Of a stretch of 64,000 bases of DNA, positions 1 through 64,000 are shown piece after piece. The DNA is from Scedosporium boydii (lineage: Eukaryota; Ascomycota; Sordariomycetes; Microascales; Microascaceae), in contig NJFT01000140.1 of NCBI GenBank assembly GCA_002221725.1, positions 43,071 through 107,070 on the forward strand, given 5' to 3'. Positions within the stretch are counted from its first letter, which is position 1. Every line of letters starts with the position of its first letter. The notes beneath the pieces were generated by a model. It saw nothing but the letters and a program-made list of their open reading frames with translations, was not told where the DNA came from and did not search any database. Made by a program: the position numbers and the translations under genes.

Positions 1-419
1 AAGACCAGGTGTTAAACTCAAGGTGGAATGATATCTTCGTGAGCTCTATTGTGGACAGACATGCCACAGGCGACAAATCACGGAAGAAGATTGGTCTACA
101 CTGTAGGAAGAGTCCCTATCCGACAGGGCAAATGCATCCTTTGTTAAAGTCACCTTCCGAGTCCCAAAACCCTCACATGCGTCATATTGGCTTGCCTTCA
201 ACAGTGTGTAGCTGTCACACTGCATCGCTATCAAGTATCATGATACCTTTACTGAGTAATGGTAAAGAAGCGCCTACAAATGCTAACATTGCTCTACGTC
301 GAACCCGTTACGCAGCGCAGCGTCAGGGCGAGATTGAAGATGCAGGAGTCACGAATTGGCGAGCCATGATCCTAGAACCAGACGGGTTTTCTCGGCACAG
401 GTGACCGGATTCGTACCAT

Positions 420-786
420 GGTGGAAAGGCTCTAGCCAGGTTTCGAGAATGGGATCTGCGCTGTGGGAATTTGGAGATGCTGCCAAAGAGGTTCGGATAC
501 CGCCTATGCTCACCTTCCACGGCCGAAAGGATGCCCATGTGCCTGTGCCTCAGGCATTACGGTTTCGGAGAGCGTTAGGGGAACCGGGCTACCATTCGAA
601 TTTGTTGCATACCCTGGAGAAGGCCACCGGCTAGAAGAGAGGAGCCGTGTTGAGGATTTGGTGAGAGGAATGCTTTCCATGGTCTTAAAGCCCGTTGGCC
701 TTGATGAGGAGGAGAACATAGGGATCTTAATAAGGGAACCGGGAAGGCCGTCTCTTCCCACACTCCTATGGCAGAGGGTCTCTTGA
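420..786 (+). pseudogene. Relic of an alpha/beta hydrolase (S9 peptidase-like) C-terminus
   Basis: Two overlapping reading frames together look like the C-terminal end of a prolyl-oligopeptidase/acylaminoacyl-peptidase type hydrolase. The first frame (to about 585) carries PPMLTFHGRKDAHVPVPQA, the usual strand with the catalytic Asp (H-G-x-x-D). The second frame (from about 588) carries PFEFVAYPGEGHRLEE, the loop with the catalytic His. The change of frame near 580-590 is what a one-base indel would give. I see no start, nucleophile Ser motif or N-terminal domain upstream, so this is a truncated, frameshifted remnant and not a gene. The family call rests on motif order only. Confidence 0.5.
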
Positions 787-790
787 CACC

Positions 791-1449
791 CAAGGGTTGA
801 GAGAGTGAAGGGAGGGACTAACCATTCGTTGAATCCGTCATCAAATCTACTCTCACTCACACCATACTTCCTCCCTTTCTCTTCACTTTCGATGGTACTT
901 GCCTCGGTTCTCAACCATTTCTCCATAACGTCTGCCGTGAATCTGACTGAGTGAGCGCGGAGTTGCGGACTCACTGGCCTTGGTAGTTAGGGCTTTTCTT
1001 AATAGTACATATGTACTTCAACTTTTCTTACTACCCTCTCATAATAATAATTTTATTTGATTCGCACGAATAAGCCACTTTCGAGCCGCTCGTCTTTCGT
1101 CAATCTCATCCCGTAAACTCCCGCCTAGTGTAAACATCTCCTCGCTATGGGAGAAATGTACATCAGCGGCTCCCTCTCTGCATCGACAGAATGATGAGCC
1201 CGGGCTCATTTCTACCTATTCGGCGGTAGCTTAGCTGTTCGGCGTCTTCGTAGCCGATGACGTGAGACAAGCAGTGTTGGTCTTGATGGACGCCTTTCTA
1301 TTTTAACTAAGATCTAAAACTCGTACACAGGGAAAGTGAAAAATATACATCTTATGGCAGTTAAACACTGTATCAATTAGTCTAAAGGCCTCCAAAGGTT
1401 CCCTGGCCCGCTCTCCCACTACACCGAAGGGTCTCACCCTCCCCTGTAG
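791..1449. other. Intergenic, no gene seen
   Basis: About 660 bases without a convincing ORF. It includes a short AT-rich stretch near 1000-1060 and lies downstream of the minus-strand DUF7735 gene. I see no RNA gene or repeat. Confidence 0.5.
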
Positions 1450-2115
1450 TCACACGGCGGTCAGGCCGGTGGCAGCAACTAGGGCCATAGCCAAGATCCA
1501 CACCTCGACATGGCCAGCTCGACGAGCAAGCCCCGTCGCATCCGCCGTCGTCTTCTGCGGCCCTGGCGTGCCTGAGTCGGTGGCGGTGGCGGTGGCGGTA
1601 GGCGATGTGCCGGACCCCCCATTAGCATGGCACTGGGCATGTGCTAGACCCACGTCTAACCATGCAGCGTTACCCCTATTGTCTGTCATGGCCTTGTACC
1701 ATCCGTGAGGGCAGTCGGTGACGAGGTCGGCAATGGTTGAGCTTCGTTCAGTCCACCACGAGAAGACGTCCCCGGCGTAAGAGGAGTACTCCGGGAGCAG
1801 TTCGGGCGCTATGGTTGTCGTGACATCACACCAGCGAGAGTGCACAGGCCGGGGGCAGTCCAGCATGGCGAGGCCGGTGACCGTGCACGTCTCTTCGAAG
1901 AGCACTTCGCCGAAGCCGAGAATGGCGTCCTCCAAAGCCCCTGTGGGCACGGGCGGAGCGAAGTATTGGGCCAGGCTCTCCGTTACACACTGCCAGGCAT
2001 CGATGGGGCCCGTTGGTGTTTCGGTAGGGAAGAGGGTATCGGTGTTGATGGATAAGTCAATGGCGAGCGCGGGTATGGCGACCCCAAAGAGGGCAAAAAG
2101 CTTGATGCCTCTCAT
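1450..2115 (-). CDS. Secreted, GPI-anchor-like DUF7735 protein
   Basis: A 221-aa fungal secreted protein of unknown function. The start at 2115 is chosen because it opens with a signal peptide (MRGIKLFALFGVAIPALA). The same frame runs open further upstream, but that part is low-complexity and not family-like. The core has the spaced cysteines and tryptophans of DUF7735 proteins (WQCVTESLAQYF, CTVTGLAMLDCP, WCDVTTTI, DVFSWWTE, DCPHGWYKAM, AHAQC). A Thr/Ala/Ser-rich linker encoded by a GGT/GGC microsatellite follows near 1576-1600, then a C-terminal hydrophobic tail (VWILAMALVAATGLTAV) preceded by small residues, as in GPI-anchored cell-wall proteins. Intronless. Probable location: plasma membrane or wall. 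Biochemical role unknown. Confidence 0.75.
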   Translation of the reverse strand: MRGIKLFALFGVAIPALAIDLSINTDTLFPTETPTGPIDAWQCVTESLAQYFAPPVPTGALEDAILGFGEVLFEETCTVTGLAMLDCPRPVHSRWCDVTTTIAPELLPEYSSYAGDVFSWWTERSSTIADLVTDCPHGWYKAMTDNRGNAAWLDVGLAHAQCHANGGSGTSPTATATATDSGTPGPQKTTADATGLARRAGHVEVWILAMALVAATGLTAV

Positions 2116-2702
2116 GCTGCACGGGGTAGCATACGACGAGAGTAGAGAGACTAATAGAGAGAGATAGATAGAGGGAGAGGGAGAAGGCGTGTGAGAGTGA
2201 GAGCCGGTGTGTTCGTGTTTCCCAGGGAAAGGCAAAGGTGGGATGGCTAGTGGATGACTGGGCGGGAAGTTAACGGTCTCGGCCTCACTGATGAGAGGAG
2301 ATGTCGCTTGAAATTCGCGTGAAGAGGAGGGTGGGAAATGAAGTCCCCACCCTTGCACGGTTGCACCAACCTGCATCTTATCCACCGGGCATGCTTGGCG
2401 CTCCTCTAATTTTGCCAAATTCTCTCCTTTAAAATTTCAGCAATCTCCCCAGGCCCCATGGACAATTGGGTCTCGAGAAAATCGTCTAGGCTTGATTGGT
2501 TGGTCGACACCGCCTCTATTTCGATTTTCGAGCCCAACGACGCCGGGAGTGGTAGGACGAAGAGTGCGAAGTTCAACTCTCAACCAACTCCTCTTTTCTA
2601 CCAAGATCACTTCTCGCCCGACACTAGATTCCAACTTTTGATATACATAATAACATCTCATTTCCACCCACCCTGTCCTCGCACGGAAGGACTACTTCGG
2701 GG

Positions 2703-3527
2703 ATGCCTTACCTTTGTGACATTAGCTACTCTCAAGACGCGTGCGTCGCTGCCGTGCGCGATTATTATCATTTCTTGGCCCAGCTTTACCTCGATGAATC
2801 ATTCATCCTTGAACCCCCAGCTACAGGTTGGCCTTTCGACCCCGACAGCCTCCAAGAACTAGAAAAGTCAGACGAAGTCATCTCGCTACTCCGCCACCTG
2901 CCGTACATACGAGACGACAACGTCACGGAGGTCAACGCGGCCTCCAATTGTGTCTTTGCCGACTGGCAGAGCTGGGCAAGGCTTATCCGCGAAGGCCACA
3001 GCAGCGGCCAGGATGCGAGGCTCATGACGGAGAAATCCGACCTGTTCGAGATTCTCCCGCCCCATGTCGTCAGTCTGACGGATGGCAACGTGTATAACCC
3101 CATCTTCCTCCTCGACACCGAACTGGGTATCGTGCTGTGGCACCAGTGCCCGACCGAGCTCTGGCTAGAGTCCCCTTGGGAACCCATCCAGGACGACCCC
3201 TGGGAATACACAGGCGACGACGACGAGCAAGCGCAGTGGCGCGCGGATTCGACAGCGTGGGCCATTAGCGACTTCTTCGAGGTACTAAAACACCAGTTCC
3301 GCACCATGTACATGGTGCCTTTGGGCCGCCGCAGCGTACGCAGCGTCGACACACTCTTTTCCCGTCCATCAGGGAAGGACAGCATTCCCGTGGTGCAGAA
3401 GATTCTGCGCGAGCATGGCTGGCCTGACATGGAACGGTATCGGAAAGAGGAATGCCTTGTTGCAATCCATGAAGCCCTAGAAAAGCAGTTCCCGGGCATG
3501 GAAGAGTCGGACTTCTATGAGTCATAA
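2703..3527 (+). CDS. Conserved fungal protein of unknown function
   Basis: A 274-aa intronless acidic ORF starting MPYLCDISYSQDACVAAVRDYY. It has a well-mixed composition typical of a real soluble globular protein, with repeated aromatic and Asp/Glu patches (WLESPWEPIQDDPWEY) and no signal peptide or membrane segment. I recognise the style of a Sordariomycete conserved hypothetical protein but no named domain. The N-terminal part (helical, then LPPHVVSLTDGNVYNPIFLLDTE) suggests a compact single domain. The frame is uninterrupted and the antisense ORF over it is a shadow. Function not assigned. Confidence 0.65.
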   Translation: MPYLCDISYSQDACVAAVRDYYHFLAQLYLDESFILEPPATGWPFDPDSLQELEKSDEVISLLRHLPYIRDDNVTEVNAASNCVFADWQSWARLIREGHSSGQDARLMTEKSDLFEILPPHVVSLTDGNVYNPIFLLDTELGIVLWHQCPTELWLESPWEPIQDDPWEYTGDDDEQAQWRADSTAWAISDFFEVLKHQFRTMYMVPLGRRSVRSVDTLFSRPSGKDSIPVVQKILREHGWPDMERYRKEECLVAIHEALEKQFPGMEESDFYES

Positions 3528-4446
3528 TGCTGGCTTGAATGCCTTCAGGCTTGCGGCTCGTTCAGAATGGTGTGGCAAGAGAGGGGTCAGGCCTCTTTAG
3601 CACGGCCCGGGTCAGGGAAATTAGATGAACGATGACTACCCAGGGTGGTGGCCAAGCTCGGTCACGAAAGACAAAGGACTCATGTCTTCGAAGGAGATGA
3701 GCGTGTGTTTTTCTGTCCATTGATACGGGATGGGATTGCCTCCACACAGGGCCACGGAAGAGGCCGAGTGGGGCTCGGGGCCGACATCCAGGAAGCCGAC
3801 GTCTATAATAAACGGCAATGCTCACCAAGGGCCCTCGCTGAGCTAGGAGAATCTCATTCTAGGAAAGAGTAGACTGGTGATGGGGGCTAGTGTAGAAAGA
3901 CTAAAAGGAAGATAATAGGAGACATTCAGTAGAGACCTTTCGGGGCTAGGCAAGCCATGGAAACAGTATAGTGAGGTTGGGCATGATAGGGGGAAAGAGG
4001 ATCTCTACAAATAAAGCCCATAGAGGGCTACTAGAGGACTAAAGCAGGGTATACGAGGGCTCAAGGGGCTTTCTAGAAGGAAATAGGAAGAGAGGAATTG
4101 ATGATTAGCGTTTCATCTTACCTGCCCTCGACCTGTACTTGTCCTATCATTCCCCCTAGCTCTGTGTCACGTCCACCTTTACAAGAATTAAATGCAGGAT
4201 TCGAATGTGATGGATTGAACCAAGATCAGATATTGAAGTTTGGGGTTCAGGTGATACTTGTGCCTTTTCTTGCTTTAATTATCCGAGGTTCTATCAGTTC
4301 ACGCTATTTCCACAACTTCGACTCTAGTCCCATAATCCAGGATCTCATCCATCGTGGCATCACGTCGATTATTAAAGCCATCGTTTAATCCATCGTTGAA
4401 TTAAGCTTGTTTCTGCGTCGTATTCCCACCCTCCACCCTGATAGTC
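3528..4446. other. Intergenic, purine-biased, no gene seen
   Basis: About 920 bases. Between roughly 3865 and 4095 the plus strand is strikingly rich in A and G (repeated AGGA, GAAAG, TAGAGG words), unlike its surroundings. ORFs here lack protein-like composition. I cannot identify a transposon, RNA gene or promoter element. Confidence 0.4.
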
Positions 4447-5111
4447 ATGGCAGCTACGAAGGCGGCGCCTCTCGTGTGGATCAATGGCTTCCCCGGCTCT
4501 GGAAAGCTCACCGTGGCCACGGCGATAGCGATGTTACACGAAGGAGTAATTGTTTTAGACAACCACAAGCTGATCGACCCCGCCGAGGCAAGATTTTCGC
4601 GAACTCATCCCAATTACTAACGTGAGCGTCAGTCGTACCGCAAAGAGGTACTGGACGAATACGTGTGCGGTGCGACGATGCTCTCACGACTGGTCATTTT
4701 CACAGGTAAAGCACTCCTTTTATCCAATGGGATGTAGGTAGAACCAAGGCTTATTAGGACCAAGACTTTCAATCAAACAATGACCTAGGCCGGGATGTGG
4801 CCACAGAGTACAAAGACGCGGCCAGTAGAGCTGGTCGGCCATTTGTCCCTATATACCTGAGTTGCGATCTCGGCACGAACCTTGAACGCGTCGCCAGCCT
4901 CGACCGACACAACAGTGGGACGAAAAAGCTGACGGATGTCCAAGCGCTTGGCGACTTGCGCCCAAGGTGCGAGTTGTTCCGCTTCGACGACTGCCCCGGC
5001 CTGACGGTCGATTCAACCAACGCGCCACCTGTGGAGACAGCTACAGAAATACTAACATTCCTTCAGAACGACCACAGCTTTTTGGGATCTGGGCAACAAA
5101 ATACGCCTTAG
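4447..5111 (+). pseudogene. P-loop kinase-like pseudogene with in-frame stop
   Basis: Exons 4447-4705 and 4765-5111 (59-nt intron, phase 1) encode an AAA_33-type small-molecule kinase-like P-loop protein: Walker A WINGFPGSGKLTVA near residues 11-24, then VLDNHKLIDP, then after the intron FTDFQSNNDLGRDVA and a C-terminal domain ending TATEILTFLQ. Codon 58 is TAA (4618-4620) inside HPNY-stop-RERQSYRKEV, a region that continues in frame as coding-like sequence. Related proteins usually carry a polar residue such as Gln there (from family memory), so a CAA-to-TAA change (C to T at CpA) is the simple explanation. No alternative intron removes the stop without losing conserved residues. The remaining frame would give about 200 aa. 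Confidence 0.65.
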
Positions 5112-5912
5112 GTCAATGGTTTAGCGTCTAGTCTACAAAGCCTCTCCTGCCCTTACGGTCGCCGTACTCCTTGCGTGACCCGTCGGAAGCCCTGAGCACT
5201 ACGCCGCCTGTTCTAGCAATCTAGCTGCGAGCATGACAGCCAACCCGTCAACAACTTTACGACAAAGGTGATCAAAGGCACCTCCGTACTATGACGACAA
5301 TGATTCTATCTTTTCCCATCCGTCTATCGAAATTCCTCCTACCAATCGAGCAATTCCCAATTTCGGCCAACGAAATTCCAGGACCAGAAATATCCTTCCA
5401 GCTGTTTGAAGACTCGACTCTTTTATTTATTTTATTTCATTTTAACGGGTTCGTCGGCTAGCTAGAAGAGACCACGTCCAACGAGAGACATTATATAAAA
5501 TCACTCGATACAGGATAGACGTTTACCGGAACAAACATTGTCGAGTAGAAAAAATTTCCTGGTAAAGAACGAACGAACGATGCTGAGTTTAGTTCGAGGT
5601 TTGGCAGCTCTGGGCCGGTGGCAGCGCCAAGTGGATGGCCAACAGAATTAGATTCGAGATTTGACTGATGAATTGAACTAAGATCTGTGCAAGTACCATG
5701 TAATGGAGCCGCAAATATGGATAATTGTGGGACATATAGAACATCGATGGTATTGAAAATGTACGAGAATCCTCCCTATATCAGCCCCAATTCCCAAAAT
5801 TCTGCCTGGTCTCCTGGGGCCCAATGGAGCTTTCGACAGGACCAACCCCCCAGTGTTAAAAGGGTCTATCCCCAAGTTTAGGATTCGGGAGATATCTCAG
5901 GGTTTCAGTAGT
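5112..5912. other. Intergenic between kinase pseudogene and PhzF gene
   Basis: About 800 bases containing an AT-rich stretch (TTTATTTATTTTATTTC near 5420-5442) and a TATATAAAA-like string near 5494-5502. Both flanking genes end here (convergent), so these are unlikely to be promoters. No gene seen. Confidence 0.4.
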
Positions 5913-6905
5913 CTAAAAAGCAGTTTCAGCACTTGGGACAACAATCTTTCCGCTCGCGACTTCCGCCCCTCCCCCAACAATATCCGTGTCCAGTCTTCCC
6001 TCTTCCTCGGCGGATTTAGATATATCGACCCTAATTACACACTTCCTTCCGGCCTTCAGCCCCTGGCGAACGAAAATCCTGGACTTGCCTCCCTCAAACT
6101 TGAGATGACCGTGTCTCGCCAGATACGCGCCAAAGGGCCCCGCAGCACTGCCAGTTGCCGGATCCTCCCCTGCCATTCCGGGGTTAAAGAATCGTGCCTG
6201 GTAGGTGTTTTTATTAGAGGCCTCGGGGTCCGGGGTCACGAAATAGATGCCGTGAGCAGTATCGTCTACGGCGCGAAGTTGCTTGAGGAGAAGATCCCGT
6301 GGCACTTGGATGCTGTCAAGTACAGCAGCTGAGGAGAGAGGCAGGATGAGATGTCGCGTCGTGGATGTCGACACGATCTGAGGTCTCAGCGCTGGCCCTT
6401 CGGTACGAAAACCAATATCAGCGTCGGTAAAGCCGAAGCTCGCAGCAAGTGCTGGCACGTCTGGGTGGTAGGCGTGGGTCCCAGGAGGAGCCTGTCGGAG
6501 GGAAATGGAAATTTCGCCGTCCTTGGTCCTCAAAACTCTCACTGGGGAAACAACGCCTCCTAGTTCCTGATGAAACACAAAGGTCTCAACGTCCTGATCG
6601 ACCGATTGGGGTTTTGAAAACTCGAGGAGACCAGCATTCGCCAGATACCACCAAGCGCCTAGAATGTTGTGTCCGGATCCAAAGACTTCCCTGCCGTCAG
6701 GGAGGAAAGAACGGAATCGGTAATCTGCGCTGGGGACGGTGCTAGGGAGGAAAAATGTAGTTTCGGAGAGGTTAAATTGTCTGGTTATGAGTTGCATCTG
6801 GGTGGTGGTAAGGTTGTCAGCCAGGGCATTTACCACTGCGAGAGGGTTTCCCGTGTAGGCTTCGGTCGAAAATACATCGACAATGGCGAACTCGATTGAA
6901 GACAT
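5913..6905 (-). CDS. PhzF-family isomerase/epimerase-like protein
   Basis: A complete 330-aa PhzF-like protein, the usual length for the family. This fold carries out isomerisation or proton transfer on small hydrophobic or amino-acid-like substrates without cofactors. The first half has VDVFSTEAYTGNPLAVV and the catalytic Glu in NLSETTFF (E48), followed by GSGHNILGAWW with the second conserved residue (H79). The second half carries the signature GEDPATGSAAGPF (residues 246-258, D248). Starts MSSIEFAIVDVF at 6905, with no intron. Its nearest neighbours are a pseudogene and the permease 1.1 kb away, and the shared 11-bp element of the metabolic locus is not seen near it. The substrate cannot be told from sequence. 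Confidence 0.9.
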   Translation of the reverse strand: MSSIEFAIVDVFSTEAYTGNPLAVVNALADNLTTTQMQLITRQFNLSETTFFLPSTVPSADYRFRSFLPDGREVFGSGHNILGAWWYLANAGLLEFSKPQSVDQDVETFVFHQELGGVVSPVRVLRTKDGEISISLRQAPPGTHAYHPDVPALAASFGFTDADIGFRTEGPALRPQIVSTSTTRHLILPLSSAAVLDSIQVPRDLLLKQLRAVDDTAHGIYFVTPDPEASNKNTYQARFFNPGMAGEDPATGSAAGPFGAYLARHGHLKFEGGKSRIFVRQGLKAGRKCVIRVDISKSAEEEGRLDTDIVGGGAEVASGKIVVPSAETAF

Positions 6906-8048
6906 GGTTATGGTATTAATGAAGAGATGGAAAGATGGTGAGATGGAAGATCACGAATGAGTCACGAGTGAGCTCGACAGTCAAAGAGTGCAGTATCGGG
7001 CCTGAGTGTCTTATTGCAACTTTTTTGTTTTCCCTTCTTTTCTTTGCGGTCTGGGGATAATAGCGAACTCCTTTGCCCTTATATTGAAAATCCTGGGCAA
7101 GATACAAAGTAAGACGGCCTAGATATCGTCAAGGTGCGGGCCGTTTGTAGCGCCGAGCACGCGATTTGGCTATACAACGCTAATATCGAAACGAGTCAAC
7201 GACCGCTGGTAACCGGGTAAGACTTCACGCTGCGATATCTGTAGATTTGTCAGATTGGATGACAAATTCAGACCCCATCATAATCTTAGATCATCATCAT
7301 CGCTGAACTCTCCAAATAGAATATTCAGCGATGAGGAACTACTACTGATACCTTCGTATTTCCCCAGCACTTGCCAAAATTGCCCGCGTCCTTGAAACGC
7401 ACTTGGTGTGGTTGGTGACTCACCATGCATTTCTTATGACTCGATATGCTCGATACGCCCTCCTCCACTTTCTTGTCCTACTGACCCGGTTGGGACGTGG
7501 CTGGCTAGGTCGGTCGGGCAAATTTTTCAACAAGGATGATGGTATGCTCGCATGTTCGATGGCCGACACTCCTGGCAGGACAGGCGATCGTGGAACTGTT
7601 GGAGATGGGTGCGTTATAGCTTATCGGGAGACTCTGGCCGTATCTCGATCTTAGGTTGATGGGTAGAGGATCAAATAAAGATTCTATATATTGTATTAGA
7701 ACGCTTCACCCACCTATCCCGAGGGGTTCCCTTGGTTTTGGGCCGTATGCGCGCAGGCGGAATTTCTAGGGGGTTGCCCGATGCCGGGTGCTCTGCGGTT
7801 TCGTCCCTAATACTCACGTACCGAGGCAAGAGAAGTACAGGGTACAGGAAACTATCCTCGGTCAATTTTGAATAGTGGACGAGAGCTGGGTTCCTCTTCT
7901 TTGAGCGTCGGGCGGCGTACACAAGTGCCTTGGATCCGACGTCCTGCGCCGTCCAACATCAAATCATTTGAGTAACTCTGGAGTCTTTAAAAGTAATCAT
8001 TTGTGAGATGCAAGGTTCCTTGTAACACTTCTGGTTGCGTAGCAGCGT
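6906..8048. other. Intergenic, 1.1 kb, no gene seen
   Basis: This contains the minus-strand promoter of the PhzF gene (pyrimidine-rich on that strand just upstream of 6905) and the 3' side of the permease gene. ORFs 7403-7654 and 7671-7922 lack protein-like features. No RNA gene recognised. Confidence 0.4.
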
Positions 8049-9764
8049 TTAAATAGTCCTCTTCCCAGCCTCAAGCCCGCCAGTTGTCGAATCGTGAAAA
8101 CCCTCAATGTAAAGGCCATGTAGCAAGCGGTACGACTTTCTATAGAACATCCAATTGACCATCACCAAAGCCAACAATCCTAGCGCACATGGCGCCGCCC
8201 AGTTCATGTTGTCGGCAGTTACCGGCCGATACATGGGAAATGAAAGGAAAACAGAGACCGTGACGATCCAAGCTAGGGAAAATAGGTTCACAGCTAACCC
8301 AAAACGTCCGAGGTTCAAACTCCTGTTGGCCGGCAGTATGGAACGACCTTTCAAAAGTAGTAGGACAATTGGCATAGAATATGCGATGGACATCAGGATG
8401 ACTGCTGATCCGAGGATGCCATTGAGGACGGTGTGAGGCCCGAGGATTAGGAGGACGACGACGGCGCTCAGAACACCTGTTAGACCAACGGCGTTGGCAG
8501 GTACCCTCAGATTATTAACTTGGGAGATCCAACTCGAGAAGGGTAAGGCGCCTGTTTTAGCGAAGGACCAAAAAAGCCGGCTAGTTGGGAAGATTATACA
8601 GGTCGTCGCGAGGACATTTGTTAGGAAGTAACAAGCCATAACTACCACCACGAAACCAACGGATGGCCAGGCATCCCAGCAGAGTTGGGCGATAGGCAAC
8701 CCGGCCAGGGGTTCGAGAATTCTTTCCGGGTGTACGAGGCAAAACAAGAGAGCCAGGACCATGACGAGAACAGCAACCGCATTGAGGAGGTTTGTGTAGA
8801 TTATGACCTGAGGCGCCTGTTTTTCAGGCCGCGGAAGTTCTTCAGCGAGGTGCGCTGCGCCATCAAACATGCCGACAACTGAAATTCCTGGAAGCAGAGC
8901 CAGCATGAAGACTAAGCCGTTTGAACTCCAGCCCGTATTGTTGACAACGTCGATGAAGACAGTGGATGGAGAAGCCTTTGGGTGCGTTTTGACAAGCAAG
9001 GTAACAAAGAGGAAGATCGTAAAGGCATTAACAAATGCAATCGTGAATTTGGTTACTGAAGGGAGGAGTCGAATTCCACATGTATTGAACATAGCGGCGG
9101 GCACAAGGGCGGCTATACCGGCTAGATATGTATGCCACAGTTGAGGGGTATAATTCGGTGTTGCGACAGAACCTATGGCGGTTGCAAAGATACCCGTGTA
9201 TGCGAGAGTCGCCGACAAGACAAAGAGCCACCCAAGACAGACGGACATTCCATTGAAATAGCTCAAAAATCTCTGGTAGCGGCGTGGGGAAAGGATAAGG
9301 ACCCAATAGACGGTACCTGACGAGAAAACATGAAGTAAGTATTCGTGAATAGGGGCCGGGGGAAGTCAAACAGGAAAAAGAACAGATGAGAAACGCGATT
9401 GATTGCGAGAGAGGGGAACTCGAAAGAGTTAATTTGCTTTTGAAATCATACCTGCGGTGTGAGGAAAGGCAGAGGCCAGCTCAGCAATGCTGAAGGCGAC
9501 GAGAAACTGGCCCGCCATGGCAACTATCATGCACCAAATGAAATACGGGCTGCCCCCTGCTCCAATAACCAGCTGGAGAAAGGATCCGATGGCAATTGGC
9601 GAGGCCGTGACAGAGTATTGGACGCCGATGGTGCTCCAAATGTTGAAGCGGCTGGAGTCTAGCTCGCCCTGATCAAGGGTGTTGATCTCGCGGTTAGTTT
9701 CATACTCTGTCACTGCCTGAAGCGAGCTGGACTCGTTGGAGGCTGCCTTGGGCTTGGAGCCCAT
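8049..9764 (-). CDS. Amino-acid/GABA-type permease (APC superfamily)
   Basis: Exons 9764-9452 and 9316-8049 (intron 9451-9317, 135 nt, phase 1) give 526 aa. The hydrophilic N-terminus runs MGSKPKAASNESS to about residue 45. About 12 hydrophobic segments follow, starting with FNIWSTIGVQYSVTASPIAIGSFL, the first APC helix with its substrate-binding turn. The join gives FPHTAGTVYWVLILSP, matching the fungal GABA/choline permease motif. Later landmarks are GMFDGAAHLAEELPRPEKQAP (conserved cytoplasmic loop), TSRLFWSFAKTGALPFS and VPANAVGL. It probably imports an amino acid, polyamine or other small amine across the plasma membrane. It is divergent from regulator 1, and the shared promoter holds two copies of the 11-bp element (10094, 10478), so it is likely part of the metabolic locus. 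Confidence 0.85.
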
Positions 9765-10093
9765 CGTTATGACTGGCCTATATGGAACAAATAAAAGAAG
9801 CTTTCTGGAAATAAGAACAGTGTATGGCTCGACTGAGGCCTGTTGATTCACCCTGTTTCGAGGGGGATCTTGCTCTCCTTTTAAAGACGAGCCCACACTG
9901 CGGCCACGCCCATCACCGTGAGGCGGCGTAATCATGAGGTGGCAATGTATGAGATTGCATGAGCCCGAAGGAGCCAAGGGCTGACCGAAGGTATGCTAAT
10001 CTAGGGAGCGGGTTGCAGCCCGGGGAATCCACGTTGCATACGTAGGATGGACTAGGGGGTGCAAAAAGACAACATCCAAAATGGAGAGGCGCT

Positions 10094-10104
10094 AATCTAA
10101 GCTC
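10094..10104 (+). promoter_or_regulatory. Shared 11-bp element, one mismatch (AATCTAAGCTC)
   Basis: It matches WATCTARGCGC except for one base. It lies 330 bp upstream of the permease start in the divergent promoter that also holds the exact copy at 10478. Confidence 0.45.
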
Positions 10105-10477
10105 TTTCACAGTAGTGCCGGATAGCGGAGGAGGTGAGGAAAGCTCAGATCGACGAAAATGTATCGATGTGTACGTGTCACATTCCCTACTACAAGCGAA
10201 GACATTGCTACTTGGGGATGCTAAAACCTGGGGAAAGACCCCACCAACCGGGCATGGTCGTATCCCCCGGCATTACATTCGCGCTAAGAGACAAAACCCC
10301 AACCTCTGCAGCTGGTCTAACCCAAGTTCTTTGGAACCGGGGTCTGAATCGAGGTATGCGCAGGGCCATAACTGGGTCTTATTGTTGACCACCTCAAGTT
10401 TCGCCCAGTAGCGCAAGGTTACCCCCGGATCCGAGAATGCGGGGAACTGGGACCCTGGTGCGGAGAGGTCTGGGCTT

Positions 10478-10488
10478 GCGCTTAGATT
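10478..10488 (-). promoter_or_regulatory. Shared 11-bp element (AATCTAAGCGC), exact
   Basis: Read on the minus strand this is AATCTAAGCGC. It lies 370 bp upstream of the regulator 1 start. The identity with the copy at 31102 extends to 17 bases (CTTATCAATCTAAGCGC). Confidence 0.7.
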
Positions 10489-10857
10489 GATAAGTTTATT
10501 GCTCAGAATGAGCCAATAAGGAGCGGTTTCGAAAATGGTAGCGTAACTGGCGGCTTGCTCAGGTGGAGTAATTACGCAGCTTGCCTCGGCACATCCGTTC
10601 CGTTTTTAGCCCCTTAATTCCTTATCATATCATGGTTTGAAACTGAAGAGATTGACCATCCATAGCTTCACCCCGAGACAACTGCACTACGGCGCTGTGA
10701 TGTGCGGTCGACCGTCATCAGACCAGCTAGTAGCTATGAGTCTATGACGATCAACTAGCCATTGACCCCCATCTTTGTTCTATCATTGTGCCGCGTATTG
10801 ATATGGCAGCTACTCCTTAATTTCGTTTATGCACCTTTATCTCAATGGCAAGTAGAC

Positions 10858-12508
10858 ATGGTCTCAGCAGCTTCTCCTTCCCGGGTTCACTCAGAGCTGA
10901 GGCCACGTCGGTCTCGCTGCAAAACGGGGTGCTCTTGCTGTCGCCTTCGTCGCAAGAAGTGTGATGAGAAGCGGCCCAGATGCACTGCATGCCAGAGGTT
11001 GGACTTAATTTGTTCCTGGCCGGACGCGAATGAGTTTACGTGGCGAATCCGAATGGGCCTCTCGACCCACTCACAGCCGGCGAAGGCGGCTTCAGCGACG
11101 CCGAATACGGCCTCCCCCGTCAGTACCTCCCCGGCCGCGTCTAACCCATTCACCACAATTTCCACAGCCGACAGTGAGATACATTCCCACGAGAGCCATG
11201 GATACCAGGGAGCCTCACCATCATCCCCTCCGTGCTTGCCTCGGCCCGGCTTGTCGCCTCTGCCTCATCAGTCTCAGTGGCTGCTACAGCTGTACTTCGA
11301 AAGGACATCTGAATCCTTGGTCGTCCTTAAGCCTGATACAACCAACCCTTTTATTTATACAGTTCTGCCCTGGGCGTTCAATGACGATCTTATCATGAAC
11401 ACAGTCCTGGCACTTGGAGGTAGCTTTGGAAGCGCTTTAGACGGCGCTACTGAAGAACAGTCTCTCATGTACTACGGCCGTGCTATTCGGCAGCTCAAGC
11501 CTGCGCTGACGATCTGGTCTGGGAGTTCGCTGCGGGAGACACTACGGTTGTTATTGGTAACTCTGTTCCTCTGCTTTTCCGAGGTATGTAGACGAATACT
11601 GCGCTTCTAGGACCCGAAACGAGGATTGAGTGATTACAGAGTGCACGCAGACTACTAATGCCACCAATCCTCCTTAGATGTATCGTGGCAATCGACATGG
11701 AATCTTATTTCACCATCTTCGGGCCTGCAGACACTTTGCCCACGCTGCACACGATGCCTTGAAACGGCGCGAAACGATTGACCGCGAGGACTGCGAGCTA
11801 GCACATCTCCTATTAGAGGCATACGCATTTGGTGACCTGTCTTGCTCGCTACGCCTACTCCCGGACGTCGAGGATACCAAGGCCACCCGTGATTCCCAAG
11901 TGCTCCGGCTCGAATCGATCAGGGAGTTCGAAACCGCTGGTGCCAACTTTGGATGCACCTGGGAGCTATTTAAACTTGTGCCCTGGATCTCCGAGCTGGC
12001 TAGATCGAGGAGGGAAGAGCTGGAAAAGGGTCAAGACTTGGGTTGTTTTGCGGCCTATAGCGACTTGGAAGCCTCCATAGATCTATGGCGCAGCAATATC
12101 CAGGTTCCTGCACTGGCCGTCTCAAACCATCAAGAGGCCTGTGTCGCGGCAGGACTACTCGCCTGTGGCGCAATCACACTCTTTTCCCATACTGCCTACC
12201 ATCAAAACGACCTCGCATACTTACGCGTTGTTGCGGAGCCGCTCGTGGAAGAGGCTATCAAGCTCGTCCACATCTGTGGAGACAGTCCGTGGTCAACATT
12301 CGCCTACTGGCCGACGGTAATCATCGCATCCTTTGCTACCACGGAAAGCCAACAGGTGCGGTTGCGTAATTGGTTCTCGACCGATTTGCACATTGTGAAA
12401 CGCGCCAAGGAGCTCCTTCAATGGGTTTGGGACGCTCCAGATGATGTTTATGGGCTTAGCGGGCTGGCAACGGTGATTGCGGAGCAGAACACGAGCTGGT
12501 GTTGTTAG
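10858..12508 (+). CDS. Zn2Cys6 transcription factor (regulator 1)
   Basis: Exons 10858-11583 and 11678-12508 (94-nt intron, phase 0) give 518 aa. The N-terminal binuclear zinc cluster is complete: C25-x2-C28-x6-C35-x6-C42-x2-C45-x6-C52 (CSCCRLRRKKC, then CTACQRLDLIC). A Ser/Pro/Thr-rich linker (about 65-135) leads into a fungal-specific regulatory domain of the Fungal_trans_2 type, with helical segments such as LLQLYFERTSESLVVL and MNTVLALGGSFGSAL, ending in LLQWVWDAPDDVYGLSGLATVIAEQN. The start at 10858 (MVSAASPSRV) is preferred over the longer open frame, which has no ATG. Its promoter contains the shared 11-bp element, so it may be autoregulated and is a candidate regulator of the locus. 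Confidence 0.85.
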
Positions 12509-13419
12509 TAAATGAACTAGTTATCAAAGGATACTGGCATGCAGAGTCTAAGGGCTCTTTTTGAGATCCTTGAAAGGTTTCTGATTGTTGGGATTGTGCT
12601 CGCTTGTCTCGATGACGCCGGCCGGGGTTTCTTTCCCCGAGATCTTGTGTGCAAAGAGAGTGTCCCATGGGTCGAATTTTGGCGTCATGCCGCTCTGGTA
12701 TTTTGGATTCAAAGAATGACCGCTACCTAACAGAAAATGCGTTCATCATACTTAGAGCGATTGGGAATAATGCAGACGTTCTTTAAGAGTATCTGAATTG
12801 ATTTCTTCACGGTTCACCGTATTACCTACGTTTGATTCTTCAAGGCAAACATGACCGCCCTTGCATCATGGGTACCAGAATGTAGCGCACCGCGCAGTCA
12901 CCCTGCACTCCACAATCATATCTCCGTGCCCAGAAATCATATCCCGGCGCTGGGCCTTGGGAAGCGGATAACAATTTCCGACCGTGGGCACTATTGATGA
13001 ACCCGGTAATGGCCCACAGAATCCGGGCAGGATGGATGCGTTCCAACACCTGGGAATAACTCTTCGGTGAGGGAAGTATACCCTAGCTAATAATAGCATT
13101 TCTGCTACCTTTAACATACCAGACCATATCGACATACCCATACTGTGACTTGGAGATAATTGGGATTGTATTTGACAGTCAAACTGTCCGAACTTTTGTA
13201 ATCCGGAGAAACAATAAGATCTGTCCTTTATACTTGCAGAATTCAGGACATGCCAGGCAGTTGGGGAAAGCCCGGCCTCGCTGCAACCACGCTTTCCAAC
13301 TCTCTTCCTCTTCCAGATGCCAAAGCCCACAGCTCGTTAGCTAGACACCTAGTGTCAAAAGATGAGGCAAGAATGCAGGAATATTCATAAAATCAAAAGG
13401 TTACTCCACATATTTGAGG
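12509..13419. other. Intergenic between regulator 1 and FAD oxidase 1
   Basis: About 910 bases between convergent genes with no convincing ORF. It holds a 16-base chance resemblance to the bacterial lac operator at 12963-12978 (see rejected items). Confidence 0.4.
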
Positions 13420-14975
13420 TTACCTCCTCGAGGACCAAAGAGGCCCGCCAAGGTGCCACCCCGCCCTCCTCTGACGTTGAAAGATGCCATCAGGATCATA
13501 TTTGGCACTGATGGCGTTCAGGAAGGCCTTCGCACTAGGCCCATAGCTGCCATACACATCTTGGAATGGATTGGCGTAATTCAAGTATATATAGTTGTGC
13601 TCCTTACCCAGCCGCTTCGCTTCGGCTTGAGTTTTCGTGGCTGTGGCGCGCAGTGCTTCCCATACCCGTTCGCCCTGGGACTCATCTGTCCAAAACGGCT
13701 CCATGAGGAAAACAAGGAAAGGTTCGGTGTTAGCCAAGCCGAGGGCATTACCTCCTCTTGAACTCATGGCATCAATAATGTTTTGGGTGACAAAATTCAC
13801 ATCCGCTAGGGCGGATCGCTCCATGCCAGGAATGCCGAGGAGAGGGTCGACTTCTGCACGCCATGTGTCCATGAAGAATTTGATGATGCGTTTATCGACT
13901 TTGGTGCAAAAGGTCCAATATCCATTGTGAGCTCCCGGCGGGTAGTGGTCCACGATGCTATCCGCTCGGGCTGTCTGGCTGGTAGGGCCGGTGTTGTCCA
14001 GGCCGGAAGGGACGGAGAGGAGTTTCTTCAGAGGTGAGTTTTCATCTGGGGGGGTTGACTTGAGGTTCTCGACATCGGCGTGCCATACCCATTGGCCTTG
14101 ATGGTTGATCAGACCCAACAGGATACTAGCGTCCACGTTGTTGACGTTATCCTCGCCGTATTCAATGAAGGCGTCAATAATAGCGTCGCTCTGTTCCAGA
14201 GACCAGTTTATGCTACCGCCCCACATGCCTTGGTACGGATAGACGATGAGCTCTAGCTCTGTGACAATGCCAAAGTTGGCACCACCACCACGAAGACATT
14301 TGTAGAGGTCAGGGTAAGACGATTGGCTCGCTCGCACAACACTACCATCAGCAAGCACCACTTCGAATGACAGTACGTTGTCCAGTGCCCAACCGTGGCG
14401 GTTCGAGAAGAATGAGATGCCGCCTGTGAAATGTTTTAGCTATTATCTTCTTGAAGGTCGGAGAGTCGGGAATTTCTTTATTACCGGAGATGACGAATCC
14501 CCCAACCCCAACCGTGGAAGCTCTACCACCTACGGCGGTGAGTCCCCGGGGGTTTAGAAAGCCGAAAACGTCTTTCCACATTTTACCCGGGCCGACATGA
14601 CAAGAGCTCGTATCATCAGATAGCTCGATCTTATTCAAGAGCTTCAGGTCGATCAGAACTCCGGCGGAGATAGATGACTCTCCTTCGCACCTGCCGTGCC
14701 CGCCGCTCTTGATTCCAAATGGACAGCCAGTTTCGCGCAATATCATGACGGCCAAGGCTACGTCCTGGGTGTTGCGAGGCCGGTAGACGCAGTACGGAGT
14801 GCATCGAGATTGGTCTTCGGCCCAGAAACCTTTTCGCGCCTCGTCGTACGCTGGGGTGCCCTGCAAGAGAGTGCACTCTGGCCGAGCAGTGCTCAGCAGT
14901 CTGACCTGCCGTGTCCTAAGTCAGACGATCTGTCACTTGATGGGGTGGAGGGCAACGTACTGTTCGCGTGTCCAT
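13420..14975 (-). CDS. BBE-like FAD-linked oxidase 1
   Basis: Exons 14975-14961 (five codons), 14905-14485 and 14423-13420 give 479 aa. The FAD_binding_4 (PCMH) domain has PFGIKSGGHGRCEGESS, whose His is the usual covalent FAD attachment point, and GLTAVGGRASTVGVGGFVISGG. The berberine-bridge Cys that would make a second FAD bond is absent. The substrate domain ends in the BBE motif YIYLNYANPFQDVYGSYG and KYDPDGIFQR. There is no signal peptide, so it is intracellular, unlike many secreted relatives. The tiny first exon is inferred: a 55-nt intron with GTACGT donor restores MDTRTVRLL before a stretch with no ATG. It probably oxidises an alcohol, amine or ring C-N bond with O2. It is divergent from aminotransferase 1, sharing a promoter with two 11-bp elements. 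Confidence 0.85.
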
Positions 14976-15419
14976 CTTCGGTTCAGTCCAGTGGGGCAGG
15001 TATTCGAGAGAAACCGTTGATAGAGTAAGTGTAGAGAAGCCAATGTGCACAACTTTAGATGAAGTGGGAGTTGGGATGGTGATCTCACTATAAGATACGC
15101 GGAGCTCTTTTCCGGGTCTATCTGCAACGCATAAGTGCTACTTCCGGGTCACCGTCTCGTTCGAGGCAGGGCGGTGGCGTGAGCAGAGGGAGAGGGGTGG
15201 GCTAGCGGGGGAAAGTTCGCGTATCACTCACTCGCCGTCGATAGTAGAGGCAAGAAAACGAACCATGAGCGGAGCCCGGACGTTTGCAGCTTGGTGCAGG
15301 TAAGAAATCCGTCCACCCACATTAGGACGATGCAAGGCGTTAGAAATTTGTCGCATGCAGCATGGGGGCTTGCATGGTCAGATTGCATATTCCGGGTTAG
15401 CTTAGCAAGCACTAGCTGG

Positions 15420-15430
15420 AATCTAAGCGC
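15420..15430 (+). promoter_or_regulatory. Shared 11-bp element (AATCTAAGCGC), exact
   Basis: It lies 333 bp upstream of aminotransferase 1 and 445 bp upstream of FAD oxidase 1, in their divergent promoter. Confidence 0.7.
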
Positions 15431-15464
15431 TGCACTGATTTATCCTTACCCCCTCCTTCGTCCC

Positions 15465-15475
15465 TATCTAGGCGC
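15465..15475 (+). promoter_or_regulatory. Shared 11-bp element variant (TATCTAGGCGC)
   Basis: The same variant, with G at position 7, occurs at 28034-28044. It is spaced 45 bp from the exact copy at 15420. Confidence 0.55.
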
Positions 15476-15752
15476 CGACATGATTCACGACCACGATCTA
15501 TCAAGTTTGACCGAGGTACGTCTCCTCGGCAAATTGAAGATATCGTTCCGTAATTGACGCTAGGTACTTGGGTCATCAGTCTGTCCGGAACTTCTCGATT
15601 CACCCATTACTTGGCCAAGTAGAAATAGGCTCTCTTACTACTAATATGCCATTCAAGTCTCTGAGGCTTGGTTAAACAAGAGTGTTAGAATACAGAACCG
15701 AAATACGTAGATTATGCACAAGACGAGGATCCCAGGTGACCAAGGTAATAAC

Positions 15753-17254
15753 ATGGATTTCTCAACTGCGCGGGAGCATCTATCTACGGAGGACTACGTC
15801 CATCTCAACGCCCAATACTGCGCCCCAACGCACACTCCGATCCCCATTGTCCTCGCTGAAGGCCGCGGAGCCCACGTCTGGGATATTGACGGCAATGAAT
15901 ACATTGATTTTCTCAGTGCCTTCTCGGTGGCAAACCAAGGCCATTGTCATCCTCGCATTGTCAGGACCATGATGGAGCAGTGCCAAAAGCTCCCGCTTTG
16001 CACGAGTGCCTTCCAGAATGACAGCTACCCATTGCTGTGCAAGAAGATTTGCGAGGTGAATCGCCGCCCCCAGAGATCGTCGCTGCTGCGTCAACGTCCT
16101 ACCGTGTCGCTAACTTGGATAATGATAATAGCTACTCCAATATGAAATGGCAGCGTCGATGAGCTCGGGATCTGAAGCCGTGGATCTCGCGATTAAAATT
16201 GCCAGGAAATGGGGTTACAATGTCAAGGGAATTAAGCCCGACCAGGCCAAAATCCTGACAGTTACCGGTAATTACCATGGCAAGATTTTGGCGCCTCTAG
16301 GTGGATCATCATTCGCGAGCATCAAAGAGGGTTTGTACGCCTTGATTTTCCTTGATGCGAGCCATGGTGTAGTAGCAAAAAGCTGAGAGATTAGCCATAC
16401 AGGGTTCGGCCCATTCGTCCCCAACATCGGAACAGATGTTGCTGGGTTTCCTGTCCGTTTTAATGAAATAGAAGACATCCGGAAAGCCTTCGAAGCAAGC
16501 GGGAAAGATATTGCGGCCATCATCATAGAATGCGTACAAGGTTATGGAGGCTGCCTCCCCGTGGGACCTGGCTATCTACAAGCCGTCGAAAAGCTGTGTG
16601 GGGAGCATAACATTCTCTTCATCGCGGACGAAATCCAAACTGGCTTTGGCCGAACAGGTAGCCTAATGGCGTACCAGCAGGGAAACGTCAAGCCCGACCT
16701 CGTTGTCGTTGGTAAGGCCTTGACCGGCGGCCTGTATCCAATGAGCATGGTGTTGGGTAGCAGGGACATCATGACTCAGATTAAACCTGGAGAGTAAGCC
16801 TACTATCAACAATTCACCATAGTGCTAGGCGTTTCTGTGCTGACGGTAAACCTGTAGACATAGCTCGACTTTTGCTGCGAACCCTTTGTCTAGCGCAATT
16901 GCCATGGTGGCCATCGATGTCGTCCTTGACGAAGGCCTTTCAGAAAGGGCCCTTCGCCTGGGAGCACAGTTGAGGAATCGCCTGGCCTCAATAAAAACTC
17001 CGCCTCAAGCAAACCATAAGGTAACGGGGCAAGGTCTACTTATGGCCCTGCACCTCGACGAATCGCATCCATCGGGTCGTGTTACGGCGACCCGGCTTTG
17101 TAAACTCGCACTGAAAAAAGGCTTGATTGCCATTCCCACCCAGAATAGGATTCGAATTGCACCTCCATTGACAATCTCAGAGGAGGATCTTTGGAAGGGA
17201 GTCAGCATTTTGGAGGAAGCTCTGAACGAGTTGGTGGTGGTCGAGAAGATTTGA
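15753..17254 (+). CDS. Class III aminotransferase, ornithine aminotransferase-like (aminotransferase 1)
   Basis: Four exons, 15753-16055, 16132-16330, 16403-16793 and 16858-17254, give 429 aa, the normal length of ornithine aminotransferases. The joins restore the family landmarks YEMAASMSSGSEAVDLAIKIARKWGY, GNYHGKILAP, FIADEIQTGFGRTG (PLP-binding D243) and VVVGKALTGGLYPMS (Schiff-base K272), then GEHSSTFAANPLSSA and RIRIAPPLTISEED. It likely moves a terminal amino group of an ornithine-, lysine- or GABA-like substrate to 2-oxoglutarate. It may be a paralogue of the housekeeping enzyme recruited to this locus, because it sits between two FAD oxidases and shares their promoter element. An alternative in-frame ATG at 15714 adds 13 residues. 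No organelle targeting signal is obvious. Confidence 0.88.
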
Positions 17255-17678
17255 TGTTAACTTAGTCCCAACCGGTAGTATCACTGTATATCTCAAAAGA
17301 TGCAGCGAGATCGATAAATAGGAGACATAGACATTAGAAACAGTGAGCGAATATTTGTGAGCCTACTTTCTACGTGAGATTCGATAGGGATGTAGATCCT
17401 GCCGAGCAACCCACGCGGAGGAGCCACCGGCCAACCGACCCCAAAAAGGTGCTGCAAAAAAGTTCACCCCGTGGCAAACGGCGGGCAGCAGAGGTAGGGA
17501 ATAATAGAGCAAAAATATTCCGTACCGCTTCCGGATGTGGTAGATAATGGCCAGGTCCATCTGCCGTGTGAACCTAACTTAATGGCCATAATGCATGCCC
17601 TTCACAGCCTGATGATGGGCCTATGGTGGAAAGAACTCTCATCCTACGTCAGTTACATCCATCTCTTATCAGAGAGCC

Positions 17679-17689
17679 GCGCTTAGATT
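17679..17689 (-). promoter_or_regulatory. Shared 11-bp element (AATCTAAGCGC), exact
   Basis: Read on the minus strand. It lies 334 bp upstream of the FAD oxidase 2 start, almost the same distance as the 15420 copy has from aminotransferase 1 (333 bp). Confidence 0.7.
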
Positions 17690-17908
17690 ATGCACATTAC
17701 TAGGTGGGGCCGGGCGTGATGCATTCCGGTCCAACTAAAGGCGGGGAAACGTTGAGCACGGAACTCAGCTATCCTCGCCAATGCCACGTTCAGACTCCAG
17801 ACTGCTGCGGCGTCCACGGGTTCCGAATGTGATCCAACATTTACAATGTAAACGAAAAATGGATTCCACATTCGATACGTTTCAAGGGGTCAAAACCCGA
17901 AGCATTGA

Positions 17909-17916
17909 TATAAAAG
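17909..17916 (+). promoter_or_regulatory. TATA box (TATAAAAG) of FAD oxidase 2
   Basis: TATAAAAG lies 107 bp before the start codon at 18023, a normal fungal distance. Confidence 0.55.
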
Positions 17917-18022
17917 AACTCGCTGGGAAGGGATGGCCCTCTAGAAAGTAAACGATTTAGCGTAGAAGTGAATAGCACCAATCAACACTAGGATCAACAC
18001 ACATATCTCTCTCTTGGCAAAT

Positions 18023-19622
18023 ATGGGCCCGTCATCTGAAGAAGTCGATCCAGCCGCACCAGGCACCTCGCCCACGGTAAGTGTCAACGCTCACCACTGT
18101 ACGATCTACATCTCCGTAACCATGTCTTAACCTGAATAGCGAGACGCAATTGCCGCCCTCTGTTCGCTCTGTCCTGGCCGGGTCATTCTGCCCTCATCCG
18201 CCGAGTTCGCCGCCGCCCAGAACTCGTTTTGGAACGCCCTCCAGCGCCAGAAGACACCAGCCTGCTTTTTCCAGCCGACGACCGTTGATGAGGTGAAGCT
18301 GGCGATTGCCGAAGTCCTGCGTGTGAATTGTCCCTTTGCAGTTAAAGGAGGCGGCCACTCTTCCAACTCGGAGGGGTCAAGCATCCAGGACGGTGTCCAG
18401 TTCGATCTCATCAACCTCAATCACATTGAGATCGCAGAGGACGAGAAAACTGTTAGAGTCGGACCTGGTGTTCGCTGGGGGCCGCTCCTTCAAGTTCTGG
18501 AAAAGCGCGGACTGATAGCTGTTGGCGGACGCGATTTCGGTGTCGGTGTTCCTGGGTTCATTTTTGGCGGTAAGTTCTTTTACTCTCATGCGAGCGGAGG
18601 ATGACATTTATGAATAAGTGATTCTTATCATTTCCGAAGGTGGTATTTCATATTACTCTGCCAAACACGGCTGGGGAATCGATAATTTGGTGGCTGTGGA
18701 TATCGTCCTGCCTAGCGGCAAACTTGCTACCATCGATAACGCATCTTACCCTGACCTTAACAGAGCTCTCCGTGGAGGTGGGATCCACAACTTTGGCATT
18801 GCAACGAGCTTGACACTCAAGTTGCACCTGTATAATGGTATGTGGGGCGGTATCAATATCATTCGGGAGAAGCACTTTGATGCAGTCTTCAACACGTACG
18901 AAAAGTACACCTGTGACCTGCTCCGAGACGACAAAGCCCACTTGATACTGGACTTTTTCCGAGATAACGGCGAGATGCTGGTCTTGCAGTGTATAGGCTA
19001 TACGGAGCCAACGGCGGATCCGCCTATCTTCGACGAACTTCGCGGCATACCCAGCACCCTTTGTACTCTCCGGCTTTCTGAGTACAGCGACTTGGCTGCG
19101 GAAATTTCCCAGGTGACAGATTCGCGGGGGAAGCGGAATGCTTATTGGACACTCTCCATGGAGTACGACATTGGCCTGCTTAGATCTGCCTTTACACTCT
19201 GGGCCGAGATGACGGAGCCGTATGCGAGCCGCTTGAGATTCGCTTTCGATGTCAACCACATCACCCCCGCCATGAGGAATAAAGCGGCGGCGGAAGGAGT
19301 GGGCAACGTGTATAGCCTAGAGGGTTCAGATGAGTCACTCACTAACATCCTGCTCACTGGTGTGTGGGAGGATGAGTCTGACGATAGGGAGGCTATGGCA
19401 GTTTTGAGGAGTGTAGGCCTTGCAATCAACGCTTTGGCGCGACAGGAGGGTAAGAGCCGCACCTTCGTATACATGAATTACGCAAACCAGGAACAGGATG
19501 TTATTGCTGGGTATGGGGAAAAGAACGGGCAGTTTTTGGAGGAAGTCTCTGCTAAGTATGATCCCGAAGGCGTGTTTCAGAGACTAAACCAAGCGTGTTT
19601 CAAGCTCCGAAAAGCAGAGTAG
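18023..19622 (+). CDS. BBE-like FAD-linked oxidase 2
   Basis: Exons 18023-18076, 18140-18569 and 18640-19622 give 488 aa. It is a clear paralogue of FAD oxidase 1: PFAVKGGGHSSNSEGSS with the flavin-linking His, GLIAVGGRDFGVGVPGFIFGGG with Val-Pro where bicovalent enzymes have Cys, ISYYSAKHGWGIDNL, and the C-terminal FVYMNYANQEQDVIAGYG and KYDPEGVFQR. The last intron falls at the same glycine as in FAD oxidase 1, which supports a shared origin, while the sequences have diverged strongly (N-terminus, LRGGGIHNFGIATS against LRGGGANFGIVTE). No signal peptide. It probably catalyses a second oxidation in the same pathway. Its promoter has the 11-bp element and a TATA box. Confidence 0.88.
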
Positions 19623-19947
19623 ATGTATTTAATTTTCAAATTTAACGTATTCGACAAGTAAAGCTCACTTTCTAGACCGAGAATCCTCCTCTCGTTATCT
19701 ACATACTGGATGATACTGCTGTTAATGCCTCTTTACGCTAACAGAAGGAATTCACGTCTCACAGACAGCATAGGGCTGGTGGACGAGAGCCGCGAGTCAA
19801 GAATCAAGATAATGTAGGTTCGCCAAGGCTTCTCATTATGCTCAGCTGTGTCTAAAGTTGATTATAAGTCAGACCAAAAAAAAAAACAAAAAGAAAACAG
19901 CCAATGTATATGATCAAGTGTCTAAATCCATCATTGTGAAACGTCGC

Positions 19948-21854
19948 CTAGAGCGCGTGCAACTCTTTGAGGACGGTGGCCCACCCGTCGTCTTTGGAAA
20001 AGGGCAGCGCATCAACAGGGCAAACCGTCCCCGGCTCCGGGAGTTCCCCGCGCTCAAAATACGCAATGGTCCTCTCTGCTGTGCATTTGGAGGCCTGCGG
20101 CAAGATTGTATGCTGATTTTTCCAAGGTTAGTAACGAGTGATGGCTCTCAAACAGGAATAAAACAAGAAGAAACCTACCCCGTAACCTTCCTGCTCAAGT
20201 ACGACGCTTCCCTTCCAACTAGAGCTCATGTTTTTCGCCGATGCGAGCGGCGAGACGGGGTCGTTCTGCGTGCTGATGAGGAGTACCGGATGGGCTGGAT
20301 CGACGCGAAAGTCGCCGGTGTATCGCTCTTTGGCGTCCATTTTCCATCGTGAGCATTGGATGGCACTGATGTCGGAAATGTCGCCGCCAAGCCTGCTCAG
20401 TGCCCACCTGGTCTTGACGCCAGGTATCACGTCGTCGATGGTCTCTAAGCGTATTTGCTTGTCGCCACATTTGATTCCAAGGATGGCATCCGCATCAGGC
20501 GGGCTCTCACCGACCAACCCAGTAGCTGCACCGGCTAGTTGAGTGAGGATCCCGGTGGCATTCCCGGTTATCAAAACCTCAAGAGCCTGGGCCAAGCGGG
20601 GCCAGCGTATCGGAAAGTACATATCGCTGTAGATCATGCTCTTCAGGGTCGGGTAGTCGACAATGACCCCCGATCCACTAGGGAGGGTTAGCGGGATCGG
20701 ATTGTACTTGAGCTTGTCGAGAGCGGCGTAGATGTCTGCCTCGAGCTGATCTGCAGTGCGGTTACCTGCTAGAGGACAGCGGTCACGCGCAGCAACGCAC
20801 TGGGAGCAGAACCCAGAGAATGCGCTATCCACGTCCGTTACTTGCTCCAAGTCCCTTCCATATTGGTTAGTTGTCTTGCCGGCCGATGGTGGAACGAAAC
20901 AGTTAGGGGCAGACTTACTCCCGGTAATACTCGTGTGAATTCATGACGCCATCCAGCAAGACTCGGTCGACCCTGTCAGGCCACATGGCAATCAAGGTAG
21001 CGCCCAGCACCGAGCCATACGACATTCCTGGGAGGGGACATTCGTTCGTTAGTAAGGGTAGGTCGGCTGGGAGAGCTTGGTCATATACTCACCCCAGTAT
21101 CTCAGCTTGCCGTCTTCTTCAAGTACGTCCACCGCTGACATGATGTCTCGTGCAGTGAATGCGGTTCCGATGAGCGATCCGGTCTCGTTTTGGGCCTTTC
21201 GACATGCCTCCGCGCGGAGCTCAGCCTCAGCCCAGACCCTTCCGAGAGCGACGTCCGAGGCGTTTGTAGAAAACAGCGCTGTGCTTTCGGCCGCCGTCCT
21301 TTCATTCTGTTTTTCGTAGCAGGAGAAGGGCAAGGTATTTCCAGTTCCACTATGCCACGAGAGAAAGTCAGTCTCTTCGGGTCCTTTAGGCAGGGTGGTG
21401 GGACCAAGACCTACCGAGGAACGACATTGATGATATCGTAAGAACCCCCGGAGAGACTACCGAAAACTTGTGTAAGCCGAAAAAGAATTTCCCGGTCTCT
21501 CCTATGGTATTACGTTACATGCATTCTGAAAAGACGGCCATAGTAGGCCATTTCCAATATTCCACTGCCGCCGGGACCGCCAAAGTTCATAAACACGCTT
21601 CCCCTTTTGGGGGTCTTGGCGGCAGGAATTCTCATGAGTTGGATATCGAGCATTTCGGCCGCGGAGTCATCAGTATAGTCGAGAGGGACGGCCAAGTTGC
21701 CACAAAACAGGTAGTCAGTGTCGTTGACGCCGAGGTGGGCGCATGATCCCCAATGGATCTGGTTATTGCGACGATCGAATTGGTGATGGCGCGGGTTCGG
21801 GGGCGCGCCCCAAGTTGTCGACAAGATGAGGGAGAACAAGAGAGCGACCTTCAT
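19948..21854 (-). CDS. Secreted alpha/beta hydrolase, TAP/prolyl-aminopeptidase-like
   Basis: Six exons (21854-21514, 21456-21415, 21349-21093, 21027-20919, 20854-20179, 20112-19948) give 529 aa. A signal peptide (MKVALLFSLILSTTWG) precedes the mature protein. Landmarks in order are the oxyanion loop MNFGGPGGSG, the strand YDIINVVPRGTGNT, the nucleophile elbow YWGMSYGSVLG, the acid LLISTQNDPVSPLASA and the catalytic His in EGYGHTILPQ, which only appears after the last splice. Cysteine-rich insertions (FCSQCVAARDRC) are typical of secreted fungal members. It probably removes N-terminal residues from peptides, or hydrolyses esters, outside the cell. The first intron (57 nt, CTTAC branch point) is the least certain. 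It is divergent from regulator 2. No 11-bp element is seen here. Confidence 0.85.
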
Positions 21855-22527
21855 TGTTGGAAGGAGGACGGGGAATGTACTAAGAGAGGAACTGATTGTT
21901 GGGAGATGGGGAGAGACGATAGAGATGGGCAGGCGTCACCCTTAAATACGGCAAAGGTCATGGATGACTTGACCGGAAACCCCTGAATGGCTTCCGTGAT
22001 CATGTTGGCAGAGTGGATTGTTCAGCTAAGCTAGACAATAATTACTGAGATTTCATTGTTTGTGGATCGTCAATATCAACACTGGCTTACATCCAGCCAG
22101 GAGTCGTGAAGGATTCATCGAGAATCGAGTACTCTCTCATTGGGCGGACAACTTTGGCGCTAGTTCCCTTTTGGCGAAACGATGCGCTTGCAGGCGACGT
22201 CATCAAACTGACCCTGAGACTCTGAGCTGACTGCAGGTTCGCCAAGTTCGCCAAGACTGTAAGCCCTAATTGGGGGCGCCGAAGTGGTTGCTTCCTTGGA
22301 CAGATTTCCCACCGACATGACTGGCAGACGGGGTTGGAACGGAGATGATCGGTCGCCACACGTCCTTATAATAGAGTCTGCGCCTTTCGATTCGGACTTG
22401 TTGTCCCGAGCTTTCCACCCTTGCACGCTTTCTTTTGCCCGAAATCTAGATTGGCCGCCTCATTCCTTATCTCCTGTTTTTGGCTAAACTGCGCGCATCG
22501 TTGATCGATCGACGATCGACGAACTTA
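21855..22527. promoter_or_regulatory. Divergent promoter: secreted hydrolase and regulator 2
   Basis: A region of 673 bases between the two starts. On the minus strand TATTTAAG near 21943-21950 could be the hydrolase TATA box. I see no copy of the 11-bp element of the flanking genes. A run GATCGATCGACGATCGACGA lies just before the regulator 2 start. Confidence 0.5.
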
Positions 22528-24214
22528 ATGGCTGGGGTTCCGACTAGCCGCGGCTGCGATGCATGTCGCAAACAGAAGAAAAAGGTCAGGCCGCACCCCT
22601 ACCAAGATAGTTACGGGCTAGCCCGAAACACCACCAGCGTTGCGCAGTGACTAACTGCAGTGGTGTAGTGCGACCTTGCTCAGCCAGCGTGTGGAAGATG
22701 CCAGCGTCTAAGGATACCCTGCGTCGGCTGTGGCGCGAAGCGCTTCAAGTTCAAGCAGGAAAGACCTGCTTCTCCTGCGTTCCGTGCCGAGCTGCGTACT
22801 GCCTCCGGATCTACATCCCCGATATCGGCTGATCGTCCCGCTCCCGCGGCAGCACTCACGATCAAGCTCGTTCCGAGCGACGAGCACGGCCGGCGCAGAG
22901 GTGCCTTGGTCAGTATTTTGAGCATCTCGGACCTGCGGTATGACATATCGAGCTGTGGCAGCTTTCTTCAAGAGTTGCCCCAACGTATGGGCCGAAACCC
23001 GGCCCTGGATGCCTCGATCGACGCCCTGACCAGTGCGTACACGGCTCTCCGCACACAGGCCAAGCCACCGGACGTATTTTCCGCTTACGCCAATGCGCTG
23101 AGGTGTCTGAGGATGGTCATGGAAACTTCCGAGACGGCTCAGACACCAGAGACCCTCTGCGCCATTTACCTCGTCATGATATGTCAAGTGAGTCGGGTCC
23201 TCCATATCCTCCAAACTCGACTTCGCAATGTGGACGAAGACGCATACGTTTCTAATGCCCTAGATCACCGTAGGCCTGGATCGGAAACCCCGACGACCAG
23301 TATGTGGCCCATTCGGAAGTGGTGGTTCATGTGTTAAACTGCATCGCAACGAATAACTGGACTGGTAAATTCGAAACGCAGCTTTTCGTCACATTGTGCA
23401 TGTCGATTGTAAGACCCGGCCTCCTACGAGAAATTATACGGGGGCTATCTACTAAAATTCACCTCGTATCATTAAATAGTTGCCGGAGAGCATCTATAAC
23501 CCGAGGATCAATCTGGGCCCATGGTTCAAGAAAATGGTCGACGATTTCACTCCGCACAAGACAACATCCATGAAGAACGGGGGCCCAGGCCCTGCCCTGA
23601 GCATGCTCACCTTTGCCAGGCTCATCGAGTTCGTACGGGATTCCGGCGGCACCGGCGACGCCACAGAGATTGAAGTGGCGTACGAAGGCATCATGCGCGA
23701 GGTGGGCCAGGCTCGGGAGACTCTCATCCGACTATTCCCCGACACGAGCGGGACGCTACTCAGTGAAGGGGGCGGCCGCCCTATCTTGCCGGCCACCACG
23801 GGTGGTGAGAGGGAGAGGGTGCATATGCTCTGTGTGGCGCAGCTGGCGATGCTACTAGCCATGGGGATGCTGGTGAACAGCGTGCTCGGGGCCGTCACCC
23901 TCGACGACCGCGAGCTGCAGGAGCAAGTGTCTGGGTTTCCAGACGAGCTCGTCGGTCTGGGCAGGGTCGTGGACCGGTACAGGCCTCTCGGGGCCGGATT
24001 TATCCCAGTGTGCCTGTTGGTCGGATGTGTATCGACCACCAACGAGGCGAATCTGACCCAGATGACCGAGGCAATGAAGATGTACAGTTCTAATCCGATG
24101 CAGATGAACTGGGAGGTTTGGTCCACGGAGATGAGGGAGGCATTCCAGACCCTGAGGTACAATATGTCGTTGCGGCGACACACGAAGGATAGCCTTAATA
24201 TGTCAGGGTATTAG
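22528..24214 (+). CDS. Zn2Cys6 transcription factor (regulator 2)
   Basis: Four exons, 22528-22584, 22669-23187, 23274-23408 and 23480-24214, give 481 aa. The first intron splits the zinc cluster: C10-x2-C13-x6-C20-x6-C27-x2-C30-x6-C37 is only complete after splicing (CDACRKQKKK joined to CDLAQPACGRC). The rest is the aflR/Fungal_trans_2-like all-helical domain: CAIYLVMICQ joined to AWIGNPDDQYVAHSEVVVHVLN, then IYNPRINLGPWFKKMVDDF and TFARLIEFVRD, as in regulators found near fungal metabolite clusters. It is transcribed away from the secreted hydrolase. The 11-bp element is missing from its promoter, so it may act in a separate unit from the flanking metabolic genes. Confidence 0.85.
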
Positions 24215-24738
24215 AATTTAGAATAGCGGCGGAATAAAGTAAACAGCGCCAACCGGACGCTGGTGATCGGGCGACCCGTCAAATGTCGTCAGATTACGGA
24301 GTACTTCGTAAAGGTAGAGGTGATAAAATCTCTTGGGCGGCTCTTCCTAATATCTAAGTGTGTGCCTAGTCCTTAATCTTGGTGGTACCTTAATAAAGCT
24401 TCCATTTGCCCCAAAATCGTCGTGTAAGCATTGGAAATTCATCAACAATGTCCGCCCATTCTCTATTGGTCCCGACCTGCTGTTGAGCCTGCCGAAGCGC
24501 AACACGTCGCCATATTGGGACTAGTCAAATTGCTGCAGGGCTTCGTGGCACTAGTAATACAGGGCGCAGACTTGGCCTGCATTTCTCAGCCAACATGAGG
24601 TCAGACATCATCGAACCCCTCTTAGATGACGCCCATGTCCAAAAGACAAGGTGGCATGGCCCAACTATAAATGATGGGGAGAAAAAAAAAAAGAAGGGGG
24701 AATGGATCTCGGGAAGACTGCAACAGCATCACCTGTTG
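24215..24738. other. Intergenic before tubby-like gene
   Basis: About 520 bases. It contains a string ATCTAAGTGT at 24352-24361 that resembles a decayed 11-bp element with two C-to-T changes, and a purine run near 24680-24700. The frame of the next gene stays open back to 24595, but that part is not protein-like. Confidence 0.4.
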
Positions 24739-25326
24739 ATGACCGCAACATCACCACTTAACAACATGTCGTTTACCCCATTCTCAGTAAACACTCTTTT
24801 CCTCACCCAGTCGTGGCACGACGCAAATGTCTCCATCCTACACTGGTCGACACAGGGCGTTGAGGCGCCAGTGCTCGTCATCAGGACATCGAAGACAACG
24901 CCCCCACACATCATGTTGTTTCCCAATAGCTCAGATCCCAACACTACTATCGGCCATGTCACGTTTCCCGGAAAGTCGTCGGCAGAGATATCCCTGCGAG
25001 GGTTCCCCATACACATGAAGATGAACCCATGGTCTTCGAGTTGCATGGTGGAGGGGGGCGATTTGGGCAGGTTCAAGTACAAGCAGGAGGAGAAGATGGG
25101 AAGCGAGGCGCTAGATCTATTCGTGATGCACGGGGACGGCGAGGGGCAACGGATCGCGCGGATCGACAGGGCGGGGAAGGGACAGAAGAAGATTGAGCTC
25201 TTCAGCCAATTTGACGGGATTCATTTCGAGATGCTAGTCTTGACCGCCCTGTCAGCGTGGGCAATTCACAAGAAACTGGACGGCGCAATCTTGAAGGGAA
25301 TCGGGGAGCTTCTATTTTCGGCATAG
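24739..25326 (+). CDS. Tubby C-terminal-like (LURP-one-like) fungal protein
   Basis: A 195-aa intronless protein starting MTATSPLNNMSFTPFSVNTLF; an alternative start is at 24766 (MSFTPF). The order of short beta strands fits the tubby/LURP-one C-terminal-like fold found in many small fungal proteins: WHDANVSILHW, PVLVIRTS, PHIMLFP, TTIGHVTFPG, AEISLRG, DLGRFKY, QRIARIDR, KKIELFSQ, and a single terminal helix FEMLVLTALSAWAIHKK. Such proteins probably bind lipid or act as scaffolds, but biochemical roles are mostly unknown. The upstream extension is low-complexity (a polylysine run from an A-rich tract) and is unlikely to be translated. It sits between regulator 2 and the monooxygenase with no sign of co-regulation. 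Confidence 0.6.
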   Translation: MTATSPLNNMSFTPFSVNTLFLTQSWHDANVSILHWSTQGVEAPVLVIRTSKTTPPHIMLFPNSSDPNTTIGHVTFPGKSSAEISLRGFPIHMKMNPWSSSCMVEGGDLGRFKYKQEEKMGSEALDLFVMHGDGEGQRIARIDRAGKGQKKIELFSQFDGIHFEMLVLTALSAWAIHKKLDGAILKGIGELLFSA

Positions 25327-25867
25327 GGCAACCCAAGTATCAGAATCACCATCGCCTTTAAAGGCGCGGCTCTGTACCAGACGCTTTAGAAAGTTACAGA
25401 CATGTCTTAGAGTATAATAAGTTATATCTCACAATAGGCTCTGTTGAATCACGCCGACCCAGCATGAATTCTTCGGCCCTCCTTCTCCCTTCTCCCTTAT
25501 CCGGGATGCTCGTCTACTCCGACTACTTCACCGCGTTCGAGGGGCTCGACAGTCCTTGTTTCATCACAACCCCCACGATCCTGGCCGTGCCCTCATTGAC
25601 GACGAGTTAAGTAGAGAAGCTGAGTAGGACTGGCGAGGACTGATATAACGGTGAGCTGAGGTTGAGCTAGGAGACAAGGGACCATAAACGGACCTCTCAC
25701 GAGGGCTAAATCTTGTGCACTTTTTTTCTTTGAATATTATATCAAAACAAAGTAAAAACAATAAAAAAAGGGGATAAAAACGAAAAAAAAAAAAAAGACA
25801 AAAAGAAAGAAAGGAAACTCTAAAAATATACACAACACTTACAGAGCTCGCCAGAGTGCAACGGCTT
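25327..25867. other. Intergenic with A-rich tract
   Basis: About 540 bases between convergent genes. The A-rich tract at 25730-25815, including A14 at 25783-25796, would be the 3' flank of the monooxygenase on the minus strand. No gene seen. Confidence 0.4.
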
Positions 25868-27798
25868 CTAGGGGCTCAATTTTACAGGGCGGATATCCAG
25901 ACCAGGAAGACCCTTTTGAGACGCCCAAGCTTCAATTTCCTTAATATAATCCAATATACCCGGTGTCCATGGGGAATGCCTTGCCAAGGCCAACTGTTGC
26001 TCCGGAGACTTGAGAGCCGAAAGCTGGGCCTCCCGAGTAAGATAGCTCGGGGTGCAGTTGACCATTGCCGCTAGACCGTGGGCCGTACTCATGATCTTGG
26101 CTACCCATTCGGCTTCGCCTTCCACAGTTGGCTCGATTATTGCCTTGGCTCGTTCGCCAACTTGTTCTTGGGCTCTGCTGATGATTTTAGCCACATGAGT
26201 GGCATAGGTGTCAATCATATGCACTTGGTTGGCAGCAGGGGCCGCCTGTGTAGTTCCTGGCAATACAAGGTTCGGAAAGCCCCGCGTGAAGAGGCCCTGA
26301 AACGTCCCTAGGTTGTTCTTCCATTTATCATCCATGGACAGGCCATCCCGGCCTGTAACAGTCATACCTGCGCAGTAGGCCGGGCTGCCGGCACCCCAAG
26401 GCTCAAAGCCAGTGCTGAAGACGATGAGATCGACATCGTAACACTGCCCGTCATAGGCGAGGCCAGTCTCGGTAATCTTCTCGACGCCCTTCCCCTTTGT
26501 GTCTACCAATTGGACGTTGGACTTGTTGAAGGCGGGGAGGTATTCATCGTGGAAGCAGGGACGCTTGCACCACCCAGGGTACCACGGCTTGAGGCCCTGT
26601 GCCGTCTCCTTGTCTGTGACTAGCTTATCGACACGGGCTCGGATTCGTGCCTGACGCGGCAAGTCCAAAATATGCAGCTGGGCTACGTATGCCTCCGTGC
26701 CATCCGGCGGGAGATTCTTGATGGAGGGACACCCGACAAGGCCGCTATAGGACGGGAAATGGGTCCAGGCGTCGTCCACAAGATTCACTGTTGGTTTATC
26801 CGGTGCATTTGTCGTAAAGGCGGCGAAATTTTCTCTTCTTTCCCTCTGCCAGCCCTTGTGCGAACAAGTGGCTTTGAATTCCTCGACGTCGATAAGGCGC
26901 TGACCACGGGTGTCTACCGATGAAGCAGTCCGTTGGAACACGTAAAGTTTTCCGGCCCATTTCGCGAGCTCTGGCACTGCTTGAATGGCTGTAGCTCCCG
27001 TCCCGATGATGGCCACCTTTTCGTCCTTCAGGTTGCTCAGCTCGGGATGTTGCTGTGAGCCTCCGGTGTAATGATAGTCCCACCTCGAGGTATGAAAGGC
27101 ATGGCCCTGGAAACTTTCCACGCCTGGGATCAATGGCAGCTTGGGATGAACCAATATCCCACTGGCTATGATTAGAAAGTCGGCGCGCATGGTAATATCG
27201 TGCTCATTTCCATCTGGGAGCTTCCTTCGGATGACAACTTTCCATTCTGCCGCGTTTTCATCCCAATCAGCACTTTTGGCGGTAGATCGGAACAAGGCGT
27301 TGCGCTCAAGGTCGTACCGCTGGGCAATGCTTTCGGCATACTGCCTCAGCTCCGAGCCGTATGCGTACCTGTGTTTCGGAATGTAGCCAGTCTCTTCCAA
27401 CAGAGGCATATAACTGCAGCTTTCGATATCGCACATGAGACCAGGATATCGGTTCCAGTACCAGGCCCCGCCGAACCCATTCGCGATATCCACCAGGGTT
27501 ATGTCCTCGGAAGACACACCGACCTCTGAGAGGCGGGCGGCGTACGTAAGTGCCCCGAATCCGGCGCCGGTAATCAAAAATTTGTGTGGGTGCCGTTGGG
27601 ATCATCTTGGCGACCTCGCTGAGGCTGACTTGGGTCATACCAAGGGTCTGCTGCGAAGTGCTTCCACTTCTCGGAGCGTGTAGTGTCGACGAATTGCCCG
27701 AGACCTTCGGCGCGATATCGTTTGAATCGCTCTTGGTCGTATTTGTCTTCGATTTCCCCAAGTTGTTCGCCGTTCAAGTCTTGTTCTAGTGAAGGCAT
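25868..27798 (-). CDS. Baeyer-Villiger-type flavin monooxygenase with one-base frameshift
   Basis: Two overlapping frames form one gene of about 640 aa. The N-terminal part (27798 to about 27580) gives MPSLEQDLNGEQLGEIEDKYDQ through ADPWYDPSQP and THTN. The main part (27577-25868) starts KFLITGAGFGALTYAARL, the FAD Rossmann motif. Other landmarks are NGFGGAWYWNRYPG, the Baeyer-Villiger fingerprint FQGHAFHTSRWDYH, the NADPH motif AIIGTGATAIQ, LIVFSTGFEPW and the C-terminal LVLPGTTQAAP. The frames join if one A is restored in the ACAAATTTTTG run near 27577-27583; no intron fits. This is either a recent lesion or an assembly error, and the rest is intact. It inserts oxygen next to a ketone or oxidises a heteroatom. 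Divergent from aminotransferase 2, with four copies or variants of the 11-bp element between them. Confidence 0.8.
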
Positions 27799-28033
27799 TG
27801 TTGATAGGGAGTGACAATCGTAAGTGGTAGCAGTGTCGGGTGTCAATTGATAAGGTATGGGGAGTCCAACAGTCTCCAATGGTTGACTATTAGCTTCAAC
27901 TATTCAACATCAGTGCAAGCATCACTGTTAGAACGTACCTAGCCGGGGTATATAAGTCTCTAGCAGCCCCCTTAGAAACTACTTCTTGGGTGCAGCGGGG
28001 ACTAAGAGTATGTCTATGCTAGTGGCTTTCTAA

Positions 28034-28044
28034 TATCTAGGCGC
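28034..28044 (+). promoter_or_regulatory. Shared 11-bp element variant (TATCTAGGCGC)
   Basis: Identical to the 15465 copy over all 11 bases. It lies 236 bp upstream of the monooxygenase start. Confidence 0.55.
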
Positions 28045-28379
28045 ATCAATGGTATCAATGGGCTGTTTGAGAACACGCAATTAGTGCTTAGGCGAAGCTT
28101 CGGCTCTCGTGACAAGATGTGACAGACATCAACTAAGCAACCTTTCACTTCCATTCTACAATCTAACCGCCACTGATGTTGATAAACGTTTTTGAATGGA
28201 TACATGCCCGATGTTCCATGCCTCTACTCGAATCGCAGGAGGCGAACCACGATGGGAACCGGTCGGATTCCCCACTCACTCGCTCCCTCGCGGAGCGGAA
28301 CTTTTCAGTCCGGCAGGCTTAGCGACCCAGGAATTTTATGGGCTCCTTAAGGCCGAGCATCCAGAATGCCCGAAACCCT

Positions 28380-28390
28380 GCGCTTAGATC
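28380..28390 (-). promoter_or_regulatory. Shared 11-bp element (GATCTAAGCGC), core exact
   Basis: Reverse orientation. It lies 582 bp upstream of the monooxygenase start and about 1.0 kb upstream of aminotransferase 2. Confidence 0.65.
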
Positions 28391-28826
28391 GGATACATCA
28401 CAATCTTCAGCTTCGGATCAATCAGACAACCCGCAATTTGCCTTGGCAGCGCTGGCGGGGCGATATTGACCTGTGCGTCGTTGCTAACGGATTCCGTACG
28501 GAGGGTACGTCGGCAGATACACAGGCTTCTGAGTCGAGAGTGTGCTATCAAAAACCGAAGAGGATGGCTATTGCACCACCTCCGGGGCGTTTAGATAAGA
28601 TAAGATGGTAGGCAGGGGTACATAGGTGTCGGGCGGTCGAAAAAATGGCCCTAGGCGGCACTATTGATCTAGTCTCAATGAGGTGAAAACGCGGCATAAG
28701 AAGCAATACGTAGACTGTGGGTCGGGACTAGTGGATTTCTCCGCAGCGCCGTAGCCCGTTGTGGCACAGTGTCATCATCGACGAGGGCCACGACCCGAGC
28801 TCGCAAACATCTGCCTGTCCACACAA

Positions 28827-28837
28827 GATTTAAGCGC
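28827..28837 (+). promoter_or_regulatory. Shared 11-bp element, one mismatch (GATTTAAGCGC)
   Basis: A C-to-T change at the fourth position. It is part of a 16-base near-repeat (GATYTAAGCGCTGCCA) with the copy at 29025. Confidence 0.55.
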
Positions 28838-29024
28838 TGCCACACGTTGAGATTGAGCGAATGGATTGTCAGCCCCCTCCTCACCTCTGCGGGAGTCGAG
28901 GTGGTTAGGTCACGAGTGGGCTTGGCTTCGGGGTTGAGAGGTGGCAAGGGGGACCCTCGCATGCTACGGTTGTATGCAAGGATGTAGGTCTCGAAACATG
29001 GAATCATGGAACCTCATTAGCACA

Positions 29025-29035
29025 GATCTAAGCGC
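29025..29035 (+). promoter_or_regulatory. Shared 11-bp element (GATCTAAGCGC), core exact
   Basis: It lies 353 bp upstream of the aminotransferase 2 start, close to the 333-334 bp spacing seen before aminotransferase 1 and FAD oxidase 2. Confidence 0.65.
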
Positions 29036-29387
29036 TGCCATGAGCCACAATTCAACAGGACGATACTGAGCTGTCAGCTGGTCTCTATGCATGCCATTCT
29101 ACCTCGATCTTCCTTGTTTCTCTACCTTGTTCTTAGCTCCGACAGTTGTTCTGGATCCGAGGTATGGGACCATGGGACACTCGGCCCGAGGAAATATGCC
29201 TATCGAAGCGTCACCCAACGTCACAAAGGCGAATCTTCTCTTCCCTCAGTCAATATATTGGGTCCGCGGTGTTGGCCACACCTCACTCTGCAGACGGCAC
29301 GATCCGTGATAGATGCTTCTGCGTCGCTCAAGCATCTTTCTTTGAGTCACTTCACGACGTGTAAGCCCTAGACTCACATCCGCAAGC

Positions 29388-30756
29388 ATGAGTTCCCCTT
29401 CGAACGCGCAACCAGCCCAGCGCACGCCAGCCCAGCAACACCTCCAGCTGCAAATTGACAAGTACATCAAGGACAACCCAAAATCGGAAAAGATAGTCCG
29501 CGAAGCTGGTCCCGTTCTGCCTGGCGGGACGACGCGAGCTGTCCTCCTTTACACGCCATTCCCTCTGGTCTTTTCCGGTGGCAAGGACGCCTACCTCCGG
29601 TCCGTCGATGGCGAAGATTACTTGGACTTCGTGTCCGAATACTGCGCGGGCATGTTCGGTCACTCACACCCTGACATTGTGGCCGCAATTGACTCCATCG
29701 CCAAACGTGGATTCACTCTAGGCGGAGCCACGGAAACCGAGGGTGAGCTGGCGGCGGCTCTGACCCAGCGGTTCCCCAGCGTCGATGCCATCCGCTTCTG
29801 TAACTCTGGAACAGAGGCCAACACACTTGCCGTCGCCACGGGCCTTGCCTACACGCAGAGAAAGAAGGTGAGCCGCACATCACTATGAATGTTCTATACA
29901 CCCCCCTTCAAAACTTGCGAGCTGGAATCTGACACCCCTCTGCGCAAACCAGGTTATGGTCTTCGAGAACGGCTACCATGGCGGCACTCTGTCCTTCTCA
30001 CGGGCAAACCCAATGATGCTCCCGCACCAGTTCACGTACGGCATCTTCAACGACATCGAGCGGACTCGTGCAAAAATCGACCCGGAAGTAGGCGTGATCA
30101 TTGTTGAGCCGATGCAATTCGCTGGGGGCTTGGGGGTGTCATCCAAAGACTTCCTGCAATTTCTCCGCGACGAGGCCACGAGGATCGGCGCAGTCCTCAT
30201 CTTTGACGAGGTTGTTACGTCGAGGTTGTGGTATGGCGGCATGCAGGAGTACTACGGCATAATACCCGATATGACGACTCTCGGCAAGCACTATGGTGGC
30301 GGATTCTCCTTTGGCGCTTTTGGTGGTCGCCGGGCTATCATGGATCTCTTCACTCCCGGCGCTCCACGGGGTCTGTATCACTCAGGAACGTGGAACAACA
30401 ACGCCTTCACCATGTCAGCCGGGGTGGTGGCAACCAAACTCCTGTCTAGAGAGGCCATAGCTAGGACAAATGACCTCGGCGATGCTCTACGAGATGGCCT
30501 CCGTGACATCTTCTGCCCCAGAGACCGTGAGTTAGTCATACTGGCTGGATTCGGAAGCGTCGTCGGCGTGAAATTTAAGGGTCCTGAAGGGGATAAGTGG
30601 AGGGATGTATTCTACTTCTATCTGCTCAACAACCGTATATACATTGGACACAGGGGCTTCTTGGCATTGAACCTTACACATACTCAAGAGCATGTAGCTC
30701 GTGTACTCGAGGTAGTTAGGAGCTTCTGTAGAGATACGGGGATAGCCTTCTATTAA
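29388..30756 (+). CDS. Class III aminotransferase, glutamate-1-semialdehyde aminomutase-like (aminotransferase 2)
   Basis: Exons 29388-29867 and 29953-30756 (85-nt intron, phase 0) give 427 aa. It is built like glutamate-1-semialdehyde 2,1-aminomutases and related class III enzymes: VLPGGTTRAVLLYTPFPL, the substrate loop YCAGMFGHSHPDI, RFCNSGTEANTLAV, FENGYHGGTLSF, FDEVVTSRLWYGG (PLP Asp235), MTTLGKHYGGGFSFGAFGG (Schiff-base K262) and HSGTWNNNAFTMSAGV. Fungi make haem by the Shemin route and do not need a true aminomutase, so this is more likely a specialised aminotransferase on an amino-acid- or amine-like substrate. A copy of the 11-bp element lies 353 bp upstream. No targeting peptide is apparent. 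Confidence 0.87.
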
Positions 30757-31372
30757 TGCCTACCTTTATTATTGAACTCAACTTGGACAGGATCTTGGTA
30801 TATGCATGTCTTAAGAGTGAGGCAAACCTCGGCTCGCTCTGTACATATAGTAAACAATAAGGGTCGCGGTCCCACCTCGCTTCTCGAAGCATCAGACTTT
30901 GAGGAAGTGTCATTCTTACAAGGTTGGGACAAACAAAGCAACCCTTACTGGAAAAGAAAAAAAAAGTACAGAAGTTGGAACGCTGTGGACAAATTCAACG
31001 CGAGGTGACTGAAAGACCGGGATTTTGGATAGCGGAAAGGCGGGGAACCTGTGGACTCAGGGCTCAAGTGCACGCGTGGGGAAGTCCGTTTAATTCTTAT
31101 CAATCTAAGCGCCCCGTCACGGCCCCATGGGGAAATGGGGAAATTCGGGATTCGCTGAGGGACGATGTACTACCCAGCTCTGGAATACGCGATACCGAGA
31201 ACCTGTTCTGAGTCATACGGCTCTAACTAAGCATTTCGACCCTTAAAATACCAGAGGGTCTCATATTATGTGTCGCATAATGTGGAAGACGGACCGGAAC
31301 TAAGCAGCTTCTTGACTCGTCCTCATATTTCCCCATCTTTATAACTCGAAGTCGATCGAACAGATATTGACG
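30757..31372. promoter_or_regulatory. Promoter region of regulator 3
   Basis: About 615 bases after aminotransferase 2. It contains the exact 11-bp element at 31102-31112. No gene seen. Confidence 0.5.
31102..31112 (+). promoter_or_regulatory. Shared 11-bp element (AATCTAAGCGC), exact
   Basis: It lies 271 bp upstream of the regulator 3 start. The identity with the copy at 10478 extends to 17 bases. Confidence 0.65.
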
Positions 31373-32564
31373 ATGACTGCACCACCTTTGCGAGATCCGG
31401 GACGCTCCGGAGATGAAAGCACCGGCTCCTGTCCCGGAAATGATGATAGGAATAGACTGGACGCGTTGCTGGCGAATCCGCCAAGGACAACGACCGGACG
31501 AACAGGACAGCGGAAACGTCGGGTCCGGGCCCCGAGGGCTTGCCCTGATTGCCGACGCCGAAAGGTACGCTGCAATGCCCTGGGAGCTGGACTCCGTTCC
31601 AACTGTACGGGTTATGAAGTCGCCTGCCATATCTTAGAACCCAGTGAAAAGTAAGTGCGTCGAGGTTCAAGTCCTTTAAACCGCTGCGAGATCTACGTTC
31701 CAACATTAACGTGTTTGACTGTAGATACAACGCCCTTGACAATACAACTACTCATAATAAACGCCCGAAACAATCCGTCGAACCGATCACATCTCACCGT
31801 CAACAACTGAAAACAGCCGCGTCTCAGCCCGCCTACCGCTTCGCAACCCCAAAGTCAACAGCCGATTGTCAGTCAGAATTCCGAATTACTGGCCCCAGGG
31901 CCACAGTGGTGCCCATTGCCAATGCCGACTCCTTTGATTCCTTCGGTGACTATGTTTCAGCCATGTCAATCGAGATGAAACATCTGCAAGAACAGGGCTT
32001 CCTTGTAGCGACAACCGTTGTGATTGTAATCCAAGAGACGCGCATCCAACGTCTATCACTTCGAAGCGAGGATTCATCGGTACGCCAGGCAGCAGTCAAG
32101 GGTCTTTCCCGATGCAGGACTACCATTAAACGACTAAAAAGGCTCCAAGCTAAACTCGGCTGCACAGCCAAGTTCTTGGAGGGCGTTCTACTGGAGATAG
32201 ATGAAGACCTGGCCAATGCTACCTCCCAAATGCCAAATCTCCCAGAGGACTGGCTGCAAGGGTTTCCCGAGTTGATGGCGAACCACGCATCTAATAGCTC
32301 GGAGCAAAGCCCTTCATCGGTCTTGGGCGTGGAGTCGCTCCCAGACTTTGAACAGATGAGCGTGAGCTGGGCGGAGGATGTCGGTATACAGGTTTGTTCT
32401 CCCTTGTGGCAAGGCAGGACGTCACAAGTTTAACAGGAAACTAGGATTTTACTTTTCTGGAGCAGCACTCTCCTTTCAATTTCTACGATGTGGACTCAGC
32501 GATGCCTCCTGAGGCGACCTGGCTCTTAGAGCTTACAGCCCCTACAAAGACAAACGTTGCGTAA
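31373..32564 (+). CDS. Zn2Cys6-type regulator lacking the fourth zinc cysteine (regulator 3)
   Basis: Exons 31373-31650, 31725-32391 and 32445-32564 give 354 aa. The basic N-terminal stretch RKRRVRAPRACPDCRRRKVRC carries C57, C60 and C67 of a binuclear cluster. The next part reads NALGAGLRSNCTGYEVAC, so only C78 and C85 follow. Where relatives have Pro-Cys two residues before the fifth cysteine there is a single Arg, as a 3-nt deletion would give. It may therefore bind DNA poorly or have another role. The rest is a helical region (FGDYVSAMSIEMKHLQEQGFLVATTVVIVIQETR) of the kind seen in small fungal cluster regulators, with a C-terminal acidic/aromatic exon (QHSPFNFYDVDSAMPPE) restored by the 53-nt last intron. 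It carries the 11-bp element upstream. Confidence 0.75.
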
Positions 32565-33094
32565 GGGGGTGGAAATCTGGCTACCCAACCACGCCCGACT
32601 GTGAGTAATGGGCTAGCTGGTCCCTAGGGAATGCGGCAATTTTTCTTGCTAAGTTCATTACCTGCGAAAGGTTACAACCCCGGAATGAGGTTGTATGTTA
32701 AGGTAGCCGCAGCGCTGGGATCACTTAGACTACAAGGGGGTGTGATGCCTATGCACATCACCAATGCAAACACAGACGGATCCGTCAGTAACCATGTCCT
32801 CCCTTAACTTCAACGGTTCACCGCCGAAGTGACAGGCGTACATCGCGTCGTCCTTCCACCTCCAGGCATTAAGGAAGCCGATTCCAGAGCAATTTGGCTG
32901 TCAGGAAAGTCGGCGGTAAAGGAAACTATCTTCAATCATGGAGATCTTTACAATACTTGTTGCAACAGTGACATGCCATGGTAGAGATAGGCCGATGCGC
33001 TATAAAGGAGCCCACAGTGCCACTTTCAGAGGGTTCGAGTTACGACGCACGTTCGTCACAAGGATAGATAGAAGGATATATAAAGTAAATTCAT
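32565..33094. other. Intergenic, no gene seen
   Basis: A region of 530 bases between convergent genes (regulator 3 and the pyroglutamyl peptidase). No ORF or repeat of note. Confidence 0.4.
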
Positions 33095-33924
33095 TTATAG
33101 CCTGACACCTTGTTGGTGAGCTTCAATCTGCTCAACTGCAGCTGTGATGAACTCGGTAGCAACTCGAGCCCCGGTAGCTATTGCATCCTTGGACCGGTGG
33201 AGGGGCACGTGCAGATAGAGCACATTGCTGGAGTTGCGCTTCAGTTTTGCGTTTGCCAGTGACGAGAAGAATTCAAACTCGCAAAAATACCAACCGGCAT
33301 CATGCGAAATTTTGAGGTCGAGGCCCTGTATTTATTGCTATATCAGCATAATCACTCTGCATATACGTACGTGCAAGAACTTACCGGCAGACGGTCTCCA
33401 ACGGAAGAAATGATCTGCTCTATATTGAAGCCGGAGTAGAGGTATTCGGGAAGCTGAGCCCACGGCCCATTGCCCTCGACGAGCCCCCGGGGATAGTACT
33501 TGCCGTCCTCGCCGGGATTCTTATACCCCTCCCTCCGCGCGCCCGTCTCGAAGCAGTAGCCGGGATATCTCGGCCTCATGCCCATGTGAAGGGCGAGATC
33601 GACTTCGACGGGGGCCTTCTCTCCCACCGCGATAACCTTGCCGCTCCAGATTTCGTCCATGGCTTCAATACCCCAGTCGTATGTACACGGCGTGTCGACA
33701 GGGTGGCGGAGGATTTTGATACGCCGCTTCCCGGGTCGATCTACCGTCTGCGGTAAGTCGTCGCGAATCATCGCAGCGGTGTTGAAGTCGTACTCGCCGT
33801 AGGCCTGGTCGGGTTAGCAGTGGCACACTATCAGGGTGTAATCGTCGATGTACACCAAACTCGGCAAACTACTTACACCTCCACCCGTCACCATGACGAT
33901 GAAGTCTTTCTCGTTCGGGGCCAT
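33095..33924 (-). CDS. Pyroglutamyl peptidase I-like cysteine peptidase (C15)
   Basis: Exons 33924-33877, 33804-33385 and 33325-33095 give 232 aa. The start APNEKDFIVMVTGGGAYGEYDFN corresponds to the family's VTGFxPFGxxxxN opening. The last exon holds the catalytic Cys in ISHDAGWYFCEFEFFSSL (C171) and the His in VLYLHVPLH (H195), in the right order and spacing. The middle (AVGEKAPVEVDLALHMGMRPRYPGYCFE) replaces the usual VGxAxGRxxxxxE region and is more divergent, so the acid of the triad is less clear. It would remove N-terminal pyroglutamate from peptides or open a related lactam in the cytosol. It lies just outside the element-bearing block, so a link to that pathway is possible but unproven. 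Confidence 0.72.
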
Positions 33925-34655
33925 AATTATCGATCTTCAAAGGAAATGACGTCCAAGGATAACACAAGACTCAATGCCTATACTGATAGCAGGAGAACTA
34001 CAACCAATCCTCCTAAAAAAGAAAACCAGGTTAATTTGCCAGAAAGCCCTCGACGAGCGTGTAGGGATTGATGTGAAAAGCAATCCTGCCACTGAGGGCC
34101 TTTCTCTAACCAATAATTGATCTCTATTTGTGCCCACTTAGCAACTAGCCCGGTGCGAAGAGCTTAAAGATCAGTTCATCAATTTACCACTTTGAAGCCT
34201 TGGCTTCCTGGCGGATTTCACAGGTGTATCGAAGACCTTGTGGATTGAAATCAGTCTCCCTGCTTTCCTCAAGCCAATCCTCCCCCCTCTTGATGGCGCT
34301 GCTGTGGGTGCCCACCAGGCTCTCGTGTCGCACCGCATTATCACCTTTCCGGCTGCCAAGGAGCAGTGGTACCGGTACATCAACCAGAGTGGGCGGGTTG
34401 TTGAGCTGCATCTGCACCCGTAGCGCCCAGCCTGCCTGGGGCGGTTTTCACATTTCGTATTTTCCAGCATCTAAAATAGCTCTTCCAGCTCGATCCTGTC
34501 CCCTTCGGCGTGGCGCCCTTTGGTTGGTCGATGGAATAAGGCGACTCTCCTCCATGTCTGACAACCATTACTCAAAATTACCAGGTTTATTCGTTTTCTT
34601 CGGGCCTTATCCTTGGTGCACTATCTTTGACACTTTAATGGGCACCACTTGAGAA
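33925..34655. other. Intergenic with a coding-like fragment
   Basis: Most of this 730-base stretch is empty. One plus-strand frame at about 34215-34423 looks protein-like (FTGVSKTLWIEISLPAFLKPILPPLD, ending GRVVELHLHP and a stop) but has no ATG, no recognisable domain and no upstream partner. It could be the last exon of a decayed gene. Confidence 0.3.
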
Positions 34656-36452
34656 ATGGATTTCGTTGCGGCCATTGAGCCCTTCACAAGTCCGCTCGCC
34701 CCGTTTCTCGGCGATCCGCTCGGTTCCGACTACGTGCGCTTCTGCCAATCAGAGTACGAGGATCTCTCACGCGACGCCAACACCTCGGAGTGGGCGTGGA
34801 GCAACTCGGTGCTTAACCCGCGGAATCGTCTGGAGGTTCTAGGCTCTTGCCAGGGCGTGGGAGGCTATGGCCATGGAGCCACCAGGAATCAATGGAGGAT
34901 AGACGGCTGCGCGGCGATGGGCCGCCGGCTCTTTGCCGTCCCGAGCTACATGTGTCCGGACTGTCTGGTGAGGCGGATCGATGTGATCGTGCCCTGCCAG
35001 TCCATGCAGCCCCCTGGACTAAGGCGTCAGCTTCGATCATCCGAGGCGCTATTCATCACCGGGAAAGAGCTTGGCAATTTGGAACTTGGTCAATACGTCA
35101 CCCAAGCCCTGGAGTCATGGTCTCTACGACTGCCTTACTTTGAAGAGATATACCGAAACATCTCTTTCGGGTCATCCATCCTCCTCGAAAAAGTGTCGCC
35201 AGATCCGAGATCAGCAAATCTCCGCTTTTTCCCAAACCTGCGTCTTGATAATGAGCTGGTTACCATCTCGGAGCTCCAGGCCATGTGGAAGCTAGACCCT
35301 TCGGCCTGGCCACCTTCGCTTCCTGTCAGCGCCCTACGTCTCATCTCCTATCTGAGCGAGACCGTCACAGTAGTGGAATTGCCAGAGTCTGGCTTAACGG
35401 AGCGCTTCATCTTCAAAACGAACACGGGGGCCATTCACCACTTGTACCATGAGTTGAGGGGGCTCTTGACGATTGGGCCGCATCCCAATATTATTAGAAA
35501 ACCCCGCTATATAATCACATCAGCCGCCGATGATGAACAATCATCTTCCAAGGTCTTGGGGTTTGTTATAGACTACATAACAGGACGGACTCTTGGAGAT
35601 GCGCTTGCATCTCACCTGATAGTTCCAGATGAGCTGAAGTACAAATGGTCAAGGCAGCTAGTCACCACTCTCCAGTACATCATGAACTCGCCTCTCCAGT
35701 TCCATTCTGATCTCAAACCCGATAATATCCTCATCGACGAGTCCAACAGTGAGAAAAACCTCATATTCATCGACCTAGAGCAAGGTGGCAACTGGGACAC
35801 GTTTTGTGCCCCCGAGATCCTCTACGTGTCACGCATGCGGAGGCTTTCGGAAAACAGGCTCGTCCCTTGGGAGAAGCGAAGCGCTTACGAAGAGCTACTC
35901 AAGACCATTTTGCCCCATCGCCCTTCGCAGACCAAACAGTACTCCAACCCGCCACTAGGGTACTACGAGGAGTGGTCAAACTTACGGCCGGAGCATCGAG
36001 AGGCCGCTGTGGTGTTCGCCGTTGGGAAATTGTTATGGTGCATTTTCGAAGGGTGTAGCCATACAACCCGCTCTCTCGGTGAACGGGATGCCCGGCACAT
36101 CAGTGCCGAATTTCCCACCTTCAAAAATACGCCCAAGGACCTACGTAATTTGATACGGCGCTGCACTCTCGGGGCTCCCGACTGGAGAGCTGAGAGCGTG
36201 AAGGTCGTCCGGGAAAGGTCTACGCTTATGGCCGCGGTACGCAACTGGTCGGGTGAGTGGAAGACCCAACAATCCCCCGTCGGCATATTGTCGGTATACA
36301 AGAGGCTATGGGAGCATCGTTTGGGCATCATGGAGAGCTATGTGCAAGCGGAGCTAAGATGGTTGTCTGGCTCTTGTGACAACAAGGATATTGAGTTTCT
36401 TGGATTTCTCAACAGGCCATGCCTCAGAGAGGTACTGGAAGGCCTCAAATAA
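34656..36452 (+). CDS. Atypical protein kinase-like protein
   Basis: A 598-aa intronless protein. The N-terminal third (FTSPLAPFLGDPLGSDYVRFCQSEY, CMCPDCLVRR-like Cys pairs) has no domain I can name. The second half is a kinase fold: KTNTGAIHHLYHELRGLLTIGPHPNII (N-lobe helix C region), VLGFVIDYITGRTLGDALA (hinge), then FHSDLKPDNILID near residues 349-361, in which Ser replaces the Arg or Gly of HRD, and IFIDLEQGG where DFG is expected. The conserved Asp (D352), Lys and Asn of the catalytic loop remain, but the DFG Gly is gone, so activity is uncertain. Similar fungus-specific kinase-like proteins are common and mostly unstudied. A second, unrelated-looking one lies at 58.9-59.8 kb. Confidence 0.7.
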   Translation: MDFVAAIEPFTSPLAPFLGDPLGSDYVRFCQSEYEDLSRDANTSEWAWSNSVLNPRNRLEVLGSCQGVGGYGHGATRNQWRIDGCAAMGRRLFAVPSYMCPDCLVRRIDVIVPCQSMQPPGLRRQLRSSEALFITGKELGNLELGQYVTQALESWSLRLPYFEEIYRNISFGSSILLEKVSPDPRSANLRFFPNLRLDNELVTISELQAMWKLDPSAWPPSLPVSALRLISYLSETVTVVELPESGLTERFIFKTNTGAIHHLYHELRGLLTIGPHPNIIRKPRYIITSAADDEQSSSKVLGFVIDYITGRTLGDALASHLIVPDELKYKWSRQLVTTLQYIMNSPLQFHSDLKPDNILIDESNSEKNLIFIDLEQGGNWDTFCAPEILYVSRMRRLSENRLVPWEKRSAYEELLKTILPHRPSQTKQYSNPPLGYYEEWSNLRPEHREAAVVFAVGKLLWCIFEGCSHTTRSLGERDARHISAEFPTFKNTPKDLRNLIRRCTLGAPDWRAESVKVVRERSTLMAAVRNWSGEWKTQQSPVGILSVYKRLWEHRLGIMESYVQAELRWLSGSCDNKDIEFLGFLNRPCLREVLEGLK

Positions 36453-36781
36453 CAGATCGGAATGGGTCACAGTAGAGAGTCACATTAATCAATCTTCAAG
36501 AATACACTATAATCATCAGAAATCTTCAGGAAATCCGACATTAAGACGAGGGAAGTGACCTCAATGCTGCAATGGCCCATATACAGAAACGGCTCCCATT
36601 GAGAATATCAATAACAATGTCGTCCTGTCCTTGATTTGAGACAAAATTCCTCATGCGCCACTCAGGTGCTCTTCTCCCGAGGGGCATCAAATACCAGGGC
36701 CCTAACTTCGAAACTCTCACGATAATCAGCTGACAGGCCGAGATGAAATGCAGAATGAAGCGAGTCTGTTTTCCTGTTAGC
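36453..36781. other. Intergenic, possible shifted tail of the CmcJ-like gene
   Basis: A region of 329 bases. On the minus strand, the frame that continues the CmcJ-like gene after its presumed frameshift is open into this stretch (GGTVIKLTGKQTRFILHF and beyond). Confidence 0.35.
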
Positions 36782-37918
36782 TTAATAACAGTTCCACCCT
36801 TCTTGGGAGGAGGATCTAAATCGGGGTTGGAGGTGCCTCTTACACCTTACGGCGGCGCTTTCATCCGAGTCGTGGATTTTGAGGAGGGTGACCTCGTCGG
36901 GCTCTTGATTGGAAAGATAATACCAACGATGCTCGGGGTTGTAGGTGGAGTAGAACGACTCTCCAATGTATCGGCGGCGGACCAAGTCGTTGGCTATCAG
37001 GTCCTGGCGCCGGACGGTGGTCGAGTCGCACACCGCCAATGGCCAGTCGGAAACTCGCTTGAGGGGCTTCCAGATACTACTCATGGAGTCGGATTCATCA
37101 TTAGTAAATGGAGAGAAGAGGAGTACACGAAGTGTGAATACGGCGGCGGGGAAATGGGGGGAATGTACTTGATGATCCTAAACCGCCGTTTTAAAAGTTC
37201 ATCTGCGTCGTCCTTCATGTGCTCCTTGACTCGAAGGATCGCACCGTTGAAGCTCTGGTCTGGAAGAAATCAGCAACGTTTTCATTTTCGACTCCAATTC
37301 CTCCGTCACCCTCCAGAATGGCCTCTTACCAACGTGTGGGTGTGGAACTGGAAGAAGTGCGTCCAGTCCGTCGTCTAAGTCGAGCGTCCTGGCTTCGAAG
37401 GCTTTCGCGTCTGTGTTAACACGAAGCTTTATGATATCAGAAGTGGACATTTACATCAATCCTAACAACGGACGTAAAGGGGCAGGAAAGAGTGTGGTTT
37501 GGCCACCTACCCTGTAGTCAAACACTTTGACAATGTCAACTTCACTCTCCCCTAACGCCGCAAGCTCGGACCTGAGAAATTCCTCCGCCTCGGCGACATA
37601 CCCACTCATGATACGGTCATGACCCAGCTCCTTGACGGCCTCGGCGTCGATTCCGCGCCAAGCCTCGGGGCCAGCCCATTTTCGCCAGCAGAACCCGTTG
37701 ACATCGAGCGAGAAGTCGGTCTCTCGCCCTCTCACATCCGTCACCGTCGTCTTGCAGTTCTCGAACTCTTGGTTATGGCGTTGTCGGCCTGGAGGTAGGT
37801 TGACGAGAATCTCATAGGGCTTTTCGTGGGTGTGAACGTCGGGGTTGAAGCGGAAGTACGAGAAGACCCCGGGGCGGGGCCCTGAGACCGCACCACTAGG
37901 GAGTTGGACTTGGGCCAT
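36782..37918 (-). CDS. CmcJ/NvfI-like oxygenase-family protein, C-terminus disturbed
   Basis: Exons 37918-37511, 37426-37330, 37259-37169 and 37079-36782 give 297 aa. The family (CmcJ of cephamycin genes, fungal NvfI-type enzymes, GA4-desaturase-related proteins) acts in fungal metabolite pathways, usually as oxygenases. Landmarks are VFSYFRFNPDVHTHEKPYEI, TVTDVRGRETDFSLDVNGF, VKVFDYR, the metal-site-like PHPHVDQSFNGAILRV (complete only after splicing), RFRIINSIWKPLKRVSDWPLAVCDSTTV and YNPEHRWYYLSNQEPDEVTLLKIHDSDE. Beyond AAVRC (near 36850) the current frame ends quickly, while another frame gives RGTSNPDLDPPPKKGG, closer to the family ending. That suggests a one-base insertion. The gene may therefore be inactive, or the sequence may be wrong there. 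Confidence 0.72.
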
Positions 37919-38033
37919 CTTGTCTGAACAGAGAATGGTTATAATTTCAACTCCGCAGTCCTAGAGAGAGAAGATCTCGTCGATCTCGAACTTCTACCCT
38001 CTTATCGCGGTTTCTAACTCGCCTAGCCGTACG

Positions 38034-38247
38034 ATTAAAAAAAATACAATTTATAATATTAATTAATTAATTATATTATGAAAATAATAAAAGAATATGA
38101 AGAATAATAGTTTTAATTTAAAAATAGTATATTATATAATTAATAAATTTATTTTATTTCTATTTAAAAAATATATATATATTTATATAAAGGTATATAA
38201 ATAATTTTACTTTATGAAGTTATATATATAATATTAGTCTATACCTT
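38034..38247. repeat. AT-rich island
   Basis: About 210 bases composed almost only of A and T (TAATTAATTAATTATATTATG, then runs of TATATATAT) with abrupt edges into GC-balanced DNA. It could be a heavily mutated repeat remnant, an AT block of the RIP type, or a short mitochondrial-like insertion. It has no coding potential. Confidence 0.6.
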
Positions 38248-39092
38248 TTTCGTGAAGTTTTGCTTCTGCGAAGGCTCGGTCTGTTAATGCCTGAATCAGG
38301 ATTCTCTCTGTGGCGGGTAGAACTACCTAACTCGGAGACATTGAACCCTTGTTCCGGTTCTCTCTCAATATTGCAGAGGTCTTGGGCCGCAGGGCTGCGG
38401 CCTTCGAAATCTTAATGCATGTTGATCGACAAAAGTCCCGTACCTGGTACAATCTTGTACAAACCTGCGAGCCCAGAGCCTAGTCGAGAACGACGACACC
38501 ATATCACACGGCCAACCTCCGGCACGCACCCCGGGGGGTGGGCAAGTGAGTTCTCTCGTCACATCCAACAACGGGACGGGTCGGGTTTTCTTTAGGCCCA
38601 TTCGACCGAGGAAAGGCTATGAGACACCCCCATCAACTTCTCGCTTACCGCCGCTGCTGGTTGTAGGAGCGGGAGTGCACAGTTGCGCGTTACCTACCCC
38701 GCTTGTGACGGAATTAAACAACCTGAGCTCTCGAGAAGTTGGCTCGTCAAGTGGAGGCCTGGAAAAGGCGAAGAGATGGGCAGCAGAGTATGCATGGGAC
38801 AATAATATGCACGGGTAGAGGATGGGAGACGTCCACCATCCTACTTCGTACTTGAAACCCCTTTCGTAGGACGGACGCCGTGGTGGGACACGTAGACAAG
38901 TATCATTAGAGCTCAAAACTGAATTTGATTCAAAATTTACTAGCAGCAATACAAGACGAAACGAGTAGATTCAACATCATTGGGCGAGTGAAGCATTTGC
39001 AGGAATGTAGCGTGCAGTAGTCTGCCCGCTCTGTCCAGCCCTAAGTGTCCAAAACTTGCTCCCGAAGCCTGAGAGGCGACCAACCACATCCG

Positions 39093-39120
39093 CAAAAAAG
39101 AAAAAAAAAAAAAAAAAGAA
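39093..39120. repeat. A-rich homopolymer tract
   Basis: About 28 bases, nearly all A with two interruptions. On the minus strand it is a T tract and could be the pyrimidine tract of an intron acceptor. Confidence 0.6.
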
Positions 39121-39202
39121 GTCGTGTGCCGAAAGCGGCGACTGGCATGTAAGAGAGACGATTAGTGTGTCATCAGTTGATGGCGAGATCACATCCACGT
39201 AC

Positions 39203-39403
39203 CTAGCCAGCGAGAGAGTGATCGTTGAACCCCTCGCTCGGGGTGAACGGGTCACCCTTCGCGATTGCCTCCTTTTTGATTTCGTCAATGAAGGCTTTCC
39301 ATGGCTGGTCCAGCGGCTTGGGTTCCTCAGTGTTTGGCTCGACAGGAATCTGAGGGGGGCTCTCCGGCAACTGAGTGTTTTGGGGGCTGTCTATGTTGCT
39401 CAT
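39203..39403 (-). CDS. Small hypothetical protein
   Basis: A 66-aa Pro/Glu-rich ORF, MSNIDSPQNTQLPESPPQIP, ending in a helix-like WKAFIDEIKKEAIAKGDPF. Its composition is protein-like and it opens with ATG, but I recognise no family. A consensus-like donor (GTACGT) follows SLA at the end, so it may be the first exon of a spliced gene whose acceptor lies after the T tract (minus strand, near 39070). Low confidence. Confidence 0.3.
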   Translation of the reverse strand: MSNIDSPQNTQLPESPPQIPVEPNTEEPKPLDQPWKAFIDEIKKEAIAKGDPFTPSEGFNDHSLAG

Positions 39404-40093
39404 CTTCGAGGCTACAATGTCGTGGCTTCAAATCGATCAATGGTTCAAGATAATGTAATGATATCACTCGGGCAGGGCTAGGCAGAAGGGAGCTATGAGA
39501 AATGAGAAGAGTTGAGAGACTATCCACATCTTCTTGAAAGGATTACCAGGGTGTATTATATAGATTACAAGTAATACTTCTCATCGCTAATTGCCCCAGA
39601 TCCTCCCCCCTCCCCAACATCTTCTCGGAGGAATCACGCGCACATAGAACCTGGGAGTCTTCTCCGAGCATGCATAATGGCCACTTTCACGACGCACCAG
39701 ATGGTTGCCGAAGTTTACCAACAGTGAGTCGAAATATGCTGGCAGGGTGACGAGCCTGCCCGATTGCAGTGTATTCCACGAAGGGCAGATCGCCGATCAA
39801 ATACCGACAAGTGCTGTAGCGACTGCCATCTCGATAATCGAGATTGATGAGTTTGATACTGTATAAGTATAAGACATAACCGGATCTAATGAAAGGAAGG
39901 GTATCACAACAGGGGGTATAAAGAAACACATTATCAAAACATGGCTGCGGGATTAATCACTCAATGAGCATAGCCTCCTCATCCCATCTCTAATCCCAAG
40001 TTCGCTAAAGCACGTCCGCCGCTGGCTCTCCTATAGGAGAGCTAGAAAATCAATAGGACCGGTTGGACCCCCACCCTCACCGCGGGAGACACC
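39404..40093. other. Intergenic, no gene seen
   Basis: A region of 690 bases downstream of the NLR-like gene. No ORF, repeat or RNA gene recognised. Confidence 0.4.
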
Positions 40094-43000
40094 TCACTGA
40101 CAGCAACAACAGTACTCATACCACTTAGTTTTCTGCACACCACGCCCCCCAGAGGGTGGCTGTTTCTTGCTAGGAGATGAGTTTTGGGGCGCTGGGAGTA
40201 TATCAGGGCGTTGGTGTCTTGCCGGGATAGAGTCGGGACTTCCGAAGGGAGGAGCTGGGGGTCGTCGCCTTGGCGTCCTCGTCGAAGTGCGGGGAGGAGA
40301 GACAGGAGCCCCCTCCACCTCAGAACGGGTGCCTCGCGATTCAGTTGAAGTACCAAATACCCCATTCTGTAAGCTCTCCGGTTCTTGGTGCCGTGGTCTC
40401 CGTGGCGTGACGAGGCGGAACTCCCAGTGCACGAGATAATCGAAAAGCAGCGGGAGATTCTCAGCATATTCCTCTGCTTTCTTCAGCGTGTCATTTTCAA
40501 GGAGTGTTTGGAGGTCGCACTTCGCCTTTTCCTCCATCTGGAGAGCCTCTTTACTATCCGGATCCCTGGCTTTGAGGATCTGGGACAAATAGTAGTCACC
40601 GCGGACTACGTTTTCTTCGGGCCAGGCATCGCACTGCAACTTCCTCGACGCTACGGCACGCATTTGTTTCCTATGTTTATTTAGATTGCGTTAATCACAG
40701 CTGCGGTAATGAAAGGGACGTAGACTGCATTGACGAGTACTGCTAGTACTAATGCAAAACAGAGAGTTACACAGGAAGAAACAAGGTCGTGGAGCCCAAC
40801 TTACTCTGCAAATTCAAATTTACCCAGAAGGTAGGCCATGATTCCGAGATTCTGCTCCATACTGAGCGCTAGTATCTCGGAGTAGACGATGGATCGACCC
40901 TCGGAGTGGCTCTTGATAATGCTCTGGAGAAGCTCAAAAGCTTCCTCTTTGCGGCCGCCGTGCTGGAAGAGGATGTTGACGTAGTCGAATTTATACAGCC
41001 AAGGGTAATTAGTATTAGGACAGGCTTTTTCTGCTAACTCGGATCCCTTTTGGGCGTGTTCGACGGCTTTATCAGGCTCGTTGTTGTAGAGCAGCACGTA
41101 TGCCATCTGGTTGTAGTACTTTGAATACTCATAGTCCTGAGCCTCAGTGGGAAGGCGTTTATACTGCTGGAAACAGATGTTGAGATGGTGCAGCACACCG
41201 TCAAAGTCATTGATCTGTTGTAGGCTACAGACGAGGTCGGTATGACAGTTGTAGAAGCGAATCGTGTCGTCGGTACTGACATCGTCCCCCGGGATCAAGT
41301 CGAAGATTTGCTTTCGAATCTCGAGGCACTCGCGCCTAACCCTGAGACCTTCATCGCGCTTGCTCAGCGCCATGAAATCGGTACAAAGGCCCTGGATGAC
41401 GAGGACATCACTGAGAAGGGGGTTCGTCTCGTGATTGCCGAGGGACCTCAGGATCTTCTGCACGGCCTGGCTCAGCCTGTATGCTTCCGTGATGCGGCCG
41501 CGGTCATAGCAGTCCATGCCGCCTACATCGCCCAGGAGCTCGAGGAAAACGTCGTCCGCCATCCTCGGGCGGGCCCTCTCGAAGCACGTCAGGGCACTGA
41601 GCACGTGCGGTAACACGAGGGAGAGCGCAGTTGACACCTCGGCGCTGGCGATCTGCAGACTTGAGGGCTTTGGATATCGGAAGCGCAAATTTCCTACGAC
41701 ACGACTGAAGCTCTCGTCCCGTTCAGCCTCTCCCATGTTCATCAGCAGCGCCACTTGAATGGCGTGGTGGATTCGGAGGCTCCGTAGGGCCTTGGATTTG
41801 TTGAGCTTGATAAGGCCGGCTCTTATTAGAAGGACGATGTCGCGGTTGCGGGCCGATTGAGCCTGGTTTTGTTCGGACTCACTAAATTGACAGAGTTCTT
41901 TGTTAGCAAATCCTTCCTTGTTTGAGGAAGGGGGTTATTAAGGGAGGGAATCCCCTCCTTGTTAATCCAACTTACTGCTTCCCATCAAGTGATAAAACCT
42001 CACTTATATCTTCATGATTCATGAAGGCAAGGAGATTCAGGAGTTCTCTTGCCGAACTACTGTTCCGCTTAACTCGCTCCAAGGTGAGGTCGAGGGCTGC
42101 TGAGGCCGCCAGGGGGTACCTCCAATTGCCGGCCTCCCAGCCCTTCTGCTCAGCCATAGGGAGAGTACTAGTGCTCCGGATCTCACTGAGGTACTCCTCG
42201 AGGCTCAAACAGCTGTCACGGATGTACTGGCGCGCGAGCCACAGAAAGAGAGGCAACCCGCCCAACTCCTCAGAGATTTCCGCTGCTAATTTATTGTTCG
42301 ACTCCCCGGAGTCGGCCACATCGATATCGGCCTTAGCGAGCAGGAGCTGGGTTCCCTGTTTCTGGGTTAGGGGCTCGATGAGAATTTCTCTCTCAGCGTA
42401 CTTGTTGGGTACCTGGACTTGGGACGTCACGATAATGGCGCAGCCCGGGGCACCTGCCCTGGAGGGCCAGACGCGGTCGATGTTTCGGCGCATAGTAGCG
42501 GCGTCCTCGCCCATGAAACTGTCAAAAATGAGGAGCCAACGCTGGTCTGTACAGGATAATCAACTTTGTTAGCTGAGGAATTTAGAGGAAGGGAAGGGAA
42601 GGGGAGCGAAACAGCCCAATCCTTACCTATTTTCTCAAGCCACTCCTTGACTCTGGCTATCTGACGCTCGTCGTTCTCGCTTGAATTGACGATTCCTAGT
42701 TTCCGTCCAATGTCGCAAAACATTCTCTCGAGCTCAGTCTCTTTGGTGGTATCTGCCGTAACCCAAAAGACGCCGGCGCCCCAGTGGTCCTGATACTTGT
42801 AGGCAAATTCCAGGGCAATCTCGGTCTTACCGAGGCCGCCGAAACCGCGGAGCAGACACGACTCGGGCAGCTTGTCGTTGCTGTTCTTCTCGATGAGATA
42901 CTCGTGGAGCTCGTTGATCTCATCGTCGCGACCGACAAAGTCTCTGTTGCGCTCCATGGTTAGGGACATGACAGGTAAGTCGACTAGGAGTTCCAGCACC

Positions 43001-44409
43001 GATAGCATGGGCCTGGAATCTTGGACCATGTTGCTGACGGCCCGGTGAGTCCTATCCACAGCGGCGAGGAGGGTATTGTCACGCTTCTTCGATGCCTCTT
43101 CTTGGTTGTCTATTTTGGCCATGATTTCCACTTGACCATCCATGATGGTGGACCGGAAGACGAAGTCGGTCTCCCGGTTGAATTTGTCGATTTCGCGCTT
43201 CAATTCAGCTTCAAGAGCATTGATATCTTTGTCGGACGAAGCGCGAGCTAACAAAAGAAGAAGGAATTAGCACACGTCGCGAAATGGATCAGACAATGTC
43301 CCACGTGAATGCGCTTCACTGCCTTGGAATGCTGCTGAAGGACGTACTTCGAGAGAAACTAAATACATGACTGAACCTGGTCGAGTATCGGATTGCAGCG
43401 AAGCAAATCTCCACGTAAAGGTCAAAGACTGTCTGCAGCCTATCCCGCAAGGCCTGGCTCCAGTTATACAGGCCCACCTCTTTTTCGAACATCGGAAGTA
43501 GTTCATTGATATTCGCAAGTATTCGGACGATTCGATCGAGGACTTCGGCAGATTCGGCATAGATACAAGACGCCTAAATTTGATATTCCAAGAACTTAGA
43601 TCACGCCGTCCTTTGATAAATCCATAGTTTATCAGCAGAATAAGGCGACGTACCTCGATGACAATGAGCAGAATGCCCCAGACGAGACACCCAGCTCCGG
43701 TGGGTTCAGCTTGGATAGCCGTGGAGACTCCAGCTTGGAATTGCCGGACCCAAGAGGCCTTGTTGACGATAGTTTGAACGAATTTCTTTAGCCATCCTGG
43801 GTCTTTGCCCTGCCTTTTTGCAAACTCTTCGATGAGCTTGGTGACCTCCCTTTGGAACGTCTCGGGGCTGGTAATGAGTTTGAGAATCTCCTCGATGTCT
43901 CTGATGGGTTCGTCGGGCTTTCGCCCAGCAAGCCCATATACAGCGACTTTGGCCCGGCCTGGCTTCTGCTGCTTCTGTAACTCCCTCATGAACTCGACAA
44001 AGTTCTCTTTCTTCTTATCAAAATAGACGGTCCAGACATCGGGCAAACAGTTGAGGTCGTCCTCATCTTCCAGTGGAGGTGGGAGGAAGCCGTCGGGCAC
44101 GGCAGCCAGCGGCGTGTCAACTACAGGAGATGGTAGTCGACCGCGGGGACCGGCCAATGAAGGAGGAGAGATCGGGATCGAGGTGCGCGCCGTCTGAGAA
44201 GAGAGCGGAAAGGTGCTTTCAGAGTCTTGCGTTGACTGTCCATCGCTGCTGCTGGCCAGCGTCCTTGTTCGCCTGACGGCGCCCGCCGACTCGGGGTTCG
44301 GTGGAGCGGTGAGGGGGGATTCCCCGACCGCATGTGCCTTCGTGTTCGTGCGTCTAAGAGCGACACCGGACGTGACGCCGCCGTTAGACGGCCGGGTTGT
44401 CGGAGCCAT
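40094..44409 (-). CDS. NLR-like STAND protein: DUF7708-like, NB-ARC and TPR domains with a Cys4-Gln tail
   Basis: Six exons (44409-43654, 43573-43348, 43247-42627, 42546-41976, 41881-40805, 40670-40094) give 1,275 aa, every junction keeping frame. A Ser/Pro-rich start (1-110) precedes an N-terminal helical domain of the fungal DUF7708 type (FVEFMRELQKQQKPGRAKVAVYGLAGRK, then AEPTGAGCLVWGILLIVIEAS). The NB-ARC core has GFGGLGKTEIA (Walker A, about 462-471), RWLLIFDSF (Walker B, D543) and ELGGLPLFLW. A TPR-rich half follows (about 760-1150: RFYNCHTDLVCSLQQINDFDGVLHHLN, YYNQMAYVLLYNNEPDKAVEHAQKG). The end is Pro/Arg-rich and closes KWYEYCCCCQ. Such proteins act in fungal non-self recognition and regulated cell death. 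The four-cysteine tail suggests lipid attachment. Confidence 0.85.
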
Positions 44410-45841
44410 TGGGCAGGGGAAAAGGGGGTGAGTGTGGTCCGTCACGCAGTGCCCGTCGAGTAGGAGGAAAGGGAAACGGTCGAGGAGAGTATAGATGAGG
44501 TCGGGTTTCAGGTTGGCCGTGAAAGAACCACTCGCACAGCTTTCTACAACACTCGGTCGTGCCGACAGTTATCCATGATGAAGGAGTCTTGATCATAATC
44601 GATACTTGGGCTCTTCAACAATAATCTCTTCGTGCAGCCGCGCCCTCCCTTGGTCGACGGGGCTGGACACTCTTCCCTCCCCCTCCCTTTTTCGCCATAT
44701 TTCCCTCATGAACATTTGTACGGTCCGCCTCAGCCCATATCCAGAACGCCTCCTTCCACGAAGTGAAAAAGAGGCTGATCAGTGGCCAAGATGGCAAGCA
44801 AGCACTTCAACCCACACCGTAGAGGGGGCGCCATCCTGAGGATCAAAGCCACTAGTCGCCAGGATGGACTTGTCTCGCGCCAACTCCTAGTAGGTTGCCA
44901 AGACAAGGCAAAACTGACTCCTGGATCGGCGCGCCAAGAGCGTCACCAAAAGCACTCATCAATAATTTATCGCTATCTCGCTTTAAGTGTGTGTGGGGGG
45001 GGATAAAGCCACGGCGAAGGGGTGGTATGAGTGATTCTGGCGGGGTTGCAGAATACAGAGCCTGACCGGGGGTTGCTTGATGGGTGATTGACGGCACCAA
45101 TGAGAACGAAGATTTATCGAACCCGGTGTGACGAAATAGATGAAGACACAGCGAAACAGGGCTGTTTTCGAGATAGGCCCAGGAAGAATTGAGGCCCCCT
45201 CGGCCCGAAACCTCCATAGGTATGCTTGGTCTTGCATCGATGTTTCGGAGGGGAAGCTGACCACCCCCTTCAAGGCGCATACGGAGTACAAAGTAGGGGG
45301 ACATTTTCGACGATTCCAACTGGTCGTCGATCCAACCCTACGAGCTGAACTAAGGGTTGCATTTGGGAGTTGTATTGAGGAGAGGGCAGCTTGGCAGATA
45401 CCAAAAGGTAGAGGTACATCAAAAGAACAACAATGGCAGGATGACACTGTCTCGCGCTGGAGCTGCAGTCTGGGCCGGATGATTGAACACAAACACAAGC
45501 AGCCAGCGACAACAACTGCTGGTGCTGAGCGGTCTCGTCTCCTGTGGCTGGCCTGGCCAAGTCACACATCGGTTGAATTGTGCGATCTCGCCCTAATTTC
45601 TATCTTCTACCATTTACCCACGAGCGCTCTCTTACCTTTAGGCTTCCATACAGACAACGCATGCAGCATCGTAGTCAGTCTCCAGGCTCAAAGAACAAAA
45701 CAGCAGGTCGCACGTTTTCTCTTTCCTCGGCTAACCGACCCTTTTTCCTCTTTCTCGTCTAAATAATTCCTCTATCGATTTCTTCTCGAGAAAGGAACAA
45801 AAGCCATTGATCTTTCCCCTCTTCTTCCTGTTAAGACCTCC
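44410..45841. promoter_or_regulatory. Divergent region: NLR-like gene and beta-lactamase-fold gene
   Basis: A region of 1.43 kb between two divergent starts. The long open frame at 45140-45766 lacks protein-like order and I do not accept it. Pyrimidine-rich DNA just before 45842 fits a fungal core promoter. Confidence 0.45.
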
Positions 45842-47854
45842 ATGGCGGAAGATCATTCCGACTCTGAACTTGAACTGTCCACTGAATCATCTTCTTCCCC
45901 TCTTCTTCCCCCTCAGCAGAAGCGGATGCCCCCGAGGCGAAAGCTGACTATTGCACTTGCCGTCTTTATCGTCGCCTTAGCCTTTATCTGGAATTTCGCA
46001 TTCCGCAACTCGGACCAACCCGCGAGAATTTGTGAGTAAAGAGATGGGAGGAACAAGCCCTGGGGAGGAAATAAAATAAAATAAAATAGAATACGCAAGA
46101 AAGGAAATAATTTCTTCTGTTCTTCTTTTATTTCCTCTTTTCCCTTGGATGGAGAAAAAAAAAAGTCACCTCCTTGCTGCAATTCTGCATTCTGTAAGAA
46201 GAAAAGACTCGCTAATCTCATCTCATCCTCCCAAGATCCGCCTCCATCCAAAATGGTGGACCTCCCCGCTAGACTCGGTCGGCTCGGCCCGACAATCGAG
46301 CGCATCATGGCCATCGGGGGAACCCCTGGCCTCTCCCTCGGCGTCTTCACGAAGAACAATGCTCCATATTACGCCAACTATGGCTTCCGTGACGTGGAGA
46401 AGCAGCTCAAGGTCACCGAGGACACCGTCTTCCCTGTCTGTTCCCTCACCAAGGCACTCACCGCCGCGGCATTAGGGCTACTCGTCGACGAGAAAAAGGT
46501 GACATGGGATACTCTCGTCAAAGATGCGCTGCCCGACTTCAAGTCTCGTGATGATATTTTGCAGAATAATGCCACCATAACCGATATCCTTAGCCACCGC
46601 ACGGGCATGGGCTGGGCCGATAACCTCATCATCGGCACTGACGCCAACATTCTCATCTCCTCCAAAGACATGGTGAAGTACGTAAACGACCGTCCACGTC
46701 AGCTCCCGTTCCGCGGCCAGTTCGCCTACAACAATCTGCACTACGAAATCGCCGGTCGTATCATCGAGGCCGTGAGCGGCCAGTCCTACTACGACTTCGT
46801 CAAGGCCCGTATCCTAGACCCACTAGGCATGCACCGGACGTTCTTGAGGACTCCATCTGCAAACAATGACGCCGTCAGCTTGTGCTACAATGCCCTCGAC
46901 GACGCTACCGCCGTACCCATCACTTGCCCCAAGCTCGGTGACGACTGGTACGGCGCCCCCAGCGGCGGGCTGAGGTCGACGGCGAGCGACCTCGGCAAGC
47001 TCTACACCTCTTTCATTTCAGCCTTCAATGACCAGTTCCACACGGGCCAAACCTCGACCGAAGGAAACCCCCTCAAACAAGTTGCTCATCTCTTGTCGGC
47101 CAAGATTCCCCTGGATCAGCCGTCCAAGCTCGAATCTTCCTACGCGCTCGGGTGGGCTAGGGTACAGCTCCCCGGAAAGCTCGGCCAGATTGGTCTGAAC
47201 CCCGGCCTTCTCCCGCAGGGAATGCCCCTCATTGGCCAGGGGGGTGCCTCGCAGCTCCTCATCTTCCACCAAGGAAGCCTTCCGGGCGCCCTCGCCTTCG
47301 TGGGCCTCCTACCCGAGAGCGAGACAGCGGTTGTCGTCCTCACCAACTCCCTAGCTCTCAACGATGCTGCCGATTGGGTGGGCCACCTCGTCCTCGAAGA
47401 GCTCCTCGGCGTGCCCAGCCGCCAGAGGAACGACTACCCCAGCCTGGCCGAGGTCGCAGTCCAGGAGAACCTGAAGTGGTACCCTGCCCTCACGAAAGAG
47501 CTCGATGAAGGCAGGAAGGGGGGCGCCCCTCCCAGACCTCTGGAGGAATACACGGGCACATACTGGGACCACCTCCACGTCGTTAAGATTGAGGTAACTC
47601 TCGAGGACGGCCAGCTATACTGGCTCATCCAGGGCCTCCAGTCAGAGAAGTTTCCGCTCACCTACTACGCCGACAATACGTTTACATGGCTCCTGCCTCG
47701 CAACGAACTCTCTCGGCGAGGTCGATGGGTTGGTTCCGACCAGGAAGCGACATTCTGGAAGGGCAACTTCGAGCTGGGCGACAACGGCAAGATTTCCAAG
47801 CTTTCTTGGGCTCACGACGGTGGCGTCCCCCCAATTGAACTCACCAAGGTATGA
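45842..47854 (+). CDS. Membrane-anchored beta-lactamase-fold serine hydrolase
   Basis: Exons 45842-46031 and 46236-47854 (204-nt intron, phase 1) give 602 aa. The first exon encodes an acidic cytosolic tail (EDHSDSELELSTESSSS), a basic stop and a single membrane helix (KLTIALAVFIVALAFIWNFAF, about 35-55), making this a type II membrane protein. The second exon is a class C beta-lactamase/transpeptidase-like domain: PVCSLTKALTAAALG with the SxxK Ser133 and Lys136, SHRTGMGW, and the second motif FAYNNLHYE (Y228-x-N). A C-terminal beta-domain (EYTGTYWDHLHVVKIEV) follows, as in eukaryotic LACTB/esterase relatives. It would be an esterase or peptidase facing the secretory lumen or cell surface. 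The intron holds an AAAAT microsatellite. The intron-exon join gives RIYPPPSKMVD. Confidence 0.85.
46070..46088. repeat. AAAAT microsatellite in intron
   Basis: Nearly four tandem units of AAAAT inside the intron of the beta-lactamase-fold gene. Confidence 0.6.
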
Positions 47855-48634
47855 TACAAAAAGAACGAAAAGACCAACACATTTCCTCATGTTAGATTGA
47901 TACGTCGGAAAGATGGTAGTGCGTTGTATAGCGGGAGAAATATCATGTCACCTTGGAGACGGTGCTATTTGCAACCTTTAAATGGAGACACTGTTGGCGG
48001 ACGATATTTGGGACCTCCGTGGATGTGCTCATCCCATCGCTTTCTCTGCTTTCTCTTTTCCCCACTTTGTCTTCCTGGTTCCTAAATCCTAATCGTTGAC
48101 TTGGATGCCAGACCGTTGATACCCCATCCTGGAAAGCGTTGCCCCGCAAGCTTCTATCGTTCACCCAACGCGCAAGGAAACTCTAAGACTATCTAGATTA
48201 GGTTGAGTAGTTTCTTTATCTTCGTTGGCATTTCCGTGGACTGGAAGGTCATAGAACTTATACTTGGAAGAATAGGTTTAGAGAGTAGTGGCGGAAGACA
48301 GAATTTAAGAAACATCACTCATTACTTAGCTACATCAATTACTCGCACTTGATGCCTAAAATATCAAATAGTGTCATACTAAAAGGATGACCTGCTTAAT
48401 GCTTTCTTGCAACGTCGCATCATGGCTTGTCGTAAGAAATTATGGTTGACTCTTACCACGAAATGGCCGACTGCAACCACGCCGGCCCAATCCAACATCA
48501 ACGACACAGGACGAGGTGTGGCCGGTCGAACATTCTCAGAAAGATGGTACACAGCCTTTCAAGGGGCTCGAAAAGGAGTCGGCAAAGAGGGACAGGACAT
48601 CAATTACCGCGTTTCAATTGGCTTCTCATGATAT
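47855..48634. other. Intergenic between convergent genes
   Basis: A region of 780 bases with no credible ORF. It carries the 3' flanks of the beta-lactamase-fold gene and the Clr5-ankyrin gene. Confidence 0.4.
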
Positions 48635-51600
48635 CTAAATATCTCCGACCCAATCCCAGTTCACAAGATTCTCCCAATCCTCAAGGTCATCCATATTCGA
48701 AACACTGGTCATCTCCAAATTTCCTGACCTCACAGAAGACGCTTCTGCAATTCCCGGTTCCGTTTGGATTGCATCCCCCACTTCATTTCGCTCCTCTTCG
48801 CTTAAAGAACAGCGGTCATCACCGTCGCTCCCTGAGATGCTCTTTTCGTCCAGGAGATCCTCTCCGTCCATCAACTCTTGGTCTTCCTTACCCCATTCAC
48901 GGTGTTCTCGCAAGATCCTAGCAACTGTGCCGTGGCCTTCTCTGATGGCCCGCGCAACTGCTCTCACGTACTGGGCTCTGCCAGCCCCGATGGTGTCTGC
49001 CCCTCCGCTAAGAAGTAGTTGGACCATGTCAATCCGGCCATGCTCGGCAGCACCTTCTAAAGCCGTCCTTCCTGAGAGTCTTGCCCTTGGGGCATTAATG
49101 TCTGCTCCCAGGTCAATCAACTTTTTTGCAGTTGCCAGGTTACCTGTTATAGCGGCGAGCTGAAGGCTGGTCGCGCCACCCCAAGGTGCTGGTGGCTCGT
49201 TAACTTCTGCACCCAGCTCAAGCAGTGTGCCGATAACCTCTGAAAAATTGCACTCGACTGCTATTTGAAGACACGATCGAGGAGGAAAATGATGATACCT
49301 ACCCACGCACATACTCATAACCATCATCAAAATAGCAGGGGCAAATGTTGTCCACTCTCTCCCCAAAATCCACGAGTGTTTGGAATACCGCCAAGTTCTT
49401 ATGATATATCGACCAGTATAACGGAGTTCGGACCAAAAGCGGTTCGTTCGACCTACAGCTCCCGGCTAGATGTCTAGTGACGATGCCAACTATGGCTTCT
49501 GAATTGCGCAGAGCTGCTGTGGTCAGAGTGAGGTAGTCGGGCTGGAGTCCACGTGTGAGGAGGTCTTGCAGGAGGTGGGCGTTGCCTGTGGCGGCGGCAG
49601 CAACCATCGGAGAACCCTCCACCCAAATGTCGTTATCCCTCCAAAAAGATAGGGAGTTATTTCGAGTAAGATCATTTAGAAGACTGATATCCAATTCCCA
49701 ATGCCGAGGCAGCTTCCAAACGTGATTTGGGAAAATAGCAGTTTCAGGAGTGGCGATGTGTTCCAAAAGAAGATCAACCAACGCGAGCTCTTGACTGGCA
49801 ATCGCCATCGCCAATGCGGTCCCTTCTAATTTGTTTGCCGCACGTTCCCTTGGTCGATTTTTGAGAAGGCGTGCAGTCCAGGTCCAATCGTTGTATTTCA
49901 CGGCCAAAGCTACAGCTGCACAAAGCGCCCCAGTTTCGTAAAAGGATTGATCGATGTCGAAGGCCTTTGTGATCAAGTCAGACCGCCTTGTGAGTATAGC
50001 AGCCTCTAGGGCGCTTTCTCCTGCTGTAGATAGAGTATTCCAAGAAGCTCCGCTTTCAATCAGTCGGGTTACTAGGTACCAGCTTCTGATCCCAATGGCG
50101 AGGAAGATCTCCATTTTGCCTGGTTGCACGCCGCATTGCAGGAGAGCATCGACCAGCCGCTCAAGGTCGGCAACAGCTGGCCTATCCCACACAGCCCAGG
50201 CACATTTTTCTAAAGCCAGCTCGAGAATGGATTTTCCGTTCTTAGCCAGGTTTGGGTTATCTCCAGCCTTCAGGAAAGCGAGCGCTAAATCAAATCTGCG
50301 GAAGTCAACGGCCTGGTAAAGATCACCTGGCATGAAAGCCACGCCCTGTTCAAGGAGGAAGAGCGCATATTCCCCCTCTAGGGTAAACATTGTGGCCGTA
50401 ATTGTAGCTCGAAAAGGTGATAGTTTTCTTTTGGGTTCCAATCCCAATTCCCTGCCGCGCCCACTTTCCCACCATGAACGATGCAGAGAAGTACTCGCTT
50501 CCCAAGTTCGTTCAAGTTCGGCCCCATGTTGGCATAAGAATTTGGCTATGTCAACCCGACCAGACATACATGCCACATGAAGTGGAGAAGGGACGTCAGT
50601 TCTGTCCATATTAACAGAAACTCCGTGACGAATGAGGAAGTCGCAAGCTCCCAGTTGACCAGAACTAGCGGCAATATGAAGTGCGGTAATCCCGTTTTCA
50701 TTTGCTAGGTCTAGCCTGCCAAGGACACCGTAAAAGAGCTGTAGGACGTCGACGTTTCCTGCTCTTGCCGCTCCCATGATATGTTCCGCAATGATGAAAT
50801 TTTGTGCGGGTAGGTCTCGGAATAGCAGATTCCATTTCCCTAGTAGATATGAAACTAAGATGGCTGCATTGATACCGAATTGTCCGGATCTTTGGTACTC
50901 TGCCGCCGCACCTAGTGCAGACATATCGTTGATCAGAGGCGCCGGAAATCCAGTTTGTTTCACCCGATCCCGCAAATTAGCGCCATTGCAGATGAGAAGC
51001 TCCATAAGCGGTATGTTCCCCATGTCAGTTGCTAATACTAAGGGGAACCACTCCTTCCCGGGGAAACGACCTTTGGGCGTTGGGTTGACCTCGGCTCCAA
51101 CTTCAAGGAGCCTCTTGACTAGCAGCATCTTTGGTGAATCTTGCACTTCCTCCTGCGCCATATAAGATAGCAGGAGGCATAAAGGTGGGTTGGTCTGCCG
51201 ATGAAAGGCAACAGTAGTATTTGGATCCGCCCCAGCGTCAACGAGCATATTCGCAAGATCAATGACCCCATAATAGCAAGATGTCTGAAGCGGTGTCATT
51301 AGCTTATCGCTGAAGGGCATGAGGACGGGGCGATTTGGAGGGTATCCGCAAGAAAGCATCCACCTCAAAATCTTCTTGGCTTCGGAATTGTCGTCCTTGG
51401 AGTTGCCGTTGTAGTGATGGCGACGTTTGTACTCGTCGTCTTGGATGGCTCTCCAAATATAGAGCCGGAATAGTTTTTCGGCAAAAGAAGACATTGTCAA
51501 GTCCCCAAGGCTAGCAAAGTTCGGAGCAGTATCCAGCATTCCAGATTTTCGCAAGCAAGTTGACAAGGCTGTCCATTGATGCTTCCGAAACACGAATGTA

Positions 51601-52472
51601 TGCCTGTTCTGAAGCTGGAATCCACCTCCGTTATTCGAGAACACGAAGACAAGTCTCATCGCCATATCCTGCAGGGCGTTGAGTAATCCTCGAGTGGCGG
51701 CCGTTCCTCTGCTCCCGAATTGTAATCTATCACCAAATTCGAGACTCAAATCTGCAAAGAGCGAAGTAAGCTCAATGGTATCATGCCTGACTCCAACAAT
51801 AGGGCTTGGATAGAATTGGAGTTTCGGAAATACTAATCACATTGTGTAAGTTACGTGAGTCCGAGAAGACGGTTTGGAGTCCTAAGCATACCATCCGACC
51901 AATGACGCTAGAATTTGAGCCATGGCAGATTTGGCGGAAATCGGCCAATTACTGCTCCCTGTGAAGGAGGAGTGCACACGACGATATCGAGGTCTGGCGG
52001 TGTTTTCGGACTTGGAGCTTCTAGTCATTAGCGATGGCCGCGAAGAATTAGGATGTCTGTATACAAACCATTTTGAAACCGCGCGAGGACCGAAGTATCA
52101 CGATTCCGATAGGTCTCTTTCTCGACCTTAGACGGCTTAACTTCGGTGGAACAATAGAAAACCGTACTTTGTTTCCCTTCTCGCCTCCTTTTGGCAATTT
52201 TGTGATCAATATAGATCCATCCTCGTCTGGGGATATTTCGTTTGAATCCCCATTTGGTCAATCGATATTCGAGCTGTTTCTTCCTGCGGTTGATGTTAGC
52301 AAAGAGGAGGCTTCAGTTGGACTTTTATTTCGACATACGTTGCGTGAAGACCGGAATCGGCAAGTTCACCTAGGAGCTGCTGGGACGGTACATTATCCGT
52401 AAGGACTCGGCGGCGGATCAGAGCCTTTCGACATTCCCAGTCTTTCTCAGCCATCCCCTTTGATCGGGTCAT
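48635..52472 (-). pseudogene. Clr5-domain ankyrin-repeat gene with in-frame stop and frameshift
   Basis: The exons are 52472-52339, 52283-52069, 52020-51892 and 51832-48635, about 1,225 codons. The N-terminus is a Clr5 domain (WECRKALIRRRVLTDNVPSQQLLGELA, then KKQLEYRLTKWGFKRNIPRRGW after splicing). A linker TPPDLDIVVCTPPSQG ends FPPNLPWLKF. The rest is ankyrin repeats (GITALHIAASSGQLGACDFLIRHG, SPLHVACMSGRVDIAKFLCQHGA, TSLQLAAITGNLATAKKLIDLGADIN) and an acidic tail. Two lesions are visible. A TAG at 51908-51910 follows LPWLKF, where relatives have Gln (CAG-to-TAG fits). A one-base frameshift near 49313 separates YEYVRG from SCLQIAVECNF, a motif that belongs to the same repeat. Clr5-ankyrin proteins are fungus-specific and of unknown role. 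Without these lesions the gene would be of normal size. Confidence 0.7.
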
Positions 52473-52987
52473 GGTTCCTCTCGATACTTGAACGAGGAGT
52501 AGTAGCACAGGAATATCAGATTAGTAAAGAATAAAGGGAAACAAAGTTGGATGAGGGGAAATTGCAGACGAATGTATTTCTAAAGAAATATAAGGACACA
52601 GCATCCTGCTGCCAACTTGATTGGCTCTTACCAAAATCCGAAGGCCTCGTGTACATTTGCTTGCAAGCTTGGCCCACTCTGACTGGTCGAGTCCAAGCTT
52701 CGGGATGCAAGATGTCCTTAAAATCGTGCCCGTAAGGGCAACGGCCCATCACAGCTCGCATGGTACAGATTCTTTTGCCACCTGGAACATACTCTGCGTT
52801 CCGCGTCTGCCCAAAAGCAAAACACAAAGACGACTCGCTAGTTAGACCGGCGGCAGGAGATCCCCTTTCTCCAGCCCAATATGTACGACAGTGATCGTCA
52901 TATAGGACCAATGGATAGGGGACGAGGCGCGAGGAATCAAGGACGGCTGATGGGCTGGCAGTGTGTCTCGAATCAGTGGCTATTCCT
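52473..52987. other. Intergenic with unassigned minus-strand ORF
   Basis: A minus-strand frame at 52516-52911 is open, but its composition (many Cys, Trp and Tyr with no order) does not persuade me. Upstream promoter DNA of the Clr5-ankyrin gene lies here. Confidence 0.35.
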
Positions 52988-53125
52988 TCAAGCGGCTAGA
53001 TATGACTTACACTTGAACTTCTTTCGTCGGAGGTGTCGAGCGTAGGTGCAGATGATGACGAGAGTGGGTGGAAGTCCGACAGCGAGTGTGATGATAGCAA
53101 CAATAGCCTCGACTGAAAGTTCCAT
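52988..53125 (-). CDS. Small single-pass membrane protein
   Basis: A 45-aa ORF: MELSVEAIVAIITLAVGLPPTLVIICTYARH forms one membrane helix followed by a strongly basic tail (LRRKKFKCKSYLAA). This layout, a short acidic start, one helix and basic residues inside, is common among small fungal membrane proteins. I know no function. A possible GTAAGT-type donor after KFK (AAGTGTAAGT) means a further exon cannot be excluded. The longer upstream frame is not protein-like, so the start at 53125 is preferred. Confidence 0.4.
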   Translation of the reverse strand: MELSVEAIVAIITLAVGLPPTLVIICTYARHLRRKKFKCKSYLAA

Positions 53126-53700
53126 GGCCAATGATGAGGGAGGCCGTATTGATATGTTGATGCAGGCAGGGCTGAGACTTGACAAGCGAAACACAAATCG
53201 AAGATGCCCGATATCGCTAATAGTTGTACGGGTGGGTGAAAGGGATATGCACATCCCGTCGATGAGAACAGAGAACTGGAAATACTGAAGGCAGGTTCCT
53301 GGATAGCGATGAGAATAACATTGCGTGGCAATGAAGCAGGATATTTATCCACCCAGCTTGCACATGCAGGATACTGGACCTTGTCAACAGGCGAGCAAGC
53401 ATTATTTCCCGGATTCTGGCGTCCACGAATGGCGTACAGAGATGCTTGGAGACTCAGGCTGGTCTCTCGGGTTCTGGCATTGGCCAACCAAAGAAGGAGC
53501 GAAGTGGCCAAGCTTGCACTGAGGTCTCCCGAGGCGCAGAAATGCATATCTCGCTCGCAGTTACCTTGTGTACCTATGTATCTCATTCCCGGATCTTGGC
53601 CTGGACCAATCAGAGTGGTCGATGTGAAACGGTGCATTGGCTCCGGCTGGGTCCCATTGATACAGTGGGAACCAGAAGTCCGAATTATATTTTTCTTGGG
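53126..53700. other. Intergenic, overlapping open frames, no gene accepted
   Basis: Both strands have open frames across 53300-53830, but neither has recognisable domains. Confidence 0.35.
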
Positions 53701-54018
53701 ATGATGAAGAGAACGTTTGGAAAAGCGGACTCCGATGGCATGACAGGAACTATGGTGGGCTCCCCTGGAAAACCAGCCCTCCCGGGACCTAGTCCAAGTA
53801 TTAATGGAAAAGCCAACGGTTCGGGATATCATGTGTATAACGATACGCCGGCGTGGAATTGTAAGAATAACTTAGGTGGGGACAGCTGGGAGTACGTCAA
53901 TTCCTGGATTGCCGAACGAACCGATGCAGGAAAAACGACGGGTAGTATCGCCGCTGGCGCAAGACAGAAGAATGTGAAGGTCGCAAAGGAGACAAGTTGG
54001 TTCAGGAAGGTTCTTTAG
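53701..54018 (+). CDS. Small hypothetical protein, Gly/Lys-rich
   Basis: A 105-aa ORF starting MMKRTFGKADSDGMTGTMVG, then a Pro/Gly segment and an aromatic core (GSGYHVYNDTPAWNCKNN, DSWEYVNSWIAERTDAGK), ending in a basic tail KETSWFRKVL. The sequence is ordered enough to be a real small protein or the last exon of one. The frame stays open further upstream (to 53446) but loses protein character. I recognise no family, and no signal peptide is present. Confidence 0.35.
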   Translation: MMKRTFGKADSDGMTGTMVGSPGKPALPGPSPSINGKANGSGYHVYNDTPAWNCKNNLGGDSWEYVNSWIAERTDAGKTTGSIAAGARQKNVKVAKETSWFRKVL

Positions 54019-54276
54019 GATAGACAGTTCTCACCACTGCGACCCCCCCCAAAATGTAAACTGACCTCGAGTCTACTAATTGGTTAGGTTTCAAAGGCCA
54101 GGACACGGGAAGACTTCAGGTGCGTAGGTGCTTCACTATTTCCATTCCCTAACATCAATAGTCCTCTGGTTAATAGATCTCCCTTAGTTTTGATGCCAGA
54201 TGAGCGGCCAGAATGGTAGGTCGCTACAGTTTATCTCTCCAGTCTTGAGCATTTCTTGCTCGATAAGACATCTTAA

Positions 54277-54774
54277 ATGTCTTCCCCTCCTTCCTCCCTG
54301 CGCAACCCTCGAGCCAGTAACCTACAAGGTACCAGCGGGCTTGTTTGCAATTCCTGGAGATCGCCGGCACTTTTAACAATGGCGACCTCAACGTTGGCGA
54401 GATTCCCCAAGCATCTCAACCGAGTGCGCAACGTGCCATGGAAGAGGGGATTCTTCACTGCGACGACGAATCGGAAGCCGAACTAGAACGAGGATCTCGG
54501 CGCCCAGAAGCCGGACGAGAGCGAAGATTCAGGCGGCCATCAGACGGCCAAGGGCCTAGCTTTGGACCCCGAGAAAATGGTTGACACTTCCGATGAAGCA
54601 GTGCAAGACGAGAAGACTAGCAATACGCGCCAGTCCCAAGCTGGTGTATCTGAGAGGGACAGCTCTGGAGGCAATGATGAGGGTGACGGTGACGGTAGCT
54701 ACCATGACAGCTCCAAGGGTGACGACGAGGATCTCTTTGGACTCGGTCCACCAGACGTTGAGCCCCGTTGTTGA
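54277..54774 (+). pseudogene. Degenerate coding remnant, frames interleaved
   Basis: Protein-like segments alternate between two frames. Frame A opens MSSPPSSLRNPRASN (54277). A second frame carries YQRACLQFLEIAGTFNNGD and AMEEGILHCDDESEAELERG (54330-54500). After a TAG at 54484-54486 in frame A the acidic tail NEDLGAQKPDESEDSGGHQ to DLFGLGPPDVEPRC (54487-54774) is again in frame A. This is what one or two indels in a once-continuous gene would produce. Its family is unknown to me. Confidence 0.3.
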
Positions 54775-55615
54775 TAAACGCCCTCCTCTTAATTAAGAAT
54801 AAAGGGACAGGTCTAACAAAACTTCTAACTTGAAAGTGAAAAAGAACTAAGAACAATAAAACAAAGGATCTGTGAAGTCGAGCTTGGAGGAGCGTCCTCT
54901 CCCTACCGTTCATGACTTTTCCGCAATTCAAAAACATCTTTCTTGCCCCATGTCAACCCGTCAGCGAGATTGTTGATGGCCTCGCCCTCCATTTTCTTAT
55001 GGACGTACGCTTCGCCAATAAGTTTGTAGGAAGGACTTGGGACTGGCCCGATCTCCCGCAGGATGACAGGGACGCTACTGTTATAGAGGATACAGACGTA
55101 CTCCCCGGACCAAAATTACGAATCGCACCATTGTCTGAGAAATAAGTTTTCTAGGAGAAATGTTTAATAAACTATTTATTTTTATTCACGATGGTTTTCT
55201 CATTTCCTTTCCTTTCCGTTCCTTTCCTTTCCTTTCTCATCTTTTTTTCATTTGTCGATTTATTATATTTTTAGTATCCTTTTCTTAGTACCAAAATTGC
55301 ATGGTCATGTTCTCGTCGACAAAATACGGGACAAGTATTATTAAAGTTGGGGAATATCGTTAGACTGATGCAACTCGATCCATGGTCTTGGAACTGTCAA
55401 GATAAACTCCGGCCCAACAAGAGCCCTCGCTCGAAGTTTTGGTGGGGCGGCATCTCCGATTTTCCTCCTCTTGGTGGCGCTTGCCCTGAATCAGCACGCG
55501 ACAGAGGCCACAGTGCCGTGTCACAATTTTGTGACTGTCTCGAAGTTGGTCGACATCTTCACCGACAATTTCTCGATTGATCTCTCCAGAGAAAGCTCAC
55601 TTCATCAAACATACC
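54775..55615. other. Intergenic with coding-like fragment and microsatellite
   Basis: A plus-strand frame at 54912-55145 (SEIVDGLALHFLMDV and WDWPDLPQDDRDATVIEDTD) looks like a coding fragment of unknown family, possibly a further part of the preceding remnant. A TTTCC microsatellite lies at 55203-55236. Confidence 0.3.
55203..55236. repeat. TTTCC microsatellite
   Basis: About seven imperfect TTTCC units in gene-free DNA, followed by a T-rich stretch. Confidence 0.65.
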
Positions 55616-56683
55616 ATGTCGCCATCCATGCCACAACCAGAGATCTCCGGCCCAAGACCCCGGGCTTGCGCCGTCTGCCACAAGAAAGACGGCCTCATGC
55701 GTTGCTCCGCCTGCCAGGCAGTCCACTACTGCGGTCGCGACCACCAGACCTCCGACCGCCCAACCCACAAGAAGGCATGCACAATAGTCAAGAAGGCCCG
55801 CGCCAAGCTTGAACAGGAGGAGACGAACCTGCGAGAGTTACCCAGCGACTTTCTCACGCCGCCCAACCTCTTCGAGAATGCCGTCGGCCACTTTTGGGGC
55901 TACATCGAGACGCGTCCCTACATGCGGGCCCGCTATGGCTTGGTGGACAAGCTTCTTATGAACTTTGGCGGTGCCGGAGCCCCCGTCGATGTTGTCCAGA
56001 CTTGTCTCGACCACCTCTTGGACATGATCCGGCTCTGCCGCTCTGACAATATGGGTGTGCGAGACTCGATTCCCGCCTTGTACATCCGCCTCGGCAGGGA
56101 TCAGGACGCGTATGATTTTATGAAATGGTATGGCACTACTGGCGAGGAGATGGATTATGATTGGGCAAATATAGACCTGCCGTTTCTAGACGTCAAGGGT
56201 GCCGATGTTCTCGAGGCGCCCGTGAAGAGCTGGACGAGCAAGTACCTCAGCCTCAGCCACGCCATGTGTGTGAGCCTCATCAAAATCCACGTCCTGCTCG
56301 ACTTGGTAGCTATGCAAAATGTCACCAAAGCTCTACGGGGCAGCAGTCTACCGCCAGAGATCATCGACATCATCCGCAGTCACGTTATAAGCCGCGCAGT
56401 ATCTGCCCGATTCCTCCGGGCCGACACGAACGAGGTTTCGCGCCACATCAAAACCATCAAGGCCCAACTGAAACAGATTTTCCGAGGAATCAAGACCTAC
56501 AATCCCTGGTTCTGGCCGGCGATGCTGGAAGACGGCTACGCTGCCATGGCAGCTAGGCCTAACGAACCTTATGCTCATCAAACGCGGGAGGAGGCTTGTT
56601 TGGTGCTTAGCTTCAATTTCGTCTCGTGGGATGAGACACCTGGCGCGGTGCACATCATCAGGTGTCTAGCCAAGGAGTGTTGA
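55616..56683 (+). CDS. MYND zinc-finger protein
   Basis: A 355-aa intronless protein. The N-terminal MYND finger (residues 18-55) reads CAVCHKKDGLMRCSAC, YCGRDHQ and HKKAC. Seven of the usual ligands are present, but the position normally Cys in YCxxxCQ is Asp-His (YCGRDHQ), so His43 may coordinate zinc instead. The rest is a helical domain of fungal MYND proteins (LLMNFGGAGAPVDVVQTCLDHLLDMIRL, PALYIRLGRDQDAYDFMKWY, and a C-terminal PWFWPAMLEDGY). MYND fingers bind proline-rich peptides, so a role in protein-protein contact is likely. The start at 55616 (MSPSMPQPEI) is the first ATG of the frame. Confidence 0.8.
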   Translation: MSPSMPQPEISGPRPRACAVCHKKDGLMRCSACQAVHYCGRDHQTSDRPTHKKACTIVKKARAKLEQEETNLRELPSDFLTPPNLFENAVGHFWGYIETRPYMRARYGLVDKLLMNFGGAGAPVDVVQTCLDHLLDMIRLCRSDNMGVRDSIPALYIRLGRDQDAYDFMKWYGTTGEEMDYDWANIDLPFLDVKGADVLEAPVKSWTSKYLSLSHAMCVSLIKIHVLLDLVAMQNVTKALRGSSLPPEIIDIIRSHVISRAVSARFLRADTNEVSRHIKTIKAQLKQIFRGIKTYNPWFWPAMLEDGYAAMAARPNEPYAHQTREEACLVLSFNFVSWDETPGAVHIIRCLAKEC

Positions 56684-57426
56684 TGACTTGAAGAGGAGAG
56701 AAGTACAATCTGTGGCGGGGGGCGTAGATCACCCATGCATGGCACTGTTATGATCTCGAGGGATAGAAATCGACATGGAGCAGGGGATGATCACCAAGCC
56801 AAGTAACAAGCTTAGTGTGTACCAAGTAACGACAACTGACGATTAATTGACGACTTCCAATACCCGAATAGTTCAATGTTGTTCTTGAAGCCTTTGGAGC
56901 ATGTACGGTACCTCCGGTCTCTCTACGGGTCAGTGTTTAAGGTAAGTCTTGGTGTGCGAGGGGATGGAAAGCCTCGGAGAGGGAGCCCTGCTGCCTGTTT
57001 TGGTAGACTTGATGTTATGTCAGATCGAAGCGCATCGAACACGGTAATTGAGGGAGTTTCTAGGGTCGCTTTGTTGGTCACTAAATTCGATACTAGATTC
57101 CTACCTACCTCGTCAATAGGGGATGGACGCGGTATGTAGTAAATCTAAGTGACAGTCTATTTGCTGCCGTTATGAATATGTTCTTTAGATATCGGTTGGC
57201 ATTACAGGACTAAGTCAGTTACGAGCCTGGTTGCCGTCGAAGGCCACTACCAGAGTCCAGATGCTTCGGGGCCAAGCACGGCGCAGGTTACTTTATTAGT
57301 CGTTACACCCCAGTGATCGGCTTGGTATATCAGATTCATTATTTAGCTGGGACTGTCCAATGCCTGCACTATGTTTCCGTACTTTCGTCCATCTACATAA
57401 TGTCCCTTAAAATCGCCTTTCGCTAT
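56684..57426. other. Intergenic, no gene seen
   Basis: A region of 743 bases between convergent genes. The ORF 56876-57139 has no domain and is interrupted in neighbouring frames. Confidence 0.4.
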
Positions 57427-58062
57427 CTAAACCTTGCGGGCCGCAATAAAAGGGCGAGAATCGTTGCCCTTCGTCGCATGCAACTCATTCTCGACAATCT
57501 CAAACCCCGCTGCCTTAATCTGTTCGACCAAATCTGCCTCGCGAAATGACAACACGTTCGGTGCCATGCTAAGAGCCTTCATGGCAGGCAAAGCCAGCTT
57601 TATGAGGAAATTCATCTGCCCCACGCACACGGTCTTCGTGATGAACAGCCCGTCATCCTCAAGCATGGAGTGCACACTGCGCAGCGTCTCGGGCAGATCG
57701 CGCACGAGATGTAGGTAGTTGAATCCCAGGATGGCGTTGAACCGGGCCTTCTCGGCCGCCAGTGCCTCGGCGGTCGCCACGCGGAACGACAGGCCCGGAG
57801 TAGGAGATGCCGTGTTCTTTTCGTTTGCTATCTGGATCATCGCCGGCGAGATGTCGGTCGCTAGGTACGCTTCGGTGCCGGGAGCGAGGCGCAGGGCCGT
57901 GGACCCAGAGCCGCAGCCCAGCTCGAGGACGCGGTCGGTGGGTTTCAAGAAACTGGCCGTTCGATCTAGGGTCCGTTGGTAGCCGGCTTCGTCGGAGACC
58001 GGCTTCTTGGCGTAGGACTTTGCATGACTGTCCCAGAATTTCGCATCGGTCTCGACAGACAT
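57427..58062 (-). CDS. Class I SAM-dependent methyltransferase
   Basis: A 211-aa complete, intronless methyltransferase, close to small stand-alone bacterial and fungal enzymes. Motif I is RVLELGCGSGSTAL (about 44-57), motif II is EAYLATDISPAMIQIA, motif post-II is FRVATAEALAA, and motif IV is FNAILGFNYLHLVRDLPETLRSVHSMLEDDGLFITKTVC. A C-terminal helix-strand pair (LVEQIKAAGFEIVENELH) ends the fold. It starts MSVETDAKFWDSHAKSYAKKPV, the usual opening with the WD-x-x-A-x-x-Y stretch. It transfers a methyl group to a small molecule that cannot be identified from sequence. It lies alone between the MYND protein and a kinase-like gene. Confidence 0.88.
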   Translation of the reverse strand: MSVETDAKFWDSHAKSYAKKPVSDEAGYQRTLDRTASFLKPTDRVLELGCGSGSTALRLAPGTEAYLATDISPAMIQIANEKNTASPTPGLSFRVATAEALAAEKARFNAILGFNYLHLVRDLPETLRSVHSMLEDDGLFITKTVCVGQMNFLIKLALPAMKALSMAPNVLSFREADLVEQIKAAGFEIVENELHATKGNDSRPFIAARKV

Positions 58063-58885
58063 GGTATGTGATGGTTTGTATTATAGATCCGCGCTATGAT
58101 TTGTAGGGGCGTCTGCTTCCCACGGGATATGGTTTTTAGTTATTCGAATGTTTGGCTCTTAACTTGCGGGCGGACATCAGTCTTGGCTTCAGGAATCGCC
58201 GGAGTTCATATATCCTTAGAGGTCCAGCGAGCGCGAAGCTGCCAATGGCCCTTTGCGGGGTCTCTAGAGTTTCCGCGCCAATTGTGTACACATGCATGAT
58301 TCCAAAAGGATATCATCCATCCCGTGGCCGTTGACCAACCACCTCTCGGTGACGCAGCCATCGTCCCCAGGCAGCCGTATTTTCTCTTTTGTGATCATGG
58401 ATGGGTGGGCGCCGGAATTTATCTTGGCCTCTCGGCTCGCAACTATCCCGGCGGTCGTGACAATTCGTCCGTTCGTGATTGGGCATTTATGAATCCTCCC
58501 TGCATTTCATGGTCACTCTACCTTTGTATGCATTGCGTAATTGACAACCTACTATTTTCCGACTCTGCAGCTCCCTTATCAGACCGGACATATTCGTTCA
58601 CGGCTCTCAGGTATTGATATCAGTGTTTGAAGGCCACTAAGAATGAGGCTTCGAGCATAATTGCCAAAACACCTACATGGCATTTATCTACCTTGAATCA
58701 GGGATAACTAAAAGCACAACATGCTTGCTAACTCTCCTTTGCTATCCTAAACCTTAAAACCGACTAAAAGCACTGAAGGCCCGAGTCTCCTTTTCGTCCA
58801 TTTTCCGAACCACGCCCGGAGAAAGGCTTTGTTGTGTCGACTCGTACGGCGAACAACCAAGGAAGACATTGGAATGGACGTAGTC
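58063..58885. other. Intergenic, may hold the missing first exon of the kinase-like gene
   Basis: About 820 bases. The region 58770-58885 in the plus direction is open in one frame and could contain the unplaced 5' exon of the next gene. No other gene seen. Confidence 0.35.
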
Positions 58886-59782
58886 AGTCTCCCTTGAAAA
58901 ATCTCCGTCCACCGCTTTCTCTCCCGCGGAGCAATTGGATGGGTATACCAAATCAACGACCGCATCGCGCTGAAGTTCGCTCGTGATCCCGATTCTGAAG
59001 AATTTGCTAGAGAGAACAATATGTTCAATCTCCTTGAGAAACATCCCCGTCCACATGTCATCCAGAGCTTCCTCCGCCTTCCAAATGCCAATTTTCTCGC
59101 CTTTATTAGCGGTGGGTCTCTCGACGACCGCCTAAAATCACATCAGGTCCGCGACGGGCCTTTTGGGAAAGTTCTCTCCGTGAACAAGACAGAGCCGGTT
59201 GAGCTCGTAGAGCAGTGGCTCAAAGAACTCTCCAGCGCGGTGGTCTGGCTAGAATCTCTAGGTTATGCCCACGGCGACCTGCGCCCAAGTAACCTCTTAG
59301 ATGGAGGCGAGCATCTCAAGCTGGCGGATTTCGATTGCGTTGGGAAGGTTGGCGAGCCTTCAAGCGGGAACGGCGCCCCCTGGGCTCGGGTCCTGGGTGC
59401 AGATGCCGATGAGGTAGGGGCACAGAGAGGTTCGTTTGGGATAAACGGGCCGAGAACTGAACGGTTTGCTATCGGGTCCAATCTTTACTGCATGGTGTAT
59501 GGCTTTGAGCCGTACGAGGATAGGGACGACCGGGGTCCGGTAATTGTTGAGTTGCTCCAGGACATGAAGTTCCCAGAGTTGCGAGATGGGCGTTTGGACT
59601 CCATTATTTACCGGTGCTGGGCAGGGCGATATCAACAGCTGAAGGATCTGTTAGAAGAAACAAAAGCACTTAACGGCGTGGTGATTCCCTCTGAGACTGT
59701 GTCCCTCTCAAGGGAGTACTTCTATAGCTGCCGAAATGAGTGTCAGGTGTTGGTTGAAAACGGACTACTAGAAAGCATTTGA
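58886..59782 (+). CDS. Fungal kinase-like protein, N-terminus unresolved
   Basis: At least 298 codons of a kinase fold. The N-lobe is FSRGAIGWVYQINDRIALKFARD, with a glycine loop remnant and the beta-3 Lys in ALKF. Helix C is EEFARENNMFNLLEKH, the hinge is NFLAFISGGSLDDRL, the catalytic loop is YAHGDLRPSNLL (HGDLRPxN in place of HRDLKPxN) and the metal site is LADFDCVGK (DFD in place of DFG). GPRTERFAIGSNLYCMVYGFEPY follows where the APE segment and helix F lie. This is a common fungus-specific kinase-like group. Upstream of 58886 the frame meets a TAG, and an acceptor-like CGTAG sits there, so a first exon is missing from my model. The first in-frame ATG is at 59021. Catalytic Asp, Lys and Asn remain. 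Confidence 0.65.
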
Positions 59783-60585
59783 ACGATAGATCGGCATCAT
59801 GTTAGCCCAATTCTCGCTGTCTTCTTCTCTTTGCTTTGTCCTATCGCCTCAGGTAGCATGTGTCACAGGTCAACCTTGATTGAGGCTAAAGCGGTCACAT
59901 ATGGCAGAGGCAGCGACATGAATGCGACCCACATCTACGACTTGATCGGAGTGATCGAATATCAAGCATTCAAACTTCAATCATGCGTAGTAATCAAAGT
60001 GATCTCTGTTCAAGCAATACTGCAAACCCCCTCTGAAAGTGGGTTAGTTAAGTAGTAAGAGTCTCTTTTCTAGTAAAGATGGCGGCTAGAGGCTTGTTTC
60101 TCTGGGCTGCAGAGTGACAGACCTATGAATAACCATTCCGATTAAAGTCAAATTCAGCACTACCGATCGGAGGACGGAGGTCCATGCCGCAGCACACCGC
60201 CGCACACACCCGTTTAGTCTTTAGCACCAGCAAAAGGAGCATATGGTCCGAAGAAGTATTTACTCAGTAATCTTCAATTCACTTCTGATTCACCATACGA
60301 AAGCAACATCGGCCAGACTGACAAGGGTGGTAGTCCCTCCCCATCAAGGATTTTGCGATGAAGGGATGTGCTAAGACCCAATGATGGCGTCATCAACAAA
60401 GGAAATTTCGTGGATTCACCAACAGGAGGTTTTTGTTTCCCCCGCTCGAAGGAGTAATAAATATCGGGAATATCCCGACAGGCTGTCTCCATCTTGATTG
60501 CAGATGCTTTCCTTCCTGGTAAATCTTTGTAAGACCTGCGAATCGGATGATGCGGTGTAGATAGACGGCTCCCAGCAGGCCAAGC
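59783..60585. other. Intergenic before the large Zn2Cys6 regulator
   Basis: A region of 803 bases including the promoter of the next gene. No ORF, repeat or RNA gene recognised. Confidence 0.4.
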
Positions 60586-62904
60586 ATGTCGGATCAGAGC
60601 CGTTTTAATCTTCATCGATTCCGCATTCGTCCCTCGGCTGAGTCGGCTCCTCCCTTTAATCGACAGGAATCGCCGCCACAATCTGAACCTTTGGCATTCT
60701 CCGATTCGGCATCCGTCCGACGTCAGCCGGCGTTATTAGATGAACCCACCGTCTCCTCCGGTAGTAATAGGCCGGACACTTCAACTTCATTCAACCGGCC
60801 CCCGCGACCATCATCGATTAGCGACCCGGCATCCGCTCGGGGAATTCGGGCGTGTGAGCGGTGTCGCCAGTTCAAGAAGAGATGCAGCCGCACTTTCCCC
60901 GTCTGCACGCTCTGCGCCAATGCCGGCGTTCCGTGCTCTCTCACCGTCCGCGCCCGCGCTTCTGCCACCGAGCTCCAACGACTCCGGGCCCGTATTGAAT
61001 GGCTCTCTGAGATTGTCAATACCTATGTCCACGTCGAATCCTCTGGAATAGGGGCCGTTGAGACGGGAACGGACCCAGCTTCTTTTATTCGTGACCAGCC
61101 ACGCGCGTCGGAAACTCCCACGGACACCGCGTCGCCGCCATGGCCTGATTTCGATATGCACGCACTCCTGGGACCGATTGGCTCATTGGCTCCTGCTCTC
61201 GCTATACGTGAAACTTCGGACCTGGAGTCCACACTTGATGAGATTCCTCCAGCAAACACCACCACACTTCCTTCAATCATCCCAGACGCGGCTCATACGC
61301 CGCATCTCGGGCCTCCGAGTTCCCAGGCTCCAGAGACGGCGCGGACCCCCGAGGCGCGAAGTAGCTTTATTTTGAGACCACAAGCCTTCCACCACCCCGG
61401 AATCCCTCCTCGGAGATTTGTCGATGCCTATTTTAACAACGTCAACAAAGCGTATCCGCTAGCCAACCGGGCGCAAGTACTCCGGATGCTCGAGACCTTT
61501 GACAGTGATGCGAAGATCGATTACGAGGATCCTGAGTTTACTTTCTTGTATCTTGTCGTGGCAATCGGGAGCACGACGCTCGAGCGAGCTGGCCAGATTC
61601 CGAAGGGGACGTCGGCGCAGTTTACGGTGCAGTACCCCGTGATAGTTCAACAGTGCTTGGAAATGGGAGATGAGAAATCCGTACAAATTCTCGTGTTACT
61701 TTCTCTGTACTCTTTGTTCGATCCCCGAGGATCATCCACCTGGTCCATGGTGGGAGTCGCCGCTCGACAGATTATGTTACTCGGTCTGGATCGCCGAGCA
61801 CCCGACGTCTCCGCTGCGCGGGCTGAGCTTCGCCATCGATTGTTTTGGAGCGTTTATGTGATTGACAGCATGATGGCCGTAGCTCATGGACTACCGCCTG
61901 CACTCGTGGTGACCAACACAGACGTACCATTACCGGGACTCACCGTCGAGGAGTTGAGCTCCCCGGAGAGGTTACAGTTTGCCTCGACCCTACAGACAAA
62001 TCACCATGTAATCCGCTTACGACAGCTGGAGAACACGATTCTCAGCGAAATCCACCATAGGAAGCAGACAGCCATCTCAACTATGTCCGAAACCGATCGT
62101 CGGACGATCCTCCGCGACTTGAGAACCGATATCGACGCGTGGTATAACAGGGGCTGCCTGGTCCCAACAATGGGAAATGACAATATATCTGTCCATAGCG
62201 CATCCACTTGGCTGAGTGCCCGGTACTATCACCTGTTACTCACGCTGTACTACCCGTGCCAGTTCAATTCCTTCACGTCCTGCGTGTCTCCTGCGGAGCT
62301 GTTGCATTTTGCCCAAAAGCACCTGCAGGCGATGTCCATACTTCTTCAACAGCGCCAACAGCCGCTCAATCACATTACGCTCTGTCGCATGCTTCCCGTT
62401 GGGTTTGTTTTACTCTACGCATCTGCTTCTTCGGCGGACGACGGGCCTCTTCCAGTCCGGGACGAAGTCGGGCTTGTCATCAACATCCTCGAATCATTCC
62501 CCGAAGGCTGGGACAACGCACGCAAAGCCGCCGACATTTTCCGCCGGTTTCTCTCCGTCACGTCGAATCAGCCGACACTTGTGCCACTCCTCGGCTCCTC
62601 CGATACTCTGAACGACAGCATACGAGGTCGACGGCCGAGATCGCGCTACGCTGACGCGGCGAGCCCAGCCGTGGTTTCCCTTGTGTCGCTTATGCTCGAT
62701 GTTCTGGGGAAATCAACGTCCTACGCTCTGAATGAGTTCCCGGAAGTGCGCGAATCGGGCGACCTTTCTACCCTACAGAATCATCAAAAGACTACCGGTG
62801 ACGCTAGACGCCGGTTCGACGCCGGTTTATTTCCGGATCTTGCTTCGGCGGAGGACGCGGTGATGGACTACGCTTGGGGCTATCCGCAGCTGAGCTTTAT
62901 ATGA
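60586..62904 (+). CDS. Zn2Cys6 transcription factor with fungal_trans domain
   Basis: A 772-aa protein in one uninterrupted exon, which is unusual among the regulators here. The zinc cluster is complete at residues 90-117 (C-x2-C-x6-C-x6-C-x2-C-x6-C: CERCRQFKKRCSRTFPVCTLC). A short coiled-coil linker follows (ATELQRLRARIEWLSEIV). The middle homology region of the fungal_trans family spans about 280-560: FVDAYFNNVNKAYPLANRAQVLRML, SLYSLFDPRGSSTWSMVGVAARQIMLLGLDRR and RHRLFWSVYVIDSMMAVAHGLP. The C-terminus is rich in short hydrophobic helices and ends MDYAWGYPQLSFI. The next gene downstream encodes a convergent TauD-type dioxygenase, a possible target but without direct evidence. Confidence 0.9.
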   Translation: MSDQSRFNLHRFRIRPSAESAPPFNRQESPPQSEPLAFSDSASVRRQPALLDEPTVSSGSNRPDTSTSFNRPPRPSSISDPASARGIRACERCRQFKKRCSRTFPVCTLCANAGVPCSLTVRARASATELQRLRARIEWLSEIVNTYVHVESSGIGAVETGTDPASFIRDQPRASETPTDTASPPWPDFDMHALLGPIGSLAPALAIRETSDLESTLDEIPPANTTTLPSIIPDAAHTPHLGPPSSQAPETARTPEARSSFILRPQAFHHPGIPPRRFVDAYFNNVNKAYPLANRAQVLRMLETFDSDAKIDYEDPEFTFLYLVVAIGSTTLERAGQIPKGTSAQFTVQYPVIVQQCLEMGDEKSVQILVLLSLYSLFDPRGSSTWSMVGVAARQIMLLGLDRRAPDVSAARAELRHRLFWSVYVIDSMMAVAHGLPPALVVTNTDVPLPGLTVEELSSPERLQFASTLQTNHHVIRLRQLENTILSEIHHRKQTAISTMSETDRRTILRDLRTDIDAWYNRGCLVPTMGNDNISVHSASTWLSARYYHLLLTLYYPCQFNSFTSCVSPAELLHFAQKHLQAMSILLQQRQQPLNHITLCRMLPVGFVLLYASASSADDGPLPVRDEVGLVINILESFPEGWDNARKAADIFRRFLSVTSNQPTLVPLLGSSDTLNDSIRGRRPRSRYADAASPAVVSLVSLMLDVLGKSTSYALNEFPEVRESGDLSTLQNHQKTTGDARRRFDAGLFPDLASAEDAVMDYAWGYPQLSFI

Positions 62905-63077
62905 TTACATTCGAATTAGACACAATTCTACCGTTATATTAGTGCCAAGTATGCCCAAAATACCGAAAAAGGAGGAGAGTAAATGTTTGCCGGAGGCCAG
63001 CCGAATCTAAACTAATAGAGTTTTAATATGCATGGAAGTGGCGGCGTAAATCCTTTTCTTTTTCCTCTGTCGTCGCA

Positions 63078-63880
63078 CTACTTAGAATACGGCTCCGGCT
63101 TGACACCATATGGGATCATCCGCACCATATGCCTCCTCTCATGATCCTTGAAATCCGGAATAGCGGTATGGGCAACCGATCGCTGATCCCAGATCACGAC
63201 CGAGCCCTTCTCCCATTTCAACCGGCAACCGAAGTCCAGGCTCCGGATGTGATTGTTCAAAAACGATAGCAGAGCCTCTGACTCCTCGGGCAAGAACCCG
63301 TCTACCGCGTGTGCGATCGTAGGACTGACGAACAGGGACGGCTTTCCCGTGACGGGGTGTTTGATGACGAGGGGGTGCGTCGCATTGATAGCTTCCGCGT
63401 ATGCGCGCTCGGCGCCGACGCGACGGACCTCGCCGATAGAAGCAGAGGTGTGCCGCAGCTTCAGGGAATGAAGTGTCTCGCGGAATGCGGGCGAGAGAGC
63501 CTCGTAGGCTGCGGGAAGGGAAGTAAAGGCCGTATCGCCACCACCGGCTTCGGGAATCTCGAGGACCCAGAAAAAGGTGGTTGAGGGAATATTGGCCGTG
63601 AATGTCTGGTCAATGTGCCACAGGTCGTAGGTTGTGTGCGGCCCCAGAAGACTTCGGAGGTTTCCCCTGGAAGTATCGTCTCAGCACCTGAGGTCGGCAT
63701 AGAAGTAGGGGGGAAGGAATATAATCGAGATGCTTACGAGTTCTCATCAGCATAGACAACGTGGAACTCAGAGCTGGTACCCTTGGGGAATCCAATGGTA
63801 GGGTGCTTGTGAAGAGGACCATAATGCCTCGCGATTTCAAGCTGTCGCTCGAAACCAATGTCGGCAAAATCTTGGTCTCT
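63078..63880 (-). CDS. TauD/TfdA-type Fe(II)/2-oxoglutarate dioxygenase, 5' end beyond window
   Basis: Two exons are visible, 63880-63738 and 63666-63078 (71-nt intron, phase 2), at least 243 codons. The first starts after an acceptor (CAATTAG), so one or more exons lie past the window end. The join gives VYADENSGNLRSLLGPHTTYDLWHIDQTFT, in which HID is the metal-binding His-x-Asp. IPSTTFFWVLEIPEAGGGDTAF follows, then the distal part VVIWDQRSVAHTAIPDF with the second metal His, and RRHMVRMIPYG with the 2-oxoglutarate-binding Arg. It resembles fungal taurine/sulfonate and alpha-ketoglutarate-dependent dioxygenases, which release sulfite or hydroxylate a small acid. The substrate is unknown. Confidence 0.82.
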
Positions 63881-63960
63881 CTAATTGAGCAAACAGCAAG
63901 CGGGTTGTATTAGTCTACAATTCTAGATAGATTTTTCAAGTTGAGGAGAGGAGAGAGCCA

Positions 63961-64000
63961 AAAAAAAAAAAAAAAAAAAAAAAACAAAAAAAAAAAACAA
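63961..64000. repeat. Poly-A tract at window end
   Basis: About 40 bases of A with two C interruptions. On the minus strand it is a T tract upstream of, or within an intron of, the dioxygenase gene. Such tracts are prone to assembly error. Confidence 0.6.

Follow-up and report, generated by a model that had tools for sequence, protein, structure and literature searches.

Two unlinked gene clusters share a 10-bp promoter element

The 10-bp sequence ATCTARGCGC is likely to be the operator of a regulon that spans two unlinked and diverged paralogous clusters, one at 8-33 kb of the window (the whole stretch of 64,000 nt that was analyzed) and the other at 180-239 kb of contig C20. As judged from the sequences of genes and promoters, it would be bound by the zinc-cluster protein regulator 1, probably together with a GATA factor, and the regulon would be catabolic. 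The initial annotation had proposed a pathway-specific operator in the window, and this reading is supported by the specificity of the motif within the genome, by flanks that do not belong to a repeat, and by its persistence in the paralogous cluster on C20. The term operator is used here in the sense of a putative one, protein binding and co-expression being predictions.

Occurrence and placement of the motif in the window

As previously annotated, the core ATCTAAGCGC is present in six exact copies on the two strands of the window, compared to a mean of 0.07 in dinucleotide-shuffled sequences, none of which reached six copies in 100 shuffles. The four one-change forms reported along with them are also real. 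Some of the start positions differ by one base, since they referred to the 11-mer, which starts one base before the 10-mer. Further one-mismatch forms, absent from the annotation, were found in the promoter between the Baeyer-Villiger monooxygenase (BVMO) and aminotransferase 2 (AT2) genes (28161, ATCTAACCGC; 28587 on the minus strand, ATCTAAACGC) and outside the cluster (57024, ATCGAAGCGC). With up to one mismatch, exact matches included, the 11-mer has 13 matches in the window against 3.0 expected; the one-mismatch forms taken alone are weak evidence. The sites are as follows.

10095..10104, plus: one-mismatch form ATCTAAGCTC (weak), permease/regulator 1 divergent promoter
10478..10487, minus: putative operator copy ATCTAAGCGC, permease/regulator 1 divergent promoter, with CTTATCA (GATA) immediately 5'
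15421..15430, plus: putative operator copy ATCTAAGCGC, FAD oxidase 1/aminotransferase 1 divergent promoter
15466..15475, plus: putative operator copy ATCTAGGCGC (a one-change form), FAD oxidase 1/aminotransferase 1 divergent promoter
17679..17688, minus: putative operator copy ATCTAAGCGC, upstream of FAD oxidase 2, with GATAAG 8 bp 3'
28035..28044, plus: putative operator copy ATCTAGGCGC (a one-change form), BVMO/AT2 divergent promoter, monooxygenase side
28380..28389, minus: putative operator copy ATCTAAGCGC, BVMO/AT2 divergent promoter
28828..28837, plus: one-mismatch form ATTTAAGCGC, BVMO/AT2 promoter, aligned with an exact copy in the AT2 promoter of C20
29026..29035, plus: putative operator copy ATCTAAGCGC, upstream of AT2, aligned with C20:234436
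31103..31112, plus: putative operator copy ATCTAAGCGC, upstream of regulator 3, with CTTATCA immediately 5', aligned with C20:236627

The genes were taken from a curated set of 22, 11 from the window (8-33 kb) and 11 from C20, in which several starts were set by hand and small models were left out (window 25464-25610; C20 172485, 174039, 201618, 204253, 208364 and 238469). Those of the window are the following.

8049..9764, minus: amino acid permease (AA_permease_2), two-part model (8049-9248, 9429-9764); 64% identity to C20 permease A over 397 aa
10858..12508, plus: regulator 1 (Zn2Cys6 and Fungal_trans_2), exons 10858-11583 and 11678-12508; 58% identity to its C20 paralogue
13420..14920, minus: FAD oxidase 1 (FAD_binding_4), start uncertain; C20 counterpart 46-48% identity
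15714..17254, plus: aminotransferase 1 (AT1), class III, best solved relatives acetylornithine and ornithine aminotransferases; without a full C20 counterpart
18140..19622, plus: FAD oxidase 2, placed by homology; C20 counterpart 75-77% identity by exon
19948..25326: hydrolase, regulator 2 and tubby-like genes
25868..27798, minus: flavin monooxygenase; C20 counterpart 54-58% identity
29388..30756, plus: AT2, beta-phenylalanine transaminase-like; 84% identity to the C20 copy
31373..32564, plus: regulator 3 (Zn2Cys6), without one of the six zinc-ligand cysteines (without two in the C20 copy)

In the region of FAD oxidase 2 the gene finder favoured the other strand, and its antisense model (18127-19474) was replaced. 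The C20 counterpart of the monooxygenase is closest to PDB 5mq6 and then to phenylacetone monooxygenase (type I Baeyer-Villiger).

The claim that all copies are intergenic holds for the 8 ATCTARGCGC sites of the window, each of which lies between predicted genes, and for all 21 sites of both clusters, while the intergenic share of the sequence is 32% in the window span and 49% in the C20 islands. Three copies had been placed 333-353 bp from a start codon; with the predicted starts this is correct for AT2, whose ATG at 29388 is 352 bp away, but not for regulator 1 (370 bp) and AT1 (283 bp). Over the 21 sites, the distance to the nearest modelled start (again predicted) ranges from 236 to 1178 bp with a median of 352 bp, and is at most 500 bp for 16 of them, so that there is no fixed spacing between site and start. 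As had been noted before, none of the hydrolase, regulator 2 and tubby-like genes has an ATCTARGCGC site, and they have no C20 paralogue at E≤1e-3; we therefore read them as non-members of the regulon. The hydrolase matches Abhydrolase_4, whereas the regulator 2 and tubby-like proteins match no Pfam family at E≤0.001.

Specificity of the motif within the genome

A count over the whole genome (42.9 Mb, apparently that of a filamentous ascomycete) yielded 51 copies of ATCTAAGCGC, of which the window contains 6 and a 55-kb part of C20 contains 11, while 34 are scattered. The rest of the genome predicts 0.051 copies for the window and 0.064 for 80 kb of C20; together, 17 of the 51 copies fall within 144 kb where about 0.12 would be expected. 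The scattered copies are near background density (34 against 30 copies of the reversed pattern), 7 of them being located in predicted coding sequence and 3 more in predicted introns. The word is thus over-represented in the cluster promoters relative to the whole genome, as expected for a pathway-specific operator. It is also the top shared 10-mer, being present in 12 of 21 intergenic regions, while the best word in 200 Markov resamples reached at most 5 regions, and none of 20,000 letter permutations of the 10-mer exceeded 5 copies summed over both loci, as compared to 17 for the real word. The whole-genome counts rule out a background motif. The flanks of the 21 sites were checked for a dispersed repeat, and no position within 30 bp on either side reached 0.4 bit; the absence of common flanking sequence rules out such a repeat.

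No third regulon locus was found among the 3-kb regions of the 34 scattered exact copies, where the cluster proteins gave no tblastn match at 1e-3; this check covered the ATCTAAGCGC copies, besides which the genome has 50 scattered copies of ATCTAGGCGC. A mixed site pair is present on contig C2 (343933 and 347512, 3.6 kb apart), the second site being inside an open frame of 782 codons. Viral contigs searched for CTTATCAATCTAAGCGC gave no match, and the titles and opening parts of abstracts in the openly licensed literature contained no link between the 10-mer, in either orientation, and fungal gene regulation.

Persistence of the motif in the paralogous cluster

Contig C20 carries a rearranged and diverged paralogous cluster, the proteins of which are 46-84% identical to those of the window. 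It contains permeases, FAD oxidases, a Baeyer-Villiger monooxygenase, a beta-transaminase and two regulators, as well as a P450, an amine oxidase and a reductive aminase-like gene. The motif precedes the same kinds of genes as in the window plus three further ones: an upstream site is present for 10 of the 11 curated C20 genes, and for 18 of 22 in both clusters. Two details speak against the operator reading: C20 permease B is without a site, and for C20 regulator 1 the site and the start are 1178 bp apart and separated by a transposase-like fragment. The motif is therefore kept in the promoters of a related locus, with paralogous promoters taking the place of orthologous ones in this comparison. 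Outside the two clusters, no site is present around the next paralogues of AT2 (C119, 54%; 17 kb searched) and BVMO (C27, 49%; 8 kb searched), also when one mismatch is allowed.

The site is at the same aligned position in the paralogous promoters of AT2, regulator 3 and the permease. In the pairs of FAD oxidase 1, FAD oxidase 2, BVMO and regulator 1, a site is present in each of the two promoters, at unaligned positions. Only the AT2 (56%) and regulator 3 (71%) pairs align above shuffled sequence; for FAD oxidase 1, FAD oxidase 2, BVMO, regulator 1 and the permease the alignment is no better than the best of 12 shuffles. It should be noted that some of these pairs cover common regions because several promoters are divergent.

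These data bear on two further explanations. A chance cluster of a common 10-mer could appeal to the 51 copies in the genome, but the concentration of 17 of them in so small a part of it, which permuted words do not imitate, already refutes this idea, and we regard its probability as negligible. It is also very improbable that the motif is functionless, either as residual identity from the duplication of the cluster or as part of a dispersed repeat. Such a residue would fit the promoters of AT2 and regulator 3, which still align and have the site at the same place. However, the flanks of the 21 sites hold no information, four promoter pairs retain the site without alignable sequence, genes present in only one cluster (AT1; the P450, amine oxidase and reductive aminase) have sites as well, and the scattered copies are about as frequent as the reversed pattern. 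We reject duplication residue on account of the flanks and of promoters that can no longer be aligned.

GATA sites beside the motif

A GATA sequence is present within 20 bp of 9 of the 21 cluster sites, compared to 1 of the 34 scattered sites and 11.6% of random intergenic positions; this association was first noticed on few sites and then tested, and homologous site pairs are not independent. It weakens with distance, the number being 11 of 21 sites within 40 bp (24.6% of random positions; P = 0.006), 12 within 60 bp (35.8%; P = 0.04) and 15 within 100 bp (51.7%; P = 0.054). In the 42.9 Mb there are four instances of the composite YTTATCA(N)ATCTARGCGC, all within the clusters, and none of its reversed control.

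The candidate binding protein and the role of the proposed regulon

As would be expected of an operator, a candidate DNA-binding regulator is encoded in the cluster. Regulator 1 has Zn_clus and Fungal_trans_2 domains, and its only two close copies in the genome, one per motif-rich locus, have all six zinc-cluster cysteines and near-identical zinc clusters. This makes it the best candidate to bind ATCTARGCGC. Copy number does not single it out, because close copies of regulator 3 are likewise confined to these two loci. Outside the genome, the homologues of regulator 1 that were found are P0001 (37%), P0002 (34%) and the metagenomic P0123 (49%), among about 8000 candidates sharing most words; since only these were scored, the absence of further homologues means little. 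Classical Zn2Cys6 sites contain CGG triplets, in inverted, everted or direct arrangement, which speaks against such a binder here. The 10-mer contains neither CGG nor CCG and is not a canonical paired-CGG site, and no conserved second half-site was found within 30 bp of the 21 sites.

The lack of CGG triplets leaves room for a pathway operator bound by regulator 3, which is also present in both clusters and has no other close copy, or by a factor encoded elsewhere. We consider this distinctly unlikely: neither copy of regulator 3 retains all of its zinc-ligand cysteines, and a global factor should use the motif elsewhere too, yet the scattered copies are near background. A more serious alternative, though still an unlikely one, overlaps with our preferred explanation except in role, the same operator serving to make an amine-containing natural product rather than to degrade one. 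In its favour, tailoring roles are also known for P450s, EncM/BBE-like FAD oxidases, imine-reductase-like proteins and transaminases, and the cluster genes form islands in AT-rich surroundings, a setting known from fungal natural product loci. Against biosynthesis, no polyketide, peptide, terpene or prenyl synthase is present among the Pfam-scanned cluster proteins or their C20 paralogues (the scan covered the cluster pieces; in the AT-rich gaps of C20 the gene finder places no gene), there are three amino acid permeases, and GATA sites adjoining the operator suit the use of a nitrogen source. We also considered whether the RidA-fused amine oxidase is related to the amine oxidases of fumonisin metabolism, but passages of PMC9415688 and PMC11861864 lent no support to a common domain layout, and we do not propose such a relationship.

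In the catabolic regulon that we favour, regulator 1 would be an activator, encoded once per cluster, and would recognize asymmetric 10-bp sites singly and irrespective of their orientation, most of them 240-800 bp upstream of the start. Its targets would be the permease, FAD oxidase, monooxygenase, transaminase, P450, amine oxidase, reductive aminase and regulator genes, including regulator 1 itself, and an AreA-type GATA factor would be the probable partner at adjacent HGATAR sites. Presence of the substrate or a derivative under nitrogen limitation would switch on both clusters jointly, resulting in import and breakdown of an amine or beta-amino acid. We tentatively, and with some doubt, extend this to a more specific proposal, in which the two regulator 1 paralogues read one new 10-bp Zn2Cys6 site, each acting on both loci and with the GATA composite, and control an undescribed fungal beta-amino acid or amine route via transaminase, Baeyer-Villiger monooxygenase, amine oxidase and reductive aminase. 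This latter proposal, if true, would provide a native pathway for a fungal reductive aminase.

If the regulon is real, one short word marks the members of a pathway at two places in the genome without expression data and separates them from three genes lying among them. It would also predict the sequence recognized by a zinc-cluster regulator that has a Fungal_trans_2 domain, allow common control of paralogous clusters to be tested after long divergence, and give the reductive aminase-like enzyme and the RidA-fused amine oxidase a defined pathway context.

Comparison with known systems

In bacterial beta-phenylalanine degradation, a transaminase acts first and the keto acid decarboxylates to acetophenone (PMC6150868). 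AT2 may likewise act on beta-phenylalanine; unlike in that pathway, the host is a fungus and a further Baeyer-Villiger step is inferred. XYR1 (GGCTAA, single GGC(A/T)3) and ACE2 are Zn2Cys6 factors with non-CGG sites (PMC5468973). The present motif resembles theirs as a short site without CGG triplets, also used singly, for a (here candidate) zinc-cluster regulator; the sequence differs, and the likeness concerns the type of site and not the kinship of regulator 1.

In the hxn nicotinate-utilisation cluster of Aspergillus nidulans (PMC5746545), genes of transporter, oxidoreductase and regulator type serve the use of a nitrogen compound and are controlled by the pathway-specific activator HxnR and the GATA factor AreA. 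The present clusters are similar in composition and proposed control, although control by AreA was demonstrated for hxn and is suggested here from sites alone. In contrast, HxnR is a Cys2/His2 protein and regulator 1 a Zn2Cys6 protein, the enzymes differ, and two unlinked paralogous clusters are involved here. For Fusarium graminearum, over-represented promoter motifs were found in 19 metabolite clusters (PMC4198257). The candidate clusters of that study had been predicted from the presence of a polyketide, peptide or terpene synthase, whereas no such synthase was seen here. In both studies a cluster-promoter motif enriched relative to the whole genome is taken to mark co-regulated genes, and in ours, unlike in that of Fusarium, a diverged paralogous cluster forms part of the test.

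Distribution of the motif

The initial annotation described an element, WATCTARGCGC, with six exact, exclusively intergenic copies of its 10-bp core, and took it for the mark of a regulon. We recovered the six copies of this core, ATCTAAGCGC, in the window (shuffle mean 0.07, with none of 100 shuffles having six), and all eight sites formed by ATCTAAGCGC and its variant ATCTAGGCGC, both covered by ATCTARGCGC, lie between gene models. The one-mismatch forms that were also put forward are less telling: matches to the 11-mer with at most one mismatch, exact ones included, number 13 against 3.0 expected.

Sites of the putative operator in the window
10478, reverse strand: ATCTAAGCGC, exact match
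15421, forward strand: ATCTAAGCGC, exact match
17679, reverse strand: ATCTAAGCGC, exact match
28380, reverse strand: ATCTAAGCGC, exact match
29026, forward strand: ATCTAAGCGC, exact match
31103, forward strand: ATCTAAGCGC, exact match
15466 and 28035: ATCTAGGCGC copies

The window belongs to contig C140 of a 42.9-Mb assembly (442 contigs), whose introns, Zn2Cys6 regulators and closest named homologues indicate a filamentous ascomycete. Over the whole assembly, ATCTAAGCGC occurs 51 times, with 6 copies in the window, 11 at C20:182077-236636 on a contig that carries a second, paralogous cluster, and 34 scattered elsewhere; its reversed pattern, used as a control, occurs 30 times. Scaled from the 34 scattered copies, the expectation is 0.051 copies for the window (Poisson P 2e-11) and 0.064 for the fetched 80 kb of C20 (Poisson P 2e-21). 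Genome totals are 54 for ATCTAGGCGC (reversed pattern, 44), the two loci accounting for 4, and 50 for the 11-mer (reversed, 35). A motif spread at background density through unrelated promoters would have spoken against a regulon; outside the two loci it is near background. Predicted coding sequence holds 7 of the 34 scattered copies, and at E≤1e-3 no cluster protein has a homologue in any of their 34 three-kb surroundings.

Conservation of the word between two diverged clusters

A rearranged paralogue of the window cluster is found at C20:180-239 kb, with FAD oxidase 1, permease B, a P450, a RidA-fused amine oxidase, regulator 1, the monooxygenase, a reductive aminase-like protein, permease A, FAD oxidase 2, aminotransferase 2 and regulator 3. 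It is not a recent copy, because protein identities to the window copies span 46-84% (FAD oxidase 1, 46-48%; permease B, 48%; monooxygenase, regulators 1 and 3 and permease A, 54-64%; FAD oxidase 2, 75-77%; aminotransferase 2, 84%). The C20 gene islands have about 50% GC, with AT-rich blocks between them (174-180, 182-199, 218-228 and 240-252 kb). Of 40 two-kb bins, 22 are at 21-37% GC, with TpA/ApT of 1.25-1.86 and CpG observed/expected of 0-0.11 in 10 and 0.19-0.82 in the others, a base composition as expected from repeat-induced point mutation. Short degraded aminotransferase 2-like fragments at C20:209280-209640 and 217965-218404 (the second a weak match, E 0.007) are apparently relics of further copies.

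ATCTAAGCGC ranks first among the intergenic 10-mers of the two loci, with 12 of the 21 intergenic regions containing it (5 of 11 and 7 of 10), whereas the best 10-mer in 200 Markov resamples reached 2 regions twice, 3 regions 185 times, 4 regions 12 times and 5 regions once. Its 8-mer parts are likewise top with 12 regions (resamples, at most 8), and 20,000 letter permutations of ATCTAAGCGC gave at most 5 copies in both loci together, compared with 17 for the word itself. That the word belongs to a dispersed repeat, the alternative raised initially, is not borne out by the flanks of the 21 sites, in which no position to ±30 reaches 0.4 bit. In three of seven paralogous promoter pairs (aminotransferase 2, regulator 3, permease) the site is at an equal aligned place, and in four (FAD oxidases 1 and 2, monooxygenase, regulator 1) both members have sites at unaligned places; some pairs use one common region, the promoters being divergent. 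The promoter pairs of aminotransferase 2 (0.56 against 0.46 for the best of 12 shuffles) and regulator 3 (0.71 against 0.43) align above chance, and the remaining five do not exceed the best of 12 shuffles each. The next paralogues elsewhere, an aminotransferase 2-like protein on C119 (54%) and a monooxygenase on C27 (49%), have no site nearby with one mismatch allowed (17 and 8 kb, respectively).

The aminotransferase 2 paralogue at C119:75001-85000, the third, has an N-terminal extension and, by eye, amidase-like and FAD oxidoreductase-like neighbours. A second word, TGGGGAAA, is present in 8 of the 21 intergenic regions (3 and 5), a number that the best resample 8-mer reached in 3 of 200. 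The 10-mer GTACTCCGTA/TACGGAGTAC, perhaps a repeat end, has 2 copies in the window and 6 in the C20 stretch.

Genes with a site and the candidate binding protein

ATCTARGCGC is found upstream of 8 of 11 window genes, permease through regulator 3. The three with none are the hydrolase, regulator 2 and the tubby-like gene, exactly those initially set apart, and they have no C20 paralogue at E≤1e-3. Sites also precede 10 of 11 curated C20 genes (nearest site 257-1178 bp), permease B having none, and genes present in a single cluster have them as well (aminotransferase 1 in the window; P450, amine oxidase and reductive aminase on C20). A fragment at C20:210578-210904, which we take to resemble a Tc1/mariner transposase, separates the site at 210145 from the regulator 1 start and may account for the long distance of 1178 bp. 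A PhzF-like gene (PF02567, window 5913-6905) adjoins the cluster and was not counted as a member; its coding sequence contains a one-mismatch 11-mer at 6655.

Close copies of regulator 1 are encoded twice, once in each motif-rich locus, and the next match in the genome is limited to residues 14-122 (E 1.8e-11). Close copies of regulator 3 are present only in the same two loci:
Window 31373-32564: regulator 3
C20:236908-238033: regulator 3

In a gapless alignment, the window copy of regulator 3 misses one of the six ligand cysteines, the fourth, and the C20 copy misses two, the fifth and sixth. Since different zinc ligands were lost in each cluster, its DNA-binding domain would seem to be decaying independently in the two. 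Regulator 1 is the favoured candidate binder of the site, because its six cysteines are intact in both copies, with nearly identical zinc-cluster sequences, whereas the regulator 3 copies miss ligands. The putative site is asymmetric, present in both orientations and without a CGG triplet; non-CGG sites, single ones included, are known for the Zn2Cys6 factors XYR1 and ACE2, according to the excerpted text of PMC5468973. Homologues of regulator 1 (P0001, 37%) and aminotransferase 2 (P0054, 51%) in Cladophialophora immunda, both on contigs of 555,775 bases and probably on one contig, suggest a related cluster in this black yeast relative.

Of the 21 cluster sites, 9 have an HGATAR within 20 bp (8 of 17 ATCTAAGCGC, 1 of 4 ATCTAGGCGC), a pattern noticed before the test when CTTATC was spotted beside a few sites. 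This compares with 11.6% for intergenic positions drawn at random (binomial P 3e-4, homologous site pairs not being independent) and with 1 of 34 scattered ATCTAAGCGC copies (Fisher P 3.5e-4, post hoc and with the same non-independence). Within 40 bp the numbers are 11 of 21, 24.6% and 4 of 34; within 100 bp they are 15 of 21 against 51.7%, and significance is lost. Four copies of the composite YTTATCA(N)ATCTARGCGC exist genome-wide, all of them in the clusters (reversed control, 0), where they precede permease/regulator 1 and regulator 3 in each locus. The proximity hints that an AreA-type factor may share in the control.

Possible role and relation to known systems

The closest solved structures to aminotransferase 2 are the beta-transaminases 2yku (E 7e-94) and 4ao9, a beta-phenylalanine aminotransferase (E 6e-92), and several fungal homologues are labelled beta-phenylalanine transaminase by their sources. 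Aminotransferase 1 is similar to acetylornithine and ornithine aminotransferases, and the first ~200 residues of FAD oxidase 2 to the flavin-dependent oxidase 9p1p, EncM and 6-hydroxy-D-nicotine oxidase. On C20, the monooxygenase is nearest to 5mq6 and then to phenylacetone monooxygenase, the dehydrogenase-like protein has a RedAm-like_C domain and is nearest to the imine reductase 5g6r, and the amine oxidase, with a RidA-type domain (PF01042) in front, is nearest to monoamine oxidase B. In bacteria, beta-phenylalanine is transaminated to a keto acid, the decarboxylation of which gives acetophenone (PMC6150868, in the text excerpted). Because aminotransferase 2 is beta-transaminase-like and an acetophenone-type ketone could be a substrate of a Baeyer-Villiger enzyme, our first guess is that the regulon would serve to break down an aryl beta-amino acid or amine. 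The regulon may instead have a biosynthetic role; no backbone synthase was found among the cluster pieces that were domain-scanned.

In its mode of action, the putative operator would resemble the pathway-specific operators known from metabolite clusters and catabolic clusters of fungi. Joint AreA control has been demonstrated in Aspergillus nidulans for the hxn cluster (excerpt of PMC5746545), whereas here it is suggested from sites. Among titles and abstract openings, we found no use of ATCTAAGCGC as such an operator. Promoter-motif enrichment of this sort has served elsewhere to support clusters, as the portion of PMC4198257 consulted describes. Less usual is that one word is common to two unlinked, diverged clusters and appears to hold them together.
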